A stretch of DNA of 64,000 nt from Planotetraspora silvatica (GTDB lineage: Bacteria > Actinomycetota > Actinomycetes > Streptosporangiales > Streptosporangiaceae), in assembly GCF_016863315.1 (NCBI RefSeq), contig NZ_BOOQ01000027.1, positions 124,001-188,000 of the forward strand. Reading direction: 5' to 3'. This document shows, in pieces, positions 1 to 64,000 of this stretch. The notes beneath the pieces were generated by a model. The model saw only the letters and a list, made by a program, of their open reading frames with translations. It did not search any database and was not told the origin of the DNA. Every line of letters begins with the position of its first letter. Position 1 is the first letter of the stretch. The position numbers and the translations under genes are program-made.

Positions 1-782
1 CGCAGCTCGTCGCCGTACACGGCCGCGGCAGCGAACGCGTGGAGAGTCTCCATGTGCATGGTGATGTCGCCAGGGTCGAGGTGAGTCACATCGCCCGTGA
101 GCGCCTCTACGACACTGGTCGACTCGTCGTAGATCGTGAATCCATGCAACGGGAAGCCTGGCGCGGGGACCGTCCAGGGCACAACACCCACTCGGACATG
201 GGGCAGTGTCGACACCTGGGCTAACCTGTCGAGTTGGGCCAGCATCAACGATGGAGATCCCGGCCAGGTCCGTACCGCACCCTCAGTCAGCACGAACGCG
301 AACTCACGGTCGGCATCGAACAGGACAGCCTGGGCGCTCACCCGCGAGGCCGCCGCATTCGCTGCGTCATCCTCGTCAACATCACGGCCGACCGCCAGGG
401 CAAGCCGCGCGTACTCAGCAGTCTGGAGCAGGGCCGGAATCATCGCCGATTGGAAGGACACCACGCGTTGGGCCGAGCGAACCCGTGCAGCATCAGCCGC
501 CTCGCGCCCGGCTAGCCCGCTCTTCAGGCGTGCCACCTCGTCTCGAAGCCGCAGGAGCAGGTCATCCAGCCGTCCGCGATTCCGATCATCGAGCTCAAGG
601 GCAACTGAAAGCCGGTCGACAGTCTCCGGCGTCGGAAGAAGCTGCCCCGTCTCTATCCGCGAGATCGTAGGCTGAGCCACTCCTGCACGCTGTGCCAACT
701 CCTTGCCGGTCAGCTCCGCGCCCTTGCGTAACTGACGAAACAGCTCACCCAGCGCACGCAGCCGATCCCGCCGATCCTCCAT
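1..782 (-). CDS. XRE-family helix-turn-helix regulator with DUF5753 domain (3' end cut by window edge)
   Basis: The gene starts at the ATG at 780-782 on the minus strand and runs off the left edge, giving about 260 residues. Residues 8-65 form a Cro/C1-type helix-turn-helix (LRKGAELTGKELAQRAG, then QPTISRIETG). The rest matches DUF5753: SFQSAMIPALLQTAEYAR in the middle and RVGVVPWTVPAPGFPLHGF towards the end. Proteins of this class are abundant orphan regulators in actinomycetes and are usually paired with a small DUF397 protein. Any partner would lie off the left edge. The gene upstream is a KAP NTPase in the same orientation, about 240 bp away, so co-transcription is uncertain. Targets are unknown. 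Confidence 0.85.
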   Translation of the reverse strand, partial: MEDRRDRLRALGELFRQLRKGAELTGKELAQRAGVAQPTISRIETGQLLPTPETVDRLSVALELDDRNRGRLDDLLLRLRDEVARLKSGLAGREAADAARVRSAQRVVSFQSAMIPALLQTAEYARLALAVGRDVDEDDAANAAASRVSAQAVLFDADREFAFVLTEGAVRTWPGSPSLMLAQLDRLAQVSTLPHVRVGVVPWTVPAPGFPLHGFTIYDESTSVVEALTGDVTHLDPGDITMHMETLHAFAAAAVYGDEL

Positions 783-1022
783 CCGAGCGTTTTACCACGG
801 GGAACAATCATCGGAGCGACGATCGCAGGACGTAATGGCCGGCAGGCTCGCCGCGGCGTGGACGACGTCGAGTTCACTCGTGGCCGGACGGCAACTCTCG
901 CCACGCCCTCCGCCAAGGGATTCTCCAGGCCGGGCGGGTGGGCTAATTACTGAACAGGTAGTTTGACTCGCCGCCACGAAATTCTCTCCTGAGCCGCCAT
1001 AATCTAATCGAACCTCCCAGCA

Positions 1023-3071
1023 TTAAAACTCTTTAGGCCTCCACCCCTCTAGATACTTGTCTACAAGCTGGATGAGTGAGGTTTCGTCACCCATTGCGGT
1101 TACAGCAGCGTTCCGACAGCGGCGAATGTTTTCCTCGCCGCCGACAACCTCTTTCAGGATCCCCCATGCGATACGATCGCTAATATCTACAGCCCTGGAC
1201 CCCATGGTCTGCCTACGCGCTTGACTCACGGAAGTGGTCAGCAGTCTTGAAGCGAATTCCGGCTCATCAAGAAATGTCTCCGGAATAATCCAGATGCGAG
1301 GATCGTCATTAGCTCCGGCCCACCACATGAGCCGGAGGAGATCCCATTCATGCGCTAGATCGGTCGCGGCAGAAGATCGAACCTCTTCTCTGATCTCCTC
1401 TTCTAGCGATCTCCATTCGGCTTCCTCTACCAGCTTATGTCCTGCGTTCTCCTCATGACCGACCAACTTCAGCAGTATGAGCTTTGATGAATATTGATGC
1501 ACCCTCGGAAGTATGCTGCGAACTAATGCTAGAACCTGATCGGGTCCGCCCGTAGGCAGCAGGAGTCGGTAAACCACGCGGGAGACTACTAGATCCGGAC
1601 CAATATCGAAAAAACTTCTAGCCTGACGCCGAAGGCGTGGCAATTGGTTCAGGAGGACAACTATTGCCGCCGTGGGATCAACGCCAGAGAACTCTTCTTG
1701 ATGGGACTCCAGTGCGGCAACGATCGACTCAACTTGCGACGGCTCTAAATCACTAAGCGCCTGCGACAGGAAATCTTCGTCCTCGATATGCGCAAATAAT
1801 AACTCCGCCGCCACCGCACTTCTCATGCCTGAGGGCATGGACATCTGTAGATAAAACGAAAGCACATCAGAGTGGGCAACGCGACGTTCGCGAAGCCAGG
1901 TCGCTGCCGACTCCGTGCCATAGCTCTCGTTTATGCCGAGTCGGAGCTTTGAAGCTGGAAAGAGCCTTGTACAAATCGCGCGCAAAATTCCTTGATTCTG
2001 TTCATCCGAATCAACGAAGGCGCGGACCTGCTCGGTGTACTTCGGATCGTCGTGTGAGCCATAGGTAGGTGTTGTTAATCCGGGGGCTGCGGACGAGAGT
2101 AACGAAAAAGCATCCGGCAGGAATGTCCGCACTGCCTCTAATGCTAGAACATCCACGAGTTCTATTCGATCATCCAGTATCGACAGCACGGTGCGAAGCG
2201 GGCCGACATAACGTCGGACATCGCGAACGGTAGACAGAAGAGGCGCTATAATCTCGATAAAGACATCGGGCCATACGTCAGTCGAAAATCGAGAGTACTG
2301 AACATCTTGTATTACCTGATCCAGCTCGGCAAACAAAATTGCATGAAGCTCTATCGGTGCAATATTAGGGACATTAAACATCACCTGAACGATTTTTTCT
2401 AGATAGGCTCTACCGGGAAGCCCGTCTTCGTTCAACGCGAGTTCGACTCTTTGACGGTCAAACGACAGGATGTATACCAGGTTTGGGAATGCCCCGGTTA
2501 AGCGAACCATTCGAAGGACGTCCCGGATCTCTTGACCAGTAAGTCTATCGAGGTCGTCTAGAATTATAATCATCGGCTGTCCAAGATCCCTGAGCGCGTC
2601 CGCTAGCGCGTTCTTTTGCTCTTGAACGCCCCGGATCTGGCTCTCCTCCATAAACTTCCCCGCAGCGGCTGCGGTTTCGGCCGCGGCGCCTAAGGCAGTG
2701 CCTATGATCGGTACAACCTTAATGGGAGAGAATAGAGCACCGTACTTCTTTAACGAACCAGCAATCTTCTTTTGTTTCGGGTTCCCATACTCAAGCTGGC
2801 TTGCCATCTCGCCAAAGAAAAAATTGACGAGCTGATCAGTTCCCGAGAACAGCCATGGATTAAACTTCAAGACTTTAATTTCCTTGGCGGTCAACTCCTC
2901 TTCCATCATGTTAAGCATTGAGGTCTTTCCTGACCCCCAAGGACCCGTTACCGCAAAAACAAGACCATTTGGTGCCGTCGTCTGCCCAATCGCGGCCGCC
3001 CACTGGCATGCAATGGAACGACGACCCAGAATGTCGTTCTCGCTAGATACAGGCTCATCTCCGGTGATCAC
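1023..3071 (-). CDS. KAP family P-loop NTPase
   Basis: A 682-residue protein starting at GTG 3071, with a strong AGGAGGAGA ribosome site just upstream that decides the start. Residues 43-51 are a Walker A loop (GPWGSGKTS). The family's FNPWLFSG segment follows near residue 70, and a Walker B (IIILDDLDRL) lies near 170, which is the KAP (Kidins220/ARMS and PifA) layout. A hydrophobic stretch around residues 110-135 could be a membrane or packing segment. Known bacterial KAP proteins include the plasmid exclusion protein PifA and the QatA subunit of the Qat antiphage system. No qatB, qatC or qatD is visible here, so a defence role is only inferred. Third codon positions are visibly more A/T rich than in neighbouring genes, which suggests recent transfer. 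Confidence 0.88.
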   Translation of the reverse strand: MITGDEPVSSENDILGRRSIACQWAAAIGQTTAPNGLVFAVTGPWGSGKTSMLNMMEEELTAKEIKVLKFNPWLFSGTDQLVNFFFGEMASQLEYGNPKQKKIAGSLKKYGALFSPIKVVPIIGTALGAAAETAAAAGKFMEESQIRGVQEQKNALADALRDLGQPMIIILDDLDRLTGQEIRDVLRMVRLTGAFPNLVYILSFDRQRVELALNEDGLPGRAYLEKIVQVMFNVPNIAPIELHAILFAELDQVIQDVQYSRFSTDVWPDVFIEIIAPLLSTVRDVRRYVGPLRTVLSILDDRIELVDVLALEAVRTFLPDAFSLLSSAAPGLTTPTYGSHDDPKYTEQVRAFVDSDEQNQGILRAICTRLFPASKLRLGINESYGTESAATWLRERRVAHSDVLSFYLQMSMPSGMRSAVAAELLFAHIEDEDFLSQALSDLEPSQVESIVAALESHQEEFSGVDPTAAIVVLLNQLPRLRRQARSFFDIGPDLVVSRVVYRLLLPTGGPDQVLALVRSILPRVHQYSSKLILLKLVGHEENAGHKLVEEAEWRSLEEEIREEVRSSAATDLAHEWDLLRLMWWAGANDDPRIWIIPETFLDEPEFASRLLTTSVSQARRQTMGSRAVDISDRIAWGILKEVVGGEENIRRCRNAAVTAMGDETSLIQLVDKYLEGWRPKEF

Positions 3072-3172
3072 GTTCTCCTCCTATCGACGTACTCTGATCT
3101 CAGGTTTACAACCATACGAGGAGATCCGAAACTCTGAGCGTGTGTTGCCGAATTGTGCTTATAGAGATCAAG

Positions 3173-3191
3173 GGCGGCGCTCCGCGCCGCC
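3173..3191. other. Perfect GC hairpin between divergent genes
   Basis: GGCGGCGC, a TCC loop and GCGCCGCC form a perfect 8-bp stem. It lies in the 286-bp gap between the divergently transcribed KAP NTPase and the small membrane protein gene, so it is not an ordinary terminator for either. The remaining 100 bp to the right is very GC-rich with CGGCCG-type palindromes. I see no gene in the gap. Confidence 0.4.
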
Positions 3192-3357
3192 TCGCGACCC
3201 TACGCCCGCTCGGCGGCCGGGCATGCGGCCTGGGGGCCGGTCCCGGCCGCCGGCGACTCGGGCGCGTGCGATGGTGAACTTGCTCTAGACGCAAGGCTGG
3301 ACTCGTGCGCGCAGATCTGCAACGCTGATCTTTCATCGGGGCTGCTCGCATACACCA

Positions 3358-3765
3358 ATGTCGCACTTCGCGGAAGACGCTATTTGCATGGATTCAGACA
3401 GCGAAGACGGGCCCGGAACTTCGTCACGCGCGGAGGCTGCCGCACGGTTCAGGGATGCACTTTACGACAGGACTTTAGCGTCCATCCCCGTGGATCTGGC
3501 GGCACGAGTTGCTGAGGCTTCAGTCGCAACTCAGCTTCTCGTCAACCAAGTAGCAGTCCGAGTAGCCGTCGACACACAGCGACGAGTCACGCGGCGCACG
3601 GTCAGAGAGCTCTCTGTCCTCTGGGTAATTGGCGTCGTGCCAGCTGCCTGGTCTCGTTCACTGGCTTACTTCATCTACGTTCTCGCTGGGGGCCTGGCCT
3701 TTGTCATCGCTGCCTATTGGTGGTCGGTGCATGAGCTCAAGAAACGTGGCACGGTGAGCGAATGA
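3358..3765 (+). CDS. Small C-terminally anchored membrane protein, unknown function
   Basis: A 135-residue protein. Residues 1-85 are soluble and mostly helical, with an amphipathic stretch around IPVDLAARVAEASVATQLL. A single membrane segment near 100-122 (LAYFIYVLAGGLAFVIAAYWW) is followed by a short charged tail. An alternative start is the ATG at 3388 (MDSDSEDG), because no clear ribosome site decides the first. The gene ends only five bases before a copy of the dispersed structured repeat described at 3770. I do not recognise the family. Its place beside the KAP NTPase suggests a cargo gene of the accessory region. Confidence 0.6.
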   Translation: MSHFAEDAICMDSDSEDGPGTSSRAEAAARFRDALYDRTLASIPVDLAARVAEASVATQLLVNQVAVRVAVDTQRRVTRRTVRELSVLWVIGVVPAAWSRSLAYFIYVLAGGLAFVIAAYWWSVHELKKRGTVSE

Positions 3766-3769
3766 TTGT

Positions 3770-4040
3770 GCCTCCGGCGGGGGCCTCCAACTCCGGGATG
3801 ATCGCTAGGGCAGGGAGGGTCCGCGGGTGGCTGAGGCAGGGCCCGCGCATCCCTCCTGCCATCGACCCAGGCAGAGCCCAGCAGACCGACTCCTCCGGCG
3901 AAAGCCCGTCTGTGCCTGTTGGCGTCCAATGGCCGAGGAACGGCGAGTGGCCGACGTACACGCGAAGACGGGCTTGCACCTGCGTCACCGGCCCGCTGTC
4001 GCTTCGCGATGGGTCGACGGCATACGGGATGCGCGGACGG
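3770..4040 (+). repeat. Dispersed structured repeat, copy A (complete)
   Basis: The copy begins with GCCTCCGGCGGGGGCCTC and a CTCCGGGATGATCGC box, followed by the core. The 5' arm (3844-3868) and 3' arm (4011-4035) are inverted repeats of each other with 21 of 25 positions matching. The outer ten bases (CGCGCATCCC with GGGATGCGCG) differ completely from copies B and C but still pair. The inner stem TCGACCC with GGGTCGA is shared by all three complete copies. An internal hairpin CTGTCGC-TTC-GCGATGG lies at 3996-4012. The conserved line between the arms reads CAGGCAGAGCCCAGCAGACC. No convincing protein is encoded, since reading frames differ between copies. Confidence 0.75.
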
Positions 4041-4587
4041 GGGAGGAGCGTGCGGTTCCGCACGAGCATCAGGCCGTGCGGGATATGCGCTGGATGATCT
4101 TTCGCGCCGATGCTCATCCTTATTCAGGAGACGTAGGCGCAGCTCATCGATATCGCGTAGCTGACAACCTCGGTTACCTGTAGAACCGTCGGCAGTGCTA
4201 GTCCGGGCCGTTCTGGCTTTCGCGACGGAAGGCGCGTGAGGTACTCCTGATCGGTCGCCGAGGGAGACGCCGGCGGATCCTTGCTCGTCACCGCGCGGAC
4301 GTCCTCTTACTGCAACGCTGGATGCATCACCCGATTGGAGCCGCAAAGCCTGGCTCCCTGGCCAGTAGCAGGAGCGACAGGGCCGACCGCATCGTCAGCT
4401 CATGGCCGGTTTATGTGGTTCTACTGCGACACGTTCGGGTCTGCCGTGCCAACGACGGAGGAACTCCCCCTGCTCTGATCACCGAGGACACCCTGTCCCA
4501 TCTCATCGGCGACGGCGCCGCACAGTACGCGCAGCAGCAGCGACACCCCGTGCTGTAGAGAAGACTGTCCTTGAGATCGTCGCGAAC

Positions 4588-5049
4588 GTGACAACGGACG
4601 GCTGGAAAGCCACTGTCGCTCAGCGATCTTCCGATCTCCTCGGTAGCGCCCTTTGGGATGAAGTTCGCACAGCACGGCACTCTGACTGCGCCCCGCTGGC
4701 TGCAGCTGCTCGCAAGCTTCTAGAAGCACAGGACCAAACCCACGCTCTCGTTGCCGACATACTGGTGGGCAAATCGCCTGCCGACAGGGTGGGGAGATGT
4801 CTCGTAGAACTCCTCCGGAACTATGCCACGAAGATCCCGATCCCAGGCGAGCAGATCTTTGAGGTCTCCGCTCGGGCTCTCCGGATCATGGGCATTTACC
4901 GATGCACTGTCGCTGGCGAACTGAACCGGTGTGAATGCCTTGCCGATCTTGTTCAAGCTGTCGGGAAGGACAAGCTCAAAGAGGTGATCTCCATCGGCCT
5001 GGACGATTGGGCCGACAAGATTCCGCGGCCCGCCGTCGATCGGCCGTGA
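4588..5049 (+). CDS. Hypothetical helical protein, start uncertain
   Basis: The 153-residue product from GTG 4588 is mostly helical (SSDLLGSALWDEVRTAR, LAAAARKLLEAQDQTHALVADILVG, ADRVGRCLVELLRNYA) and has no recognised domain. The frame stays open upstream to an ATG at 4402, but the extra 62 residues are arginine-rich and look non-coding except for a KTVLEIVANV segment just before the GTG, so the true start may lie slightly upstream. The 540 bp before it contain only repeat copy A and, in another frame, a short open end (ITEDTLSHLIGDGAAQYAQQ, stop at 4558) that may be the tail of a lost gene. Function is unknown. Confidence 0.45.
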   Translation: MTTDGWKATVAQRSSDLLGSALWDEVRTARHSDCAPLAAAARKLLEAQDQTHALVADILVGKSPADRVGRCLVELLRNYATKIPIPGEQIFEVSARALRIMGIYRCTVAGELNRCECLADLVQAVGKDKLKEVISIGLDDWADKIPRPAVDRP

Positions 5050-5089
5050 GCCAGTCAGGCTGCTCTCGGGCCATTAGCGGGCCCTTGTC

Positions 5090-6106
5090 TCATTGAATGT
5101 CGTCGTAAAGCAGGACCCGCGCAGGCCGGTCCGTTCTGGAGTTCCCGCGTTGGGAGAGGCGATGCTTGGCGACATTGTAGGCCCAGGCGTGCGTAGCGAC
5201 CTTCTTTTCTACACCGAAGTGCTTCCCAGTCGCTGCATCGAGTACCCGATGATACTCCTCTTGTAGATTCCAAGAGGATTCAGAGAAGTCGGTTTCAGTC
5301 CAGTCGTATAGGTGTCGCAATTCAAATTTTACCGCGGCGATGAAATCCATTTCCGAGCGGTCGTGTTTTTCTGTTCGGGAGCCGAGTGCGCGCATCCAAT
5401 CTTTGACATTTTCGGGGGCTTGCTCCCACTTGCTTCCTGAGTCTCTCATTTCTGCATAGTCAACCCAAGCCCAGAAAGCCTCCGCATCCGCGATATCCGG
5501 AGCCTGGCTGTGATGTTCCTGACACAAAAACGCGAAGTTGCGGACGTTCATCGAACCGCCCAGGGCGGTGGGAACGACGTGGGCGCGCTCGACCTTAGTC
5601 TTCCAGCACACCAGGCAACACGCCGCGTCCATTCCGAGGTACTCGGCGATCGCGTCTCTAGAAGGGGGAGTTCTACGGGCGGCGGTATCTATCTCCCTCG
5701 GTCGGACGGGCAGGAGATCCACGTCGTACCAGAAGCCGTTCTCGCCCTCCGGGTAGGAAATATCGAGTCGCTCAGGGATGTCGTCTAACTGCTTCTGTTT
5801 ATTCCGCACCCTGTATATCGGTGTAGTGATCTCGGTTAGGTATGGGAAAAGCATATCGAGCAAAAAGTGCCGCATTATCTCCCATGAGTCGTGGTCGTAG
5901 CCGCCAATGTCGTTCTTGTGGCCCTGGACTCTGAGGTGGAGGAGGCGTGGTGCACCAGGTCTGGTCCGTTCGGCCATCTGCGCTACTTTGAATATGCGCT
6001 GTGCGCAGCGTTCAAAGTTTTCATACACGGCCATGTCGTGGTAGAGAAGAACGCTCTTTGGCTGTTGGCTCTGGCGAGGTGAGGCCTTACGCGTCTTCTT
6101 AGGCAT
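5090..6106 (-). CDS. HNH-type endonuclease domain protein
   Basis: A 338-residue protein. The central region (about residues 160-210) has an HNH-like beta-beta-alpha metal motif: CCLVCWKTKVERAHVVPTA, then NVRNFAFLCQEHH, with two cysteine pairs framing the AHVVP histidine and the terminal HH. The N-terminal 150 residues are basic then mixed (QRIFKVAQMAERTRPG), and the C-terminal third is helical and aromatic; I recognise neither. Base composition is clearly lower in GC than in neighbours, as for the KAP NTPase, so both probably arrived together. Such HNH proteins occur in restriction and antiphage systems, but no partner gene confirms that here. The start is the ATG at 6106. Confidence 0.75.
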   Translation of the reverse strand: MPKKTRKASPRQSQQPKSVLLYHDMAVYENFERCAQRIFKVAQMAERTRPGAPRLLHLRVQGHKNDIGGYDHDSWEIMRHFLLDMLFPYLTEITTPIYRVRNKQKQLDDIPERLDISYPEGENGFWYDVDLLPVRPREIDTAARRTPPSRDAIAEYLGMDAACCLVCWKTKVERAHVVPTALGGSMNVRNFAFLCQEHHSQAPDIADAEAFWAWVDYAEMRDSGSKWEQAPENVKDWMRALGSRTEKHDRSEMDFIAAVKFELRHLYDWTETDFSESSWNLQEEYHRVLDAATGKHFGVEKKVATHAWAYNVAKHRLSQRGNSRTDRPARVLLYDDIQ

Positions 6107-6291
6107 GTATCCCTCCGCTGTTGCGCAGAGTTAGATGATGCCAGACGGCTCTGACAAAATCCTGCTGATACCCAGTGGGTGGCGGTCAGCCCTTGGGGCG
6201 TCGGCATTTGATCGGCTGCGCCAATCGAGGTAGGCGATCGGAAGGAGAGGAGCACGCAGGGGCGCCCGTCGCGGATCGTGTCTCGGCCACC

Positions 6292-6397
6292 GTGCCATTG
6301 CCGTGCCATTCGACGGCAAGCAGCGGCTCCGTATGGCGATCCGAAGCGCTGATGACATGGGCGAACGGCATGATCACCGTGCCATTAGCGTGCCATT
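6292..6397 (+). repeat. Phased GTGCCATT repeats next to tRNA attachment site (left)
   Basis: Four copies of GTGCCATT occur as two pairs, at 6292 and 6303 and at 6379 and 6390. Members of each pair are 11 bp apart, one helical turn. The same pattern recurs at 15858-15999 before the second attachment-site copy. Position and phasing suggest arm-type binding sites for a tyrosine integrase or an excisionase. The stretch 6107-6480 holds no gene. Confidence 0.6.
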
Positions 6398-6480
6398 AGG
6401 CGGCGCCCGAGCTGGTCAGTGGGGGAGGGCCGGCTAGGTAGACCCGCAGTTCAGCGCGCCGCAAGTAGCGCGCTTGGCTC

Positions 6481-6525
6481 CTTACAAGCGAGGGGTCACT
6501 GGTTCGAACCCAGTACCGCCCACCA
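6481..6525 (+). other. Attachment site: 3' half of tRNA-Val(TAC), left copy
   Basis: The 45 bases run from the anticodon loop CTTACAA (anticodon TAC) through GCGAG, the T-arm GGTTCGAACCC and the 3' acceptor strand ACCGCCCACCA. The bases to the left do not complete an anticodon stem, D-arm or GGGCGGT acceptor strand, so this is not a functional tRNA. It is the segment that actinomycete integrases recombine into tRNA genes. A second copy lies at 16084. Homology between the two sites extends about 100 bp on either side, including the phased repeats and an integrase tail. Confidence 0.8.
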
Positions 6526-6581
6526 GGCAAAACGCGCCTTCTCTGATCTTGCTTTCCCGGGCTGAGTGACGAACTGAGTGA

Positions 6582-6700
6582 CTATGCCTCGGAGAGGCAG
6601 TTGATCTTCTCTAGGTCCCGCAGAAGCACCAGGCGGATCTTCTTGCGGTAGGTAGTCTCGGTGACCACCGTGTTCTGGTGGCCGGTGGGCATGAGGTTGT
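6582..6700 (-). pseudogene. Tyrosine integrase C-terminal remnant adjoining the attachment site
   Basis: The minus strand encodes GHQNTVVTETTYRKKIRLVL followed by DLEKINCLSEA and a stop at 6582. GHxxT and TYRK correspond to the last catalytic histidine region and the nucleophilic tyrosine of AICE tyrosine recombinases. Everything upstream of about 6700 in this frame loses similarity, so only the last 40 residues survive. Its stop lies 57 bp from the tRNA fragment, the usual integrase-to-att arrangement. Confidence 0.7.
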
Positions 6701-6739
6701 GCCGATCTGATGGCAGCGTCCGGCATGGAATCGCCTTGT

Positions 6740-6997
6740 TCACGGATCGCCAGTGGTCGGGGGAGGAGCGGGCAATCTGCATGCTTCCGAGGGCGCGTCC
6801 GGCTCGCCGTGTTCGATCTCATATAGGCACTCTCCGCAGGGTGACGCATCATCGTCATCGAATGCGCCCCCAGGATGCTCACGCCAGTCGTGGCCACATG
6901 CGGGGCAATCGCCGTAGAAACGTATGCGACCCTGCCAACGCCGGAATATGTTCACCGCGACATGATGCCTCCTCCCTGTGATCCCAGGTCGCTTCAT
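6740..6997 (-). CDS. Small zinc-ribbon protein
   Basis: An 85-residue protein with two cysteine knuckles, CPACGHDW and CGECLYEIEHG, separated by an acidic FDDDDAS segment and preceded by a basic N-terminus (NIFRRWQGRIRFYGD). This looks like a single treble-clef or ribbon zinc site. The ATG at 6997 overlaps the TGA of the upstream integrase remnant (ATGA), implying translational coupling, so the gene probably sat downstream of the integrase in the parent element. A GTG fifteen codons in is an alternative start. I recall similar small proteins in actinomycetes but cannot assign a role. Confidence 0.6.
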   Translation of the reverse strand: MKRPGITGRRHHVAVNIFRRWQGRIRFYGDCPACGHDWREHPGGAFDDDDASPCGECLYEIEHGEPDAPSEACRLPAPPPTTGDP

Positions 6998-7203
6998 GAG
7001 AAGAAGAGGTCATCCATGGTCTCGGCACCCTGCATGAGCACGGGCCGGATCTGCTTGCGGTAGACGGTCTCGGTGACGACCGTATTCCGGTGGCCGGCGA
7101 GGCGGGAGATGTCCTCGATCGGGACGCCGGAGTCTGACAGCAGCGAGACGAAGCTGTCCCGCATTTCGCGGGGGGACCAGTCTTTGCCGGGCAAGCCGGC
7201 CGC
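6994..7203 (-). pseudogene. Tyrosine integrase C-terminal remnant fused behind rep
   Basis: The frame from about 7203 reads AGLPGKDWSPREMRDSFVSL, then LSDSGVPIEDISRLAGHRNT, then VVTETVYRKQIRPVL, ending DDLFFS at 6994. It contains the catalytic R (REMRDSF), HxxT (GHRNT) and Y (VYRK) segments of a tyrosine recombinase but none of the N-terminal 300 or so residues. Its 5' edge abuts the truncated rep gene out of frame, so a deletion removed the 3' part of rep, whatever lay between, and the front of int. Confidence 0.75.
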
Positions 7204-7664
7204 CCGTGTTCACACGTCCGGTCCCGGTTGCGGGGACGGCAGGCTCGCACGGTCCCGCTCGTCTCGCGTCGGGTGTGGACCTGCCCGAAGGACGGGGCCA
7301 TCAAGGTGACGAATGCCCGCGGATGAGCGCTGACCGTCTCCGGTATTCCTTTGCCGCCGGACAGGCCCGCGCGGATCAGGTGGAAGGTGTCGGCGCGGTA
7401 GACCTCTGAGCAGGCCGGGCAGACCGATACGCGCCGGTTGCCGCAGGCGACCAGGAGGTGCCCGCCGGGTTCGTCGGTGGTGGTGTAGGTGTGCAGCGCC
7501 TCGCCCGTGCTCGCGTCAACGACCGTCGAGTCGCCGGTGAGGTGGATCGGGTGGGCGCAGCCGCCTGTTGCGGCGACCATCTGCCGCCATCGTTGGTAGC
7601 CCGGCGCGTTGACGACCCGCACGAGGTCGGTCATCCATTCCGGGTGTTCGTTGCCAGCGTTCAT
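7199..7664 (-). pseudogene. Truncated RepSA-type replication initiator of an AICE
   Basis: From ATG 7664 (ribosome site GGAAGGTGG) about 155 residues match the N-terminus of pSAM2-type replication initiators: WRQMVAATGGCAHPIHLTG, a GGHLLVACGNRR segment, the zinc-like CPACSEVYRADTFHL and HPRAFVTLMAPSFGQVHTRR. After TCEHGR the similarity stops at about 7200 and the sequence becomes integrase in another frame. Rep would initiate rolling-circle-type replication of the excised element. This copy lacks the catalytic half, so it is dead. It is divergent from the GntR regulator gene. Confidence 0.75.
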
Positions 7665-7700
7665 GATCAACCACCACCTTCCCGCGATCGCAGTACCACT

Positions 7701-7748
7701 TGTAGTACATGTTGACTTACTTTGATCTGCTCGTCAACCTGTAGTACA
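7701..7748. promoter_or_regulatory. Paired TGTAGTACA operator in the rep/korSA intergenic region
   Basis: Two copies of the near-palindrome TGTAGTACA lie at 7701-7709 and 7740-7748, 39 bp apart, embedded in CACTTGTAGTACATG and CTGTAGTACAAGTAG. They lie between the divergent rep remnant and the GntR gene, where KorSA-like regulators repress both promoters. The assignment rests on position and symmetry. Confidence 0.55.
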
Positions 7749-7781
7749 AGTAGTGCTGAGAAAAGTTCGGGGAAGGAAGTC

Positions 7782-8651
7782 ATGGAGACCGACGAGAAAA
7801 ACGCCATCTGGCGCGTCATCACCACCGACCTACGCGCCGCCATCCTGGACGGCCGCTATCCACCAGGCGGCGCACTCCCCAGCGAACCCGAGCTCGTCAG
7901 GAAGTACGACGTCTCGCGCCCCACCGTCCGCAAGGCCATCGACACCCTGGTCTCCGAAGGACTGGCCTACGTCATGCGCGGACGCGGCTCATTCGTCCGC
8001 CCCATGCCCGAACGCCGCGCCATCGTCATCACCGACCGCAAACGCCCCGACCTCGCCGCCCCCGGCAACCACCCCGACGTCCAAGAATTCGGCTGGGACC
8101 TCGCCATGCGCGACGCCGACCCTGACGCCCCGCTGTTCACCGACGAGAAGATCAGCGCCAACCGCGATACCGCGATCATCCTCGGCGTCAGGCCCGGACA
8201 CCCCGTCATCCACCGCCACAGCATGTGGCACCGCGGCCACAGCGCTGTCATCCACGGCGCGTCCGCCCGACTGGAGATCAACTCCTACACCAACGCCGAC
8301 ATGCTTCCCGACTGGGACAACCCCAAGCGCCACGACCAGTACCGCAAACGCGCCGGGTTCTTCTACCAGTCGCTCATCCGCGAACACGGCCCCATCCGAT
8401 GGATGACCCTCACCACCGCCCGCATCGCCTACGAAGACGAACGCACCCTGCTCGCGATGGACTACGCCGAAGCACTGCTGATCATCCGCCGCACCATGGC
8501 CCACGCCAACGGCCGGCCCATCGAGGTCACCGAGGTCAAAGCCTCTGCCAACCGCTACGAGATCGGCTACCACGCAGAGCTTGCCGACGAGCCCACCATC
8601 GACCTGACCCCGCAGGAACTCAGAGACAACGGCATCGACCTCGTGATTTAA
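7782..8651 (+). CDS. GntR/UTRA-family regulator, KorSA-like
   Basis: A 289-residue protein from ATG 7782, preceded by GGGGAAGGAAG. Residues 5-75 are a GntR winged helix: WRVITTDLRAAILDGRYPPG, LPSEPELVRKYDVSRPTVRK, VMRGRGSFVRP. The rest is a UTRA-type effector domain ending DLTPQELRDNGIDLVI. In pSAM2-like AICEs the equivalent KorSA represses pra and its own gene and so controls replication and transfer. Here it is intact although its element has lost rep and int function. The divergent TGTAGTACA sites at 7701 and 7740 are the likely operators. A 20-codon upstream extension to 7722 is open but lacks a ribosome site. Confidence 0.85.
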   Translation: METDEKNAIWRVITTDLRAAILDGRYPPGGALPSEPELVRKYDVSRPTVRKAIDTLVSEGLAYVMRGRGSFVRPMPERRAIVITDRKRPDLAAPGNHPDVQEFGWDLAMRDADPDAPLFTDEKISANRDTAIILGVRPGHPVIHRHSMWHRGHSAVIHGASARLEINSYTNADMLPDWDNPKRHDQYRKRAGFFYQSLIREHGPIRWMTLTTARIAYEDERTLLAMDYAEALLIIRRTMAHANGRPIEVTEVKASANRYEIGYHAELADEPTIDLTPQELRDNGIDLVI

Positions 8652-8701
8652 GCAGTTCACCAATGTTCGCTGGTACTGCCAGCGCGTCAGACAAGGGGAA
8701 C

Positions 8702-9010
8702 ATGGCTCAACTATCGGAAGATGTGCGGGCCAGTTTGCGCTTCTTCGCGTTCTACCTGGCCAACGGCACCTTAGACATGGAACTGCTGGACGGCGTCGAC
8801 TACAAGCCCGCTCTGATGGAGTTCGGCTCAACATTGGAGATGGTGTTCACGATCTACACCAACGTCCTTGAGGTCGATGAGACCGGCAGAGTCATCAACG
8901 ACGGCGACGCTCAGATACGTGCAGCCCAATGGATCCGCCATTACTGCGACCCGTCATACGTAGTAGACCCGCCATTCCAGCCGTGGGAAACCGAGCTGGC
9001 TGGCCCTTGA
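8702..9010 (+). CDS. Conserved small acidic protein, unknown function
   Basis: A 102-residue protein from ATG 8702 with an AAGGGGAAC ribosome site. It reads [20 protein letters not shown] and continues to a C-terminus [20 protein letters not shown] followed by PWETELAGP. It is acidic and has no signal peptide or membrane segment. I recall close relatives in actinomycetes among proteins of unknown function, possibly DUF7677-like. Its neighbourhood, with SUKH and toxin-antitoxin genes nearby, would fit an immunity-type cargo gene, but nothing in the sequence proves that. It ends exactly where an integrase remnant begins. Confidence 0.7.
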
Positions 9011-9322
9011 GCCGACCGGGGAAGGTCGTCAGTCCCCGCGACGTCTGCTCGGACACCGGCCTGGCCCGACTCTCCTACGGCCAGGCCCGCGCCTTGCTGG
9101 ACGAGCACACCGCCGTGTGCGGGCCGGGAACCGGCTGGGACCTGCACGAGTACCGCCATTCCGCCCTGACCCACCTCGGTGAGCAGGGTGCCTCCTTGCT
9201 GATGCTGATGGCGAAGTCCCGGCACAGGAAGCCGGAGAACGTCCCGCCGCTACTTCAAGCCGTCCCCGGAAGCGATCTCGGAGCTGACGAGCCTGCTCGC
9301 GCCTGGCGACGCGCGCCGCTGA
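9010..9322 (+). pseudogene. Tyrosine integrase C-terminal remnant with frameshift
   Basis: The frame from about 9010 reads [20 protein letters not shown], then [20 protein letters not shown], then [16 protein letters not shown]. After this a shift of frame is needed to continue [20 protein letters not shown] to a TGA at 9320. HEYRHS is the catalytic RxxH region and RRYFK carries the tyrosine. The N-terminal two thirds are missing. This integrase type differs from the remnants at 6582-7203 and is related to the fragment at 22989. Confidence 0.75.
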
Positions 9323-9647
9323 ACCCTGCTGTCACTGGTGTGACGTGGGTCAAGCCGTGGCTGGGCGCGGAGCACCGGCTGCGGGCCGCGGGGGCGTAGC
9401 AGCCGTCAGTCGCAGTCCTCGGCGGCGGGGCCTCGCGACTTCGCAGTCGAGGAAGTCCTCGCGCACTGCGGCCAGCCGTCGATCGACCCGGTCGATCGGT
9501 CCGGCAGTCGAATGTTCACTCACACGTGGCTGATCGTTTGGATCATGCGCGCGGTGCGGCCGAGGGCCGGGCGGACACTTCCCTCAGCCCGTCAACAGCA
9601 TGGTTGCGGGCCAGTCCCGCACGCCAACTCGGGAGGGTCTCTTGTCG
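9323..9647. other. Gene-free stretch after integrase remnant
   Basis: The 325 bp contain short open frames but no recognisable gene. A segment near 9440-9510 translates to FAVEEVLAHCGQPSIDPVDR, which faintly resembles the start of a DDE transposase, but it is too short to support. The ribosome site GGGAGG for the next gene lies at about 9631. Confidence 0.4.
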
Positions 9648-11342
9648 ATGAAACTCAGGCTCCGTGCGCTCACGGGGGCCCTGGCCGCCGCCGTGGCGCT
9701 GGCAACGCTCACTACCACCCCCGCGGCGAATGCCGCCGCCTCGGTTCCGTCGCAGGGATCGCCGACACAGCTCGACGTCGGCAACTGGAACGTCGAGTGG
9801 TTAGGTGCGCCGGACTTCGGCCCGACCAACGAGGCGCTTCAGCAGCAGAACGTCCGCGACGTCATGGCGGGCGCCGACATGGACGTGTGGGGCCTCTCCG
9901 AGGTCGTCAGCACCTCGGCGTTCGACACACTCGTGGCCGGCATGCCCGGGTACACCGGGGTCGTGGCCAACGACCCGATCGTGACGAACGGTGCGCAGTA
10001 CTACTCGGACTTCAGCAACACCGAGCAGAAGGTCGCCCTCGTCTGGCGTTCCAGCATGGCCACCCTGGTGAGCGCGAAGGTCATCCTGACCAACCAGAAC
10101 AGCAACTTCGCCGGCCGCCCGCCGGTGGAGTTCACGTTGCGCGGCAGGTTCGACGGTGTCACCCGTGACCTCGTCTTCATCGTCCTGCACGCGAAGTCCG
10201 GGTCTACCCAGGATGACTGGAACCTCCGCAACCCCGCGTCGCAGGCCCTTAAGTCCTACCTCGACACGACCTACCCCACACAGAACGTCTTCGTCATCGG
10301 TGACTGGAACGACGACGTCGACACCTCCATCACATCCGGGAAGGCTTCGCCCTACGCCAACTTCGTGAACGACGCGGCGCGCTACACGTTCCCGACGCGG
10401 GCCCTGTCGCTGGCGGGCGTGTCGTCGACGGCGGGCTACCCGGACTTCATCGACCACCAGCTCACCACCAACGAGGTGCAGGCGAAATACGTCGCCGGCT
10501 CGGCGAAAGCCTTCCAGCCCCAGGCCTATGTCCCGAACTACGCGACGACGACCAGCGACCACTACCCGGTGCTGGCTCGCTACAACTTCGTCATCGGCGG
10601 TGGCGGCGGCGCGAACCAGCAGCCCACGGCGTCGTACACGCACTCCTGCACCGCTCTCAACTGCACCTTCACCGATGGCAGCACCGACTCCGACGGCACC
10701 ATCGTGAGCCGCAGCTGGAACTTCGGCAACGGCCAGACCTCGACGGCGATGAACCCGACCGTGACCTACGCATCGGCCGGAACCTACGCGGTCTCGCTGA
10801 CCGTGACGGACAACGGCGGGGCCACCCACACCACGACCCAGAACGTCACCGTCACCGCCGGCGGTGGCGGCGGACCCGCCAACGTCATAATCAACGAGGT
10901 GCTGGCCAACGAACCGGGCAGCAGCACCGCCGGCGAGGCCATCGAGATCGTGAACACCGGTGGCACGGCGATCAGCATCGCCGGCTGGACCGTCCGGGAC
11001 GGGTCGGCAGTGCGGCACACGTTCGCGGCCGGTACGACGCTGCAGCCCGGCAAGGCGATCACCGTGTTCGGCGCGGGCTCCGCGATCCCCGGTGGCATCG
11101 TGGCGGTGGCAGCCAGCACCGGCGGCCTCAACCTGTCCAACAGCGGTGACCAGGTGATCCTGCGGGATTCGGCCGGAGCGACAGTCCAGTCGATGAGCTA
11201 CTCCTCGAGCCAGGCGAACTCCGACGGGGTGTCCATCAACCGAAGCCCTGACGGTTCGGCGACCGGCGGCTGGGTCAAGCACAACACCATCAGCTCGCTG
11301 TCCCGCTCGCCCGGCCAGCGCGCCAACGGAACGGTGTACTGA
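9648..11342 (+). CDS. Secreted endonuclease/exonuclease/phosphatase-family protein with PKD and lamin-tail domains
   Basis: A 564-residue protein from ATG 9648 with GGGAGG upstream. Residues 1-30 are a signal peptide (MKLRLRALTGALAAAVALAT, cleavage near ANAA). Residues 38-330 form an EEP nuclease/phosphatase domain: GNWNVEWLG, WGLSEVV (metal-binding Glu), FIVLHAKSG, VIGDWNDD and TTSDHYPVLARY (catalytic Asp-His). A poly-glycine linker leads to a PKD domain (about 335-415, NQQPTASYTHSC, FTDGSTDSDGTI). A second glycine linker precedes a lamin-tail-like beta domain (VIINEVLANEP, IEIVNTGGTAISIAGWTVRD). It probably acts outside the cell on nucleic acid or phosphate esters. It stands alone among element remnants. 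Confidence 0.88.
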   Translation: MKLRLRALTGALAAAVALATLTTTPAANAAASVPSQGSPTQLDVGNWNVEWLGAPDFGPTNEALQQQNVRDVMAGADMDVWGLSEVVSTSAFDTLVAGMPGYTGVVANDPIVTNGAQYYSDFSNTEQKVALVWRSSMATLVSAKVILTNQNSNFAGRPPVEFTLRGRFDGVTRDLVFIVLHAKSGSTQDDWNLRNPASQALKSYLDTTYPTQNVFVIGDWNDDVDTSITSGKASPYANFVNDAARYTFPTRALSLAGVSSTAGYPDFIDHQLTTNEVQAKYVAGSAKAFQPQAYVPNYATTTSDHYPVLARYNFVIGGGGGANQQPTASYTHSCTALNCTFTDGSTDSDGTIVSRSWNFGNGQTSTAMNPTVTYASAGTYAVSLTVTDNGGATHTTTQNVTVTAGGGGGPANVIINEVLANEPGSSTAGEAIEIVNTGGTAISIAGWTVRDGSAVRHTFAAGTTLQPGKAITVFGAGSAIPGGIVAVAASTGGLNLSNSGDQVILRDSAGATVQSMSYSSSQANSDGVSINRSPDGSATGGWVKHNTISSLSRSPGQRANGTVY

Positions 11343-11507
11343 GCCCCGATCCACCGGCTTGACTTCGAAGTGATCGTTTAGCGAGGTTCGGGCTGGTCGG
11401 CTGGTGGCGTGTCCAACCAGCCCGCCAGCTCCTCGCGGACCTCGGCGAAGTCCCGCCAGCCCCCGGCCTCCTGGATCTCCCCGGCGTGCGTACGCGCACC
11501 AGACGGG

Positions 11508-11727
11508 CCGTAGCTGCCTGAGGTAGAGGTGCTGATCGCTCGCCTGCCATCGACCCAGGCAGAGCCCAGCAGACCGACTCCTCCAGATCAAGCCAGGCCG
11601 TGCACGTTGGGCAACCAGCGCGAGGAAGGCCACCGGGAAATGTACACGCGAGGCCAGGCTTGACCCTCTGTCGCCGGCCCGCTGCCGCTACGCGGTGGGT
11701 CGATAGCAGACGAGAGATCAGGAGGGA
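11508..11727 (+). repeat. Dispersed structured repeat, copy B (complete, best symmetry)
   Basis: The arms at 11532-11556 and 11697-11721 are inverted repeats matching at 22 of 25 positions, beginning CTGATCGCTCG and ending CGAGAGATCAG, with inner stem ATCGACCC and GGGTCGAT. The internal hairpin CTGCCGC-TAC-GCGGTGG lies at 11682-11698. Relative to copy A this hairpin replaces a T-A pair by C-G. The upstream box CCGTAGCTG...GAGGT is shared with copies C and D. The region 11343-11507 before it holds no gene. Confidence 0.8.
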
Positions 11728-11800
11728 CGGGCACGCGGTGTGACCCGCCTTGGCCAGCCACATGGGTTCCATGATCGACCCTGCGCCGGATACTAGCTGT

Positions 11801-12340
11801 ATGCGCGACACCAACGCAGAACAGATGACCGCATGGCTGTCCGATCAGGTCAACGGGTTCGAAGGTCTTGCAGGATGCGTCGTCGAGAGTTGGAGAGGCG
11901 TCGAGATGGCCGTCCGCGAACACGCCGCCGACGGACCACAGTTCTCGGATCCTGACGTGCCGTGTCTTCAGCTGGTCCAATTGGAAGCAACCCTTGACGG
12001 TGCTGACCGCCGAACCATCGACGCCTATCAGAACGATGCGTACTTCGGCCTCCACCTCGCGGCATCCACAGACCGACATGCCCAACAGTGGGCCGGTATC
12101 TATCGGGAGTCCGAACTCAGCCTCCCGATAGGCCGGATCAATGCAGCGACAGTGCGATTCGAAGAAGGAGTACTCGCCGAGGTCACGCTCTCGATCGGCC
12201 CCGTGACTGTTCTTCTCATGGCGGCAGAGGTCGACGAACTCGACAGCGGATCCCTAGCGTGGCACCGATTCGACGAATCTGTGCTGGTCTTTCCGGACCC
12301 AGCCGACGCGGACAAAATCGATTGGACACCCTCGCGCTGA
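11801..12340 (+). CDS. Hypothetical cytoplasmic protein beside a SUKH gene
   Basis: A 179-residue acidic protein, MRDTNAEQMTAWLSDQVNGF to the C-terminus PADADKIDWTPSR, without signal peptide or membrane segment. Alternating strands in the second half (VRFEEGVLAEVTLSIGPVTV) suggest a beta-rich fold. Earlier in-frame starts exist at 11771 and 11762; 11801 is chosen for its clean beginning, though no ribosome site decides. It follows repeat copy B and is followed by partial copy E and a SUKH gene in the same direction. The family is unknown to me. Context would suit an immunity-like cargo protein. Confidence 0.6.
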   Translation: MRDTNAEQMTAWLSDQVNGFEGLAGCVVESWRGVEMAVREHAADGPQFSDPDVPCLQLVQLEATLDGADRRTIDAYQNDAYFGLHLAASTDRHAQQWAGIYRESELSLPIGRINAATVRFEEGVLAEVTLSIGPVTVLLMAAEVDELDSGSLAWHRFDESVLVFPDPADADKIDWTPSR

Positions 12341-12483
12341 TCGTGAGTGACGAACTGCGTGACAACCCCGATGAACGACGCTGGACACTCGCGGACGAGA
12401 GTGGACTGCCCCCGCAGCTAGAGACTCTGTAGGCCAGTTTGAGCTGCTGGTGACGTTCCCTGATAAGGAAGAGGTCCGCACGT

Positions 12484-12534
12484 AGCCGGCCCGCTGCCGC
12501 TACGCGGTGGGTCGACAGCCGACGAGAGATCAGG
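12484..12534 (+). repeat. Dispersed structured repeat, copy E (3' part only)
   Basis: Only the 3' half is present: the GGCCCGCTGCCGC-TAC-GCGGTGG hairpin, GGGTCGACAGC and the closing arm CGAGAGATCAGGA. The 5' arm is absent. It lies between the hypothetical gene ending at 12340 and the SUKH gene starting at 12595. Confidence 0.65.
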
Positions 12535-12594
12535 ACAGTTGGAGCGCGTGTCCATGTCAAACTATGCAGACAGTTACATCGAGGTGGATGTTAC

Positions 12595-13053
12595 ATGGCG
12601 ATGAGCGCTCCAGATTTCGAGCAATTGGCGACTATTCTTGCCACCAGGGATAACGCCGTAGCTGGCCTCACCCATGCCGAGCTACTGGAACTTGAACGCG
12701 GATTGGGTGGCATGAGGCTTCCCTTGGCTTACCGTGACTTCATGAAACGAATGGGGCGGGATGCAGGGCCTCTCCTGGCCGGGACCGACGCTTTCTATCC
12801 GCAGATCATCGACTACCAGGCAGAGGCCTGGGAGCTGGTTTCAGACGAGAAGATCGGGCACCTGGTCCCTGCTGAGTCGATCATATTCGCGACGCATCAG
12901 GGATACCAAATATATTGGATGTCTTCTGAGGCAGGTGATGATCCTCCAGTCTTTATGTACCAGGAGAATGACCAAAAGATTAGTCGTAGATGGGAATCGT
13001 TCTCGGAATTCGTTTATGGTGAATTCGAAAGGTTCCATAGCGGGCGGCAGTAA
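12595..13053 (+). CDS. SMI1/KNR4 (SUKH) family protein
   Basis: A 152-residue protein from ATG 12595 with a GAGGTGG site upstream. The fold signature is clear: LTHAELLELERGLGGMRLPL, AYRDFMKRMGRDAGPLLAGT, then ESIIFATHQGYQIYWMSSEA and VFMYQENDQKISRRWESFSE. SUKH proteins commonly act as immunity proteins that bind and neutralise contact-dependent or polymorphic toxins, especially nucleases. No toxin gene is visible nearby, so this would be an orphan immunity gene. Codons are slightly less GC-rich than in chromosomal neighbours. Confidence 0.85.
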   Translation: MAMSAPDFEQLATILATRDNAVAGLTHAELLELERGLGGMRLPLAYRDFMKRMGRDAGPLLAGTDAFYPQIIDYQAEAWELVSDEKIGHLVPAESIIFATHQGYQIYWMSSEAGDDPPVFMYQENDQKISRRWESFSEFVYGEFERFHSGRQ

Positions 13054-13498
13054 GGGGTCAGTTCTGGCGCCGGCGGCTCTGGCGGTACAGCAGCGGCGTA
13101 CAGCAACGCCGCCATACATCGCCATCCGTCACCGGCCCGCAACTGCCCATCGAGCAGGGCGAGGAGCCCTCGACGTCGTGACTGGCGCTGGTTTGCAATC
13201 AGGAAGTCGGGAGTGCGCCAGCAGCTCCAGCCGTGGATAGGTGCTACCGGGCAAGGCGGGCGAGTAATCGACTCTCAGACACCACTCGCCTCGGGTGGGA
13301 GCACTTCTGTGATCTTGCCGTTCACCACATTGGCGATCGTGCGGTTGGCCTCGGTGTGCTGTGTTGATAGATCAACACAGTGCAGGCGGCGAGGGCGCGA
13401 TCACCTGGGGAGACGCGCGTTTGCCGGTAGGCCGAATCGCGTGCTCAAGTCCTCTGATTGGCTGGGCCGCGCTGAGGACCTGTACATACACTGACGGC
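13054..13498. other. Gene-free stretch with palindrome at 13359-13380
   Basis: The 445 bp hold no supportable gene. Bases 13125-13140 (CGTCACCGGCCCGC) resemble the internal line of the dispersed repeat, perhaps a decayed copy. A perfect palindrome, CTGTGTTGAT-AG-ATCAACACAG, spans 13359-13380, 119 bp before the antitoxin-like gene. It could be an operator or a bidirectional terminator. Confidence 0.5.
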
Positions 13499-13843
13499 AT
13501 GAGCGCGCAACCACACGAGTTCACCCCCGAAGGCCCCCTACCGGAGAAGAACCTGCGCGCCATCCGTAGAGCGTTGGTCGTGCCGCAGGACCGAGATGGG
13601 TTCGACGCAGGTTTGGACGTCGTCTTGGCTGACGTCCGCGCGAGTTTGGACCTTGGTCGGCTGAACGAGTTCATCCATACCTGGTGGCTTATCGCGTGCG
13701 ATTCGATCAAGGACCCGCAGGGTCGCAGAGATCTTTACGAGCGGGCTGCTCGTGTCCAGGAACTGAGCGATGCCGGCCAGCCGATCCCGCGAGGCGACAA
13801 GACATGGCGTCAACTACTCGCTGATCGCGGGGTCGAGCGGTAG
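13499..13843 (+). CDS. DUF6247 family protein, probable antitoxin of a RelE-like pair
   Basis: A 114-residue protein, MSAQPHEFTPEGPLPEKNLR followed by AIRRALVVPQDRDGFDAGLD, a helical middle (LNEFIHTWWLIACDSIKDPQ) and the C-terminus RGDKTWRQLLADRGVER. This matches DUF6247 proteins, small actinomycete proteins often encoded just before a RelE-like toxin. The next gene follows directly (stop TAG at 13841-13843, ATG at 13844). In this window the toxin is broken by a frameshift, so the antitoxin may be kept passively or act in trans. No ribosome site is evident and the start may be leaderless. Confidence 0.75.
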   Translation: MSAQPHEFTPEGPLPEKNLRAIRRALVVPQDRDGFDAGLDVVLADVRASLDLGRLNEFIHTWWLIACDSIKDPQGRRDLYERAARVQELSDAGQPIPRGDKTWRQLLADRGVER

Positions 13844-14079
13844 ATGTACTCGATCGTCGAGCCCGATCCTGTCGCCCAAGAACAGATCGCGGCCCTCCCC
13901 GGGGATGCTTTGCGGTATCTGGCCGGAGTGCTGGACTTGATCGAGGTAGAGCCGTGGGCGGGTGGAAGTAAGCCTGATGGCAACATGCGGGTCATGCCGT
14001 TCGAGAACGTGGGCTCGTGACCTATCTGATGCTGGAGCCTCAACGCGAGGTGTACATCGTCCGCGTGCAGTGGATCTAG
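13844..14079 (+). pseudogene. RelE-like toxin gene with one-base deletion
   Basis: The frame from 13844 reads MYSIVEPDPVAQEQIAALPG, then DALRYLAGVLDLIEVEPWAG, to RVMPF, where it runs into a stop at 14019. Restoring one G near 14003 (TTC GGA GAA CGT) continues GERGLVTYLMLEPQREVYIV and RVQWI to the TAG at 14077. That gives a full-length RelE-fold toxin of about 78 residues. The toxin is therefore inactivated by a single-base deletion while the upstream antitoxin-type gene is intact. Real sequence error is the alternative. Confidence 0.7.
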
Positions 14080-14352
14080 CTTGATCCTGGTACTGCGGTC
14101 GGGCTGGGTCACTGCCGCGTCGAGTGACATGAACCCGGTGTCAACGAACGCCAACCGCGTACGTCAGGCATGTCCCGGGCCAGGACAACGCCTGGTCTGC
14201 CGAATTGCGCCGCCCAGCCGGCGGCGACCCGGGCCGTAGCCGTACCGCGCACCCGCCGTACCCAACGCACTCACCGACCCCAGCGACGCGCCGCCGCCAA
14301 GTTGCTCCGAGCCGCCGGACTGTTTACCGGCCAGGACTGCCCAACCATGCCG

Positions 14353-15135
14353 TCAGCTGAGTAGGTGCTCCAGCCGGGCGGCTACCTCGCGATACCGGGC
14401 CACCGGGATTAGATGTACGCCGTCGAAAGCTCCGGAGTCTCGGATCTGGAGCACTTGTTCGCAGGTGGCCTCGACACCGGCGAGGCGGTCGGAGGCGACT
14501 TTCTCCACCAGTTCGCTCGGGATGTCGATGTCCGGGATCGCAGCCGCGAGACGTTGGGCGTGCGTCTCACTGGCGAGAACCATCACGCCTGCATATACCG
14601 GAACGTCCATCGGGTTGGCCTCCCGCCACCTCAGCAAGGCTTCCAGCGAGAAGCTGACCTGGACAAACATAAAGTCCGCTGCTCGCTTCCAGGCCGGCAG
14701 CGGACGCAGCGCCGCAGCTGTGCCAACGCGGAAGGGTCGCACTCCCGTGAACGCGCTGTCCTTCGGTAGCGCTCGGACCTCCTCGATCATCGCCCGCACG
14801 TTCAGCTCTCCGGTCCGGCTACCTGAACTGGGCTTGTCCCCGTAGACGAACAGGAACTGGTCAACACCGTATGCGGCGGCGGTGAGCAGGTCCCGGCGGA
14901 ACCCCAGCAGGTTACGGTCGCGTGAGTTGAGGCAGGCGATACTACGTCCCCCCATTGCCTCAACCTCGTGCGCGACCGCCACGCTGGACACTGTGGCACG
15001 GCCGATGTGGTTGTCAGGTACGAGGAAAGTGTCGGCCACCTTGCTCAGGGTGCCGATCTGGTGCCGAACGTGCTTCAGGTCTGGCCGGGTGGGCGGTTCG
15101 ATCTCGCAGATGATCTGGAACGGCTGATTAGTCAT
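14353..15135 (-). CDS. Methylenetetrahydrofolate reductase family protein
   Basis: A 260-residue TIM-barrel protein of the MTHFR family: FQIICEIEPPTRPD at the N-terminus carries the conserved Glu, DNHIGRATVSSVAVA and SRDRNLLGFRRDL follow, and FLFVYGDKPSS is the family's GD motif before the folate-binding region (FMFVQVSFSLEALLRW). Canonical MetF is about 290-300 residues, so this is a slightly short relative, and its substrate could be another folate. It is encoded opposite to neighbouring cargo genes and stands alone, 218 bp from the left end of the second attachment-site region's leading repeat (copy F). Confidence 0.8.
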   Translation of the reverse strand: MTNQPFQIICEIEPPTRPDLKHVRHQIGTLSKVADTFLVPDNHIGRATVSSVAVAHEVEAMGGRSIACLNSRDRNLLGFRRDLLTAAAYGVDQFLFVYGDKPSSGSRTGELNVRAMIEEVRALPKDSAFTGVRPFRVGTAAALRPLPAWKRAADFMFVQVSFSLEALLRWREANPMDVPVYAGVMVLASETHAQRLAAAIPDIDIPSELVEKVASDRLAGVEATCEQVLQIRDSGAFDGVHLIPVARYREVAARLEHLLS

Positions 15136-15270
15136 GGAGCCAACCTAGAGAAGGCAGGTGGCGACCAGCCACTCGCTTTCATCGACCGATGCGTTCTGCG
15201 ATCACATGAGTACCCAAGCAATGATCTGAGCCACCGGTAGGAAGAATCCATCCCCTGTTAGAAAAGCGAG

Positions 15271-15360
15271 CCTCCGGCGGGGGTCCTCAGCTCCGGGATG
15301 ATCGCCCGCGCATCGCCGAGGACCCGAGGGGCTGAGGTGGAATCCTGATCTTCCCGTCTC
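15271..15360 (+). repeat. Dispersed structured repeat, copy F (5' part only)
   Basis: It has GCCTCCGGCGGGGGTCCTC, CTCCGGGATGATCGCCCGCG and GGGCTGAGGTGGAATCCTGATC, matching the leader parts of copies A and D. The sequence diverges after CCTGATC and then contains a short CTCCTGATCAGAGG. The rest of the gap 15136-15654 shows no gene. Confidence 0.55.
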
Positions 15361-15654
15361 CTGATCAGAGGCTCCTCTCATCCGTTCCCAGGTGCAGTTC
15401 TAGCTGCAATGCGGCGTCGTACGGCTCGCTTCCATCGTGACGACTCGTGCACAAACAAGATCCGGAACATGTTCGGCGTGATCTTGCTCTGCTAGGCATC
15501 TCCTACTAGATGCCCCGCAGGTCAGGATGTCGCGGGAAGCAGCAAACGGGACTAATCCGATGACCCTTCGTCCTTCTCGCCGCTGAAGCGTCCCGGCTGT
15601 GCCCGCCGTGTCAAGGGCGCCTACGGTGTCGTTCGTCGGCTGTAGGTTCCGGGT

Positions 15655-15867
15655 GTGGAAGAGATCATTCTTCGGCTGGATCCGGGGACTGCTGCGGTTC
15701 TTCGCGATCACATCTACATGGTCGGTGAGCACTTCGCTGCGGGTGTGCCTGTCGTGCAGTTCGCACCGGAAGACGAGACGCGGCTGAGCAGAGTCATGTG
15801 CGATCTGGACCGAGCTCTCGGAGGCCGCGGATGCACGGCGTGCGCCATGGGAAGTCCGTGCCATTAG
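15655..15867 (+). CDS. Small element-borne protein, unknown function
   Basis: A 70-residue product from GTG 15655: VEEIILRLDPGTAAVLRDHI, then MVGEHFAAGVPVVQFAPEDE, then TRLSRVMCDLDRALGGRG. It looks like a compact alpha/beta protein. The last ten residues (CTACAMGSPCH) are read from the first phased repeat before the attachment site, so the original C-terminus may have been lost. Its place next to att is where small excision or regulatory proteins often sit, but it does not look like a helix-turn-helix excisionase. I do not recognise the family with certainty. Confidence 0.5.
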   Translation: MEEIILRLDPGTAAVLRDHIYMVGEHFAAGVPVVQFAPEDETRLSRVMCDLDRALGGRGCTACAMGSPCH

Positions 15868-15999
15868 CTCCACCGTCGGCGAGGCGACCGTCGTACCCAT
15901 TGGCGTGCCATTGGACGGCTGGACCACGCTGCCGAGAAGGGTCTCTGACTGCATTGATCAGCGAAAGGGGCATGATCACCGTGCCATCAGCGTGCCATT
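15858..15999 (+). repeat. Phased GTGCCATT repeats next to tRNA attachment site (right)
   Basis: GTGCCATT occurs at 15858, 15905 and 15992, with near matches at 15893 (ACCCATT) and 15981 (GTGCCATC). The pair 15981/15992 is again 11 bp apart and lies in a block (CATGATCACCGTGCCAT...) almost identical to 6370-6400. This is the counterpart of the left-hand array. Confidence 0.6.
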
Positions 16000-16083
16000 A
16001 GGCAGCGTCGAACATGGTTGGTGGGGGAGAGGCCGGCTAGGTAGACCCACAGGTCAGAGGGCTGCCGATAGCGAGCATGGCTC

Positions 16084-16128
16084 CCTACAAGCGAGGGGTC
16101 ACTGGTTCGAACCCAGTACCGCCCACCA
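16084..16128 (+). other. Attachment site: 3' half of tRNA-Val(TAC), right copy
   Basis: This 45-bp segment is a direct repeat of 6481-6525 with one difference in the anticodon loop (CCTACAA for CTTACAA). It ends in GGTTCGAACCC and ACCGCCCACCA. No 5' tRNA half precedes it. Together the two copies bracket a 9.6-kb unit holding the korSA/rep/int remnants and their cargo, as expected for elements integrated in tandem at one tRNA gene. Confidence 0.8.
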
Positions 16129-16181
16129 GGCAAAACGCACCTCATCTGATCTTGTCTTCCCCGGCTGGACGAACTGAGTGA

Positions 16182-16215
16182 CTATGCCTCTCGAAGAGGC
16201 TGTTCATCTTCTCTA
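16182..16215 (-). pseudogene. Last residues of an integrase gene after the right attachment site
   Basis: The minus strand reads LEKMNSLFE in the frame equivalent to LEKINCLSEA of the remnant ending at 6582, and the flanking 60 bp are also homologous to 6526-6581. The stop has been shifted. Beyond 16215 the similarity ends and the carbonic anhydrase gene begins, so only the tip of the integrase remains. Confidence 0.6.
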
Positions 16216-16755
16216 GTCCCCCGACTGGGGATATCGGGCGTCGAGAATGGTGGTGACGCGTCCGGTGTCGATGTCATACACGTGGCCGGAGACACTCACT
16301 TTGGGCGAGAGCACAGGCGACGCGAGAAGCCGCTCGACGTCGGTCCTCACGGTGGCCTGTGGGTCGGCGACCTCGGTGGCTCCCAGCGCCGCCTCGGATA
16401 TGCCAGTCGCCTGAGCGGCGTCACGCCGAAAGGCAGGGTCGGCCAGAAAGCCCGTTCCGCATTGTGTGTGGTGGACGACAGCCACCTCGAAAAGCCTGTC
16501 AGGCACGCCGAACACCTTCTCGGCCAGGAAGGCGAGGTAGGCGATGTCGTCGATCACGGCCGGGGTGACGCGTCCGCCCGCGTTGCGGATGACGGGAGCG
16601 TCTCCGAGCCGAAGTCCGAGGACGATCGCGGGGTCGACTCGGTGGTCGAGGCAGGTGAGGACGAGCAGCTGGGCGGTCGGCGGGCCGAGCGGCACCGGGG
16701 TGTGGTCGCGGGCGAATTGCTCGTTGCGTTCAAGCAGCAAGGTCATCCTGCTCAT
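16213..16755 (-). CDS. Beta-class carbonic anhydrase
   Basis: A 180-residue cytoplasmic enzyme. Zinc ligands are recognisable: Cys in VLTCLDHRVDP (the CxDxR motif with its Asp-Arg dyad), then His and Cys in VVHHTQCGTG. RNAGGRVTPAVIDD is the conserved glycine-rich loop. It interconverts CO2 and bicarbonate. The N-terminus is short compared with plant-type enzymes and matches small actinomycete homologues. It is divergent from a TetR gene 190 bp away, and two identical-type palindromes in the gap suggest joint control. Its last codons touch the integrase debris at the attachment site. Confidence 0.85.
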   Translation of the reverse strand: MSRMTLLLERNEQFARDHTPVPLGPPTAQLLVLTCLDHRVDPAIVLGLRLGDAPVIRNAGGRVTPAVIDDIAYLAFLAEKVFGVPDRLFEVAVVHHTQCGTGFLADPAFRRDAAQATGISEAALGATEVADPQATVRTDVERLLASPVLSPKVSVSGHVYDIDTGRVTTILDARYPQSGD

Positions 16756-16883
16756 GGTGATGTCCGTTCGGGTTCAGGTGGTGTCTCATCGTCATCGCCC
16801 TGCCGCGACCACGAACTGGAAGACCCGAAGTGCGTCGGGTATCGCGGCGGCGTCCACATCCGTCGGCTCCCTGTCGGCATTTA

Positions 16884-16926
16884 GTGGACGCCGTCCACTT
16901 TAGCTGAGCTGGTGGACGCTGTCCAC
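16884..16926. promoter_or_regulatory. Two TetR-type operators
   Basis: GTGGACGCCGTCCAC (16884-16898) and GTGGACGCTGTCCAC (16912-16926) are palindromes with centres 28 bp apart. The second ends 17 bp before the GTG of the TetR gene at 16944. Their symmetry and position fit autoregulatory operators, probably covering the divergent carbonic anhydrase promoter as well. Confidence 0.8.
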
Positions 16927-16943
16927 ATTGCTATCGTGGCCGA

Positions 16944-17600
16944 GTGAGCACGGGCCGACCAGCAGCGGAAAGACCCCCGGCAGGGCGACGGCGACCCCGG
17001 GGCGCCGTCCGCGACGGCCTGGTCGCCGCAGGGCTCGAACTGGCCCGCACCGGCGGCCCCGACGCCGTGGTGCTTCGCGAAGCGACCCGGATCGTCGGCG
17101 TCGTGCCCAACGCCGCTTACCGCCACTTCGCAGACCGCGACGAACTCCTCGCCGCGGTCTGCGCCGCGGCCATGGGCGAGTTGGGCGACCGCATGGCCGC
17201 CGACGTCGCCCGTGTGCCCGGCGAGCACGGCGACCCCATCGCGGCCCGCCACCGTCTCGGCGCGATCGGAGCGGCCTACCTCCATTTCGCTCAAGATGAA
17301 CCAGGCCTGTTCGCAACCGCGTTCGCCCTGCCGCAGCAACACGCCTACAGCGCCAACGACACCGACACCAGCGAGCCGGGCCGCAGCCCTCTCGGCCAAC
17401 TGCGCACCGCACTGGACGAACTGGTCGACGCCGGCGTACTCGACCCGCGCCGCCGCGACGGCATCGAATACCCCATCTGGTCCGCCGTCCACGGGATGGC
17501 CGTCCTCACCGGAAAGGGCCCACTACGCGACGTCCCCGGCTCCGACCGCCGCAGGTTGGAAGAACTCACCATCGCCTTCATCAGCGACTGCCTCACGTAG
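16944..17600 (+). CDS. TetR/AcrR family transcriptional regulator
   Basis: A 218-residue protein from GTG 16944. Residues 15-65 are the DNA-binding domain: GAVRDGLVAAGLELARTGGP, DAVVLREATRIVGV and NAAYRHFADRDELLAAVCAA. The ligand domain follows, with RLGAIGAAYLHFAQDEPGLF and a C-terminal helix region typical of the TetR_C 13/33 type group. It presumably binds the palindromes at 16884 and 16912, directly upstream. The ligand is unknown. The divergent neighbour is a carbonic anhydrase. Confidence 0.88.
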   Translation: MSTGRPAAERPPAGRRRPRGAVRDGLVAAGLELARTGGPDAVVLREATRIVGVVPNAAYRHFADRDELLAAVCAAAMGELGDRMAADVARVPGEHGDPIAARHRLGAIGAAYLHFAQDEPGLFATAFALPQQHAYSANDTDTSEPGRSPLGQLRTALDELVDAGVLDPRRRDGIEYPIWSAVHGMAVLTGKGPLRDVPGSDRRRLEELTIAFISDCLT

Positions 17601-18179
17601 CGCTTCCTCATCACACAAGAGAGCCCGGACCCCGCGCACACCAACTAAGCGCGTTCATCCGTACTCCAAGTACCCCGACAGCACTCCCCAGCTGCTGAAC
17701 AGGGCCTCGACGATCGCCAGCGAACTCGGGCAAGACTTCGGCCGGAGGTGAAGGTCTTACTGTCGCGGCGCCGGCAACCGATGCCGGCCAGCCGCGAGTA
17801 AGGTGGCGCGTCCCACACGCGCTCCCTCTAAGCAGTGCCACCAGTAAGCGTGGCCGCACGCCCGTATCGGTTGGTTGCGCGCCGCCCACCGGCGGGTTGC
17901 GGCTCTTCGGCCGGTCCCGCCGGCGGCGGCGCGCACCACGCCGACAAGCGGCGTGACCATCGGATCGACGGCATAAGCGGCTTGTGCCGATGAAGGTCTC
18001 TTCCCAATTGGTGAACGGTCATAGGCACGGGCAGCAGTCGAACAAGCCCCGGAAACCAGTAGGCGACGCTACGCGATAGGACGAGCAGGGGAGAGGCGGA
18101 GACGTGCCGGGGAAGACCTCGGGGCACCGCCCCGGACCCCGGGGCGCTCCAGCTTCGAGAGATCAGTCCGCGCATCAGG
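17601..18179. other. Gene-free stretch with decayed coding traces
   Basis: Nearly 580 bp without a supportable gene. A short frame at about 17645-17751 (HPYSKYPDSTPQLLNRASTI, ending at a TGA) looks like the tail of a lost gene but matches nothing I know. The rest is GC-rich with several small inverted repeats and leads into repeat copy C. Confidence 0.4.
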
Positions 18180-18402
18180 GGGCCGTAGCTGGTTGAGGTG
18201 GAAGTCCTGATCGCTCGCCTGTCATCGACCCAGGCAGAGCCCAGTAGTCCGACTCCTCCAGGTCAAGCTCGGCCGTGCAGGCAGGGCGACCAGCGCGCGA
18301 GGAAGGTCACCGGGAACATGGACACGCGAGGCCAAGCTTGACGCTCCGTCACCGGCCCGCTGTCCTTCGGATGGGTCGACAGCAGACGAGAGATCAGAAC
18401 AA
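18180..18402 (+). repeat. Dispersed structured repeat, copy C (complete)
   Basis: The arms at 18207-18231 and 18373-18397 are inverted repeats with 20 of 25 positions matching. The outer stem CTGATC.CTCG and the inner stem TCGACCC/GGGTCGA are as in copy B. The internal hairpin CTGTCC-TTC-GGATGG at 18360-18374 keeps the pairing with altered bases. Upstream box CCGTAGCTGGTTGAGGTGGA. The next gene's promoter begins 12 bp after the repeat. Confidence 0.8.
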
Positions 18403-18413
18403 GGGGCTGTGCG

Positions 18414-18442
18414 CTGACCGCGCCACTCCAGACCACTACGAT
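18414..18442 (+). promoter_or_regulatory. Sigma-70-type promoter for a leaderless gene
   Basis: CTGACC at 18414-18419 and TACGAT at 18437-18442 are separated by 17 bp. The GTG at 18449 lies six bases after the -10 box, so transcription would begin at or next to the start codon. Confidence 0.55.
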
Positions 18443-18448
18443 CAGCGC

Positions 18449-18721
18449 GTGGCCGAAATGAATCCTTTTGCAGCCTTTATCCCCCTAATCTTCGCGTTCG
18501 TCCTCTTCATCTGCGTGCCCGCCTTTGTCATCTACGTTGGCGTAAAGGTTCTTTCAGCGCTGAAACCGTTCAGCAATGCCGGTTCGTTCGGCCCCTTCGA
18601 TCTTGCAACGAAGGTTCGCGGCCTGAAAGCTCAGAGACGGTACGAGCAGGCTGTTTTGCTCGTTCGGGGCGAAACGGGCCTTGTTGAAGAGGAGGCGCGC
18701 TCGTTCGTGGACCGCGCATGA
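18449..18721 (+). CDS. Small membrane protein, unknown function
   Basis: About 90 residues. One strong membrane segment near the N-terminus (FAAFIPLIFAFVLFICVPAF) is followed by VIYVGVKVLSALKPF and a cytoplasmic helical tail (LKAQRRYEQAVLLVRGETGL, then VEEEARSFVDRA). The GTG at 18449 fits the leaderless promoter just upstream; the ATG at 18458 (MNPFAAF) is the alternative. The tail resembles the short helical segments seen in actinomycete proteins that follow ribosomal or toxin-related genes, but I cannot assign a family. It follows repeat copy C. Confidence 0.6.
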   Translation: MAEMNPFAAFIPLIFAFVLFICVPAFVIYVGVKVLSALKPFSNAGSFGPFDLATKVRGLKAQRRYEQAVLLVRGETGLVEEEARSFVDRA

Positions 18722-18848
18722 TTGGACGGTCCCCACTGGCCCTGCGTGTTCAACTGCGTGACAACGCCGAAGGGCAACCTCGGACACTGGCGAACGGTGG
18801 CGGACGATCCCGGCAGACAGATGATCGTAAAGGTGGAAAACTATCCAT

Positions 18849-19097
18849 ATGGGACGTGCTCTTGCATGGGTTGGAACCTGGCTCGGCTTGAGCGCTGGCC
18901 TTAGCCTCATGTACAAGGCGGTCGTCGAGTCGGAGGGCTATCCATTCGCTTGGAGACTGTGCACCTTCTTGCTGGGCGCCTTGCTCTTTCAACACCTGCT
19001 TAGAGGCACCATCAGGGAATGGCGAGCCTGGAGGCGAACACGACCTCGGGAGCCGGCCACCAATCATGCATCCTCAGATGAGTTACCAAGTGCGTGA
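18849..19097 (+). CDS. Small two-helix membrane protein, unknown function
   Basis: An 82-residue protein, MGRALAWVGTWLGLSAGLSL, with a second hydrophobic helix (RLCTFLLGALLFQHLL) and a basic, arginine-rich C-terminal tail (RTIREWRAWRRTRPREP-like). A GGTGGAAA site lies upstream. It is in the same direction as the preceding small membrane gene. No family is recognised and there are no signs of decay. Confidence 0.5.
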   Translation: MGRALAWVGTWLGLSAGLSLMYKAVVESEGYPFAWRLCTFLLGALLFQHLLRGTIREWRAWRRTRPREPATNHASSDELPSA

Positions 19098-19264
19098 GTG
19101 CAAGCGGAGCCCAGGCGTCGGCGTTTTCCCGTGAAGTTGCTCAACACCGTACCGTGTGGTGGGTTCGCGATGATAAGGGCAGTCCGACGCCACCATCGGA
19201 CTTCGGTAGGCCGGCATTTCCATACTGGTCGTCGGAGGCCCGAGCGCAGCGCACGGCCGCACAG

Positions 19265-19897
19265 TCACAGACGGGCGTGCCCCTCCGTCGCAGGCGCCGA
19301 CCATTGCTCACGAAATCGCGGACCTGCAACCCGAAACGTCAGGTGGGTGGCGGTCGGCGACTCGACCACCCTCGTCTGCTCCAGTTCGACACGGCCTCCG
19401 TCGAAGAGTCGGGTGCCCGCGCCGAGAAGCACCGGCACCAGGTGGATGCGCACCTCGTCGACGAGCCCGGCCCTGAGATACTGCCGGGCAACCTCCGCCC
19501 CGCCCATCACGACGACGTCCTTGCTACCCGCGGCCGCCCTGGCCTGCTTCAGGGCGCTTTCGACGCCATCGGTGACGAAGGTGAAGGTTGTAGGGCCCTT
19601 GACCAGCTTCTCCCGGGTCCGGCTGGTGAGAACGAAGCACGGCATGCCGAAGGCGCCGTCGTCTCCCCACGGGCCTTCACCCACGTCGAAGGTCCGTCTG
19701 CCGAGGATGAACGCACCCGTCTCCGCGAACATCTCAGCGGAGATCTCGCGGTCGATCTCGCTTACCGGGCTGCCGTCAATGCCGAGCCAGCCGTGCAGAC
19801 GCTCGCCGTCCTCGCCCAGGGGTTGGTCGACGCCGACATTCGGCGCCGCGGTGAAGCCGTCCAGCGACATGGTCATTTCCAGGAGTACTCTTCCCAT
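19265..19897 (-). CDS. Dihydrofolate reductase family (RibD C-terminal domain) protein
   Basis: A 210-residue protein of the RibD_C/DHFR-like fold: MGRVLLEMTMSLDGFTAAPN at the N-terminus, GAFILGRRTFDVGEGPWGDD, PCFVLTSRTREKLVKG, VVVMGGAEVARQYLRAGLVD and EVRIHLVPVLLGAGTRLFDG. These are the NADPH-site and substrate-site segments of the family. Many actinomycete copies of unknown substrate exist and it is not the housekeeping folate enzyme. It stands alone on the minus strand among cargo genes. Confidence 0.87.
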   Translation of the reverse strand: MGRVLLEMTMSLDGFTAAPNVGVDQPLGEDGERLHGWLGIDGSPVSEIDREISAEMFAETGAFILGRRTFDVGEGPWGDDGAFGMPCFVLTSRTREKLVKGPTTFTFVTDGVESALKQARAAAGSKDVVVMGGAEVARQYLRAGLVDEVRIHLVPVLLGAGTRLFDGGRVELEQTRVVESPTATHLTFRVAGPRFREQWSAPATEGHARL

Positions 19898-20021
19898 GGG
19901 TCCTCCTCGATTGCGTCAGCGGATTCGATGATGTCAATCAGCTACGACAAGTTGAGACTCCACATACAAGGGCCAGTTCAGCTCAGAGAATGGGCCTTCG
20001 TCGGAGATCTAATATGGGTGG

Positions 20022-20387
20022 ATGCACAGCCCGCGGGAGAATGCCGAAGGCAACTGGTCGTTTCTCCGTACGAGCGTGCAGTACCTCGCTCTATCCGCAG
20101 GCGATCAGCTTGAGTGGGTCGGGTCCATGAGCGTCGGCGTTGATGAACTGGCGCTCTACTTCGACGATGCCTATTCCACAGCGTGGCGTTCTCGGGACAC
20201 GGGATGGATCTCCGAGCATCTCGACAGCACCCTCACCGACATCGACCAGATGCTGATCAGCCTCACCGAGGAAGGCCCCTCCGCATGGACGGAGGACGCC
20301 CTGCACTCTCATCTGAAGTGGGAAGAAATCAGGAGACTCGCTCATCACGCTCGTGCCCTCATGCCGGCCCAGCCGTGGGAGGAGTGA
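20022..20387 (+). CDS. Hypothetical acidic cytoplasmic protein
   Basis: A 121-residue protein, MHSPRENAEGNWSFLRTSVQ, then YLALSAGDQLEWVGSMSVGV, then a conserved-looking DELALYFDDAYSTAWRS and DIDQMLISLTEEGP, ending LMPAQPWEE. It is acidic and mostly helical, with no signal or membrane segment. Small proteins of this look occur among immunity-type cargo genes in actinomycetes, but I cannot name the family. An integrase fragment starts 16 bp after it on the other strand. Confidence 0.6.
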   Translation: MHSPRENAEGNWSFLRTSVQYLALSAGDQLEWVGSMSVGVDELALYFDDAYSTAWRSRDTGWISEHLDSTLTDIDQMLISLTEEGPSAWTEDALHSHLKWEEIRRLAHHARALMPAQPWEE

Positions 20388-20402
20388 CATCGATCGTGGA
20401 GT

Positions 20403-20480
20403 CTGGTGGGGGGGACCAGTCTTTGCCGGGCAGGCCGGCGGCGTCGAGGATCTTCCGAAGGCCACGACGTGCGACCAGGT
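20403..20480 (-). pseudogene. Internal fragment of a tyrosine integrase
   Basis: The minus strand encodes HAYLVARRGLRKILDAAGLP followed by GKDWSP. The second part is identical in sense to the start of the remnant at 7203 (AGLPGKDWSP). The piece ends exactly before the catalytic arginine region. Both sides are unrelated sequence, so it is a short orphan fragment. Confidence 0.6.
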
Positions 20481-20552
20481 AAGCGTGCGGTGCTGAGTCG
20501 GACGATGCTGCGAAAGCGGCAGTCGCCCCGCGTTCTGGCATACCGCAGCTGC

Positions 20553-21638
20553 TTAGCGCAGGACGGCCGCCAGCAGGTCTGTGCCCAGCGTCGTCATCTC
20601 GGGCAGGTTGAGGGTGTAGTGGACGTAGCGCCCGCGCCGCCGGGTTGTGAGCAGGCCCGCGCGGCGCAGGACGGCGAGGTGGCGGGAGACCTCCGGGGGA
20701 GAGAGCTCCCAGGCGTGGGCCAGTTCGCCGGTGGTGTGCGGGCCGCGGGCCAGGGTGCGCAGCAGCCGCATGCGTACCGGATGCGCGAGTGCCTCCAGGC
20801 GGAGGGTGACCGTTTCCAGCGATACCGGCTCTGACGGACTCGGCTCGGCCACGGGGTACTGCACCACCGGCTGCCATCCAGGCGCGTGGATCACCACCAG
20901 GTGCGGGCGGCCGAAGTCACTGGGGATGAAGGTGACCCCGGTGCCGTGTGCGGCGGTTGCGTTGTCCTGCAGCTTGTCCACGATGATGCAGTCGCCGTCC
21001 GGTGCCAAGGTGACGGCGCCGGAGACCGAGGAGAGTGCCGCCCCGATGCCCTGGCGCTTCAGCAGGTCGTTCTTGAGACGCAGGTCGGTGGCCAGTTGCA
21101 CGGCGACGCGCGTCCAGGCGGCGTCGAAGAACGCCTCTGCGCATTGTTCGAGGGTGTGGCGCACCCGCGCCCGCACCGCGGCCGGGTCCGCGAGCAGCCG
21201 CTCCGCGAATGCCTCTTGGAGTGCGCCGCGGGCCTGGGCCAGGTCCAGGGCCCGCTCGCGCGCGGTCGCGTCAGAGAGCGGCGACGGCGCGGCGAAGTGG
21301 ACCCGATTGCTGCCGCACGTGGTGGTGAGCGCGGCGGTCACATAGGTCTCGTCGTCGATCCGGTCCACATCGTCCAACTCCTCGGCGAGGGTCTGCCGAG
21401 GTCGGGCAGGGACCAGGAAATCGGCTCGTGAGGAACGCCAGAGGAACTCCGCCTCCCGCAACCGCTCGGCCAGCTCCGGCCGCAGCCCGGACCAGACTTC
21501 CCCGGCCCAGCCGGCCAGCCGCGGGTGATGCCCGGGTTCGGCCAGGACGTGCAACATCGCGGTCAGCTCGGCCAGCGGGGAGGCGGCGAATCGCAGCCGC
21601 TCGGCCGGCAGCCCGGTGATGTCGATGCGCAGCGTCAT
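20553..21638 (-). CDS. DUF5937 / ArsR-family winged-helix regulator
   Basis: A 361-residue protein. Residues 1-250 match the DUF5937 module (MTLRIDITGLPAERLRFAAS, LTAMLHVLAEPGHHPRLAGW, FFDAAWTRVAVQLATDL). Residues 270-350 are an ArsR-type winged helix (RLEALAHPVRMRLLRTLARG, THTTGELAHAWELSPPEVSR-like, then HLAVLRRAGLLTTRRRGRYV). It carries no metal-binding ArsR cysteines. It is divergent from an MFS exporter gene, and a 29-bp perfect inverted repeat lies between them, so it probably represses the exporter and itself in response to an exported small molecule. Confidence 0.87.
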   Translation of the reverse strand: MTLRIDITGLPAERLRFAASPLAELTAMLHVLAEPGHHPRLAGWAGEVWSGLRPELAERLREAEFLWRSSRADFLVPARPRQTLAEELDDVDRIDDETYVTAALTTTCGSNRVHFAAPSPLSDATARERALDLAQARGALQEAFAERLLADPAAVRARVRHTLEQCAEAFFDAAWTRVAVQLATDLRLKNDLLKRQGIGAALSSVSGAVTLAPDGDCIIVDKLQDNATAAHGTGVTFIPSDFGRPHLVVIHAPGWQPVVQYPVAEPSPSEPVSLETVTLRLEALAHPVRMRLLRTLARGPHTTGELAHAWELSPPEVSRHLAVLRRAGLLTTRRRGRYVHYTLNLPEMTTLGTDLLAAVLR

Positions 21639-21673
21639 CCCCCCATCATTGCTGGTCGGACGGCTGGCGGCGG

Positions 21674-21702
21674 CGTCGGTTGACGATGTCCGTCAACCGA
21701 CG
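21674..21702. promoter_or_regulatory. Operator between ArsR-type regulator and MFS gene
   Basis: CGTCGGTTGAC (21674-21684) and GTCAACCGACG (21692-21702) form a perfect 11-bp inverted repeat with a 7-bp spacer. It lies 36 bp from the regulator start and 37 bp from the MFS start, almost exactly central, so one bound dimer could control both directions. Confidence 0.8.
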
Positions 21703-21738
21703 TGCCGCATCCGGCGGCCCGACACAACCGTAGGCGCC

Positions 21739-22923
21739 ATGGCAACCACCACCAGAATCCAGCCCCGCGCCCTCCTCTATGCCTCCGGAGGCCCCCGCTA
21801 CGCCGTTGCCCTGGCCGTGGACGCGCTCGGCACCGGTCTGCTGCGGCCCTTTCTGCTGCTATACGGAGTAACGGTGCTGAGGCTGTCCACGCCGGTCACC
21901 GGCACCGCCATGACGGCCGGCGTCGTCGCGGGCCTGGTGTGCATGCCTGTGGTGGGCCGATGGCTGGACCGGGGCGCGCGCAGCACGGTTGTGGCGGCAT
22001 CGATGCTGGTGCGGGTGCTGGGCGTGGCGCTGCTGCTGGCAACTCCGACGGGGAACGTCTGGCTGTTCGCGACAGCGGCGCTCTTCCTCGGCATCGGCAA
22101 CCAGGCATGGCCGGCCGCCCACGCCGCCCTCGTGGCCACGGTCGCCCACGGCCGGGAACGCGACGCCGCCCTCGCAGGGGGCCGCGCCCTGCGCAACGCC
22201 GGCCTGGGTGCTGGCGCACTCGTCGCCACCGCCTGCCTGGCGGGCGGAACCACCGCATTGAGAGCGTTGGCAGGCGTGACCGGGCTCGCCTACATCGCCG
22301 CGGCGGCCTTGGCGTGGTCGGTCCACGTGCACGCGCATCCGGCCGCTGCCGCGGCCAAGGACAGGGACGACGAGCCGACACCCCGGATGCGCGCGCTGCT
22401 GGCCGCCAACGTGATCTACGTCTTCTGCCTCAACGTCCCCGAAGTCGCCCTCCCTCTGGTCCTGGTGACGCAGATGCACGCCTCCCCGGTGTGGTCGGCG
22501 GCCATCTTTGTGGCCAACACGGTGCTGGTGGTCACCCTGCAGGTTCCGGTCACCGTCCTGACGTCACGCTTCCCCCGCCGGTCCGTGCTGGCATTCGCCG
22601 GTTTGGTGCTCGCCGCGTCCTACCTCGGCTTCCTCGCCGCCACCTCACTGGGACACGGCTGGGGTGTCCCGGCCATCGCCGCGGTGTCCGTGGTCTGCAC
22701 CCTCGGTGAGATCATCTATGCAGGCAGCGCCACCGCGCTCGTCACCGCCCTCGCCCCGGCCCCTGCCCTGGGAAGCGCTCTCGCCCGCTTTCAGCTCTCC
22801 ACGGGTTTCGGCCTCGCCGTCTCCCCAGCGGTCATCACCGCTCTCGCACCACAGGGCCCGGCTGCCCTCTGGGGCAGCCTCGCCGCCGTGACTCTTCTCT
22901 CCGCCTCCGCCGTTGTCCGCTGA
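21739..22923 (+). CDS. MFS transporter
   Basis: A 394-residue membrane protein from ATG 21739 with about twelve hydrophobic helices. The motif after helix 2 (VVGRWLDRGARSTVVAASML) corresponds to the GxxxDRxGRR loop of major facilitator transporters. The central cytoplasmic loop is at about 200-215 (AAAAAKDRDDEPTPRMRALL). It is likely a drug-type exporter: it is divergent from a DUF5937/ArsR regulator with a shared operator. The substrate is not indicated by sequence. Confidence 0.87.
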   Translation: MATTTRIQPRALLYASGGPRYAVALAVDALGTGLLRPFLLLYGVTVLRLSTPVTGTAMTAGVVAGLVCMPVVGRWLDRGARSTVVAASMLVRVLGVALLLATPTGNVWLFATAALFLGIGNQAWPAAHAALVATVAHGRERDAALAGGRALRNAGLGAGALVATACLAGGTTALRALAGVTGLAYIAAAALAWSVHVHAHPAAAAAKDRDDEPTPRMRALLAANVIYVFCLNVPEVALPLVLVTQMHASPVWSAAIFVANTVLVVTLQVPVTVLTSRFPRRSVLAFAGLVLAASYLGFLAATSLGHGWGVPAIAAVSVVCTLGEIIYAGSATALVTALAPAPALGSALARFQLSTGFGLAVSPAVITALAPQGPAALWGSLAAVTLLSASAVVR

Positions 22924-22988
22924 GCAGGGATCGAGCATGATGCGCCACGGAACGGCCGCTACCGCCGAGAAGGAGCAGGGAACGCGCT

Positions 22989-23095
22989 TCAGCGGCTGGT
23001 GTCGCCGGGCGCGAGCAGGCTCGTGAGCTCGGCAATCGCCTCTGGCGCCGGTTTGAAGTAGCGGCGGACGTTCTCCGGCTTCTTGCGCCGGGGCT
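22989..23095 (-). pseudogene. Tyrosine integrase C-terminal tip
   Basis: The minus strand reads [20 protein letters not shown] followed by [11 protein letters not shown] and a stop at 22989. It is closely related to the tail of the remnant at 9010-9322 ([25 protein letters not shown]). The tyrosine of RRYFK is the nucleophile. Nothing upstream belongs to the gene. Confidence 0.7.
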
Positions 23096-23151
23096 CTATA
23101 TGCGATTCCTGGACCTTGACGCCATATCCGGCGCCACAAGATGATCAACAC

Positions 23152-24318
23152 ATGTCTCCGCGCGCAGGCGTCACCATGGCAGGCCTAATCACGCTCGCAC
23201 TGGTAGGCGCCTGCGGCAATGACGGTGTGGATCACGCCGAGCGGGTCTCACTCAAGGGTCGGGCGTCCGCTACGGCCACTGTGGCTCCCTCACCGGCGGC
23301 GTTCCCATCCCTGCCCGCCCCAGCCGCCCAGTCGTCAGCCCCCGCAGCCGTCGCGCCGGAGCCCATGGCGACCTCACTGTCGTCGCCCATGGCCACATCT
23401 TCACCCCTGCCAGCGGTCGGTCCACCGCGCTTCATCGTCACAGCGCGGGCTCCGCTCGCACGCTTCGCGAAGGACTCCAAGACAGCGGTCTTCACTCCTG
23501 TACGGCCCGCCGTGCACGACGCCACGACCGGAGCGTTCCTGGCCGCCATCCCCCTGCCGCCAGGAGTGCGCTCCTCCTGGCAACTTCTGGCCGCCGCACC
23601 CGACAACCGCACCTTTGTACTATCCGGATGGACCAGACCGGAATCTCCCACCCGGTTCTTCCGCGTACACCTCGCCGAGGACGGGTCACCGAGCGATCCG
23701 ATACCCGTTCCCGGACTAGAGGGCGACCCGCTGAACATTGGATACATCATTGCCCTGAGCCCGGACGCCACCAGGCTCGCCTACGCCGCCTCCACCCCGG
23801 GTGGAGCGAAGATCTCCGTCGTCGATCTCGCCACCGGACAGCGCCGCGACTGGAGCACGAGCGCGTCCTCCGTGGTGAACGGCCTGGCCTGGGCCCCGGA
23901 CGGCCGACGGATCGCACTGGTGGTCGGCGGTTGGGGCATCGGCGTCCTCGACCTTGCCCAGCAGGGATCAGATCTGCTGGCCGCCACCCGCCTCGTCAAA
24001 CCGGGCAACGGCCTGCCACTGCTGGAGTCAGTGGCGTACACCCCCGATGGCAGTGCCCTGATCTACTCAACCGGCCATTCCATAGAGCGCGTCCCGGTCG
24101 ACGGTAGGGAGGAACCGCGGGTCCTCGCGAAGGTGACGTTGCCGGCCGACGCGTCACTGAGCCTCCGTTTCAGCCTTGACGGAACCGGCCGACACCTGCT
24201 CTACATGCACCACTGGCGGAGCTTCCGAGTCGATCTCGCCGATGGTTCGACCACGTCGGTGCTCATCAAGGCCGGTGAGCACTCCAGTGAGGGTGACTCA
24301 CCAAACGCCGCCTGGTGA
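23152..24318 (+). CDS. Lipoprotein with beta-propeller (TolB/PD40-like) repeats
   Basis: A 388-residue protein from ATG 23152. The signal ends in lipobox LALVGAC (Cys at about residue 21). A Pro/Ala/Ser-rich linker to about residue 90 precedes a propeller with repeated blades: IIALSPDATRLAYAASTPGG, LAWAPDGRRIALVVGGWGIG, VAYTPDGSALIYSTGHSIER and SLDGTGRHLLYMHHWRSFRV. The xPDGxxIA pattern is typical of PD40/WD40-like blades. It probably sits on the outer face of the membrane as a binding or sensing protein. Ligand is unknown. Repeat copy D follows. Confidence 0.8.
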   Translation: MSPRAGVTMAGLITLALVGACGNDGVDHAERVSLKGRASATATVAPSPAAFPSLPAPAAQSSAPAAVAPEPMATSLSSPMATSSPLPAVGPPRFIVTARAPLARFAKDSKTAVFTPVRPAVHDATTGAFLAAIPLPPGVRSSWQLLAAAPDNRTFVLSGWTRPESPTRFFRVHLAEDGSPSDPIPVPGLEGDPLNIGYIIALSPDATRLAYAASTPGGAKISVVDLATGQRRDWSTSASSVVNGLAWAPDGRRIALVVGGWGIGVLDLAQQGSDLLAATRLVKPGNGLPLLESVAYTPDGSALIYSTGHSIERVPVDGREEPRVLAKVTLPADASLSLRFSLDGTGRHLLYMHHWRSFRVDLADGSTTSVLIKAGEHSSEGDSPNAAW

Positions 24319-24393
24319 TAATTCGTGCTTCGCCCACTCCGCTAGCGTCTGTGCCGGGCCCATGCACCAGCTTGTGAACGCTCTCCGATACGC

Positions 24394-24545
24394 CTCAGGC
24401 GAGGGCCTCGGCTCCGGGATGATCGCCCGCGCAGAAGTCGGAGTCCGTAGCTGGTTGCGGCGGAGCCTGATCGTCCCGCCTGCCGCGACCCAGGCAATAG
24501 CCCGGCAGACCGGCTTCTACGGCTCAAGCCCGTCGGCGCGAAGCT
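24394..24545 (+). repeat. Dispersed structured repeat, copy D (5' part)
   Basis: It begins GCCTCAGGCGAGGGCCTCGG, then CTCCGGGATGATCGCCCGCG, CCGTAGCTGGTTG and CCTGATCGTCCCGCCTGCC, with GCGACCCAGGCAATAGCCCG in place of the canonical loop line. The 3' arm is missing. The rest of the gap to 24732 contains only a 14-codon frame (24669-24710) and no gene. Confidence 0.65.
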
Positions 24546-24732
24546 CCTGAGTCATTTCCCGAGCTCAGCAGGAATCGGCATACCAATCGTGGCCTCTCGG
24601 GCCTGGGGGGAGTTGAGATCAGAGCGTTCGCCTGCGCTTTGGTCTCGGGTCCTGGTAGGCCAGCGCCATGGCGCGTGAAGACCTCACCGACGAGATCGAC
24701 GCCGCGTGACCAACCGCGAGACGCTCGTCAAA

Positions 24733-25125
24733 TCATGACGTGGCCCTGCGCTCGGTGTTCGCTGACTTGACGCTGAGAACCGTGTCGAGGTAGTCGGCGA
24801 TTGCGTCTCTGTTGCGGGTCAGGGACTCGATGCGTTCGGACAGCCGAGCTTGTTCGTGTTGCAGTGTGACGATCATTTCGGGTGTCACGTTGGGGACGTA
24901 GATGGTCTGCGGCTTGTCCAGGCACGGCAGGAGCTGCTGAATGATTCGGGTCGGCAGTCCGGCATCGAGCAGTCCCTTGATCTGCAGCACGACGTCCACA
25001 TGTGACTCTTTGTACTCACGGTAACCGTTGAGGGCGCGGCTGGATGTGATCAGCCCCTGCTCCTCGTAGTAGCGCAGTAGCCGGCGGGATACGCCGGTAC
25101 GCTCCGCGAGCCTTCCGATTCTCAT
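24733..25125 (-). CDS. MerR family transcriptional regulator
   Basis: A 130-residue protein: MRIGRLAERTGVSRRLLRYY, EEQGLITSSRALNGYREYKE is the MerR winged helix, followed by the dimer coiled coil (LQHEQARLSERIESLTRNRD). There are no metal-binding cysteines at the expected positions, so it is likely an organic or redox-responsive member. It is divergent from an LLM oxidoreductase gene, and the gap contains a CACAT..ATGTG palindrome within a long-spaced promoter, the classical MerR target. Confidence 0.9.
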   Translation of the reverse strand: MRIGRLAERTGVSRRLLRYYEEQGLITSSRALNGYREYKESHVDVVLQIKGLLDAGLPTRIIQQLLPCLDKPQTIYVPNVTPEMIVTLQHEQARLSERIESLTRNRDAIADYLDTVLSVKSANTERRATS

Positions 25126-25142
25126 GTGCTCAAGCCTACGCC

Positions 25143-25173
25143 TTGACCTTCACATCAATGTGAGTGTTTAAGA
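25143..25173 (+). promoter_or_regulatory. MerR-type promoter with spacer palindrome
   Basis: TTGACC (25143-25148) is followed by the palindrome CACAT-CA-ATGTG (25151-25162) in the spacer and a TTTAAG-like -10 starting near 25168. The spacing of about 19 bp and the central palindrome are hallmarks of MerR-activated promoters. It reads towards the LLM gene at 25295. Confidence 0.6.
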
Positions 25174-25294
25174 CTCGCTGGGTGGGCCGGGAACAGCCGA
25201 AATCTGCCCTCTGCCGGGGAAGCGGGGGTAGGCGTGCGGCTCGGCTCAGTTCCTGCGGCGGCCACGACATTCACGACTACATCGGGGGTTTCAC

Positions 25295-26251
25295 TTGAGA
25301 CTCGGACTTCGTCTGCCCCAGAGATTGGGAGTGGACCTACAACACGACTTGGTCGAAGCGGCCAGAACGGCCGAAGCGGCCGGGTACGCCAGTTTGTGGA
25401 CGTACGAACGGCTGCTCTTCCCGGAGACGCCCGTCGACTCATACGCCGATCTGCCGAACGTGCCGTGGCCGGAAACCTCGCGGCAGGCCGCCGATCCCCT
25501 GGCAGTCCTCACGGCAGCGGCGGTGGCGACCGAAAAGGTGCGCCTCGGGACTGCCGTTCTGATCGCTGCACTCCACACACCCGTCCAGCTGGCGAAGCAG
25601 CTGGCCACGATCGATCAGATCAGCGGCGGCCGCATGATCGCAGGTATAAGCACCGGCTGGGCCACCGACGAGCTCCAGGCCACTGGCGCCACCCGAGCGG
25701 ATCGCGGCCGCTTCCTCGACGAGACTCTGGACGTCTTCGATGCCGTGTGGGGGCCGGACCCGGTGAACTTCCGGAGTCCTCGCGTCATCATCGACAACGC
25801 CTCGGTCCTGCCCAAGCCCGTTTCGAAAATCCCCGTGATGCTGGCCGGCGGTGGCATCAACGTGGGCGGCGGCAGTCCCAAGGCCGTCGAGCGCGTTGCC
25901 AAACGCGCAGACGGCTGGCTGCCGCTACTGACCACGCCCGGGCCGGCCGGAGCCGCGGAACTGCGCACAAGCTGGGACCGTATCCGGGAAATGGCTTCCG
26001 AGTACGGCCGGGACACGAGCCGGATGGAGATGGTCGCGGTGGGAAACGTCACCTTCACCGACCGTCCGGCAGGACCTGACCGATCGGCGTTCGTCGGCAC
26101 TCTCGACCAGATCATGGATGACATCCACACGGCCGCAGAGTCTGGCGCAGACGAGCTCATCGTGGATCTGAATCTGCAGGACTGGTTCACCAACACTCGG
26201 CAGATGCTTGAGACGGCGGTGGAGATCCGCGAACGCGCCCAAGTCTCATGA
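25295..26251 (+). CDS. LLM-class (F420-type) oxidoreductase
   Basis: A 318-residue TIM-barrel flavin/F420-dependent oxidoreductase from TTG 25295 (GGGGG ribosome site eight bases before). Segments: MRLGLRLPQRLGVDLQHDLV, AEAAGYASLWTYERLLFPET, VRLGTAVLIAALHTPVQLAK, GRMIAGISTGWATDEL (the GxGxG-like cofactor loop) and VMLAGGGINV. It should reduce or oxidise a small organic substrate using F420 or FMN. It is controlled by the divergent MerR regulator through the promoter at 25143. Confidence 0.87.
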   Translation: MRLGLRLPQRLGVDLQHDLVEAARTAEAAGYASLWTYERLLFPETPVDSYADLPNVPWPETSRQAADPLAVLTAAAVATEKVRLGTAVLIAALHTPVQLAKQLATIDQISGGRMIAGISTGWATDELQATGATRADRGRFLDETLDVFDAVWGPDPVNFRSPRVIIDNASVLPKPVSKIPVMLAGGGINVGGGSPKAVERVAKRADGWLPLLTTPGPAGAAELRTSWDRIREMASEYGRDTSRMEMVAVGNVTFTDRPAGPDRSAFVGTLDQIMDDIHTAAESGADELIVDLNLQDWFTNTRQMLETAVEIRERAQVS

Positions 26252-26339
26252 CCGATGTTGCCAACACCGGAGACGGCCAGAACGCTTCTGTCCAGGCTGC
26301 GGCGAAGGCCGCCCCCAAGGACCCTGGGCCCTGCCCGAC

Positions 26340-26669
26340 GTGTCCCATCTGGGGGTACTGAGGGGACGGGCGACCAGGGGCGCGGCCTCGCCGACCGGCG
26401 TCCGGGCACTGCTGCTGGAGGCCCGCGTTGACCCCGCGATCATCGAGGCGATCGCGTCCCGGAACAAGCTGGTCATCCAGCTGAGCAGCTCCGACTTCGC
26501 CGCCATGGGCTGGGCGCACCCGGGGCCGAGCGCGGCCATGTGGAACAACGCCGTCGTGGACGCCATTCTTGAGCGCAGCCCGGACAAAGCTCCCGGCGCA
26601 ATCGACCCGGACGGCTTGCTGAAATCCGTATTTTTCGGGTGTCTCGCGATCTCACTCATTGGATGCTGA
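26340..26669 (+). pseudogene. Open frame without start, possible gene remnant
   Basis: The frame reads VRALLLEARVDPAIIEAIAS, RNKLVIQLSSSDFAAMGWAH and AAMWNNAVVDAILERSPDKA, then a hydrophobic end. It has coding-like composition but no start codon or ribosome site between the end of the LLM gene and AAMGW, and I do not recognise the family. Most likely it is the tail of a decayed gene. Confidence 0.35.
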
Positions 26670-26711
26670 GGCCTGATCGGTCTGACAAGCACGAACGAGG
26701 AGAACGCGGCC

Positions 26712-27473
26712 ATGGCGTGTGCTGACAACGGACAAGGAAGAGCGAACCTCGCCCGGGGATCTCTCGCTGTCGTCCTCACCCTTGTCCTTTCCTCCTGCTC
26801 ATCGGGAGCAGACCGCGCGTCGCCGAGCACGGGGACGTCCCCGACGGCCATCGCTGCGACCACGACTGCGGCAACCGACGAGCCCACAGCGCCGCCTACG
26901 GAGGAGGCGGCGACGGAGGCGGCGTCCGCGGCGACGGAGACGCCCGAAACCGAGGAGACGGTCGACCAGCCTCAGGAGGCGAGCCTGGCCGGCGGCAGCT
27001 ACGAGGTGACGATCAAGGGCACCGCCGGATGGGCGGACTTCGAGCGCGGTGGCACGGTGCGCATTCTCGACACGATCTCCGAGGTGGGGACGACCAACGA
27101 GGTCAACGTCGTGGACCTCTGCCTGATCTCGGGCTTCCCGGGAGCCCAGCCGGAAGCGGGCGCCATCTGGTTCAGCAGTAATTCCGGCTGCGATCCGGGG
27201 GCGTCAGCCGCCAACATCGATCTGGCGTACGTCGAGGTGGACGGTCAGACGGTCACCGTCCGGCCGGACGAGCAGGTGGCCGCCACGCTCGGGAACAACT
27301 TCACCGCCGGCTCCGGCCTGGCGGCCGGAATCTACGCTCCGGTATCCGGGCAGATGTCCATAACGGTCGATGAGGGCGGCAACCTCTCCGGCTCCGTCGA
27401 CATCATGGGGTACGGCGGCGCTGGATTCGGCCAAATCCGTTATCAGGCGGAGATCAGCGGCAACCGCGTCTGA
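26712..27473 (+). CDS. Secreted lipoprotein with acidic Thr/Glu linker
   Basis: A 253-residue protein. The signal peptide ends in lipobox LVLSSC (Cys near residue 29). Residues 35-90 are a low-complexity linker of Thr, Ala, Pro and Glu. The C-terminal 160 residues form a beta-rich domain (GGSYEVTIKGTAGWADFERG, GTVRILDTISEVGTTNEVNV, TAGSGLAAGIYAPVSGQMSI) with two cysteines (DLCLISGFPG, NSGCDPG) that could be disulfide bonded. It probably projects from the membrane through the cell wall. Family unknown. Confidence 0.7.
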   Translation: MACADNGQGRANLARGSLAVVLTLVLSSCSSGADRASPSTGTSPTAIAATTTAATDEPTAPPTEEAATEAASAATETPETEETVDQPQEASLAGGSYEVTIKGTAGWADFERGGTVRILDTISEVGTTNEVNVVDLCLISGFPGAQPEAGAIWFSSNSGCDPGASAANIDLAYVEVDGQTVTVRPDEQVAATLGNNFTAGSGLAAGIYAPVSGQMSITVDEGGNLSGSVDIMGYGGAGFGQIRYQAEISGNRV

Positions 27474-27539
27474 CTTGGCGGACGGCACTCTCCGCAGCCT
27501 CGTGCCACCATCGAGGCGGAGAAGGCCCGACGATCTTCG

Positions 27540-27807
27540 ACGTGGGCTCGAATGGCCGACTTCGGAGGCGAGGAGTCGCCTGGCCGCCGAGGACATGTTG
27601 TGGCACGAGCTCGTGGAGAGCCATGGACGCCGGTGGGAACTGATCTATCTAAAAGCGAGTCCGGAGACGCTGCGCCGGCGCCTCGTTGTACGCAATGCAA
27701 CGCACGGGGCCAATGCCGTCACCGTCTCCGAAGACCTTCTCAACAGATATATGACCGGCTTCGAAGAACCGATTGGTGAAGGGGAACAAACGATTTTTCA
27801 GCACTGA
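27540..27807 (+). pseudogene. P-loop kinase (AAA_33-like) C-terminal remnant
   Basis: The frame reads LEWPTSEARSRLAAEDMLWH, RRWELIYLKASPETLRRRLV, then VRNATHGANAVTVSEDLLNR and GFEEPIGEGEQ. This matches the second half of small ATP-binding kinases related to zeta toxins (the typical line is LHYLDVP..LWRRLEARN). The P-loop half is absent and a frameshift near 27548 separates an IFDVG-type strand. It follows the lipoprotein gene directly. Confidence 0.55.
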
Positions 27808-28051
27808 GGAGGCCATCTATCGGCTCATCCCTCATGCATGCGGGCTGAGCTACACCGCGACAACGGCCGACCCCGACGGGGACCACGATCGCCGCCGCGC
27901 CAGCCTCGCCACCGCCGTCCGCCACGCCTTCACTCCCGGCCGGGCCGCCGGGGACAACCCCCGCCATGACGCGCGCTGTTCGAAGCGTGCACCCAAGACC
28001 CTCGGCAACACCAGATACGCCATGATTGCGCCAGTCCACGAAAGGCCTGCA

Positions 28052-28423
28052 ATGCGCCGCTTAGGCAGACACCTCGTGGATTTCATGGTGGAGTCCGTCG
28101 TGCAGTTCGTCGCCTGGGCGATCCTCGCAGTCATCGGAGCGGGGGTTGTCGTCGTGGTGGCCGCGCTTTCCCACCGCCCACGGCTGACCAGAGCGCTTGT
28201 GACGGGCGACAACGCCAGCATCACACCTCTGGCGATTATCGGTCTGGTTGCCTTGATCGGAACACTCGCCGCTGTCACCTGGCTGGTACGGCGGATCAGG
28301 CGGATCAGGAAGAAGACTCCACCGCCAGACGCGCAGAATGCGGGCGAAGGCAGGGGAGAGTCCACTGTCCCGCATCGCAAAGGACCGGGCCGACATCGTT
28401 CGGGGTACTTCGGTGACACATGA
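28052..28423 (+). CDS. Small two-helix membrane protein, unknown function
   Basis: A 123-residue protein from ATG 28052 (GAAAGG upstream). Two membrane helices, VVQFVAWAILAVIGAGVVVV and ITPLAIIGLVALIGTLAAVT, are separated by a short outside loop. The tail is basic (RRIRRIRKKTPPPDAQ) and disordered. An ATG at 28022 is an alternative. I do not recognise the family. The 240 bp before it contain decayed sequence with a faint transposase-like segment. Confidence 0.55.
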   Translation: MRRLGRHLVDFMVESVVQFVAWAILAVIGAGVVVVVAALSHRPRLTRALVTGDNASITPLAIIGLVALIGTLAAVTWLVRRIRRIRKKTPPPDAQNAGEGRGESTVPHRKGPGRHRSGYFGDT

Positions 28424-28559
28424 CCCCCGAAGGCGCCATTCGGAGCCGCGGAGCTGGTCGCCGGGGGAGGACCGGCCCACCTGGGAAGACGAGCTCGTGC
28501 CCTCAACAGGCGCGGACGATGCGGTGCCGACTGGCGCTCACGGGCTGTGTACCGTTCAG

Positions 28560-28928
28560 TCACTCGCCCTGAATCAATGCCGCCATCGACTGCCACGGCG
28601 CGGCGTCGAAGATCAGCAGGATGTTGTTGATTTTGCCGTTCTCGTCGAGGCGGAAGTGCTCGGCGGTCCGCTGGGTGCCGGCCGGGGTGGCGGTGTGGAC
28701 GTCGTAGACGAGTGTGGCCTCGGCCTCGCCGTACAACTCGCTGATCATGTCGACGCCGGTGACCACCTGGACGAATCCCGGCAGCCCGGCCAGATGGCCG
28801 GCCGGGTCGGTGGAGCTGATGAACGGGCTGCGAAAGCTGAAGGGCTCCGCGAGGTGTGCGGCCGCTGCGGCCACGTCACCCCGGAACCTGGCGTCGTGAT
28901 AGCCGCGGACGGTCTGCGCGGTGGTCAT
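28560..28928 (-). CDS. NTF2/SnoaL-like domain protein
   Basis: A 122-residue protein from ATG 28928: MTTAQTVRGYHDARFRGDVA, then AAAAHLAEPFSFRSPFISST and EHFRLDENGKINNILLIFDA. These are the cone-shaped alpha+beta barrel segments of the NTF2-like superfamily, which includes small hydrolases, isomerases and binding proteins. The start overlaps the stop of the upstream MarR gene (ATGA), so the two are translationally coupled and the protein is likely part of the response controlled by that regulator. The catalytic role is not evident. Confidence 0.83.
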   Translation of the reverse strand: MTTAQTVRGYHDARFRGDVAAAAAHLAEPFSFRSPFISSTDPAGHLAGLPGFVQVVTGVDMISELYGEAEATLVYDVHTATPAGTQRTAEHFRLDENGKINNILLIFDAAPWQSMAALIQGE

Positions 28929-29470
28929 CGGGCTCCATTCAGATACTCGGTGAGCTTGTGATGGTTGTCGGCAAGACGCAGGCACAGATGGCGTAGCTGG
29001 GCCAGGTCGGCGGGGGTGAAGTCGCGGAAGATCGCTCCCATGGCGAGCTGGGTCGGCCGCCGCCAGTTCTCGATCCACTCCTGTCCGGCCGGCGTGATCC
29101 TGGCCAGGACGGAGCGCCGGTCGTGGGGGGCGGGAGCCCGCTGCACCAGGCCGTCCCGTTCGAGGGTGTCGACCAGCCCGGTGACGTTGCGGGAGCTCAC
29201 TCCCGCCGATTTGGCCAGATCGCCGATGGTCATCCCGTCGGGGGAGGTGCTCAGGCGCAGGAGAACGTCCAGCGTCCCCGAGCTGAGCCCACGATTTTCG
29301 GAGCCCTGGGCGCGCATGCGCTCGATCGCGTGGGAAGCGGTGCGGACGGCCGCGGCGGCTTCCATGGCAAGGGTGTCGTCGCCGCCGATGAACTGGGCCA
29401 GGGCGGTTCTCGCCTGAGGGTCGAAGAGCAGACCGTCGGAGTCGGTGGAGATTTTATGTACGTCCTTCAT
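28925..29470 (-). CDS. MarR family transcriptional regulator
   Basis: A 181-residue winged-helix protein: SSGTLDVLLRLSTSPDGMTI, GDLAKSAGVSSRNVTGLVDT, LERDGLVQRAPAPHDRRSVL and ARITPAGQEWIENWRRP. The DxRS wing motif is complete. It has an N-terminal extension of about 35 residues. It is co-translated with an NTF2-like gene through an ATGA overlap. Upstream, 29471-29550, is the probable promoter/operator region. The ligand is unknown. Confidence 0.87.
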   Translation of the reverse strand: MKDVHKISTDSDGLLFDPQARTALAQFIGGDDTLAMEAAAAVRTASHAIERMRAQGSENRGLSSGTLDVLLRLSTSPDGMTIGDLAKSAGVSSRNVTGLVDTLERDGLVQRAPAPHDRRSVLARITPAGQEWIENWRRPTQLAMGAIFRDFTPADLAQLRHLCLRLADNHHKLTEYLNGAR

Positions 29471-29550
29471 GATGAAGCCACACTTTAATACGCCCTTCCA
29501 TAAATGGGAAGGAGTGATCTCGTCGGATCCCAGGCGGAGCCGAGCAGAGG

Positions 29551-30129
29551 TCAGCCCTGACGTCCGAGGTATCGCAGGAACCGGGAGCGGATAGTGGGGT
29601 GAGCACCTGTGGCCAGCTCGGGGGCGTAGTGGCGTGGATCGCGGTCCTTCCCGATGACCTGGCGGGCCGCCGTGAGGCCGACGGCCCAGACCTGGTCCGG
29701 ACAGGAGTACTTCGCTCCCACTGTGGTTTCGAGATCCCAGCCGTGCGCGAGCAGATCGAAGAGGTTGATTCCGGCCGCGAGATCGGCGGAGAACTCACCG
29801 AAGGGCAGGGAGCAGGCACGGGACAGGTCGACTTCGGCCCAGGAGACCTTGGCCGCCTGGACCGTCTTCTCGAACGCCAGATGGTGGTCCGCACCGACAA
29901 GATCGCCCTTCGGGGTCCTGGGCTGATCTGTCGTCCCGGCGGCGAACGCGGCGAACTTGAGCGTGACTCCGATCGAATGGCCGATGACGTCGCGCACCGT
30001 CCAGCCCGGATTCGGGGTGATCAGGTGGAGCTGCGAGGCGGTGATCCGCCTGACGAGACCTGCCGAGCTGTCCAGAGCGATGTCCAGGGCGTCGATGGTC
30101 GGCAGGTCTCCAGACGGATTCATCGTCAC
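29551..30129 (-). CDS. MDMPI/TIGR03086-type metal-binding protein
   Basis: A 192-residue protein of the mycothiol-dependent maleylpyruvate isomerase/DinB-like fold: LHLITPNPGWTVRDVIGHSI, then FSADLAAGINLFDLLAHGWD, LETTVGAKYSCPDQVWAVGL. The conserved histidines (IGHS, LLAHGWD) would bind a metal, although the first motif has W-T-V-R-D where many relatives have WxVxxLxxH. In actinomycetes the family often uses mycothiol. It stands alone on the minus strand. Substrate unknown. Confidence 0.8.
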   Translation of the reverse strand: MTMNPSGDLPTIDALDIALDSSAGLVRRITASQLHLITPNPGWTVRDVIGHSIGVTLKFAAFAAGTTDQPRTPKGDLVGADHHLAFEKTVQAAKVSWAEVDLSRACSLPFGEFSADLAAGINLFDLLAHGWDLETTVGAKYSCPDQVWAVGLTAARQVIGKDRDPRHYAPELATGAHPTIRSRFLRYLGRQG

Positions 30130-30174
30130 AGCTTCCCAAATGGCCTGGAGGGCGTGGGCCCGCGTTCTGTGCGC

Positions 30175-31149
30175 CTACGAGCAGGCCACCGGGGCGGTGA
30201 TGTTGCCGGACACGCCTGCCGTGGTCTGCGTGTGCGTCTCGACCAGGTCGCAGCTCGGCGACGTCTTGTACGTCCAGGACCAGCCGCCCAGGTCCAGCTG
30301 CGCGAACTTGGTGCCGGTCGGGAAGAACTGCTTCACCCATTCGCCGGTCGACGAGGTGAGCGGCGGGTCACCCGCGCCGGTCGCGGGCACGGCCAGCTCG
30401 TCCGGTGTCTTGGAGTCCGCGTAGAAGGAGATGCCTTCTGTTCCGCCCTCGATGCTGCCCGTGATGGCCGCTCCGATCGTCTTGGACGGGTCGGCGGGCG
30501 TCTTGGCTCCTGCGATCGTCGTGAAAGTGCCGTCGTCCACCAGAGTGCCCGTGTAGTAGTAGCAGACCGTCGCGCCCGCGCCGCAGGTCTCCTTGGGGAC
30601 GCCGTACTCGCGGGTGATGGTGACCGTGCGGTCCATCGTGTCCTTCGCCCACGTCTCCCCGCTGGTCCCGGAGTCGGACCGGTTCGTCAGGTGCGTGGTC
30701 GCCTTGAAGGTCTTCTTCGCGACCGGGGCGGGTGCGCCGTTGTCACCCTTGTCTCCCTTGGGTCCCTGAGGTCCGATCGGCCCTGCGGGCCCCTGGGGAC
30801 CGGTGTGGCCGGTCGCGCCCTTCGGGCCGGCGGGACCTGCGGGGCCGGCCTTCAGCTTGAGCTTGTCGATCGCCCACTGAGTGGGGAGGAGCACGAATTG
30901 CTCGGAGCCGTCCTGCGCGCAGGTCGCCTGCGACGAGTAGCCGGGATCCACCGACGCCGACCGGATGGCTCGGCTTTTGATGTTGAAGCAGAGACCCACG
31001 GCATCGGGCTTGTGTTTGGAGTCCATGGTCGCGGCGGAGGTGTTCGGCCGCGTCTTCGTCGCGGCGATCGCCGTCGATGCGGCGTAGCCACCTCCCGCCA
31101 CGACTGCGACGCCGACGGTGATGGCGACAATTCGGGTGCGCTTGCGCAT
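30175..31149 (-). CDS. Secreted protein with collagen-like Gly-X-Y repeat
   Basis: A 324-residue protein from ATG 31149 (AAAGAGGA ribosome site). An N-terminal signal or anchor (RIVAITVGVAVVAGGGYAAS) is followed by a cysteine-containing domain (DAVGLCFNIKS, SQATCAQDG). About 14 Gly-X-Y triplets (residues 101-140, GPAGPAGPKGATGHTGPQGP and on) come next. The C-terminal 170 residues are beta-rich with three cysteines (KETCGAGATVCYYY, SPSCDLVETH). Collagen-like regions in bacteria form trimers on the cell surface and the flanking domain may be a trimer head. Function is unknown. Confidence 0.8.
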   Translation of the reverse strand: MRKRTRIVAITVGVAVVAGGGYAASTAIAATKTRPNTSAATMDSKHKPDAVGLCFNIKSRAIRSASVDPGYSSQATCAQDGSEQFVLLPTQWAIDKLKLKAGPAGPAGPKGATGHTGPQGPAGPIGPQGPKGDKGDNGAPAPVAKKTFKATTHLTNRSDSGTSGETWAKDTMDRTVTITREYGVPKETCGAGATVCYYYTGTLVDDGTFTTIAGAKTPADPSKTIGAAITGSIEGGTEGISFYADSKTPDELAVPATGAGDPPLTSSTGEWVKQFFPTGTKFAQLDLGGWSWTYKTSPSCDLVETHTQTTAGVSGNITAPVACS

Positions 31150-31586
31150 GGATCCTCTTTCCGGGGGGAATTGTCGGATGATTTCCGACATAAGCGGCAG
31201 AATGTCCCCGGGCGCGGTCCAGAGCATTCCTGCTGATCGGCTGTCAGCGATTCAGTTGGAATCACAAGTCGCGCTTGAGGCGGCAGCCACAATGGGCGCG
31301 CCTATGTACGACTCCGGCGAGCGCACAATGGTTTACCGCGCCAGGTGAGGCGGGCTTGTTCTGGTGCGAAGAGATGCCGTCCCGTCGAGAACAGGACCCT
31401 CGACGTGGGGCGCGCGGCAGGCGGCGGACGCATGAAAGGCGCCTGCAAATCTTGGTCAACTGTTCCGAACGGAGACGCTCCCTGACCGTTCACTCAGCCC
31501 AGGCGTGTTCCCCTAATTGTCGGCGATGTCGACAGGGCATTCGTCACCGGCAGGACAAAAGTCCATTTCTATATAGAGGCGGCCCG
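31150..31586. other. Gene-free divergent intergenic region
   Basis: The 437 bp separate the collagen-like gene from the beta-helix gene. I see no gene or recognised RNA. A TATATAGAGGCGG segment directly before 31587 supplies the ribosome site of the next gene. Promoters in both directions must lie here but I cannot place them. Confidence 0.4.
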
Positions 31587-32489
31587 ATGGGCTATTTTCC
31601 TAGAATCATCGGCGGCGTAGGTGCCGTTGCGCTAGCGGGGATCGCACTGGGTGCGGCGCCGTCGTCGGCGCAGGCGATGCCCCGTCTGGCGGCGGCCGTG
31701 AACGTCCCGTGCAGCGCGGCCGCGCTCGTCACGGCGATCCAGACAGCCAACGGGGCCGGAGTCGCCACGCTCCTTCTCGCGCCGAACTGAATCTACAACT
31801 ACGCGACCCCGACCACCCCGAACGACGCCCTCCCGATCATCACGGGCGACATCACTCTGGTGGGTGGGCTGAACACGACGATCAGGCGCGATCCGGTCGC
31901 AGCCCCCGCCTTCCGCATCCTGGAGGTGGCATCCGGCGCGACGCTCCGTGTCCAGCACATCTCCATCCTGGGCGGTAGCACGACGGGCCTCGGCGGTGCG
32001 ATCCTCAACGCGGGCACCGTGCTCCTTGACCACACCATCCTTGCCGGCAACCAGGCAGGAAACGGTGGCGCGTTGGCCAATAACGCGGGCGCCGGCGCGA
32101 CGATCTCCCACAGCGTGCTCAAGGAGAACTCGGCCGGGGGCGTCGGAGGTGGTGCCGTCATCAACTTCGGGACCCTGACGATAACCGACGGCATCCTGAC
32201 CAAGAACAGTGCACCGATCAACGGCGGCGGACTGAACACCCAGTCGAGCGGCGTGTCGCATCTCATCCAAACCAACGTGCTGGAAAACACATCCAGCGGC
32301 CTGGGAGGAGGCATCTCCAACCTGGGAACCACCACACTCGACCACGTCGTGGTCAGGCAGAACAGGGGATCCGGTGGCGGCGGAATCGCCACCGGCAACG
32401 CCGATGTCAGCCTCCAGAAATCGATTGTCCGTGACAACATCCCCGATAACTGCAGTCCGCTGAACACCATCCCGGGCTGCGTCAATTAG
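31587..32489 (+). pseudogene. Secreted right-handed beta-helix protein with in-frame TGA
   Basis: From ATG 31587 a signal peptide (RIIGGVGAVALAGIALGAAP, SSAQA) and the start of the mature protein (AAAVNVPCSAAALVTAIQTA) are followed by a TGA at 31788-31790. The same frame continues uninterrupted for 232 codons: DALPIITGDITLVGGLNTTI, FRILEVASGATLRVQHISIL, GGAILNAGTVLLDHTILAGN, ending at TAG 32487. These are pectate-lyase-like or adhesin beta-helix coils. Relatives carry a cysteine where the TGA lies (LAPNC), so TGC or TGT to TGA is the likely change. Downstream codons look unchanged, implying a recent event or recoding. Confidence 0.75.
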
Positions 32490-32491
32490 CC

Positions 32492-32540
32492 GTCCGGTGG
32501 ATCCTTGTCCGGGCGCGCTACGAACAAGGATCCGCCGGAC
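32492..32540. terminator. Long hairpin terminator after the beta-helix gene
   Basis: GTCCGGTGGATCCTTGT (32492-32508) pairs with ACAAGGATCCGCCGGAC (32524-32540) over 17 bp with a single G-T pair and a 15-nt loop. It starts three bases after the stop codon. No T-run follows, as usual for high-GC actinomycete terminators. Confidence 0.8.
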
Positions 32541-32722
32541 ACACCCAAGAGGCGAAGGATGTCCTGACCCGTTTCGAGCACAACTGGCTCCAGAAATTCG
32601 CTGCGATCCCCTCAGCAGATGCGCGTCGTTCAGCTCCGAGTCGGGCAATTGGAGCACTTAACGTGAAGAGCGTGGTGGCCGTCGAGCCGAAGATCGGGCG
32701 CGACACGGTCGCGAGGGCGGTG

Positions 32723-33346
32723 CTAGGCCTTGTCGCCGAGGAGTTGGCGGACTGTGGCGTATTGCTCCCGCACCCTGGCCAGATCGGTGCGGTAATCGTG
32801 GTCGACCCCGGCAAGGACCTGGTACGTCGAGACTGCCTCAGAGCCGAGCCGGAGAGCCTCCTCGGCGGTGCCGGGCGATTGCAGGACGGCCAGAATCGAC
32901 GCCAGCCTGCCCTTGGCGTCGGCGGTCATGGCGGCCAGCCGGGTGAGGCTGCCTCGGGGCGTCAGCGTCGGGCGGAGCGAGTGAGACAGGCTCATCAGCC
33001 GATCCCCCAGGATCGCTGAGTTGCTGACCTCGCCGCCGGTGAGTTCCAGATAGCTGTCCAGGCAGGCGCGGGCGGTGTCCGCGGCCTCGGCGAACAGGCG
33101 GCTCTGCGTGAGCATTCCCGCATGGTTGTACAGCTTGCCCGCGAGTTGAGCGAGGTGCTGCTCGTTGTCGGGCTCCTCGGCTCGAAGCCGGCGGATGACG
33201 GCGAGCGCCTGCCGGTTGTAGACCAGCGCCTGATCCGGGTGTCCCGCACGCCAGAGGAGCAGTGCCGTTTCCGCGTGCTTGTTGGAGGTGTCCTGCAAAG
33301 CCTGCAACCGCCGCTCGCGGCGCGACTCGGAGCTGAATAACCCCAC
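32723..33346 (-). CDS. TPR-like helical repeat protein
   Basis: A 207-residue protein with TPR-type helical pairs: KHAETALLLWRAGHPDQALV, YNRQALAVIRRLRAEEPDNE, LYNHAGMLTQSRLFAEAADT, ARACLDSYLELTGGE and a C-terminal ALRLGSEAVSTYQVLAG. It has no signal peptide. The family resembles actinomycete TPR proteins that serve as scaffolds or regulators near NLR-like ATPases, but none is adjacent. Start ATG 33346. It is divergent from a DinB-like gene. Confidence 0.75.
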   Translation of the reverse strand: MGLFSSESRRERRLQALQDTSNKHAETALLLWRAGHPDQALVYNRQALAVIRRLRAEEPDNEQHLAQLAGKLYNHAGMLTQSRLFAEAADTARACLDSYLELTGGEVSNSAILGDRLMSLSHSLRPTLTPRGSLTRLAAMTADAKGRLASILAVLQSPGTAEEALRLGSEAVSTYQVLAGVDHDYRTDLARVREQYATVRQLLGDKA

Positions 33347-33721
33347 GTAGACTCCCGACTTCGCTCATTGACGCGCGTGACAGGAACACCTGACCGAACA
33401 ATATCAGCGCAAAGCCGGCAGGTCGATGTGCCATTTGGTGCATTAGGGGTTATCGGATACCTGTCCAGGCGCAGGTGGTGGACGAGAGTTTCCGCGCCGA
33501 TCGGCCAGGCATTTCGCCAGGATGACGACTGTCCGTATCGCAGGGTGTCAACGGTCGTCTCGATGAAGGAGGGATTTTCGCGTCGAAGAATGAGGAACGA
33601 CATCCGGGATAGTCGCTTCAGCCGGCCCGGCCGCGGCGTCGAGCAGGCGCGTCCGATTGCGTGCCGTGTCCGAGGAAAACCTGTTGCGGATCCCCGGCGG
33701 CTCGTCGTTAGTTTGGGGGGC
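33347..33721. other. Gene-free divergent intergenic region
   Basis: The 375 bp between the TPR gene and the DinB-family gene hold no supportable coding sequence. Moderately AT-rich stretches near 33380-33470 (AATATCAGCG, GGTTATCGG) are likely promoter DNA. No clear operator is visible. Confidence 0.35.
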
Positions 33722-34321
33722 ATGTCGCATACGGCCCAGCCTGAGAACGACCCCGGAGCGGAGACCTCGGCAGAGGGAGAGCACGCCCGACGATTCGGAT
33801 GGTGGGACATGTTCGTCCACCCTGATGACGACCAGCGGAGCGAGGGAGGGTTCCAGGGTGAGCGCGCCACGCTCGTCGGGTACCTGCGCGATCAGCGCCT
33901 GACGCTGGAGATGAAGTGCTCCGGCCTCGACGCCGCCGACCTGGCTCGCCGCTCGGTCGAGCCGTCCAACATGTCCCTGCTGGGGCTGGTGCGCCACATT
34001 GCTGGGGTTGAGCAGACCTGGTTCCGGATCAGGCTGGCGGGTCAGGACGGACCTCGGCACTATCGCACCGACGACGACCGCGATGGAGACTTCAACGGCG
34101 CCGTCCCCGACCCCGCCGTGGTCGCCGACGCGTGGGACACGTGGCGGGCCGAGGTCGCGTTCGCGGAGCGGTTCGTGGCCGAGGCGCCCGATCTCGACCT
34201 CGTCGGGAAGCGGGGCGACTGCCTGCGCGAGGTCCTGGTGCACATGATCGAGGAGTACGCGCGGCACAACGGCCATGCCGACTTTCTGCGCGAACGGATC
34301 GACGGGCGAGTGGGTCAGTAG
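33722..34321 (+). CDS. DinB-family (DUF664) metal-binding protein
   Basis: A 199-residue protein from ATG 33722. RATLVGYLRDQRLTLEMKCS, NMSLLGLVRHIAGVEQTWFR and LVHMIEEYARHNGHADFLRE are the DUF664/DinB signature, with metal ligands His (LVRHIAGVE), His-Glu-Tyr and the terminal HNGHAD pair. In actinomycetes these are thought to act with mycothiol or bacillithiol. The N-terminal 45 residues are a less conserved extension. A tandem repeat follows the stop by nine bases. Confidence 0.85.
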   Translation: MSHTAQPENDPGAETSAEGEHARRFGWWDMFVHPDDDQRSEGGFQGERATLVGYLRDQRLTLEMKCSGLDAADLARRSVEPSNMSLLGLVRHIAGVEQTWFRIRLAGQDGPRHYRTDDDRDGDFNGAVPDPAVVADAWDTWRAEVAFAERFVAEAPDLDLVGKRGDCLREVLVHMIEEYARHNGHADFLRERIDGRVGQ

Positions 34322-34329
34322 CGTCCCGC

Positions 34330-34378
34330 TCAAGGATCCGAAACAAGGATCCGAAACAAGGATCCGAAACAAGGACCC
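34330..34378 (+). repeat. Short tandem repeat, 13-bp unit
   Basis: CAAGGATCCGAAA occurs three times in direct succession followed by CAAGGACCC, beginning nine bases after the DinB stop codon. There is no inverted symmetry between units beyond the GGATCC in each, so it is unlike a terminator. It could be slippage-generated or a multi-site binding array. Confidence 0.8.
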
Positions 34379-34463
34379 ATGAGGACCTCACCAGGACCGG
34401 CCGGGACCGGTATGAGGGCCGCCGCCTGGACACCGGCCCGGGCCACCCGGCTCGCTGCCTATC

Positions 34464-35093
34464 ATGGCCAGCGTGATCTCTCCCCCTGTGACCGTGATCG
34501 ACGAGATTTCGCTGCGTTTGGTCACGCTGGCCGACGCGGAAGCCCTGCGGCAGGCGTACCTGCGCAATCGCGAGCACCTGCTGCCCTGGGATCCGGACCG
34601 GGATGAGTACTTCTACACCCTCGACGGCCAGGCCGACCGGGTGCGCGGCCTGCTGGTGCAGCAGGACTCCGGCCGTGCGCTGCCGTGGGTCTTCGCCGAC
34701 GGTGATCGGATCGTCGGCACCATGACCCTTTCGAACATCGTGCTGGGGCCGTTCCGCAGCGCGAGCCTCGGCTACTGGATCGACGCCGATTACAGCGGCC
34801 GCGGTCTCGCCACCAGGGGCGTCGAGTTCGTGTGCCGTACGGCCGACGAGCACCTCGGCCTTCACCGGATCGAAGCCAGCACTCTGATCGACAACGTCCG
34901 ATCTCAACGGGTCCTCACCGCGTGCGGATTCCGGCTGATCGGCACCGCCCCCGACTACCTGCACATCAACGGGGCGTGGCGCGAGAATCGTCTTTTCCAG
35001 CGCATTCTCAACGAACGGGGCCCAGGCGACGTGCCGCGCCGACCCACGGTGAGCGTCAACGGAGCCGTGTCCCCGGATCTGTCCGAAGGCTGA
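34464..35093 (+). CDS. GNAT N-acetyltransferase (RimJ/RimL type)
   Basis: A 209-residue protein: DEISLRLVTLADAEALRQAY, then NREHLLPWDPDRDEYFYTLD, LGYWIDADYSGRGLATRGVE (acetyl-CoA pyrophosphate loop, variant of Q/RxxGxG/A) and FVCRTADEHLGLHRIEASTL with the final strand DNVRSQRVLTACGFRLIGTA. It resembles ribosomal-protein-alanine acetyltransferases that modify N-termini of L12 or S5, but closely related enzymes acetylate antibiotics or other amines. It is followed by the erm gene. Confidence 0.87.
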   Translation: MASVISPPVTVIDEISLRLVTLADAEALRQAYLRNREHLLPWDPDRDEYFYTLDGQADRVRGLLVQQDSGRALPWVFADGDRIVGTMTLSNIVLGPFRSASLGYWIDADYSGRGLATRGVEFVCRTADEHLGLHRIEASTLIDNVRSQRVLTACGFRLIGTAPDYLHINGAWRENRLFQRILNERGPGDVPRRPTVSVNGAVSPDLSEG

Positions 35094-35188
35094 ACGGCTC
35101 GCATGGCGTGAGGAAGCTCGTGTTCGCGCCTCTTTCGGCGGTATCGCGCGGTATCGCGCGGCAGCGCCGCGCCGCGACAGTAATTGAA

Positions 35189-35219
35189 TTGCGCCGTGCC
35201 GGGAGGGCCTTGCTAGCGT
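35189..35219 (+). promoter_or_regulatory. Predicted erm promoter producing a leaderless leader peptide
   Basis: TTGCGC (35189-35194) and TAGCGT (35214-35219) are spaced by 19 bp. The leader ATG at 35227 is seven bases after the -10 hexamer, so transcription would begin at the ATG. The spacing is a little long for sigma-70 and the call is tentative. Confidence 0.45.
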
Positions 35220-35226
35220 GCCGTAC

Positions 35227-35265
35227 ATGAACTGCCCGTTCTTCATCAGGATCCGCCGCTTCTAG
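35227..35265 (+). CDS. erm leader peptide with macrolide-arrest motif
   Basis: A 12-codon frame, MNCPFFIRIRRF, ends 109 bp before the erm start. It contains RIR (and IRR), the +X+ motif (Arg/Lys-X-Arg/Lys) known to make ribosomes stall when a macrolide occupies the exit tunnel, as in ErmDL. The last three codons and the stop lie within a perfect hairpin (35253-35271). A ribosome stalled at RIR would melt it and change the fold of the message before erm. The function is inferred from motif, position and hairpin. Confidence 0.65.
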   Translation: MNCPFFIRIRRF

Positions 35266-35271
35266 CGGCGG
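35253..35271 (+). promoter_or_regulatory. Attenuator hairpin overlapping the leader peptide
   Basis: CCGCCGC-TTCTA-GCGGCGG is a perfect 7-bp stem that covers the end of the leader codons. A second small hairpin, CCCGG-CACTATT-CCGGG, lies about 35 bp before the erm start, near the GCGGAGAG ribosome site. Together they suit drug-induced translational or transcriptional attenuation. Confidence 0.6.
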
Positions 35272-35374
35272 GCTGATTCGCGTTCATCACCACAGCTCTG
35301 CCGCCTTCGGTGTCCTCGCCGGTGCGGCTCTTCGTGCTGCCCGGCACTATTCCGGGTCCACGCGGAGAGCATCC

Positions 35375-36157
35375 ATGCATCACCCCTACCAGGGCGGGCG
35401 GCACGAACTCGGCCAGAATTTCCTGGTCGACCGCTCGGTCATCGCCGCCATCGAAGAACTGGTCGCCCTGACGACCGGCCCGATCGTCGAGATCGGCCCC
35501 GGCGACGGCGCACTGACGCTGCCGCTGAGCCGCTCCGGCAGGCCGATGACCGCCGTCGAAGTCGACCCCCTGCGCGCGTCGCGGCTCGTCCGCCGGACGC
35601 CTGAGAACGTCACCATCGTCAATGCGGACATCCTGAGATACCGGTTCCCCCGGCATCCACACGTGATCGTCGGAAATATCCCGTTCCATCTGACGACCGC
35701 CATCCTGCGGAGGATCCTGCCCGCAGGCCACTGGCGGACGGCGGTGCTGCTGGTGCAGTGGGAGGTCGCCCGCAGGCGAGCGGGAGTCGGCGGCGCCAGC
35801 ATGCTGACGGCGGCCTGGTGGCCCTGGTACGAGTTCGGACCGCGCCGCCGGGTGCCCGCCCGGTCCTTCCGTCCGATGCCGTCGGTCGACGGCGGGCTGC
35901 TGACGATGACGCGCCGAGCCGTCCCTCTCATCGAGGAGCGCGGGCGGTATCAGGATTTCGTGCGCCAGGTCTTCACCGGGCGCGGGCGCGGGCTCGGCGA
36001 GATCCTCGGCGGGGTCGCATGCGACGACCACGCGGCCGTACGCGACTGGCTGAGACGGGAACGCGTGTCGCCGCACCTGCTGCCGAAGGACCTGACCGCC
36101 GAGCAGTGGGCCACGTTGTGGAACACGGCCGGCGGAGGTGGCCCGCACGACCGCTGA
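35375..36157 (+). CDS. erm: 23S rRNA (adenine-2058-N6)-methyltransferase, Erm family
   Basis: A 260-residue SAM-dependent RNA methyltransferase from ATG 35375. RHELGQNFLVDRSVIAAIEE carries the Erm QNFL motif. GPIVEIGPGDGALTLPLSRS is the SAM loop, VEVDPLRAS and VNADILRY follow, and VIVGNIPFHLTTAILRR contains the catalytic NIPF. The C-terminus (RERVSPHLLPKDLTAEQWAT) resembles actinomycete Erm(O)/Erm(E)-like enzymes. Methylation of A2058 gives macrolide, lincosamide and streptogramin B resistance. Expression appears controlled by the leader peptide at 35227. No macrolide biosynthesis gene is nearby, so this looks like intrinsic resistance. Confidence 0.92.
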   Translation: MHHPYQGGRHELGQNFLVDRSVIAAIEELVALTTGPIVEIGPGDGALTLPLSRSGRPMTAVEVDPLRASRLVRRTPENVTIVNADILRYRFPRHPHVIVGNIPFHLTTAILRRILPAGHWRTAVLLVQWEVARRRAGVGGASMLTAAWWPWYEFGPRRRVPARSFRPMPSVDGGLLTMTRRAVPLIEERGRYQDFVRQVFTGRGRGLGEILGGVACDDHAAVRDWLRRERVSPHLLPKDLTAEQWATLWNTAGGGGPHDR

Positions 36158-36181
36158 TCGAGGCTCGTGTTCACCGGCGCC

Positions 36182-36245
36182 GTCCGGGCGGCCGGGAAAA
36201 GGGGAGGGGCCGCCCGCCGGACGAGGTGCCATGGTGCCACCTCGT
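36182..36245. terminator. Two hairpins between convergent genes
   Basis: GGGCGGCC and GGCCGCCC pair within 36182-36222 around a GGGAAAAGGGGAGG loop, extended outward by GTCCG and CGGAC. Directly adjoining, ACGAGGTG and CACCTCGT pair (36221-36245). They lie between the convergent erm and low-complexity genes and probably end both transcripts. Confidence 0.7.
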
Positions 36246-36317
36246 CGCGCGGACGACCCCTCCTTGACCTTCTGCGATGCGCCGGGCCTGAAAGCGCCGG
36301 CCCGCCGGTCCTCGTGC

Positions 36318-37148
36318 CTAGAGGACCAGCCCGAGGCCGAGGCCGAGACCCAGGCGGAGCCGCAGCGCGAGGGCCAGCCGGACGTTGGCGTCGACGTCCG
36401 CCGTCAGCAGCGGGGCGTAGGTCGGCGCATACAGCGTGGTGGTCGTGACCGGCCGCGGCGTGTACAGGACCGACGTGGTGGTGTCGGTCGTGGCCGGCAG
36501 CGTCGTCACCGTGGTGGTGGTGTTGTTCGTGGCCGGCAGCGTCGTCACCGTGGTGTTGGTGGTGCTGTTCGTCGTGGCCGGCAGCGTCGTCACCGTGTTG
36601 GTGGTCGTGGCCGGCACGTTCTGCGTCTGCGCGACGCCGCCGCCGTCGTCGTTGTTCTGCTGCTGCTGCTGTTGCTGCTGGGAGGAGGCCGAACTGCTGG
36701 CCGCGGCGGCGGCCGAGCCCGAGTTGTTGGCGTTGTTGGTGTTGTAGACGACCGGCGGGTCGGTTGGTCCGGTCACCACGGTCGACGTGGTCGGGTCCAA
36801 GGTCTGGTCCGTGGTCGCGGTCGTGTCCGAATTCTGGGACGGCGTCAGGTTGACGTTGATGTCGTGCAGCATGTGCTGCCGCTCGCGCATGTTCAGGCGG
36901 CCGTGCTGCCGCTGCCTGTCGCGGTTGCGGTTGAAGTTGCGGTTACGGTTGCGATGCTCGACGTCCAAGGTCGAGTCGTCATCGTCGTCGTCGTCGGCGA
37001 CGTGGCGAACCTGGCTCGAGACGCCGCTGATGGCTCCGGCGGAGGCGCCGGCGGAAGAGGCGGTGACGGCAGCGCCGAACACGAGGGCGCCGCCCGTGAG
37101 GGTGGCGGTGGTGGCGAGGACCGCGATGAGGCCATGAGCCTTGGGCAT
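36318..37148 (-). CDS. Secreted low-complexity protein (Thr/Asn/Gln-rich)
   Basis: A 276-residue protein from ATG 37148 with an AGGAGAGAAA ribosome site, which shows that this strand is the coding one. A signal peptide (VLATTATLTGGALVFGAAVT) leads to an acidic run of seven Asp, an Asn-Arg-repeated basic stretch (HRNRNRNFNRNRDRQRQ), a run of eight Gln, and several VTTLPATT-type repeats in the Thr/Asn-rich half. The C-terminus alternates Leu and Gly (LRLGLGLGLGLVL). It should be largely disordered on the cell surface or in the wall. I know no family for it. It lies after erm and is convergent with it. Confidence 0.7.
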   Translation of the reverse strand: MPKAHGLIAVLATTATLTGGALVFGAAVTASSAGASAGAISGVSSQVRHVADDDDDDDSTLDVEHRNRNRNFNRNRDRQRQHGRLNMRERQHMLHDINVNLTPSQNSDTTATTDQTLDPTTSTVVTGPTDPPVVYNTNNANNSGSAAAAASSSASSQQQQQQQQNNDDGGGVAQTQNVPATTTNTVTTLPATTNSTTNTTVTTLPATNNTTTTVTTLPATTDTTTSVLYTPRPVTTTTLYAPTYAPLLTADVDANVRLALALRLRLGLGLGLGLVL

Positions 37149-37573
37149 TTGGTTTCTCTCCTAGAAAGGATTACTGCCCTGCATTCTGATATTTTTCAGA
37201 ATCGGCAAGAAGTGCATTTTCTGAAAAACCCTGCAGATCAACACTGCGTTGTCTTGTTTCCCGGCCATCCATGCCGCAAACGATCATCAGCGGCTTTTGC
37301 CATTCGGCTGCCACTTTATTGATGAAGCCACGCGAATCCCGTGTCGAGCCAGGCTGAATATCCCTCCTGTCGTATTTTGTGTTCGCGCTCGGACATGTCC
37401 GATGTGTCATGCAAATATCCTTGCGTCCCGACAACTGGAATTGGCAGCATAAATGCGTTAAGAAAGACAAAGGGGTTGTGCCGCTGGTTTCGGCTGATGA
37501 GCTGAAAAGGTGTCACCGGAGCGACGTCACGGGCCCGGGGAACAACCGGACGGCCCGGGAGGTTTTCGCGGGC
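37149..37573. other. Divergent intergenic region, relatively AT-rich
   Basis: The 425 bp hold no supportable gene. The right part is coding-like in one frame but shows no start, and the AT-rich block 37180-37360 (TGATATTTTTCAGAATC) stands out from the chromosome and probably carries the promoter of the low-complexity gene. Confidence 0.4.
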
Positions 37574-38464
37574 ATGGGTGACTATGGGCGGGATGTCGAA
37601 TTCGGATACTTCCTCGTGCCGAACGCGGGGGATCCTCTGCTGCGGACCGCGCAGGCGGCCGACCGGCTCGGGCTCGACCTGATCGGCGTCCAGGACCATC
37701 CCTATCAACGGCGCTATGTCGACACGTGGACGCTCCTGAGCGTCATCGCGGCCGGCACCGAGCGCATCCGGGTCTTTCCCGATGTCGCGAACCTGCCCCT
37801 GCGGCCGCCGTCGGTCCTGGCCAAGTCCGCCGCGAGTCTGGACCTGCTCAGCGGCGGGCGGGTCGAACTGGGGCTCGGTGCGGGCGGCTTCTGGGACGCC
37901 ATCGAGGCGTACGGCGGGCCGCGCCGTACGCCCAAGGAGGCCATCGACGCGCTGGAGGAGGCCGTCACGGTCATCCGCGGAGTGTGGAGCGGCGAGCCGA
38001 CCCTGCGCTTCGAGGGTGCGCATTACCGGCTGAAGGGCGCGAAGCCGGGCCCGGCGCCTGTGCATCCGATCGAGATCTGGCTCGGTGTACGCGGGCCGAG
38101 GGCTCTCGCTCTCACCGGCAGGCTGGCGGACGGCTGGCTTCCCTCGAGCGGGTGGGCTCCGCCGGAGTCGCTGCCCGAGTTCAACGCCCGCATCGACGAC
38201 GCCGCGGCGGCGGCCGGGCGTGAGCCCAGGGAGATCCGGAGGCTCTACAACGTCAACGGCACGATCACCGACGGCTCGTCGTCGGGCTTCCTCAACGGCC
38301 CCGCCGACCAGTGGGCCGACGAGCTGACCGATGTCGCGGTCGGTTATGGGATGGACACGTTCGTCTTCTGGGGCGAGGGGGACCAGGAGACCCAGCTTCG
38401 CCGGTTCGCCGAGGAGGTCGTGCCCGCCGTACGGGAACGGGTCGCCCAGGAGCGCGCGGGCTGA
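37574..38464 (+). CDS. LLM-class flavin/F420-dependent oxidoreductase
   Basis: A 296-residue TIM-barrel oxidoreductase from ATG 37574 (GGGAGG ten bases upstream). FGYFLVPNAGDPLLRTAQAA, LGLDLIGVQDHPYQRRYVDT, RIRVFPDVANLPLRPPSVLA, GGRVELGLGAGGFWDAIEAY and IEIWLGVRGPRALALTGRLA are the luciferase-like segments. It would use FMN or F420 to oxidise or reduce a small molecule. It is convergent with the TMEM175-like gene, only six bases apart. An upstream extension to 37379 lacks a ribosome site. Confidence 0.87.
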   Translation: MGDYGRDVEFGYFLVPNAGDPLLRTAQAADRLGLDLIGVQDHPYQRRYVDTWTLLSVIAAGTERIRVFPDVANLPLRPPSVLAKSAASLDLLSGGRVELGLGAGGFWDAIEAYGGPRRTPKEAIDALEEAVTVIRGVWSGEPTLRFEGAHYRLKGAKPGPAPVHPIEIWLGVRGPRALALTGRLADGWLPSSGWAPPESLPEFNARIDDAAAAAGREPREIRRLYNVNGTITDGSSSGFLNGPADQWADELTDVAVGYGMDTFVFWGEGDQETQLRRFAEEVVPAVRERVAQERAG

Positions 38465-38470
38465 CCGGCG

Positions 38471-39133
38471 TCAGGCGGTCACGAAGCGGCGTCCCGCCCG
38501 GTTCCCGCCGAGGATGATGAGGGGCGTCAGCAGCCAGAGGTACGGCACGCCGTCCGCCACCCAGCTCAGGGCGGCCGTGATCAGCCAGAAGACCCCGACC
38601 ACGAACAACATGATCGCTGTGACACGCAGGTGGTGGGTGTCGGTGCCCGGCCTGGCGACCCCGCCGCGTACGACGGAGAGGTTCAGGCCGGCCTGGCAGA
38701 ACAGCAGGCCGGCCTCCGCGCCGGCGAACAGGGTCACCGACAGCGGGTTCAGCGAGGACTCGCCGATCAGGGCCGTCGGGTACGGCAGCAGCACGACGAG
38801 GATCAGCAACGGGATGTGGATGCGCAGCATCCCCGGACTCACCCTGGTGATCTGGTCGAACAGCCGATGATGCTGACGCCAGGTCGCCCACAACACCATG
38901 AACGCGATGAAGAACGCCAGGAAGATGCCGGCGTTCTCGTCGAGGAAGTGCCAGAGCTCGCGGGCCATCGCCATGCGGTCGGTGCCGTCCCCACGGGAGT
39001 GACGTTCCGGGCGTGGGATCTCGATGACGAGCAGGGTCATGGCGATGGCGAAGACCGCGTCGGTGAACATGCCCACCCGCTCATGGGTCAGCCCCGGTGC
39101 GGTGGTCACGTCAGACGATTCGGTGTCGGTCAT
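38471..39133 (-). CDS. TMEM175-family (DUF1211) potassium channel
   Basis: A 220-residue membrane protein from ATG 39133. HERVGMFTDAVFAIAMTLLV carries the family's RxxxFSDAVFAI signature in helix 1 (here with T for S), which lines the selectivity gate in bacterial TMEM175. About six helices follow: ENAGIFLAFFIAFMVLWATW, IHIPLLILVVLLPYPTALIG, LFAGAEAGLLFCQAGLNLSV, AIMLFVVGVFWLITAALSWV. It probably conducts K+ passively. It is convergent with an LLM oxidoreductase. Confidence 0.87.
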   Translation of the reverse strand: MTDTESSDVTTAPGLTHERVGMFTDAVFAIAMTLLVIEIPRPERHSRGDGTDRMAMARELWHFLDENAGIFLAFFIAFMVLWATWRQHHRLFDQITRVSPGMLRIHIPLLILVVLLPYPTALIGESSLNPLSVTLFAGAEAGLLFCQAGLNLSVVRGGVARPGTDTHHLRVTAIMLFVVGVFWLITAALSWVADGVPYLWLLTPLIILGGNRAGRRFVTA

Positions 39134-39484
39134 CGGGCTCCTCGGGCACGAGAACGGCTTTCGCGGCGAACGGGAGGATAACCCCAAATGCCGGAATTCG
39201 TGGGCGGACCGTCCCGGGAAGAACACAGCCGCACACGGTGTGACGCCGGCCGCGCGTCAGAAGAGGAGCTCGCGAGGGTCCTTCGCTCGATCCCGGAGAA
39301 GACGATCGTTTGTCATCCTGCCGGCGGAGTGACGGCCGGGTCACAGCGAACATTCAGGTGATCTTCAGCCGTTCACCAGGTGGCCACCGGGTAACCCATC
39401 GGCCGTCATCGCGCTGTCGGGACGCCTCTTTACCGTCCGAAAAGCCCCCAGTAACCACAAGTCAATAATGGGAGGGCCTGGACG
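39134..39484. other. Divergent intergenic region before the metallophosphoesterase gene
   Basis: The 351 bp hold no gene. Near 39330-39380 there are several TTCA/GTCA motifs, two of them 11 bp apart, that faintly resemble a PHO box, and GGGAGG supplies the ribosome site of the next gene. I see no riboswitch. Confidence 0.35.
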
Positions 39485-40894
39485 ATGTTGAGGCGCAAGG
39501 CCGCGATCGCGACATTTCTTGCGGCCGCCAGCGTGGCAGCCGGCACCGTGGTCGCGGTGCTGGGCGACGCCACAGTCGCGTCGGCGGCGACCGCCACCTT
39601 CACCCCGGTGGCGGACACCTATGTCGACAACTCCGTGACCACCACCAACTACGGCACATCGGCTCAGCTCGGCGTGGACAACTCGCCTGTCAAGCGGATG
39701 TTCCTCAGGTTCACCGTGTCCGGCGTGTCCGGAACGGTCACCGGGGCCAAGCTGCGGGTCCACACCGACGACGTCTCGGGCGCGGAGAGCCCCAGCGGCG
39801 GCACCTACAAGGCGATGAGCAACACCACCTGGTCGGAGACCGGGGTGACCTGGGCCAGCCAGCCCGCCATCGACGGCGCGACCCTCGGCTCGGTCGGCTC
39901 GGTCGTGCGCAACACCTGGTACGAGGTCGACGTGACCTCCTACGTCCAGGGCAACGGCACGTTCAGCATCGGCGTCACGTCGTCGAGCAGCGACGGCGCC
40001 GACTTCGACTCACGCGAGTCGGGGTCCACCGCTCCGCAGTTGGTCATCACGACCGGCACCACCTCGACCCCCACACCCACCCCGACCCCGACTTCCGGGG
40101 ACCCCGTGCTGGTCGGCGCGGGCGACATCGCGAACTCCGGATCCGGCGACACCGCGACCGCCGCCCTGCTCGACGGCATCCCCGGCACCGTGTTCACCGC
40201 GGGCGACGACGCCTATGACAACGGGTCCACCGCGGACTTCAACAACTACTACGCGCCCACCTGGGGCCGGCACAAGGCGCGCACGCGCCCGGTGGCCGGC
40301 AACCACGAGTACAACACCTCGGGCGCCTCGGGCTACTTCGGCTACTTCGGGTCGTCCGCGGGTGAGCCCGGCAAGGGCTACTACTCCTACAACCTCGGCA
40401 ACTGGCACATCGTGGCGCTGAACTCCAACTGCTCCTCGATCGGCGGCTGCAACGCCGGTTCGGCGCAGGAGCAGTGGCTGCGCTCCGATCTCGCGGCCAA
40501 CACCCGGCCGTGCACCCTCGCGATCTGGCACCACCCGCGCTTCACCTCGGGCTCCAATCACGCGCCGACGACCTCCGTCGGCCCGCTGGTGCAGGCGCTG
40601 TACGACAACAACGCCGAGGTGGTCGTCACCGGGCACAATCACCAGTACGAGCGGTTCGCCCCGATGAACCCGAGCGGGCAGCTCGACAACACGCGCGGCA
40701 TCAGGCACTTCGTCGTGGGCACGGGCGGCGCCGGAATGTACAACTTCGGCACGATCCAGCCCAACAGCGAAGTCCGTAACAACAACACCTTCGGCGTGCT
40801 GAAGTTCACCCTGCACTCCAACAGCTACACCTGGCAGTTCGTGCCTCAGTCGGGCAAGACCTTCACCGACGGCGGCACCAACTCCTGCCACTGA
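39485..40894 (+). CDS. Secreted metallophosphoesterase with CBM96/DNRLRE domain
   Basis: A 469-residue protein. Signal peptide (RRKAAIATFLAAASVAAGTV). Residues 40-190 are a beta-sandwich DNRLRE/CBM96 module (FTPVADTYVDNSVTTTNYGT, FLRFTVSGVSGTVTGAKLRV, WYEVDVTSYVQGNGTFSIGV). A Thr-Pro linker follows. Residues 210-460 are a purple-acid-type phosphatase: VGAGDIANSG, TAGDDAYDNGS, VAGNHEYNT, IWHHPRF and VVTGHNHQYERF provide the dinuclear metal ligands. It hydrolyses extracellular phosphate esters. The carbohydrate-type module may hold it on the wall. Confidence 0.9.
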   Translation: MLRRKAAIATFLAAASVAAGTVVAVLGDATVASAATATFTPVADTYVDNSVTTTNYGTSAQLGVDNSPVKRMFLRFTVSGVSGTVTGAKLRVHTDDVSGAESPSGGTYKAMSNTTWSETGVTWASQPAIDGATLGSVGSVVRNTWYEVDVTSYVQGNGTFSIGVTSSSSDGADFDSRESGSTAPQLVITTGTTSTPTPTPTPTSGDPVLVGAGDIANSGSGDTATAALLDGIPGTVFTAGDDAYDNGSTADFNNYYAPTWGRHKARTRPVAGNHEYNTSGASGYFGYFGSSAGEPGKGYYSYNLGNWHIVALNSNCSSIGGCNAGSAQEQWLRSDLAANTRPCTLAIWHHPRFTSGSNHAPTTSVGPLVQALYDNNAEVVVTGHNHQYERFAPMNPSGQLDNTRGIRHFVVGTGGAGMYNFGTIQPNSEVRNNNTFGVLKFTLHSNSYTWQFVPQSGKTFTDGGTNSCH

Positions 40895-40968
40895 TCCCGG
40901 CCGTACGGCGCCGCGCCCGGCGTGCCCCTCGCACACCGGGCGCGGCATCCCCACCCTCACTCGGGAAG

Positions 40969-42267
40969 GTGTGCACGCCCGTGTACCTGTCCACGATCGG
41001 CCGGCGGAGGACGCGTACCGGCGACGGCCAGGCCGGTCGGCGCCGCTGGACGGCGATCGGCGCCAACGTGTTCGCTCTCGGCACCGTCAGCCTCGTCACC
41101 GACATCTCCTCGGAGATGGTCACCGCGATCCTGCCCGTCTACCTCGTCGTCGGGCTGCAGTTCAGCCCCGCGGCCTACGGCGTCATCGACGGCGCCTACA
41201 CGGGGGCCACGGTGTTGTTGCGGCTCGTCGGCGGATATCTGGCCGACCGGGTGCGGCGGCGCAAGGCCGTCGCCGGCCTCGGCTACGGCCTTTCCGCGAT
41301 CGCGAAGCTCGGGCTGCTCGCGGCGGGCGGATCGGTCACCGCGATCGGCCTGGTGATCGCCGCCGATCGGGCGGGCAAGGGCCTGCGCACCGCTCCGCGT
41401 GACGCCCTGATCACCCTGTCCGCCCCGCCGGACCAGTTGGGCAGGGCCTTCGGGGTGCACCGGACGATGGACAGCGTGGGCGCGTTCCTCGGCCCACTGG
41501 TCGCCCTGGCCGTGCTCGCCCTGGCCGGGCAGCAGTACGACGCCGTGTTCGTCACGAGTTTCTGCGTCGCCGCGTTCGCCGTGGTGATCCTGGCGCTGTT
41601 CGTCCGGGACCAGACAGGGCCGGCCACCGCACGGGAGCCGTCCCAGGGAGCGGTGTCGGCGCGTCAGGCCGCCGGTCTGCTGCGCATCCCCGGCGTGCGC
41701 AGACTCCTCGCCGCGGCGTGCCTGCTCGGCCTGGCCACGGTGGGGGACGGTTTCGTCTACCTCCTGCTCCAGCGAAGGGAGGACCTGTCGCTCGGCTGGT
41801 TCCCGCTGCTCGCCGTGGGGACGAGCCTGGCGTACCTGCTGCTCGCCGCACCGCTCGGCGTCCTGGCCGACCGCGTGGGCCGGCTTCCCGTGACGCTCTG
41901 CGGCTACGGCGCGCTGATTCTGGTGTACCTGGCACTGCTCGGGCCGGTCGGCGGGCCCGTGCTCGTCATCGTCGTGCTCGGGCTCTACGGACTCTTTTAC
42001 GCCGCGACCGACGGCATCCTGATGGCGCTTGCGGCGCCTCTCCTGCCAGAGCGGCTGCGCACGACAGGGCTCGCACTCGTGCAGACCGGCCAGGCCGTGG
42101 CCTACCTGGGGTCGTCCGTCCTGTTCGGTGTCGCGTGGCAGTTGTGGGGGACCGGCGCCGCGATCCTGCTCGCCGTACTGGCCGGGGGGATCGCGATCAC
42201 GGCGACGGCGGTGCTGCTGTCCGGACAGGAGCGGCGGCAGAGCGGAACGAAGGAGGCGACGTCATGA
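40969..42267 (+). CDS. MFS transporter
   Basis: A 432-residue, twelve-helix protein: VFALGTVSLVTDISSEMVTA and ILPVYLVVGLQFSP at the start, the loop GGYLADRVRRRKAVAGLGYG after helix 2, and APLGVLADRVGRLPVTLCGY in the second half, both major-facilitator loop signatures. The segment VTDISSEMV is typical of a subgroup of MFS proteins fused to or next to beta-propeller proteins. Its stop overlaps the ATG of the next gene (ATGA), giving an operon. Substrate unknown. Confidence 0.87.
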   Translation: MCTPVYLSTIGRRRTRTGDGQAGRRRWTAIGANVFALGTVSLVTDISSEMVTAILPVYLVVGLQFSPAAYGVIDGAYTGATVLLRLVGGYLADRVRRRKAVAGLGYGLSAIAKLGLLAAGGSVTAIGLVIAADRAGKGLRTAPRDALITLSAPPDQLGRAFGVHRTMDSVGAFLGPLVALAVLALAGQQYDAVFVTSFCVAAFAVVILALFVRDQTGPATAREPSQGAVSARQAAGLLRIPGVRRLLAAACLLGLATVGDGFVYLLLQRREDLSLGWFPLLAVGTSLAYLLLAAPLGVLADRVGRLPVTLCGYGALILVYLALLGPVGGPVLVIVVLGLYGLFYAATDGILMALAAPLLPERLRTTGLALVQTGQAVAYLGSSVLFGVAWQLWGTGAAILLAVLAGGIAITATAVLLSGQERRQSGTKEATS

Positions 42268-43346
42268 GCGACGTCATGAATGACCCGAGCGGGTCCGGCG
42301 GTTCCGGGCGGTCTGGCGACGCCGGGCCGTCCGGCGGTTCCGGCATGTCCGGCTCCGGCGGCCTGAGCCTGCGGGCGAGGGCGTCCGTCACGTTCGCCGC
42401 GGCCGTCCTGCTGGCGGTGGTGGTGGTCGTCTACATCCTCCGGGCCCCGACCGGCTCACCGGGGATCGCGGAACCGAGTGCCGCGGGCACGATCAGCGCC
42501 GACGGCCCCAGGCTCCGGATGCTCGACAACGGCATGGTGGCCGCCGTCTCACTCGGCGACCCGAGCGGACCCCGGATCGTCACCTCACAGCGCTGCGACC
42601 GCGCCTACGCGGCCGCCGGCACGGTGGCCTGTCTCCGGCCGGCGAGCGCCCTCGGAGCCACCCGGCTCTCCGTGCTCGACGACGGCATGCGGGAGCGTCG
42701 GTCGATCCGGCTGACCGGCTTCCCCAACCGCCTGCGCGTGTCCGACAGCGGACGGATGATCGCCTGGACGTTGTTCGTCAGCGGTGACTCCTACGCGGGC
42801 GGAGAGTTCTCCACGCGGGCCGGCATCCTCGACACCCGCACCGGCCGGTTGGCCTCCTCCGTGGAGGAGTTCGCGGCCGTCGTCGACGGCCGGCCGTACC
42901 GGGCGGCGGACGTCAACGTGTGGGGCATCACCTTCAGCCACGACGACAACCGGTTCTACGCCACGATGGCGACCGCCGGCCACCGTTATCTGGTCGAGGG
43001 CGACTTCGCGGCGAAGACGCTGAAGACCCTGGCCGACGGTGTCGAGTGCCCCTCTCTGTCGCCGGACGGCACCCGCGTCGCGTTCAAGGCGGCCGTCGGC
43101 GGCGACCCCGCCCGAGGATGGCGGCTGTCGGTGCTCGACCTGGCGTCCAGGAAGGTCGTCGCGACGGCGGAGAACCGCAGCGTGGACGACCAGGCCATCT
43201 GGCTCGACGAACGCACCGTCGCCTACGGGCTGCAGCGCGGCGACGGCGTGAACGACGTGTGGGCCGTCCCCGCCGACGCGAGCGGCAGTCCTCGTCTGCT
43301 GGTCCCCGGAGCCAACTCCCCTTCGATCGATCTTCCCGGAGCGTGA
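42264..43346 (+). CDS. Membrane-anchored beta-propeller (TolB/PD40-like) protein
   Basis: A 360-residue protein from ATG 42264 (AAGGAGG site within the MFS 3' end). A Gly/Ser-rich N-terminus is followed by one membrane anchor (SVTFAAAVLLAVVVVVYILR), and the remainder is outside: LGDPSGPRIVTSQRCDRAYA, FSHDDNRFYATMATAGHRYL, VECPSLSPDGTRVAFKAAVG, WLDERTVAYGLQRGDG. The SPDGTRVAF pattern marks propeller blades. It is translationally coupled to the MFS gene and probably assists the same transport or signalling step. Confidence 0.82.
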   Translation: MSDVMNDPSGSGGSGRSGDAGPSGGSGMSGSGGLSLRARASVTFAAAVLLAVVVVVYILRAPTGSPGIAEPSAAGTISADGPRLRMLDNGMVAAVSLGDPSGPRIVTSQRCDRAYAAAGTVACLRPASALGATRLSVLDDGMRERRSIRLTGFPNRLRVSDSGRMIAWTLFVSGDSYAGGEFSTRAGILDTRTGRLASSVEEFAAVVDGRPYRAADVNVWGITFSHDDNRFYATMATAGHRYLVEGDFAAKTLKTLADGVECPSLSPDGTRVAFKAAVGGDPARGWRLSVLDLASRKVVATAENRSVDDQAIWLDERTVAYGLQRGDGVNDVWAVPADASGSPRLLVPGANSPSIDLPGA

Positions 43347-43464
43347 GCGACGCCAGTCCATGCGATCACACGCCGTCTGAGCGCTATGCTGCCGCTCGGC
43401 ATTCGTTTGGGCGTGTATGTGGCAATAGGTCGGGCTTGGACCGCTCCTACCTCGATGTGAACAG

Positions 43465-45645
43465 GTGATTGCACTGAGTGCACCGGATGTGGCGCCGGGT
43501 CGTGCGCCCGACTTCGGAGGCCCGGCGGTTCCACCGGGCAACGTCCTCGTGGACAGGCCGGCCATGACATCCACCGGTGGGCCGGCGGGGCACTCGGCCG
43601 AAGGGGAAACGCGGTCGAGCCGTTTCCGCGGCGACATCGAGGGTCTCCGTGCGGTCGCCGTCGGGCTGGTGCTGCTGTATCACGCGGGTCTGCCGTTCAT
43701 CCACGGCGGCTTCGTCGGGGTCGACGTCTTCTTCGTCATCTCGGGATTCCTGATCACCACCCAGCTCCTGTCGGAGATGGACCGGACGGGTACCGTCTCG
43801 CTCGTACGGTTCTACGCCCGGCGGGCCAAGCGACTGCTGCCCGCGGCGGGCGTGGTCCTGGTGGCCACCGCCCTGCTGACGTGGTTGTTCATCCCGGACA
43901 CACGGTGGAAGGAGATCGGCGGCGACATCGCCGGTTCGGCCCTGTACGTGGTGAACTGGCGTCTGGCGGCACGCTCGGTGGACTACCTGGCGGAGGACTC
44001 CCAGCCGTCTCCCGTTCAGCACTTCTGGTCGCTGGCGGTGGAGGAGCAGTACTACCTGGTGTGGCCGTTGCTGATCCTCCTCGCGATCCTCGCGGCGAAG
44101 ATGATCAAGAATCGGACACGGCCCGCGTTGTGGACCGGACTGCTCCTGGTGATTGTCCCGTCCTTCGCCTGGTCGCTGATCGAGACGGCGCAGTCCCCGG
44201 CGAGCGCGTTCTTCGTGACGACCACGCGGATGTGGGAGTTGGGCGTGGGCGCGGCCGTGGCTCTCGCCGCGGGGGCCTGCGCACGCCTGCCCCGGATGGC
44301 GGCCCTCGTCATCGGATGGGCGGGGCTGGCCGCGATCGCGGTGTCGGGGTTGTTCTACACCGAGAACATCGCGTGGCCGGGATACGCCGCCGCGTTGCCG
44401 GTGATCGGCGCCGCCTCGGTCATCGCGGCCGGGTTCGCGGTCACCAGGGGCGGGCCCGCGTCGCTGCTCGGTGTGAGACCGATGCGGTGGATCGGCGGCC
44501 TGTCGTACTCGTTGTACCTGTGGCACTGGCCGCTGATCGTGGTCGCGACCGTCTACTTCGACGGACTGTCGACGTACAAGGGTCTTGCCGTGGTGGCCGT
44601 GTCGATTGTGCCGGCGTGGCTGACCTACCGCACGGTTGAAAGCGGCTTCCGGCATTCCGCGGCGATCTCGCGCTCCGCGCGGCTCGCCCTGAGCCTCGGG
44701 GCCAACTTCACCCTCATCGGCGTCGCCGCGGGGATCGTCCTGGTGCTCGCCGTCCCGGCGGTCGGAGGGCCCGGCGCGAAGACCGCGCTGGGTGCCGCGG
44801 TGCTGCGTGACGACCCGCGCGGGGATCCCGCCGGGGCCGTCGTGGACCACGTCGACTGGATGACTCCGCTTCCGACGGAGGCCACGAAGGACATCGACCT
44901 GACGTTTCGCGACAATTGTCTTCAGGGTGAGGGGAAGACCGCGGTCGTGACGTGTCGTTACGGCGACCCGAAGGGGCCGATCACCGTGGCGGTCGTCGGT
45001 GATTCCAAGGTGGCCCAATGGACGTCCGCCCTGGAACCGCTCGCCAAGCAGAACGGCTGGCGGATGGTGACCTACCTCAAGTCCGCGTGCAGCTTCTCCA
45101 TGGCCGTCATCGAGACCGAAGGGCAGACCTGCCGTGCCTGGGGGGCCAACGTCCTCAAGCGGCTTCAGGCCGACCCGCCGGACTGGGTGGTCACCTCACA
45201 GTCCGACACCCAGGGACGCGACGCCGCCGGAAAGTTCACCGAGCAGGCCATGGTCGTCGGGCTCCGGGACATGTGGGGCCGTCTGCGGGCCATGGGCTCC
45301 AAGGTCATGGTCATCGCCAACAATCCCCATCCCGGGAAGAACGTCTACGAGTGCGTGGCCAAGAACCCCGACAAGCTGTCCGCCTGCTCGTTCGATCGCA
45401 AGGAGTACGACAGCAGTTCGGCCGTCACGCAGCACACCGCGGCCAAGGGCATGAAGGGCGTCGAGGTCGTCGATCTCTTCGACGCCATCTGCCCGACCGA
45501 GCGCTGCCCCGCCGTGATCGGCAACGTGCTCATCTACCGCCAGGGTTCGCATCTCACCGACACCTACATCAGATCGATGACCCCACGGCTCGCCAAAGCC
45601 CTGACCAAGGCCCATCTGCGCGCCACCTACAAGAAGGAGGGGTGA
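43465..45645 (+). CDS. Acyltransferase family (OafA-like) protein with SGNH hydrolase domain
   Basis: A 726-residue protein. Residues 50-420 form an acyltransferase_3 domain: GDIEGLRAVAVGLVLLYHAG, GVDVFFVISGFLITTQLL, ARRAKRLLPAAGVVL and SLAVEEQYYLVWPLLILL. About ten membrane helices follow. The C-terminal 250 residues form an SGNH domain: VVGDSKVAQW (catalytic Ser), SQSDTQ and a final GSHLTDTYIRS (Asp-x-x-His relative). These enzymes O-acetylate cell-wall or secreted polysaccharide. GTG 43465 is the longest start; ATG 43564 is possible. Confidence 0.9.
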   Translation: MIALSAPDVAPGRAPDFGGPAVPPGNVLVDRPAMTSTGGPAGHSAEGETRSSRFRGDIEGLRAVAVGLVLLYHAGLPFIHGGFVGVDVFFVISGFLITTQLLSEMDRTGTVSLVRFYARRAKRLLPAAGVVLVATALLTWLFIPDTRWKEIGGDIAGSALYVVNWRLAARSVDYLAEDSQPSPVQHFWSLAVEEQYYLVWPLLILLAILAAKMIKNRTRPALWTGLLLVIVPSFAWSLIETAQSPASAFFVTTTRMWELGVGAAVALAAGACARLPRMAALVIGWAGLAAIAVSGLFYTENIAWPGYAAALPVIGAASVIAAGFAVTRGGPASLLGVRPMRWIGGLSYSLYLWHWPLIVVATVYFDGLSTYKGLAVVAVSIVPAWLTYRTVESGFRHSAAISRSARLALSLGANFTLIGVAAGIVLVLAVPAVGGPGAKTALGAAVLRDDPRGDPAGAVVDHVDWMTPLPTEATKDIDLTFRDNCLQGEGKTAVVTCRYGDPKGPITVAVVGDSKVAQWTSALEPLAKQNGWRMVTYLKSACSFSMAVIETEGQTCRAWGANVLKRLQADPPDWVVTSQSDTQGRDAAGKFTEQAMVVGLRDMWGRLRAMGSKVMVIANNPHPGKNVYECVAKNPDKLSACSFDRKEYDSSSAVTQHTAAKGMKGVEVVDLFDAICPTERCPAVIGNVLIYRQGSHLTDTYIRSMTPRLAKALTKAHLRATYKKEG

Positions 45646-45741
45646 CGCGCCCAGGGGGCCGTGTCACGTGCTCCCGAAAGCCCATGAACGATGGCCCGGA
45701 GGGCCATTGCACGGGGTGATCGGCGGGGGTAGCTTCCAGCC

Positions 45742-46035
45742 ATGGACGTCATCCATCAGGAACGTGTGGCGTGGGAAGGCGCGCGCGCCTTCGTGGCCGC
45801 GTCCGGCGCCGACGCCTATTGGTGGCTCAGCGAGATGATCGAGCGGAACCTCGGCCGCACCTATCAGGCGTGCCTGGCCGCGACGCGGACGCGCCTGCAG
45901 CGGGAAGAGGCGTCGCTGGCCGAGATCGGTGCGTGGCGGGTGCGTCTGGAGGACCTGCTCCGGGTCCGTCCCGACGTCCAGCCTGCCCTGCTCGAGCTGG
46001 TCACCGAGACCTCCGCCCGGCTGGGCCGCTACTGA
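45742..46035 (+). CDS. Small conserved helical protein
   Basis: A 97-residue protein, MDVIHQERVAWEGARAFVAA, then SGADAYWWLSEMIERNLGRT, YQACLAATRTRLQREEASLA and a C-terminus ETSARLGRY. It is all helical and has no signal or membrane segment. The family is widespread in Streptosporangiales-type genomes in my recollection, but its function is unknown. Its ATG follows a stretch rich in GGGG. The gene is monocistronic between acyltransferase and DUF1348 genes. Confidence 0.6.
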   Translation: MDVIHQERVAWEGARAFVAASGADAYWWLSEMIERNLGRTYQACLAATRTRLQREEASLAEIGAWRVRLEDLLRVRPDVQPALLELVTETSARLGRY

Positions 46036-46241
46036 GCCGCCGCTGAGCCGTCCCTGGGCGAGCGGTGGGCGGGCGTGAGCCATCCCTTGAGCGAATACTT
46101 GCGGGCCCCTGGGGAGCGACGGCCGGGTCCCGCGGCCGCCGGAGGATACGTTGGCCGGTGAGCGGGCGTTTTGTCCGTGAGTCGGCCCCGGTGCGGCCCT
46201 GTGCGACGCGGGCGGTCTTCCGAGCGAACCAAGGAGCACGC

Positions 46242-46706
46242 ATGACTCGCCCTCCGGTCCCTCCCTTCACCCACCAGACGGCCGTCGAGAAGGTCCGGCT
46301 GGCGGAGGACGCCTGGAACTCGCGTGATCCGGAGAAGGTGTCGCTCGGCTACACGACCGACAGCCGCTGGAGGAACCGTTCGGAGTTCCTCACCGGCAGG
46401 GACGAGATCGTCGCGTTCCTGAGCCGCAAGTGGGCGCGAGAGCTCGACTACCGGCTGATCAAGGAGTTGTGGGCCTTTGACGGCAATCGCATCGCCGTGC
46501 GGTTCGCCTACGAGTGCCACGACGAGGCGGGCAACTGGTTCCGCTCCTACGGCAACGAGAACTGGGAGTTCGGCGAGCAGGGCCTCATGCGCGTACGGCT
46601 GGCCAGCATCAACGACCTGCCCATCAAGGAGTCCGAGCGCGCCTACCACTGGCCCCTCGGCCGCCGGCCCGACGACCACCCCGGGCTCGGCGACCTGGGA
46701 TTTTGA
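46242..46706 (+). CDS. DUF1348 (NTF2-like) protein
   Basis: A 154-residue protein from ATG 46242 with an AAGGAGCACG ribosome site. [60 protein letters not shown], then [20 protein letters not shown] and [20 protein letters not shown] form the DUF1348 signature, the NTF2-like fold with a deep pocket. The family is very conserved and thought to act on small organics, but the reaction is unknown. It is convergent with the MBL gene. Confidence 0.9.
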
Positions 46707-46714
46707 ACCACGGG

Positions 46715-47533
46715 TCACGCGGGCGGCGTGTCGTCCAGGGCGAAGTCCAGGTAGCGCGCCGCGGAGCGGCGGACGGCCTCCGACCCGTCGGTGCGCACCA
46801 CGTGCTTCCACCAGGCTCCGTAGACCTGGTCGAACGGGTACCGCTCCAGCAGTGACAGGGCACGGCGCACGGTGCGGGGCCGCTCCGGGATGAGGTTCGG
46901 ATAGCTGTACATGAAGCCGACCCAGCGGCGGTCCTTGACGACCTGCAGGATGTCGCCGGAGAACAGGGCGCCGGCGCTGTCCGGCGCGTCCCGCCAGTGC
47001 AGCACCTGGCCGCCCGCGAAGTGGACCCCGGCGTTGACCAGGGTGAGACCGTCGCCGATCTCATGGGTGTCGCCCTCCCAGAAGACGACCGAGTCGTCGG
47101 GACGCGCCACCCACTCGCGGTCCAGCGCGTGGATGTAGACGGGTGCGTCGAACGCGTGCGCCCAGTCGACCATGGTGCCGTAGTAGTGCGGGTGGCTGAT
47201 CGCGATCGCGCTGATCCCGCCGAGATCGCGCACCTGCCTGATGACGTCGTCGTCGAGGTAGGTGACCATGTCCCACAACACGTTTCCCGCGGGCGTCCGG
47301 ACGAGCAGCGCCCGCTGGCCGATCCCGGTGGCCGGCGCCGTCCCGACGCCGACGACGCCCGGGCCCTCCTCCTCGATCAAGGCCCGATGCCCCGCCCGGC
47401 GCAACGCGTCGAGTGAGGTCCACCGCTGGCCGTCCCAGCCGACGTACTGCCGCTCGTCCTGGCAGATCGGGCAGTCCTCGCGGCTGCCGGCGTACTGGAC
47501 GCCACAGGTCAGGCAGATGGGCAGGTCGTTCAT
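46715..47533 (-). CDS. MBL-fold hydrolase with N-terminal zinc ribbon
   Basis: A 272-residue protein. The N-terminal CLTCGVQYAGSREDCPICQD is a four-cysteine ribbon. The MBL domain follows: LLVRTPAGNVLWDMVTYLDD, ISAIAISHPHYYGTMVDWAH (in place of the classical HxHxDH, so the metal site is altered), IHALDREWV, NAGVHFAGGQVLHWR and GALFSGDILQVVKDRRW. The SHPHYYG form is shared by a subgroup of MBL proteins of unknown substrate. Only five bases separate its end from the DUF1348 stop. Confidence 0.82.
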   Translation of the reverse strand: MNDLPICLTCGVQYAGSREDCPICQDERQYVGWDGQRWTSLDALRRAGHRALIEEEGPGVVGVGTAPATGIGQRALLVRTPAGNVLWDMVTYLDDDVIRQVRDLGGISAIAISHPHYYGTMVDWAHAFDAPVYIHALDREWVARPDDSVVFWEGDTHEIGDGLTLVNAGVHFAGGQVLHWRDAPDSAGALFSGDILQVVKDRRWVGFMYSYPNLIPERPRTVRRALSLLERYPFDQVYGAWWKHVVRTDGSEAVRRSAARYLDFALDDTPPA

Positions 47534-47731
47534 CCGCGCTCCCTCCTCGTGGTGACGTTGAGTGACCGCCGAGTCCTTCGCGATCTTCGTTCGGATCTTT
47601 CCGGGCCACGGCGAATTAGGTCAAATCGGGCTTAGTCATATCATTACGCATATAACGTTGCGTGCCTGAATTGTTACGGGGTGTAATCGCATGGGCGATG
47701 AGCCAGACCTACCTGGCTCGAAGGAGACACT

Positions 47732-48511
47732 ATGACGTTCACGACGATGAACCCCACGTCCATGGCCATGCCGCTGAGCTTCGGCTCTCAGCAGCAGCTC
47801 TCTCCTCAGCACCTCGGTCAGATGTCCCCGGCATCCTCTCTCCACGCGCCGAACATGCAGGCGCTTCAGCAGCTCCAGGTGCTGCAGCAGGCTCAGGCCC
47901 TGCAGCAGGCTCAGGCTCAGGTCCAGGCCTTGCAGCAGGCTCAGGCTCAGGTCCAGGCCCTGCAGCAGGCGCAGGCGCTGCAGCAGATGTCGCCGCTCGG
48001 GGCAGTGGTGCAGCAGGATGAGCAGATCCTGCCGCAGGAGCACGTGCTGAGCCCGGTCACCTTCTGGAACAAGGTCGCTCACATCGGTGCCCGGCATGGC
48101 GCCGCCGTCGTCAGGCAGATCCTCGACGGCATCCAGCTCCAGCAGGTGGCCTCTCAGCAGGTCGCCTTCCAGCAGCTCGGCCAGGTGTCGCCACTCCAGC
48201 AGCTGGCCCAGCACCAGTTGGCTCAGCACCAGATGGCCAACCAGATGGCTCAGCAGCTGCCGCAGCCGCTGCAGCAGGTGGCCATGGCGTTCGGCCAACC
48301 CCAGCACTTCCCGCAGCAGCCGGGTCAGGCCGCACTGCACCAGCTGCAGCAGCAGGTGCCGGCGGCGTTCGGTCAGGCGCTGCAGCAGCAGCCCATGGGG
48401 TACGGCCAGGCCGTACATCACCTGCAGCAGCAGATGCCCATGGCGTTCGGCCAGGCCGGGCAGCAGGTGTCCCACCAGCAGGTTCCGGTGGCCGCCGGCT
48501 CCGGGTTCTGA
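47732..48511 (+). CDS. Glutamine-rich low-complexity protein
   Basis: A 259-residue protein from ATG 47732 (GAAGGAGACACT upstream). Over 30 percent of residues appear to be Gln. The first half has near-perfect tandem units (LQQAQAQVQALQQAQAQVQA, residues 46-85). The only ordinary region is at about 95-135 (EQILPQEHVLSPVTFWNKVA, HIGARHGAAVVRQILDGIQL). The rest returns to QQ-rich text (LAQHQLAQHQMANQMAQQLP). There is no signal peptide. It is the first gene of a row with a small protein and a subtilase; prion-like assembly or protease substrate are possible roles. Confidence 0.7.
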   Translation: MTFTTMNPTSMAMPLSFGSQQQLSPQHLGQMSPASSLHAPNMQALQQLQVLQQAQALQQAQAQVQALQQAQAQVQALQQAQALQQMSPLGAVVQQDEQILPQEHVLSPVTFWNKVAHIGARHGAAVVRQILDGIQLQQVASQQVAFQQLGQVSPLQQLAQHQLAQHQMANQMAQQLPQPLQQVAMAFGQPQHFPQQPGQAALHQLQQQVPAAFGQALQQQPMGYGQAVHHLQQQMPMAFGQAGQQVSHQQVPVAAGSGF

Positions 48512-48525
48512 GCGGAGGACGCGAG

Positions 48526-48864
48526 GTGGACTCGATCGGTGGGGGACCGCTGGGTCCCGGTGCCGGCTCGGGTGGCATCGGTGCGGTCCCGGGCCCGGCG
48601 ATGTCGCCGGGCCCGGGACGGCCCGGACCATCCGGCCTGCTGCAGGTGCATTGCGCCATGAGCCTGCAGCAGCTCTACGGCTGGCTGCAGGCGACCGTCC
48701 CGCAGGCGCCGCAGGTCGCCGGGATCGTCCCTCTGGTGGTGCGGGCGGTGCAGCTCTACCGGGCCGGGCAGCACGAGGCGTGCGTGGCGCAGATCCAGTC
48801 GGTGCTCGACAGCATCACCACGGGTCACTGGTCCGCAGCCCCGGTGACCCGGCCGATCGCCTGA
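48526..48864 (+). CDS. Small protein between Q-rich protein and subtilase
   Basis: A 112-residue protein from GTG 48526, with GGAGG upstream inside the tail of the Q-rich gene's intergenic spacer. A Gly/Pro-rich head of about 40 residues (GAGSGGIGAVPGPAMSPGPG) is followed by a helical body (MSLQQLYGWLQATVPQAPQV, AGIVPLVVRAVQLYRAGQHE, ACVAQIQSVLDSITTG). It may be an adaptor or propeptide-like partner of the subtilase encoded next. I do not know the family. Confidence 0.6.
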   Translation: MDSIGGGPLGPGAGSGGIGAVPGPAMSPGPGRPGPSGLLQVHCAMSLQQLYGWLQATVPQAPQVAGIVPLVVRAVQLYRAGQHEACVAQIQSVLDSITTGHWSAAPVTRPIA

Positions 48865-48928
48865 CCCGGTCGAGCCCGTGAGGGTGCGGCCAGTGAGACC
48901 AGCCTGAGCTGGGGAAAGTCGGGACGCA

Positions 48929-51208
48929 GTGACCAGTGACGACAAGCCCAAGAACGGAAGCGGGCAGTCGCGCCCGCCGGGCGCGAACCGGTCGCGGCAG
49001 ACGTCGCGGCAGGGCCCGCAGCCGGTGCTGCCGCGTCCGCTGCGCTACATGGTCGCGCTGCCGCCCCAGGCCCATCCGCAGGCGGGGACGGGCGGCCAGG
49101 CTCTCGACGGCGACGGGCTGCACCGGCTGCTCGAGGGCGATCCCGAGATCGCCGTACGCCGCAGGCTTCCCACGACGACCCCGGAGCCGGGCGTGGGAGG
49201 CCGGGCCTTCCCGGCCGTCGTGGTCGCGGACATGACGGTCGAGCACGCGGCCGCACTGCGACGGCGGCTGCCCCAGCTGCACATCGAACGCGACCGGCTG
49301 CTGACCTACAGCGAGGTCCCTTCGCCGCCCCGGAAGAGGAGGCAGGCGTCGGCCGCGCCGCCGCTGGGGACGGAGAGCACCTTCGCGTTCCTGGTCCAGG
49401 GCTCTGACGGCGCGCCGGTGCCGGGGGCCGTCGTCATGCTGACCGGGTCCGGCTGGCCCGCCCAGGCGGTGACAGGGCCGGACGGCCGCGCCACGGTCAC
49501 CATGGTGGGCGAGACGGCGGAGTCGATCGTCAGCCTGCTCGTCAAGCCGCGATCCGGCCACTGGAGCTCGTATGTGGAGCGACCGGCTCTGTCGTCGAGC
49601 CGGGAGAACCTGATCGAGGCGGCGGGGTTGTCCGACGGCCTCGAGGGGTTCCCGGGGCGGCAGGTCTTCGGCTGGGGACAGAGGGCGATGGATCTCGACC
49701 GTCTCCCGCGGGCCCTCAGGGGCGCGGGAGTCAAGATCGCGATCATCGACTCGGGGGCGGCGGCCGAGCATTCCGATCTCCTCGGCCGGGTGACGTGCGG
49801 CATCGATCTGGCGGGGGGCAAGCCGGACGGCTGGACGGACGACACCGCCCACCACGGCTCCCACTGCGCCGGGATCATCGCGGGTGGGGACGACGGGCGG
49901 GGCATCGTGGGCTTCGCCGCGGAGGCGGAGGTCCACGCCTGCAAGATCTTCCCCGGGGGCCGGTTCAGTGACCTCATCGAGGCGCTCGACTACTGCATCG
50001 AGCAGCGGATCGACGTGATGAACCTCAGCCTCGGCAGCCGCCATTCCTCGCGGCTCGTCGCCGCGAAGATCGAGGAGGCGCGCCGGGCGGGGGTGGCCTG
50101 CGTGGTCGCCGCCGGAAGCGACGGCGGCTCCGTCGGCTTCCCCGGCAACCTTCCGACCGTGCTGACGGTGGCCGCGATCGGGAAACTGGGGACGTTCCCC
50201 GGCGGCAGCGGGCACGCCGCCGAGATCCGGGGGCCGGTGACGGGCGAGGGCTACTTCTCGCCCCGATTCACGTGCCGCGGGCCCGAGGTGGACGTGTGCG
50301 CCCCGGGAGTCGCCGTCCTGTCGTGCGTCCCTCCGGAGACGTACGCCGCCTGGGACGGCACCTCCATGGCCGCGCCGCACGTCACCGGGCTGGCCGCTCT
50401 GGTGCTCGCCCATCACGATGACTTCCACTACGCGTACGGCCGGCGGGACGCCCGCAGGGTCGACCGGCTCTTCCACGTCATCAGGGCCAGCTGTCAGGCG
50501 CTCGATCTCGGTGATCCGTACCGGACGGGAGCGGGGCTGCCGAACGTGCTGCGCGCCCTGGGCCCGGCGCTCACGCGGGTGACGCCGCAGCCTGAGGAGG
50601 TGCGGAGGCTGTCCGGCGAACTCACCGCCGAGATGGGCCTCGCCGGGCTGCTGCCGCTCGCCACGGGGCGGATGGCCATGGTGGGGGAACCGCAAGCGGC
50701 GGGCACCGTCCCCGGGACGGGGGCCGCGGGCGTGAACGGCTCCGCGCCGCAGGACGGCATGGCCGTCGTGAACGGTCCCGTGCCCGTCGACGGGCTCATG
50801 CCGGCCAACGGGCTCACACTCGCCGATCACTCCGGGCACGCACCCGGCGGCGGGACGCCCGGGAGCGCCTCCACGGCCTCGAACGGCTCCGATCCGATGG
50901 CGGGCGCCGTACCGGCCGGTGACGGTGACCCGGTGAAGGCGGCGGGACAGGGCGCCGATGCGGACGGCGCCCTGGCGGCGAACGCGACTCACGCGTCCGA
51001 CGGGGTTCCGGAGGCGGGCGGGGTTCCGGCGGAGGGTGCGGCACCGGGAGGATACGCGGCCCATGGGGGCGCAGGCCACGAGGGAGGCGTACAAAACGGG
51101 CAACAGGACGGGCAGCAGGACGGGCGGGCCGCGCTCGCGTGGCTGACCAGGGAGATGGGCGCAGCGGGGCTCATCGCCGGCCAGCGAGCCGCTGACCCGC
51201 TCCATTGA
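48929..51208 (+). CDS. S8 (subtilisin-like) serine protease, cytoplasmic, with disordered tail
   Basis: A 759-residue protein from GTG 48929. No signal peptide. Residues 130-210 contain a carboxypeptidase-regulatory-like beta domain (VQGSDGAPVPGAVVMLTGSG). The peptidase domain spans about 230-530: catalytic Asp in VKIAIIDSGAAAEHSD, His in DTAHHGSHCAGIIAGG, Ser in DGTSMAAPHVTGLAALVL. At the oxyanion position the usual AAGN reads AAGSDGG, a Ser for Asn. The C-terminal 230 residues are disordered, Gly/Asn/Pro-rich, ending in a short helix (ALAWLTREMGAAGLIAG). It follows a Q-rich protein and a small protein in the same direction and may process them. Confidence 0.85.
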   Translation: MTSDDKPKNGSGQSRPPGANRSRQTSRQGPQPVLPRPLRYMVALPPQAHPQAGTGGQALDGDGLHRLLEGDPEIAVRRRLPTTTPEPGVGGRAFPAVVVADMTVEHAAALRRRLPQLHIERDRLLTYSEVPSPPRKRRQASAAPPLGTESTFAFLVQGSDGAPVPGAVVMLTGSGWPAQAVTGPDGRATVTMVGETAESIVSLLVKPRSGHWSSYVERPALSSSRENLIEAAGLSDGLEGFPGRQVFGWGQRAMDLDRLPRALRGAGVKIAIIDSGAAAEHSDLLGRVTCGIDLAGGKPDGWTDDTAHHGSHCAGIIAGGDDGRGIVGFAAEAEVHACKIFPGGRFSDLIEALDYCIEQRIDVMNLSLGSRHSSRLVAAKIEEARRAGVACVVAAGSDGGSVGFPGNLPTVLTVAAIGKLGTFPGGSGHAAEIRGPVTGEGYFSPRFTCRGPEVDVCAPGVAVLSCVPPETYAAWDGTSMAAPHVTGLAALVLAHHDDFHYAYGRRDARRVDRLFHVIRASCQALDLGDPYRTGAGLPNVLRALGPALTRVTPQPEEVRRLSGELTAEMGLAGLLPLATGRMAMVGEPQAAGTVPGTGAAGVNGSAPQDGMAVVNGPVPVDGLMPANGLTLADHSGHAPGGGTPGSASTASNGSDPMAGAVPAGDGDPVKAAGQGADADGALAANATHASDGVPEAGGVPAEGAAPGGYAAHGGAGHEGGVQNGQQDGQQDGRAALAWLTREMGAAGLIAGQRAADPLH

Positions 51209-51234
51209 GCACGTGGCCCGCTGCCGGGACGCCG

Positions 51235-51504
51235 TCAGCGCCGCTCGCGCGCCGATCCGGCCAGCTGGGCGACGTCCTCGGCCCCGTCACCGATCAGCTT
51301 GGCCGCCAGATCCGACAGCGCCCTGCCGACGGCCAGTTCGTCGCCGATCTCCGGCACCGGGCGGTCCGAGGGATTGCGGCGGGCGTGGGCGACGCTCTCG
51401 TGCCTGCGCCCCGAGTCGGTGTACAGCACCGCGGTCGCGCTGGTGACGTTGTCGCTCTCGTCCTCGGTCAGGAAGACCTCCACCGTCCATCGTTTGGTTT
51501 CCAT
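51235..51504 (-). CDS. DUF1876 family protein
   Basis: An 89-residue protein from ATG 51504 with a GGGAGGTGTTC ribosome site. METKRWTVEVFLTEDESDNV, TSATAVLYTDSGRRHESVAH, ARRNPSDRPVPEIGDELAVG, RALSDLAAKLIGDGA is the DUF1876 signature (dsRBD-like fold). These small actinomycete proteins commonly lie by universal stress proteins, as here, and are thought to belong to dormancy- or redox-type stress responses, but the molecular role is unknown. It is divergent from the USP gene. Confidence 0.88.
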   Translation of the reverse strand: METKRWTVEVFLTEDESDNVTSATAVLYTDSGRRHESVAHARRNPSDRPVPEIGDELAVGRALSDLAAKLIGDGAEDVAQLAGSARERR

Positions 51505-51626
51505 GACGAACACCTCCCGCTCCAGCATCTCCCCGGGGGAATCGCGGCCGGAAGGGACTTTCGGCCTCGTACGGCGCCGGCCGGTCGCGGACCCCGCGGC
51601 AACGCCCGATGAAGGAAGGAAAGCCC

Positions 51627-52472
51627 ATGCCCGATCCGATCATCGTCGGCACCGACGGCTCGCCCGCCGCGCTGGCCGCCGTGGAATGGGCGGCGGACGA
51701 CGCCGTCCGGCAGGGACGCCCGCTGCGCCTGGTGTACGTCGTCGATCGCTGGGCGTACGGCATCGTCAAGTTCCCCACCACCGCGGGCGACCCTCTGACG
51801 CTGCACGCCGAACGGGCGCTGGCCGAGGCGGAGACGGCGGCGAACAAGCGCCAGCCCGACGTGACGGTCAGCATCGAGATCATCGAGGGGCTGCCCGCCA
51901 AGATCCTTCGTGACAAGGCCAAGGAAGCGGCCGAGATCGTGCTCGGCACGAGGGGCCTCGGCGGGTTCGCCGGAATCCTGATCGGCTCGGTCAGCACCCA
52001 TGTGGCCGGCCAGGCGCACGGCCCGGTCGTCGTCGTGCGCCCCGGATGGAGGGACGCGCACGGCGAGGTGGTCGTCGGCATCGACGACTCGGCCGAATGC
52101 GAGGCCGCGATCGAGTACGCCGTCGCGCAGGCCCGGTTCCGCGGCAGCGTGCTCCGGGCGGTCTACGCGTGGCAGCTTCCCGTCCACGCGCTCGCCCCCG
52201 AGATCACCTACGACATCGACGGGGTGCGCGAGGCCCAGCACCGGGTGGCGGCGGAGAAGCTCGCCCCCTGGCGGCGGCGGTCCGAGGTGACGATGCTCGA
52301 GGACGTCGTGTGCGGACACCCCGTCGACGCGCTGACCGACGCGTCGAAGGCCGCGGACCTGCTCGTGGTGGGCTCACACGGCCGAGGCGCCCTCGGGTCG
52401 GTGATGCTGGGATCGGTCAGCCGGGCGCTCCTGCATCACGCCCAGTGCCCGGTGGCCGTGGTCCGCCCCTGA
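51627..52472 (+). CDS. Universal stress protein, tandem domain
   Basis: A 281-residue protein from ATG 51627, preceded by GGAAGGAAAG. Two USP domains: residues 1-140 (IIVGTDGSPAALAAVEWAAD to VLGTRGLGGFAGILIGSVST, HVAGQAHGPVVVVRP) and 145-281 (VVVGIDDSAECEAAIEYAVA to LLVVGSHGRGALGSVMLGSV, SRALLHHAQCPVAVVRP). Both G-2x-G-9x-(S/T) nucleotide motifs are present, so ATP binding is expected. Actinomycete relatives belong to DosR/dormancy-type regulons. It is divergent from DUF1876 and convergent with the CBS-BON gene. Confidence 0.92.
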   Translation: MPDPIIVGTDGSPAALAAVEWAADDAVRQGRPLRLVYVVDRWAYGIVKFPTTAGDPLTLHAERALAEAETAANKRQPDVTVSIEIIEGLPAKILRDKAKEAAEIVLGTRGLGGFAGILIGSVSTHVAGQAHGPVVVVRPGWRDAHGEVVVGIDDSAECEAAIEYAVAQARFRGSVLRAVYAWQLPVHALAPEITYDIDGVREAQHRVAAEKLAPWRRRSEVTMLEDVVCGHPVDALTDASKAADLLVVGSHGRGALGSVMLGSVSRALLHHAQCPVAVVRP

Positions 52473-52482
52473 GCGGCGGCCG

Positions 52483-53178
52483 TCACCCGTCCTCGGGCGT
52501 GTCGTCACGCTCCCAGGCCATCCTGTCGACCACGTCGACCACGCCGTTGACGCGTTCGGTCATCCGTACGAGCGTCAGGACGTCCCCCCGCCGAGGCATC
52601 GTGCCGCTGAGCGTGACCACGGCGTCGGCCACCGACACGCGGACATGCGAGGTGTCCGCCCACAGGGCGCTCTCGACGATGTCGTCACGGATCTCGCGGG
52701 CCACCTCCTCGTCGCTCCTGACGATCGTCTTGAGCAGGTCCGTACGGCTGACCACGCCCTCGAGTCGCCCCTCGTCGTCGACCACGGGCAGCCGTTTGAC
52801 GCCGTGCTCGCTCATGAGCCGGGCCGCGCTCACGGCGCTGGTGTACGGCCTGGCCGTGATGGCGGGCGCCGTCATCAACTGGGCGGCGGTCTCGCCCCGG
52901 GCCTTCACCGCGGGACTCCTCCCGGGCGAGCCGATGCGCTCACGGAGCCGCACGCGCAGGGGAGGACGGTAGCCCTCGCCGTAGAACTGCTCCCTGAACT
53001 CCTCCTTGCGGAGCAGGTCGGCCTCCGACACGACGCCGAGCACGTGGCCCTCGCCGTCGACCACCGGCACGGCGCTCACGCCATGGGTGTGCAGCACCTC
53101 GGCGACGTCCCTGAACGGCGTGCAGCCGTTGACGGACACGATCTGCCTGGACATGACGTCCCGCACCTTCATGTGCAT
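52483..53178 (-). CDS. CBS-pair and BON domain protein
   Basis: A 231-residue protein from ATG 53178. Two CBS motifs: VRDVMSRQIVSVNGCTPFRD with AVPVVDGEGHVLGVVSEADL, and LMTAPAITARPYTSAVSAAR with RLPVVDDEGRLEGVVSRTDL. The C-terminal 70 residues are a BON domain (EEVAREIRDDIVESALWADT, HVRVSVADAVVTLSGTMPRR). CBS pairs bind adenosyl nucleotides and BON domains contact membranes. In actinomycetes this pairing occurs in stress loci with universal stress proteins, as here. It lies ten bases from the convergent USP stop. Confidence 0.9.
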   Translation of the reverse strand: MHMKVRDVMSRQIVSVNGCTPFRDVAEVLHTHGVSAVPVVDGEGHVLGVVSEADLLRKEEFREQFYGEGYRPPLRVRLRERIGSPGRSPAVKARGETAAQLMTAPAITARPYTSAVSAARLMSEHGVKRLPVVDDEGRLEGVVSRTDLLKTIVRSDEEVAREIRDDIVESALWADTSHVRVSVADAVVTLSGTMPRRGDVLTLVRMTERVNGVVDVVDRMAWERDDTPEDG

Positions 53179-53319
53179 GATCAGCCCCTCACGTCCGCGA
53201 CGCGGCCACCCCTCCCATTCCATCGGGGAGCGGCGCTTCGCGCAGGAGGCGGAGGTCCCCGAGTGCCAGGGCCGTTCGGCCACCGCGGGCCCGCGTTCGA
53301 TCGTGTGTTCCCCTGCGGG

Positions 53320-53763
53320 TCATGGGTTGGAGTACACCCGGCGAGGGGTGAGCAGGACGGCGGTGCGCCGCTCCCCGGCCATCACCCTGTCGTACTCGTC
53401 CCAGTCGTCGTGGGTGCCGCCCGCGGCCCTGAAGATGTTCCTGAGCAGAAGCCGGAGGCCCTCCGCGCCGAGCCCATCGAGCGGGTCGTCGGGGCCGGCC
53501 AGGTCGATCCCGCCCTCCGCGGCCGTCCACTGCCAGCCGCTGCGCACCACGATGGTGGCCTGCGGCCTGGCGCGCATGTCGGCCAGTTTGCGGGCGGTTC
53601 CCCGCACGACGAACCCGACCACCGACTGACCGGTGGCCGGATGGTCGAGCACCCCCGCGTTGACCACGGAGGAGCGGATGCCTCCGTCGGGACGCAGGGT
53701 CGAGACCACGCAGAGGCCGTGGTCACCGGAGACGAGGCCGGCGAATTCCGCGAGATCGGTCAC
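53320..53763 (-). CDS. PPOX-class (F420-type) oxidoreductase
   Basis: A 147-residue split-barrel flavin protein from GTG 53763. TDLAEFAGLVSGDHGLCVVS, TLRPDGGIRSSVVNAGVLDH, VVGFVVRGTARKLADMRARP and QATIVVRSGWQWTAAEGGID match actinomycete PPOX families that bind F420 or FMN. The C-terminus (EYDRVMAGERRTAVLLTPRR) is typical. The substrate is not indicated. It is on the same strand as the CBS-BON gene, 140 bp upstream of it. Confidence 0.85.
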   Translation of the reverse strand: MTDLAEFAGLVSGDHGLCVVSTLRPDGGIRSSVVNAGVLDHPATGQSVVGFVVRGTARKLADMRARPQATIVVRSGWQWTAAEGGIDLAGPDDPLDGLGAEGLRLLLRNIFRAAGGTHDDWDEYDRVMAGERRTAVLLTPRRVYSNP

Positions 53764-53898
53764 CTGAGGAGCCTAACCCCGCCGCTCGATCTGCCGCGGT
53801 CCCGTCCTGCGCCGGGTCACCGGCCCCGTGGCGGCGGTCGGCCTGAGGGCGACGGGGTCTGAGGCGGCGGCGGGCCTGAGGTTGCGGCGGCGAGGTGG

Positions 53899-54501
53899 TC
53901 AGCCGGTGGTGACGGTCAGGTCGGCGCGGGAGCGCACGTCATGAGCGGCGTAATACCGGTCTTCCTGGCGCGCCCAGCGTGGCCAGTGCGGTGCGTAGAG
54001 GTCCCCGTCGCGTGCCAGCGCCCTGGCCCGGCGCACGCCCGCGCCCGCCTCCAGCCACACGAGCCCGCTGAGGTGGGGCGCGGCCTGGCGTGCGCCGGAT
54101 CCGACGCCTTCGACGACGAGGGCGTCGGCGGACGGGGCCTCATGCCATTCCGCGTACTCGCTCCGCTCCCAGTCGTATCGCCGCCACCGTGCGGGCCGGC
54201 CGGCGGCGAGGGGCCGGAGCACCCACTCCAGCAGTGCGTCCACTCCGGCGAGCAGGCCGTCCCAGCCGTCGTAGAGGTCGTCCATCCGGATCACCGGAGC
54301 GCCGAGTTCCGCGGCGACGGCGGCGGCGAAGGTGGACTTGCCCGCTCCCGATCGCCCTTCGACGGCGAGGACACGGGTCGTGCGCGCCCGTGCGGGACGG
54401 CCGCGCAGCCACGCGGCGACCTCGCCCGCCGCGGGCCCGCCGGCTACACGCCCGCTCGGGAGGGCATCCGGATTCCCCGTTCCATGTTGGGATCCTCCCA
54501 T
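53899..54501 (-). CDS. Uridine-kinase-like P-loop kinase
   Basis: A 200-residue protein. Walker A in VLAVEGRSGAGKSTFAAAVA (about residue 40), then VIRMDDLYDGWDGL, the DDxYxGW segment typical of actinomycete uridine-kinase-like proteins, and ADALVVEGVGSG. The C-terminal lid reads ALARDGDLYAPHWPRWARQE. It would phosphorylate a nucleoside or related small molecule. The ATG at 54501, with GGAGGA right before it, places the start inside the preceding small membrane gene (58-bp overlap). The start could lie further downstream. Confidence 0.75.
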   Translation of the reverse strand: MGGSQHGTGNPDALPSGRVAGGPAAGEVAAWLRGRPARARTTRVLAVEGRSGAGKSTFAAAVAAELGAPVIRMDDLYDGWDGLLAGVDALLEWVLRPLAAGRPARWRRYDWERSEYAEWHEAPSADALVVEGVGSGARQAAPHLSGLVWLEAGAGVRRARALARDGDLYAPHWPRWARQEDRYYAAHDVRSRADLTVTTG

Positions 54502-54740
54502 TCCTCCGTCACGCGCCCCTTCTCGGCCTGCATCTCCTCCATGCGAAGGGCCACGCCCATCGCGAAGAACGTCGGGGCCCACTCGCCCACGAACAGGCCC
54601 CAGCGGTCCGCACGGTCCATGCCCGCCGACTCGTAGTTCTTCGACAGGAACCAGGAGGCGGCCGTCAGGCCGATCGACGCGATGCCGGCCGTGTACATCA
54701 TGCTGGAGCGGACGCCCATTCGGTGAAGCTGGCGGATCAT
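54444..54740 (-). CDS. Small membrane protein, unknown function
   Basis: A 98-residue protein from ATG 54740 with an AGGGGGA ribosome site. One clear hydrophobic helix (MMYTAGIASIGLTAASWFLS) and a second, weaker one (RWGLFVGEWAPTFFAMGVAL) are followed by a charged tail (EEMQAEKGRVTEEWEDPNME). Similar small proteins with this two-helix layout occur in actinomycetes without known function. Its 3' end overlaps the kinase gene start, suggesting co-translation. Confidence 0.7.
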   Translation of the reverse strand: MIRQLHRMGVRSSMMYTAGIASIGLTAASWFLSKNYESAGMDRADRWGLFVGEWAPTFFAMGVALRMEEMQAEKGRVTEEWEDPNMERGIRMPSRAGV

Positions 54741-54884
54741 TTTGTCCCCCTTTGTAGTGATTTCTCCCTATCTCGCTACCCCGTGTTCCCGGCCGCGACA
54801 CGCTGAGTGATCACCCCGACCGTACGGCCATGCTTACGACCTCTCTGTACGGGTAGCGTTGATCGGCGGACTCTGGAGGAAGCA

Positions 54885-55610
<726 letters not shown>

Positions 55611-55671
55611 GACGAGTATTACCTGTAATTCCTACTTGAACAGCATGGAATAGTCGTGTCACGATGCCTTC

Positions 55672-55743
55672 ATGGCTTCATGGCGAAGACTGACCGAGCG
55701 TCGTCACATCGACCTGCTCCGCGTCTGCGGCGCCGCCTGTTGA
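55672..55743 (+). CDS. Cysteine-type leader peptide
   Basis: A 23-residue frame beginning ATGGCTTCA with the tail RRHIDLLRVCGAAC. The RRHIDLLRV core followed by Cys and Ala matches the short leader peptides placed before sulfur-metabolism and other genes in actinomycetes, where cysteine supply controls the downstream gene by attenuation. Its last codon is Cys and TGA follows. A TTGAAC box at 55636 and a CACGAT -10 at 55660, six bases before the ATG, would make it leaderless. It ends 51 bp before the winged-helix gene at 55795. Confidence 0.7.
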   Translation: MASWRRLTERRHIDLLRVCGAAC

Positions 55744-55794
55744 TCGCCGGGATCACCCCATCCGGAAATGCTTCAGGCAAGGAGAAACCACGAA

Positions 55795-56538
55795 ATGTCA
55801 CATGTCATTGATTTCGTCGCACGCCGGCGTGAGCCCGGCTACGACCCCTCACCGCCCGACGAGGGGACCGTGCTCAGCGTGCTGCCCATGCCCGGGGTGG
55901 ACGCCGCACTCGTGATCGTCGGTTACGTGGTCCCGCTGGACGGCGGATCGCGGTCCGCCCGGGGCCTCCGGCTCCCGCAGGGGGTCACCCTGCCGGAGGG
56001 GGGCGCGGCGCGGGCCCAGGACGTGAAGTGGCCCCACGGGATCGCGCTGGTCCAGGAGGCCGAGCTGCCGGAGGGCCTCGCGGCGTTCCAGGGCGCCGCC
56101 ACCGGAGCCGCGGAGGTCCATGAAGGCTCCGAGGCGTCCGGCGCCGACCGGCCGGCGAGGCCCGCACGTGAGGCCGGAGCCGCCCCCGGCCTGGTGGCGC
56201 ATCCCGATCGCGCCGGCCACGCCTCCCGACATGGCCGGACGTCCGCACCGGTGGAGGAGCTCGTCGTGGACCGGGCCTCCCGCGCGGTCCGGGTGGACGG
56301 CGTGGAGATCGACCTCACCTACCGCGAGTTCGAGCTGCTCGACTACCTGTGCTCGGCGCCGGGCCGGGTCTTCAATCGCCGGCAGCTGATGGCCGCCATC
56401 TGGGACAGGTACGGAGACGAGGGCGCCAGAACCGTCGACGTGCACGTCCTGCGGCTCCGGCGCAAGCTGGGCCCGCACGCCGGGCGGATCGTGACGGTGC
56501 GGAACGTCGGCTACAAGTACCAGCCGCCCCGTTCCTAG
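55795..56538 (+). CDS. Winged-helix (OmpR/PhoB-type) regulator without receiver domain
   Basis: A 247-residue protein from ATG 55795 (CAAGGAGAAACC upstream). Residues 1-150 lack the Asp-Asp-Thr-Lys receiver signature and instead hold a variable, Gly/Pro-rich region (VLPMPGVDAALVIVGYVVPL). Residues 155-245 are a complete OmpR-type winged helix: VEELVVDRASRAVRVDGVEI, DLTYREFELLDYLCSAPGRV, FNRRQLMAAIWDRYGDEGAR and VDVHVLRLRRKLGPHAGRIV. Because no kinase is adjacent and no phosphorylation site is visible, it probably responds to something else. A cysteine-type leader peptide sits just before it. Confidence 0.82.
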   Translation: MSHVIDFVARRREPGYDPSPPDEGTVLSVLPMPGVDAALVIVGYVVPLDGGSRSARGLRLPQGVTLPEGGAARAQDVKWPHGIALVQEAELPEGLAAFQGAATGAAEVHEGSEASGADRPARPAREAGAAPGLVAHPDRAGHASRHGRTSAPVEELVVDRASRAVRVDGVEIDLTYREFELLDYLCSAPGRVFNRRQLMAAIWDRYGDEGARTVDVHVLRLRRKLGPHAGRIVTVRNVGYKYQPPRS

Positions 56539-56610
56539 GCGCCGCCCGGGGCGCCCCGGGAAAATCGGCTGGCGGAACCGTGGGGGCGGGTGCCTATCCT
56601 TGAGCCTGGA

Positions 56611-60498
<3,888 letters not shown>

Positions 60499-60537
60499 TC
60501 TCCTGAGTCTAGAATTGCGTTCATATGTAGGCTTGGG

Positions 60538-60945
60538 GTGTGGCACCGAACTCCAGGCCCGGGCCGATGCAAGGACCTGATCACCTGGGACCTCAACGTC
60601 GACTCCACCGTCTGCCGGGCCCACCGGCACGCCGCCGGAGCGAGGAAAAGGGGGACCTGCAGAAGGTGCGCGCCGATAAGGCGTACGCCTCCCGGAGGAA
60701 CCGCGCCTACCTGCGCAGACGTGGCATTCGCTGCACCATCCCGGACAAGGCCGACCAGGCCCGCAACCGAAGGAAACGCGGCTCCCGCGGCGGCCGTCCG
60801 CCGAAGTTCGACCCGGAGGACTACCAGGCTCGGCACGCGGTAGAGTGCGGCATCAATCGCCTCAAAAGGCACCGTGCCGTGGCCACGAGGTACGACAAGC
60901 TCGCGGCCCAAGCCTCAGCGCTACGGCGTCTGACCGGGGGATACC
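60538..60945 (+). pseudogene. IS5-family transposase remnant with internal deletion
   Basis: Two frames together cover an IS5-type transposase: first [20 protein letters not shown] (N-terminal catalytic Asp region), then, after a frame change, [32 protein letters not shown] and [20 protein letters not shown], the C-terminal Glu region (ERCINRLKxW-like). The middle of the catalytic domain (the LTTKIHLA segment) is missing. Any inverted repeats could not be placed. Confidence 0.7.
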
Positions 60946-60962
60946 TGTCAACGCCGGTGATG

Positions 60963-61328
60963 TCAGGAAGACGTCAGGCAGAAGGGGTGGCCAGCCGGAT
61001 CCAGGAGAACCCGCCAGCGTCCGTCGCCGGGCTGATGGTCCGGTTTGGCCGCGCCGAGTTCCAGGGCCCGCTCTTCCATCGCATCGAGGTCGTCAGCGCG
61101 GAAATCCAGGTGGAACTGTTGTGGCACGTCCTGACCCGGCCACTGCGGAGCCCGGTATCCGTCAACCCTCTGGAACCCCAGATCACAGCCGGAGTCGTCC
61201 GTCAGAGCGACGAACTCGTCCGTACTGAATAGTTCGCGCATCCCGGTCAGTGCACCGTAGAAGCCCGCCAGCGTCTGCGGGTCGGCACAGTCCAGAGTCA
61301 CCCCTCGCAGTACAGCGCCTGGCACCAT
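60963..61328 (-). CDS. VOC (glyoxalase-like) family protein
   Basis: A 121-residue protein of the vicinal-oxygen-chelate superfamily: [60 protein letters not shown] and [17 protein letters not shown]. The two beta-alpha-beta-beta-beta modules are complete, although the metal-ligand pattern is incomplete (H at FHLDF, none obvious at others), so it may bind rather than catalyse. It is on the opposite strand to the IS remnant. Function unknown. Confidence 0.82.
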
Positions 61329-61620
61329 TCACTCCTTCGCGTCCGCGCGTCTGTCTCCGTGAGCCGCCGCTGCACGCGATCACCGGCCACAGCCACACCG
61401 TACTCGCCACATCCACCGCTGAAGTAGCGGTTTACCCCTGCCTCAGAGCAACGGGTGGCTGTGACCGGCGCTTTCGATACACGCCCTAGGAGAGTGGGGT
61501 CCCGCCTCCCGGCTCTGACATTTCGGGCCGGGCGCGTTTCAGGTGTGTCCGAATATGGCCAAAATCACCGCATATCTGCGCTGCGAGTTGACGTGATTCG
61601 GGCGGTCAGGGACGCGCTCG
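61329..61620. other. Gene-free stretch
   Basis: The 292 bp hold no gene. It includes GC-rich sequence and a weak inverted repeat near 61420. It separates the VOC gene from the gamma-glutamyltransferase gene, which ends at 61621. Confidence 0.35.
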
Positions 61621-63159
61621 CTAGCGGCCGAGAGCGGCGCCGATCAGCGCACGGGGGTCGGCGGCTCCGGCGAGCACACCCGAGGGCAGGACGTCGATCA
61701 GGTGGGCGTGGCCGAAGTTGGAGCCGTACTCGACGGCCGTGACCGGGTGGCCGCGCTCACGCAGGCCGTCTGACCACGGCGCGCCGTCCTCGACCTCGAC
61801 GACGGCCTCCTGCCGCCAGGTGTCGAAGCCCGTGTCGGCGCCGCTCACGCCGAGCGCCCACCGCGGGGCGCCGATGACCTGTCCCGGGGTCTGGTCGTGA
61901 CGCAGGAGCCGGGTGACCAACTGCAGCAGGATCTGCGGCTGGGCGTCGCCGCCCATGGTGCCGATGACCGACCGCAGTGAGCCGTCCTGGCGCGTGATCA
62001 GCGCGGGGGACAGCGTGTGGGGCGGCCGCCTGCGCGGGCCGTACTCGGCGGGGTGGCCGGGCGTGAGCGAGAAGCCGATGCCGCGGTTGTGCAGGTTGAT
62101 GCCGGTGCCCGGTTCGAAGAGCAGGCTGCCGAAGCCCGCCGCGTTCGACTGGATGAGGGAGACTCCCATGCCGTCGCCGTCCACCGCGCACAGGTAGGTG
62201 GTGTCGCCCGGAGCCGTGTGGTCGATGAACGGCGAGCGCCGTTCGGGATCGATCATCGCGCGCCTGGCGTCGGCCGAGTCCAGGGGTGCGACGGCGCCCT
62301 CGTGGAGCACGTCCAGCCGGTCGTGGCCGGCCGCGCGGGCCGACTCGACGAGGAGGTGCGCCCATCGGGGGTCACCGGGGTCGTCGGGCAGGTCGAGCTT
62401 GTCGAGGATCGCCAGGGAGAGCAGCAGCAGGTACCCCTGCGAGTTCGGCGGGACGGTCCAGATCCGGTGATCGAAGGCCTCGGCCTGGATGGGGTCCACC
62501 CAGTCGGCGTTCGTCCGGGCCAGGTCCTCGGGGACGTACTCGCCGGCGCCGAGCGCGAGCAGGCCCTCGCCGAACTCGCCCTCGTAGAAGGCGGCCCGGC
62601 CGCCTGAGGCGATCGCCTCGAGTGTCCGCGCGAGGCCCGGGCGGCGGATGAGGTCACCGGGGCGCCTGGCCGAGGCGAAGTCACCCGCTCCGGGGAGCGA
62701 GCCGATGAACTCGCCGCCCGGCGCCAGCAGCGGAGAGGCGGGGAAGCCCGCTGCGGCATGCCGGATCGCCGGCGCGAGCAGATCGGCGAGCGGGAGCCGT
62801 CCGAAGCGCTCGTGCAGGGCCGACCAGCCGTCGACGCAGCCGGGCACCGGCACCGACCGGATGTCGTAGAGGTGCGGCATGCGGTCCAGGCCCTCGGCGC
62901 GAAGCCGGTCAGGATCGGCGCCCGAACCCGACCTGCCCGACGCGTTGAGCGCGGTGGTGGCGGATCCGTCGTGGACGAGAGCGAACAGGTCGCCGCCGAG
63001 TCCGCACAGGTGCGGGGACGTGACGGCGAGCACCGCGTTGGCCGCGATCGCGGCGTCGACCGCGTTGCCGCCCCGCTCCAGGACGGACACCCCGGCGGAG
63101 GACGCCAGATGGTCGACGGTGGAGACCATGCCGTTCCGGGCATACCGCGTTTCGCTCAC
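61621..63159 (-). CDS. Gamma-glutamyltransferase family protein
   Basis: A 512-residue protein from GTG 63159. STVDHLASSAGVSVLERGGN, AVDAAIAANAVLAVTSPHLC and GLGGDLFALVHDG are the N-terminal segments of the Ntn-hydrolase family. DHTAPGDTTYLCAVDGDGMG contains the catalytic Thr at the start of the small subunit after self-cleavage. SLIQSNAAGFGSLLFEPGTG and PPHTLSPALI complete the active site. It has no signal peptide, so it acts in the cytoplasm and may be an amidohydrolase-type relative (for example oxamate or cephalosporin acylase-like) rather than a glutathione-degrading enzyme. Confidence 0.87.
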   Translation of the reverse strand: MSETRYARNGMVSTVDHLASSAGVSVLERGGNAVDAAIAANAVLAVTSPHLCGLGGDLFALVHDGSATTALNASGRSGSGADPDRLRAEGLDRMPHLYDIRSVPVPGCVDGWSALHERFGRLPLADLLAPAIRHAAAGFPASPLLAPGGEFIGSLPGAGDFASARRPGDLIRRPGLARTLEAIASGGRAAFYEGEFGEGLLALGAGEYVPEDLARTNADWVDPIQAEAFDHRIWTVPPNSQGYLLLLSLAILDKLDLPDDPGDPRWAHLLVESARAAGHDRLDVLHEGAVAPLDSADARRAMIDPERRSPFIDHTAPGDTTYLCAVDGDGMGVSLIQSNAAGFGSLLFEPGTGINLHNRGIGFSLTPGHPAEYGPRRRPPHTLSPALITRQDGSLRSVIGTMGGDAQPQILLQLVTRLLRHDQTPGQVIGAPRWALGVSGADTGFDTWRQEAVVEVEDGAPWSDGLRERGHPVTAVEYGSNFGHAHLIDVLPSGVLAGAADPRALIGAALGR

Positions 63160-63256
63160 GATTGGCGACTCTATGACGGGGGGATCGCCTGGACGAGTCC
63201 GCCCCCTAGAGTGGCCGCGATAGTGACGAAACAGTGACGAATGCAAAGGAATTGCC

Positions 63257-63901
63257 GTGATCCGGGTGCTGGTGTTCGACGTGGGCGAGACGCTGATCGA
63301 CGAGACTCGCATCTGGACGCGCTGGGCCGACAGGCTGGGAGTTCCCCGGGGGACCTTCCTGGGGCTCGTCGGCGGCATGGCCGCCCTCGACCGGCCGCTC
63401 CGTGACGCGTTCGAACTGGTCCGGCCCGGATTCGACCTGGATGCGGAGATCGCCGCCTGGCGCGCCGACGACCCGGCCGGTCTGCGCGAGAACTTCGACC
63501 AGGACGACCTCTATCCCGACGTACGGCCGGGCCTCGGCGCGCTCCGCGACGCCGGGTACCGGTTGATCGTCGCGGGGAACCAGCCGCCGCAGGCCTATGA
63601 CGCGCTCGCCGCGATGAACCTGCCCGTGGACGGCGTCCACACCTCGGCGGCCTGGCGGGTCGAGAAGCCGGAGCCGGGATTCTTCGCCAAGGTCTCCGAG
63701 GTGGCCGGGCACGCTCCGGAGGCGATCCTTTACGTGGGGGACCGGCTCGACAACGACGTGCTGCCCGCGAGGAAGGCCGGCATGCGGGCCGCACTGCTGC
63801 GCCGCGGCCCCTGGGGCTTCCTTCACGCCGGTCGTCCCGAGGCGGACCAAGCCGATCTGATCGTCGACGATCTCACCGAACTCGTCACGCGGCTCGGCTG
63901 A
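63257..63901 (+). CDS. HAD-superfamily hydrolase
   Basis: A 214-residue protein: VLVFDVGETLIDETRIWTRW is HAD motif I (with V-G-E-T in place of the usual DGT), YRLIVAGNQPPQAYDALAAM is motif II, VEKPEPGFFAKVSE supplies the motif III Lys, and VGDRLDNDVLPARKAGMRAA is motif IV (the GDRxxND Asp pair). The cap is a four-helix type. It hydrolyses phosphate esters or related bonds, substrate unknown. It starts about 97 bp after the divergent GGT gene. Confidence 0.88.
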   Translation: MIRVLVFDVGETLIDETRIWTRWADRLGVPRGTFLGLVGGMAALDRPLRDAFELVRPGFDLDAEIAAWRADDPAGLRENFDQDDLYPDVRPGLGALRDAGYRLIVAGNQPPQAYDALAAMNLPVDGVHTSAAWRVEKPEPGFFAKVSEVAGHAPEAILYVGDRLDNDVLPARKAGMRAALLRRGPWGFLHAGRPEADQADLIVDDLTELVTRLG

Positions 63902-63925
63902 GCCGATGGCCGGGGGTCGCCGGCC

Positions 63926-64000
63926 TTACTTGGCCAGATCGCCGTTGTACTCCAGCAGGCCGGCGGCGTCGTTCCACCGGTAGGCGAGTCCGCCGCCCTT
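63926..64000 (-). CDS. Partial gene at right edge, C-terminal end
   Basis: Only the last 24 codons are in the window: LAYRWNDAAGLLEYNGDLAK with the stop TAA at 63926. The reading frame is open to the edge and the codons are typically GC-rich at the third position, so this is real coding sequence. The piece is too short to name a family. Confidence 0.5.
   Translation of the reverse strand, partial: KGGGLAYRWNDAAGLLEYNGDLAK

Follow-up and report, generated by a model that had tools for sequence, protein, structure and literature searches.

A strand-specific, covarying DNA structure in pSAM2-like actinomycete integrative conjugative elements and its candidate role as a single-strand origin

INTRODUCTION

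Rolling-circle plasmids of Streptomyces such as pIJ101, pJV1 and pSN22 carry a single-strand origin (sso/sti). The sso is reported to be located beyond spdA as seen from rep (PMC4170104). In the Bacillus subtilis element ICEBs1, a second, redundant region is reported besides the single-strand origin sso1 (PMC4595007). For actinomycete integrative conjugative elements (AICEs), the open-access papers that we found do not describe the conversion of ssDNA to dsDNA. Nor did searches of open-access papers on AICE, sso, pSAM2, pIJ101 sti and pMEA300 turn up any AICE hairpin. Rolling-circle AICEs are among the main gene-transfer vehicles in antibiotic-producing actinobacteria. Here we describe an element found repeatedly in a 64,000-nucleotide stretch of Planotetraspora silvatica DNA (hereafter the window), and compare it with these systems.

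RESULTS

REP copies in the window

The original prediction described a repeat with an end stem and an internal hairpin. Both features stand, but the element is longer than described. The unit is an element of ~265 nt, called REP here, which spans 3769-4036 in its full-length copy, with a conserved GCCTCCGGCGGGG block at its 5′ start (3769) and an end near 4036. Features of the window are as follows.

3769..4036, minus strand: copy A, full-length REP (nhmmer 250 bits, model 1-269); folds on the minus strand
3794..3803, plus strand: R0, which repeats the 3′ arm of the outer stem directly and upstream (CGGGATGATC), read from the sequence
3845..3869, no strand assigned: copy A end stem, 5′ arm; 21/25 positions pair with 4010-4034
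3996..4012, no strand assigned: copy A side hairpin CTGTCGC-TTC-GCGATGG (ssDNA fold); minus-strand loop C-GAA-G
4010..4034, no strand assigned: copy A end stem, 3′ arm; 21/25 positions pair with 3845-3869
6378..6398, plus strand: tandem CGTGCCATTAGCGTGCCATTA, putative integrase arm-type-like motif (pattern scan)
6879..7670, minus strand: RepSA, the replication initiator of pSAM2, truncated and covering profile positions 2-139 of 438 (Pfam PF20199, E 1.2e-50)
7722..8651, plus strand: GntR-UTRA regulator, KorSA-like (PF00392, E 4.6e-18; PF07702, E 3.9e-7)
11503..11722, minus strand: copy B, REP lacking the conserved block at the 5′ end (nhmmer 144 bits, model 50-263)
12481..12528, minus strand: copy E, reduced to the 3′ end (nhmmer 26 bits, model 216-263)
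15270..15359, minus strand: copy F, 5′ end lacking the central hairpin (nhmmer 40 bits, model 2-91; sequence inspection)
15980..16000, plus strand: tandem CCATTAGCG motif, second copy (pattern scan)
17893..17942, minus strand: second hairpin (h2), weak match ~200 nt upstream of copy C (nhmmer E 9.5e-4, 18 bits)
18141..18398, minus strand: copy C, REP variant with CGAGAGATCAG arms (nhmmer model 12-263, 128 bits)
24392..24536, minus strand: copy D, 5′ half (nhmmer model 2-145, 88 bits)

The end stem pairs at 22/25 positions in copy B (11533-11557 with 11696-11720) and at 20/25 in copy C (18208-18232 with 18372-18396). The arm pairing predicted for copies A, B and C (21, 22 and 20) was thus reproduced exactly, the best among 2000 random placements in the window, given equal search freedom, being 18/25. 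The side hairpin of copy A is also real, and E, F and D are confirmed as partial copies. The tandem CGTGCCATTAGCGTGCCATTA motif occurs downstream of some REP copies elsewhere too, and the GntR-UTRA regulator is a gene type found in AICEs.

In the genome of origin, 23 BLAST matches to window positions 3700-4100 reduce to at most 21 REP places, mostly partial, once copy A's own complement and one match outside the element are taken off. REP was matched in 19 of the 60 genomes searched, and a second REP variant in 68 of 296 genomes of the class at E ≤ 1e-3, many of these matches being weak (own genome included in both counts). The phage collection searched gave no REP match. In keeping with the original prediction, an Rfam search of the window returned no match at gathering score and no IS end was seen. 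A scan for related loci with the KAP NTPase found none; window 9600-11342, used as query for the same purpose, matched three viral contigs, which were left out of the analysis.

Covariation and identity of the folded strand

Taken as single sequences and folded as ssDNA, copy A gave z -3.9 on the minus strand and -1.4 on the plus strand, and copy B -2.4 on the minus strand; copy C folded no better than shuffles (z +0.5), which counts against the fold reading. Comparison of copies was then based on two alignments totalling 45 copies, A4 (22 copies, L015 and L142 being one place and counted once) and A3 (23 copies). In A4, 159 cells were changed on both sides against a shuffled mean of 42.7, and in A3 86 against 29.9. 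None of 500 shuffles reached any measure in either alignment, and slid controls were far lower. The covariation over 45 REP copies is overwhelming. It backs the original prediction that a fold is under selection, be it that of a structured RNA or of an ssDNA site, and the evidence leans to the latter.

The fold consists of a ~190-nt stem, a cross-shaped junction and a variable apex. The outermost stem pairs are among the most variable in both alignments. The outer-arm word recurs in R0 in addition to the 5′ and 3′ arms, which makes three copies, and R0 changes along with the stem: over 35 copies, R0 and the 3′ arm co-vary, with a mean identity of 7.97/10 compared to 6.56 when shuffled (0/5000).

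The folded molecule is the bottom strand, since G.T pairs outnumber A.C pairs there (111:13 and 129:14 in the two alignments) and not on the top strand (33:33 and 16:10). Consensus DNA energies agree, with bottom/top values of -67.1/-43.9 for A4 and -23.6/-7.8 for A3. The strand signal alone fits ssDNA and RNA of the bottom strand equally.

REP is carried by pSAM2-like AICEs

REP is part of pSAM2-like AICEs and not a free repeat. Among 20 copies picked by REP similarity, 16 lie within 10 kb of a gene for RepSA, the rolling-circle initiator, always (16/16) with the gene sense of the folded strand; this survey covered the expected side of REP only and bears on orientation, not on side. Tra was found in 15 of these 16 RepSA-linked copies and an integrase match also in 15. 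In one genome (G016), two REP copies lie inside a 7.28-kb duplicate, 99.9% identical, together with RepSA, FtsK-type Tra, GntR and NUDIX genes. The element pMR2 carries a full REP copy (z -9.1) beside int, in the same orientation. REP is located between attP and the Tra/Rep genes, and the att-like direct repeats found around the element in 6 of 17 loci (see Discussion) also speak for its link to AICEs. The dispersed repeat family first proposed is a real repeat, but its members are not independent: they form a module near AICE ends. The copies of the window are best read as ends left by decayed AICEs that integrated successively.

A sti-like neighbour of REP

A profile was built from a conserved noncoding element of five circular Streptomyces plasmids (pIJ101, pJV1, pTSC2 and two more), leaving out pSN22 and a linear-plasmid element. 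The linear-plasmid sti-like element itself adjoins REP. This profile matched 11 of the 20 REP loci, all on the folded strand and 69-239 nt from REP (best E 1.9e-9); a profile of pIJ101 and pJV1 alone matched 10. Reciprocally, h2 matches pIJ101 with 19.4 bits compared to a best of 9.6 in 200 shuffles. In pJV1, rep and GntR are separated by a region without listed gene, and it is there, on the rep-sense strand, that the sti-like element is found. Judged by position and not by annotation, the conserved plasmid element, the pIJ101 stretch included, is most likely the single-strand origin (sso/sti) of pIJ101, pJV1 and the other plasmids. A search of pIJ101 with the REP profile itself gave no match, so homology of REP to a proven sso was not found.

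Forty RepSA loci were also chosen regardless of REP. Nine have a REP profile match within 15 kb upstream, two of these weak and apical only, and the count is 10 with a diverged relative; 12 carry h2, and 19 carry either REP or h2. REP is found in a minority of these loci and is therefore not universal, or has diverged beyond detection. The strongest ssDNA hairpin was on the rep-sense strand in 30/40 loci, a figure that coding-strand composition may bias, and in the pIJ101 control it was next to rep and not at the presumed sso stretch; because of both, this hairpin scan is given little weight.

DISCUSSION

A proposed cis-acting structure for second-strand synthesis

REP lies near the AICE end, often beside a plasmid-origin-like sequence, and therefore probably aids ssDNA-to-dsDNA conversion. 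We consider it a cis-acting ssDNA structure of pSAM2-like AICEs and likely a new type of sso, alone or as half of a composite with the sti-like h2. When RepSA sets off rolling-circle replication on the excised circle, the rep-sense strand would be displaced and would expose the REP bottom strand; this may fold into the ~190-nt stem with its cross-shaped junction and a side loop that is mostly C-GNA-G, with h2 often directly after REP on the folded strand. Most likely REP would then start the lagging (complementary) strand, perhaps by priming or by recruitment of host factors. As expected of a minus origin, it lies inside a rolling-circle replicon (the 16/20 copies and pMR2) and its fold is specific to the rep-sense strand. 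More speculatively, and with considerable doubt, REP might define an as yet undescribed class of minus-strand origins across actinobacterial AICEs in which the element-specific word, present in R0 and both arms, allows two mutually exclusive stems and serves as an identity tag coupling second-strand start, perhaps also entry exclusion, to each AICE.

Other readings of the structure

Covariation and strand asymmetry would suit equally a structured RNA read from the bottom strand, in Tra-Rep-int sense, near the AICE end; it could be a leader, an insulating terminator or a regulatory RNA. The bottom strand is indeed the Rep sense in every RepSA-linked copy, and RNA parameters too prefer it over the top strand (-125.8 vs -90.8 and -63.9 vs -32.9 for the two alignments). 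However, a C-GNA-G loop with free N is a hallmark of stable DNA mini-hairpins and not of RNA tetraloops, and such a side loop, on a stem of at least 3 pairs, is present in 32/45 copies (GAA 16, GGA 11, GCA 3, GTA 2); by the rule of the script it is absent in 13/45, pMR2's included. Together with the sso-like nature of the adjoining element and the lack of an Rfam match in the window, this makes an RNA unlikely.

We find it improbable that REP serves as double-strand origin (dso) or as a site bound by Rep, a reading in which the cognate Rep would recognize the three concerted arm copies as iterons. In its favour, dso commonly contain long hairpins and iterons, the 3′ arm and R0 co-vary, and RepSA proteins also match the REP_ORF2-G2P family. 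Yet REP is carried alongside Rep classes only 26-35% identical to one another and is therefore unlike a Rep-specific origin; at other RepSA loci, h2 occurs without REP or both elements are absent. Moreover, for the pSAM2 dso a pC194-type nick site is cited (PMC3218068).

Proximity to the element end would suit an accessory site that serves the integrase/excision system at the attachment end, or a transfer locus (clt) recognized by the FtsK-type Tra. At L070, 226 nt separate REP from the boundary of the duplicate. Attachment ends were judged by direct repeats, since ARAGORN detected one whole tRNA in L123 and none in pMR2. In 6 of the 17 loci tested, the element is flanked by direct repeats of 44-64 nt that look like tRNA ends on inspection, with REP 0.1-1.6 kb inside the repeat away from int; the other 11 loci gave no direct repeat longer than 18 nt. 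But the distance to att is not fixed, and circular plasmids too carry h2, the frequent neighbour of REP; two of them (pAGRA3207_2 and pSROS01) list no integrase, their gene tables being incomplete. Moreover, integrase and Tra act on double-stranded sites, for which strand-specific pairing over 190 nt would be unnecessary. This reading appears highly improbable.

Finally, chance repetition was rejected, as were the dso reading and the view of REP as a MITE (a non-autonomous transposon) or as an attC family resembling that of integrons and bounded by terminal inverted repeats; the last is barely credible in spite of many copies per genome, inverted ends and mostly one orientation per cluster, since REP keeps its position and orientation relative to RepSA (16/20, expected side only), its ends vary while pairing persists, and the sole linked recombinase seen is the AICE integrase.

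As a probable single-strand origin, REP offers a concrete, testable candidate for AICE second-strand synthesis, in the form of a widespread and strongly covarying DNA structure. It can also help to locate the ends of AICEs and what remains of decayed ones, and adds a rare example of compensatory evolution in a molecule that is probably ssDNA.

Comparison with known systems

Integron attC sites work through a folded bottom strand conserved in structure, and REP resembles them in this; it differs by its unconserved outer boxes (the outermost pairs being highly variable), by an integrase that is that of the AICE and by the absence of a gene-cassette boundary. ICEBs1 sso1 is a single-strand origin within a rolling-circle integrative conjugative element, as proposed for REP, but belongs to a firmicute element and has a three-stem-loop architecture (PMC4595007). 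The sso/sti of pIJ101, pJV1 and pSN22 share with REP a strand-specific rep-sense hairpin, in pJV1 between rep and the GntR/Tra genes, and a sti-like element stands beside REP in 11 of the 20 loci surveyed. Unlike them, REP has its own sequence blocks, a ~190-nt cross-shaped fold and three related arm copies, and has no match in pIJ101. With the pSAM2-family AICEs, pMR2 included, the relation is one of part to whole: REP is a component of them.

Layout and copies of the element

The 25-nt end stem originally noted in three copies in the window, with 21, 22 and 20 of 25 positions pairing, was reproduced exactly, the best arm pairing among random placements given the same search freedom being 18/25 (n = 2000). 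The copies are those of one element of about 265 nt, called REP. It starts with a strongly conserved GCCTCCGGCGGGG block (substituted in a subgroup including copy C), followed by the R0 word (an upstream direct copy of the outer-stem 3′ arm), a GTAGnTGGCTGAGGT block, the 5′ arm and the inner stem. The remaining parts are a side hairpin with a small one facing it, a variable apex and the 3′ arm. In copies B and C the 5′ block is missing or altered, and copies E, F and D, thought to be partial, were confirmed as fragments.

Complete REP in the window
3769-4036, copy A

The genome itself gave 23 BLAST matches, at no more than 21 separate places within REP. Two variants were distinguished. The apex of type 1 is long and diverse; in type 2 the apical stem and loop are shorter. 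Most REP clusters keep one orientation, the exception being L070, with + and - copies 2.5 kb apart. Diverged relatives at L103, L104 and L105 have the apical hairpin in common and a different outer stem. Several copies elsewhere, and copy F in the window, have lost the central hairpin. At L067, as seen by eye, the deletion apparently removed what lay between two direct repeats, R0 and the 3′ arm, the pattern expected from slippage at a folded strand.

REP copies without the central hairpin (by eye)
L067, 8671-8705
L043
L062, 11262-11343
L073, 13800-13915
Window, 15270-15359

R0 agrees with the 3′ arm at 7.97 of 10 positions in 35 copies, compared to 6.56 after row shuffling (0/5000 shuffles), a figure inflated by kinship among rows. 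The 5′ arm could therefore pair with either neighbour, or a cognate protein could read the arm word.

Covariation and folded strand

Two bottom-strand alignments built from sequence alone, A4 (22 type-2 copies) and A3 (23 type-1 copies), were counted against their consensus folds. Pairing was found in 96.1% of 1397 cells in A4 and 93.6% of 1097 cells in A3, percentages that lean high because the structures were taken from the same alignments (in the case of A4 from A2, an almost identical predecessor). Double changes occurred in 35/64 pairs of A4 (159 such cells vs 42.7 shuffled) and 20/48 pairs of A3 (86 vs 29.9), values attained by 0/500 shuffles in either alignment. Sliding the partners by 1-3 columns brought pairing down to 29-44%.

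The folded strand of REP is the bottom strand, as consensus energies and G.T:A.C ratios favour it. Consensus DNA energy was -67.1 for the bottom and -43.9 for the top strand in A4, and -23.6 and -7.8 in A3; RNA consensus energies favour the bottom strand too. G.T:A.C ratios in two alignments were 111:13 and 129:14 on the bottom strand and 33:33 and 16:10 on the top, and smaller, earlier copy sets gave the same strand signal. A bottom-strand side loop C-GNA-G whose stem has three pairs or more was present in 32/45 copies (14/22 of type 2, 18/23 of type 1); in DNA, triloops of the GNA type have unusual stability. Folded singly, copy A reached z = -3.9 on the bottom strand as DNA (top: -1.4 as DNA, -1.35 as RNA), copy B -2.4 and the pMR2 copy -9.1; single-sequence folding of copy C gave +0.5.

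REP in integrative conjugative elements

In genome G016, two REP copies lie in a duplicated 7.28-kb segment (99.9% identity), at 226 nt from the edge of the segment. The duplicate, with genes for RepSA (the rolling-circle initiator), FtsK-type Tra, GntR-UTRA and NUDIX, is a pSAM2-like actinomycete integrative conjugative element (AICE). From the 38 matches listed at E <= 1e-12 in a class-wide REP search, 20 loci were picked by hand, their neighbours not being known. A RepSA-type Rep lies within 10 kb of REP in 16 of them, the genes being arranged as REP, (GntR), Tra, Rep, (xis), int; Tra was found in all of these but L159 (15/16), and an integrase match in all but L165 (15/16). Rep sense is folded-strand sense in 16/16, which speaks to orientation, only the expected side of REP being covered. 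At four loci no Rep was found within 10 kb: L160 and L164, each with an integrase match alone, L170 (a 12.7-kb stretch ending at the contig end) and L172.

In 6/17 loci tested (L163, L168, L173, L174, L177, L123), the element stands between direct repeats of 44-64 nt (maximum in shuffled controls, 12), REP lying 111-1613 nt inside the repeat away from int. Among 40 RepSA loci selected independently of REP, 9 carry a REP match within 15 kb upstream, all with Rep in folded-strand sense (weak and apical only at L103 and L105); L110 and L117 have matches downstream and L104 a diverged relative. In Micromonospora rosaria, the circular AICE pMR2 carries one full REP beside the integrase gene, in the same orientation.

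Just outside the window, on its left, is an AICE core (RepSA, Tra, integrase), with Rep and Tra at C27:113957-117077. Its orientation relative to copy A is as expected, and 10.7 kb separate copy A from Tra; the direct-repeat search found no repeat marking the ends of this AICE. Farther right, the window contains a truncated RepSA (PF20199) and a GntR-UTRA gene, along with tandem CCATTAGCG motifs and the remaining REP copies. The cluster is best read as the ends of successive, decayed AICEs.

Cargo genes in the window
1023-3071, -, KAP family NTPase, left of copy A
5090-6106, -, weak HNH match, around the copies
12595-13053, +, SMI1/KNR4 (SUKH) gene, around the copies

A 144-nt stretch (6421-6564 and 16024-16167, with 6288-6404 and 15890-16006) is duplicated at 86% identity, accompanied by tandem CCATTAGCGTGCCATTA motifs; the pair resembles the end region of an element present twice.

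A sti-like neighbour

A second conserved hairpin, h2 (apex GACCGGCCGAAGAGCCGCAG), which is followed by CTTGAAGACGTAGAGAAAGTT-like sequence, lies 85-432 nt away from REP, on the strand on which REP folds, at L090, L091, L114 and L060, and weakly at L083 and L056. It occurs in 12/40 RepSA loci, 11 on the Rep-oriented strand and L117 on the opposite one, plus weakly L100; at L101-L116 its place is mostly 5.8-8.2 kb, counted in Rep orientation. Circular plasmids from Actinomadura and Streptosporangium (pAGRA3207_1, pAGRA3207_2, pSROS01) carry h2 too. Its 3′ half matches pIJ101 7312-7258, on the rep-sense strand, at 19.4 bits (200 local shuffles, at most 9.6; 2.0 Mb of reversed sequence, 10.3). Relatives of this stretch occur in 54 plasmid records, pJV1, pSN22 (291-398, 83%) and pTSC2 being among the 20 listed. 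Within pJV1 the stretch occupies the rep-sense strand, with rep on one side and GntR on the other, and according to PMC4170104 sso(sti) is located past spdA2, on the downstream side of rep; on these grounds we take the pIJ101 stretch to be most likely the single-strand origin (sso), a label that the plasmid records do not carry.

A profile from five circular plasmids (pIJ101, pJV1, pTSC2, one of S. silaceus and one of S. zaomyceticus) matched 11/20 REP loci (L158, L159, L160, L162, L164-L169 and L171), once per locus, always on the folded strand and at a distance of 69-239 nt from REP (E 1.9e-9 to 2.8e-3). The profile from pIJ101 and pJV1 alone matched 10/20. Among the 40 RepSA loci, the five-plasmid profile matched L103, L109, L113, L116, L118 and L119.

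Plasmids pJV1, pSROS01 and one of S. zaomyceticus also carry annotated Pycsar genes.

Pycsar system effector family genes (annotation)
L180, 1778-2221
L155, 26581-27756
L184, 7885-8328

Proposed mechanism

That REP is a Rep-specific double-strand origin is spoken against by its occurrence with Rep classes mutually 26-35% identical. REP most likely works by recruiting host factors for the complementary strand. RepSA would nick and then displace the rep-sense strand, on which REP and the sti-like hairpin would fold and recruit the host factors that start the complementary strand. PMC4170104 cites a report of a priming route in pSN22 that does not depend on RNA polymerase. Two origins in one AICE would be like ICEBs1, where, according to PMC4595007, a second region is redundant with sso1.
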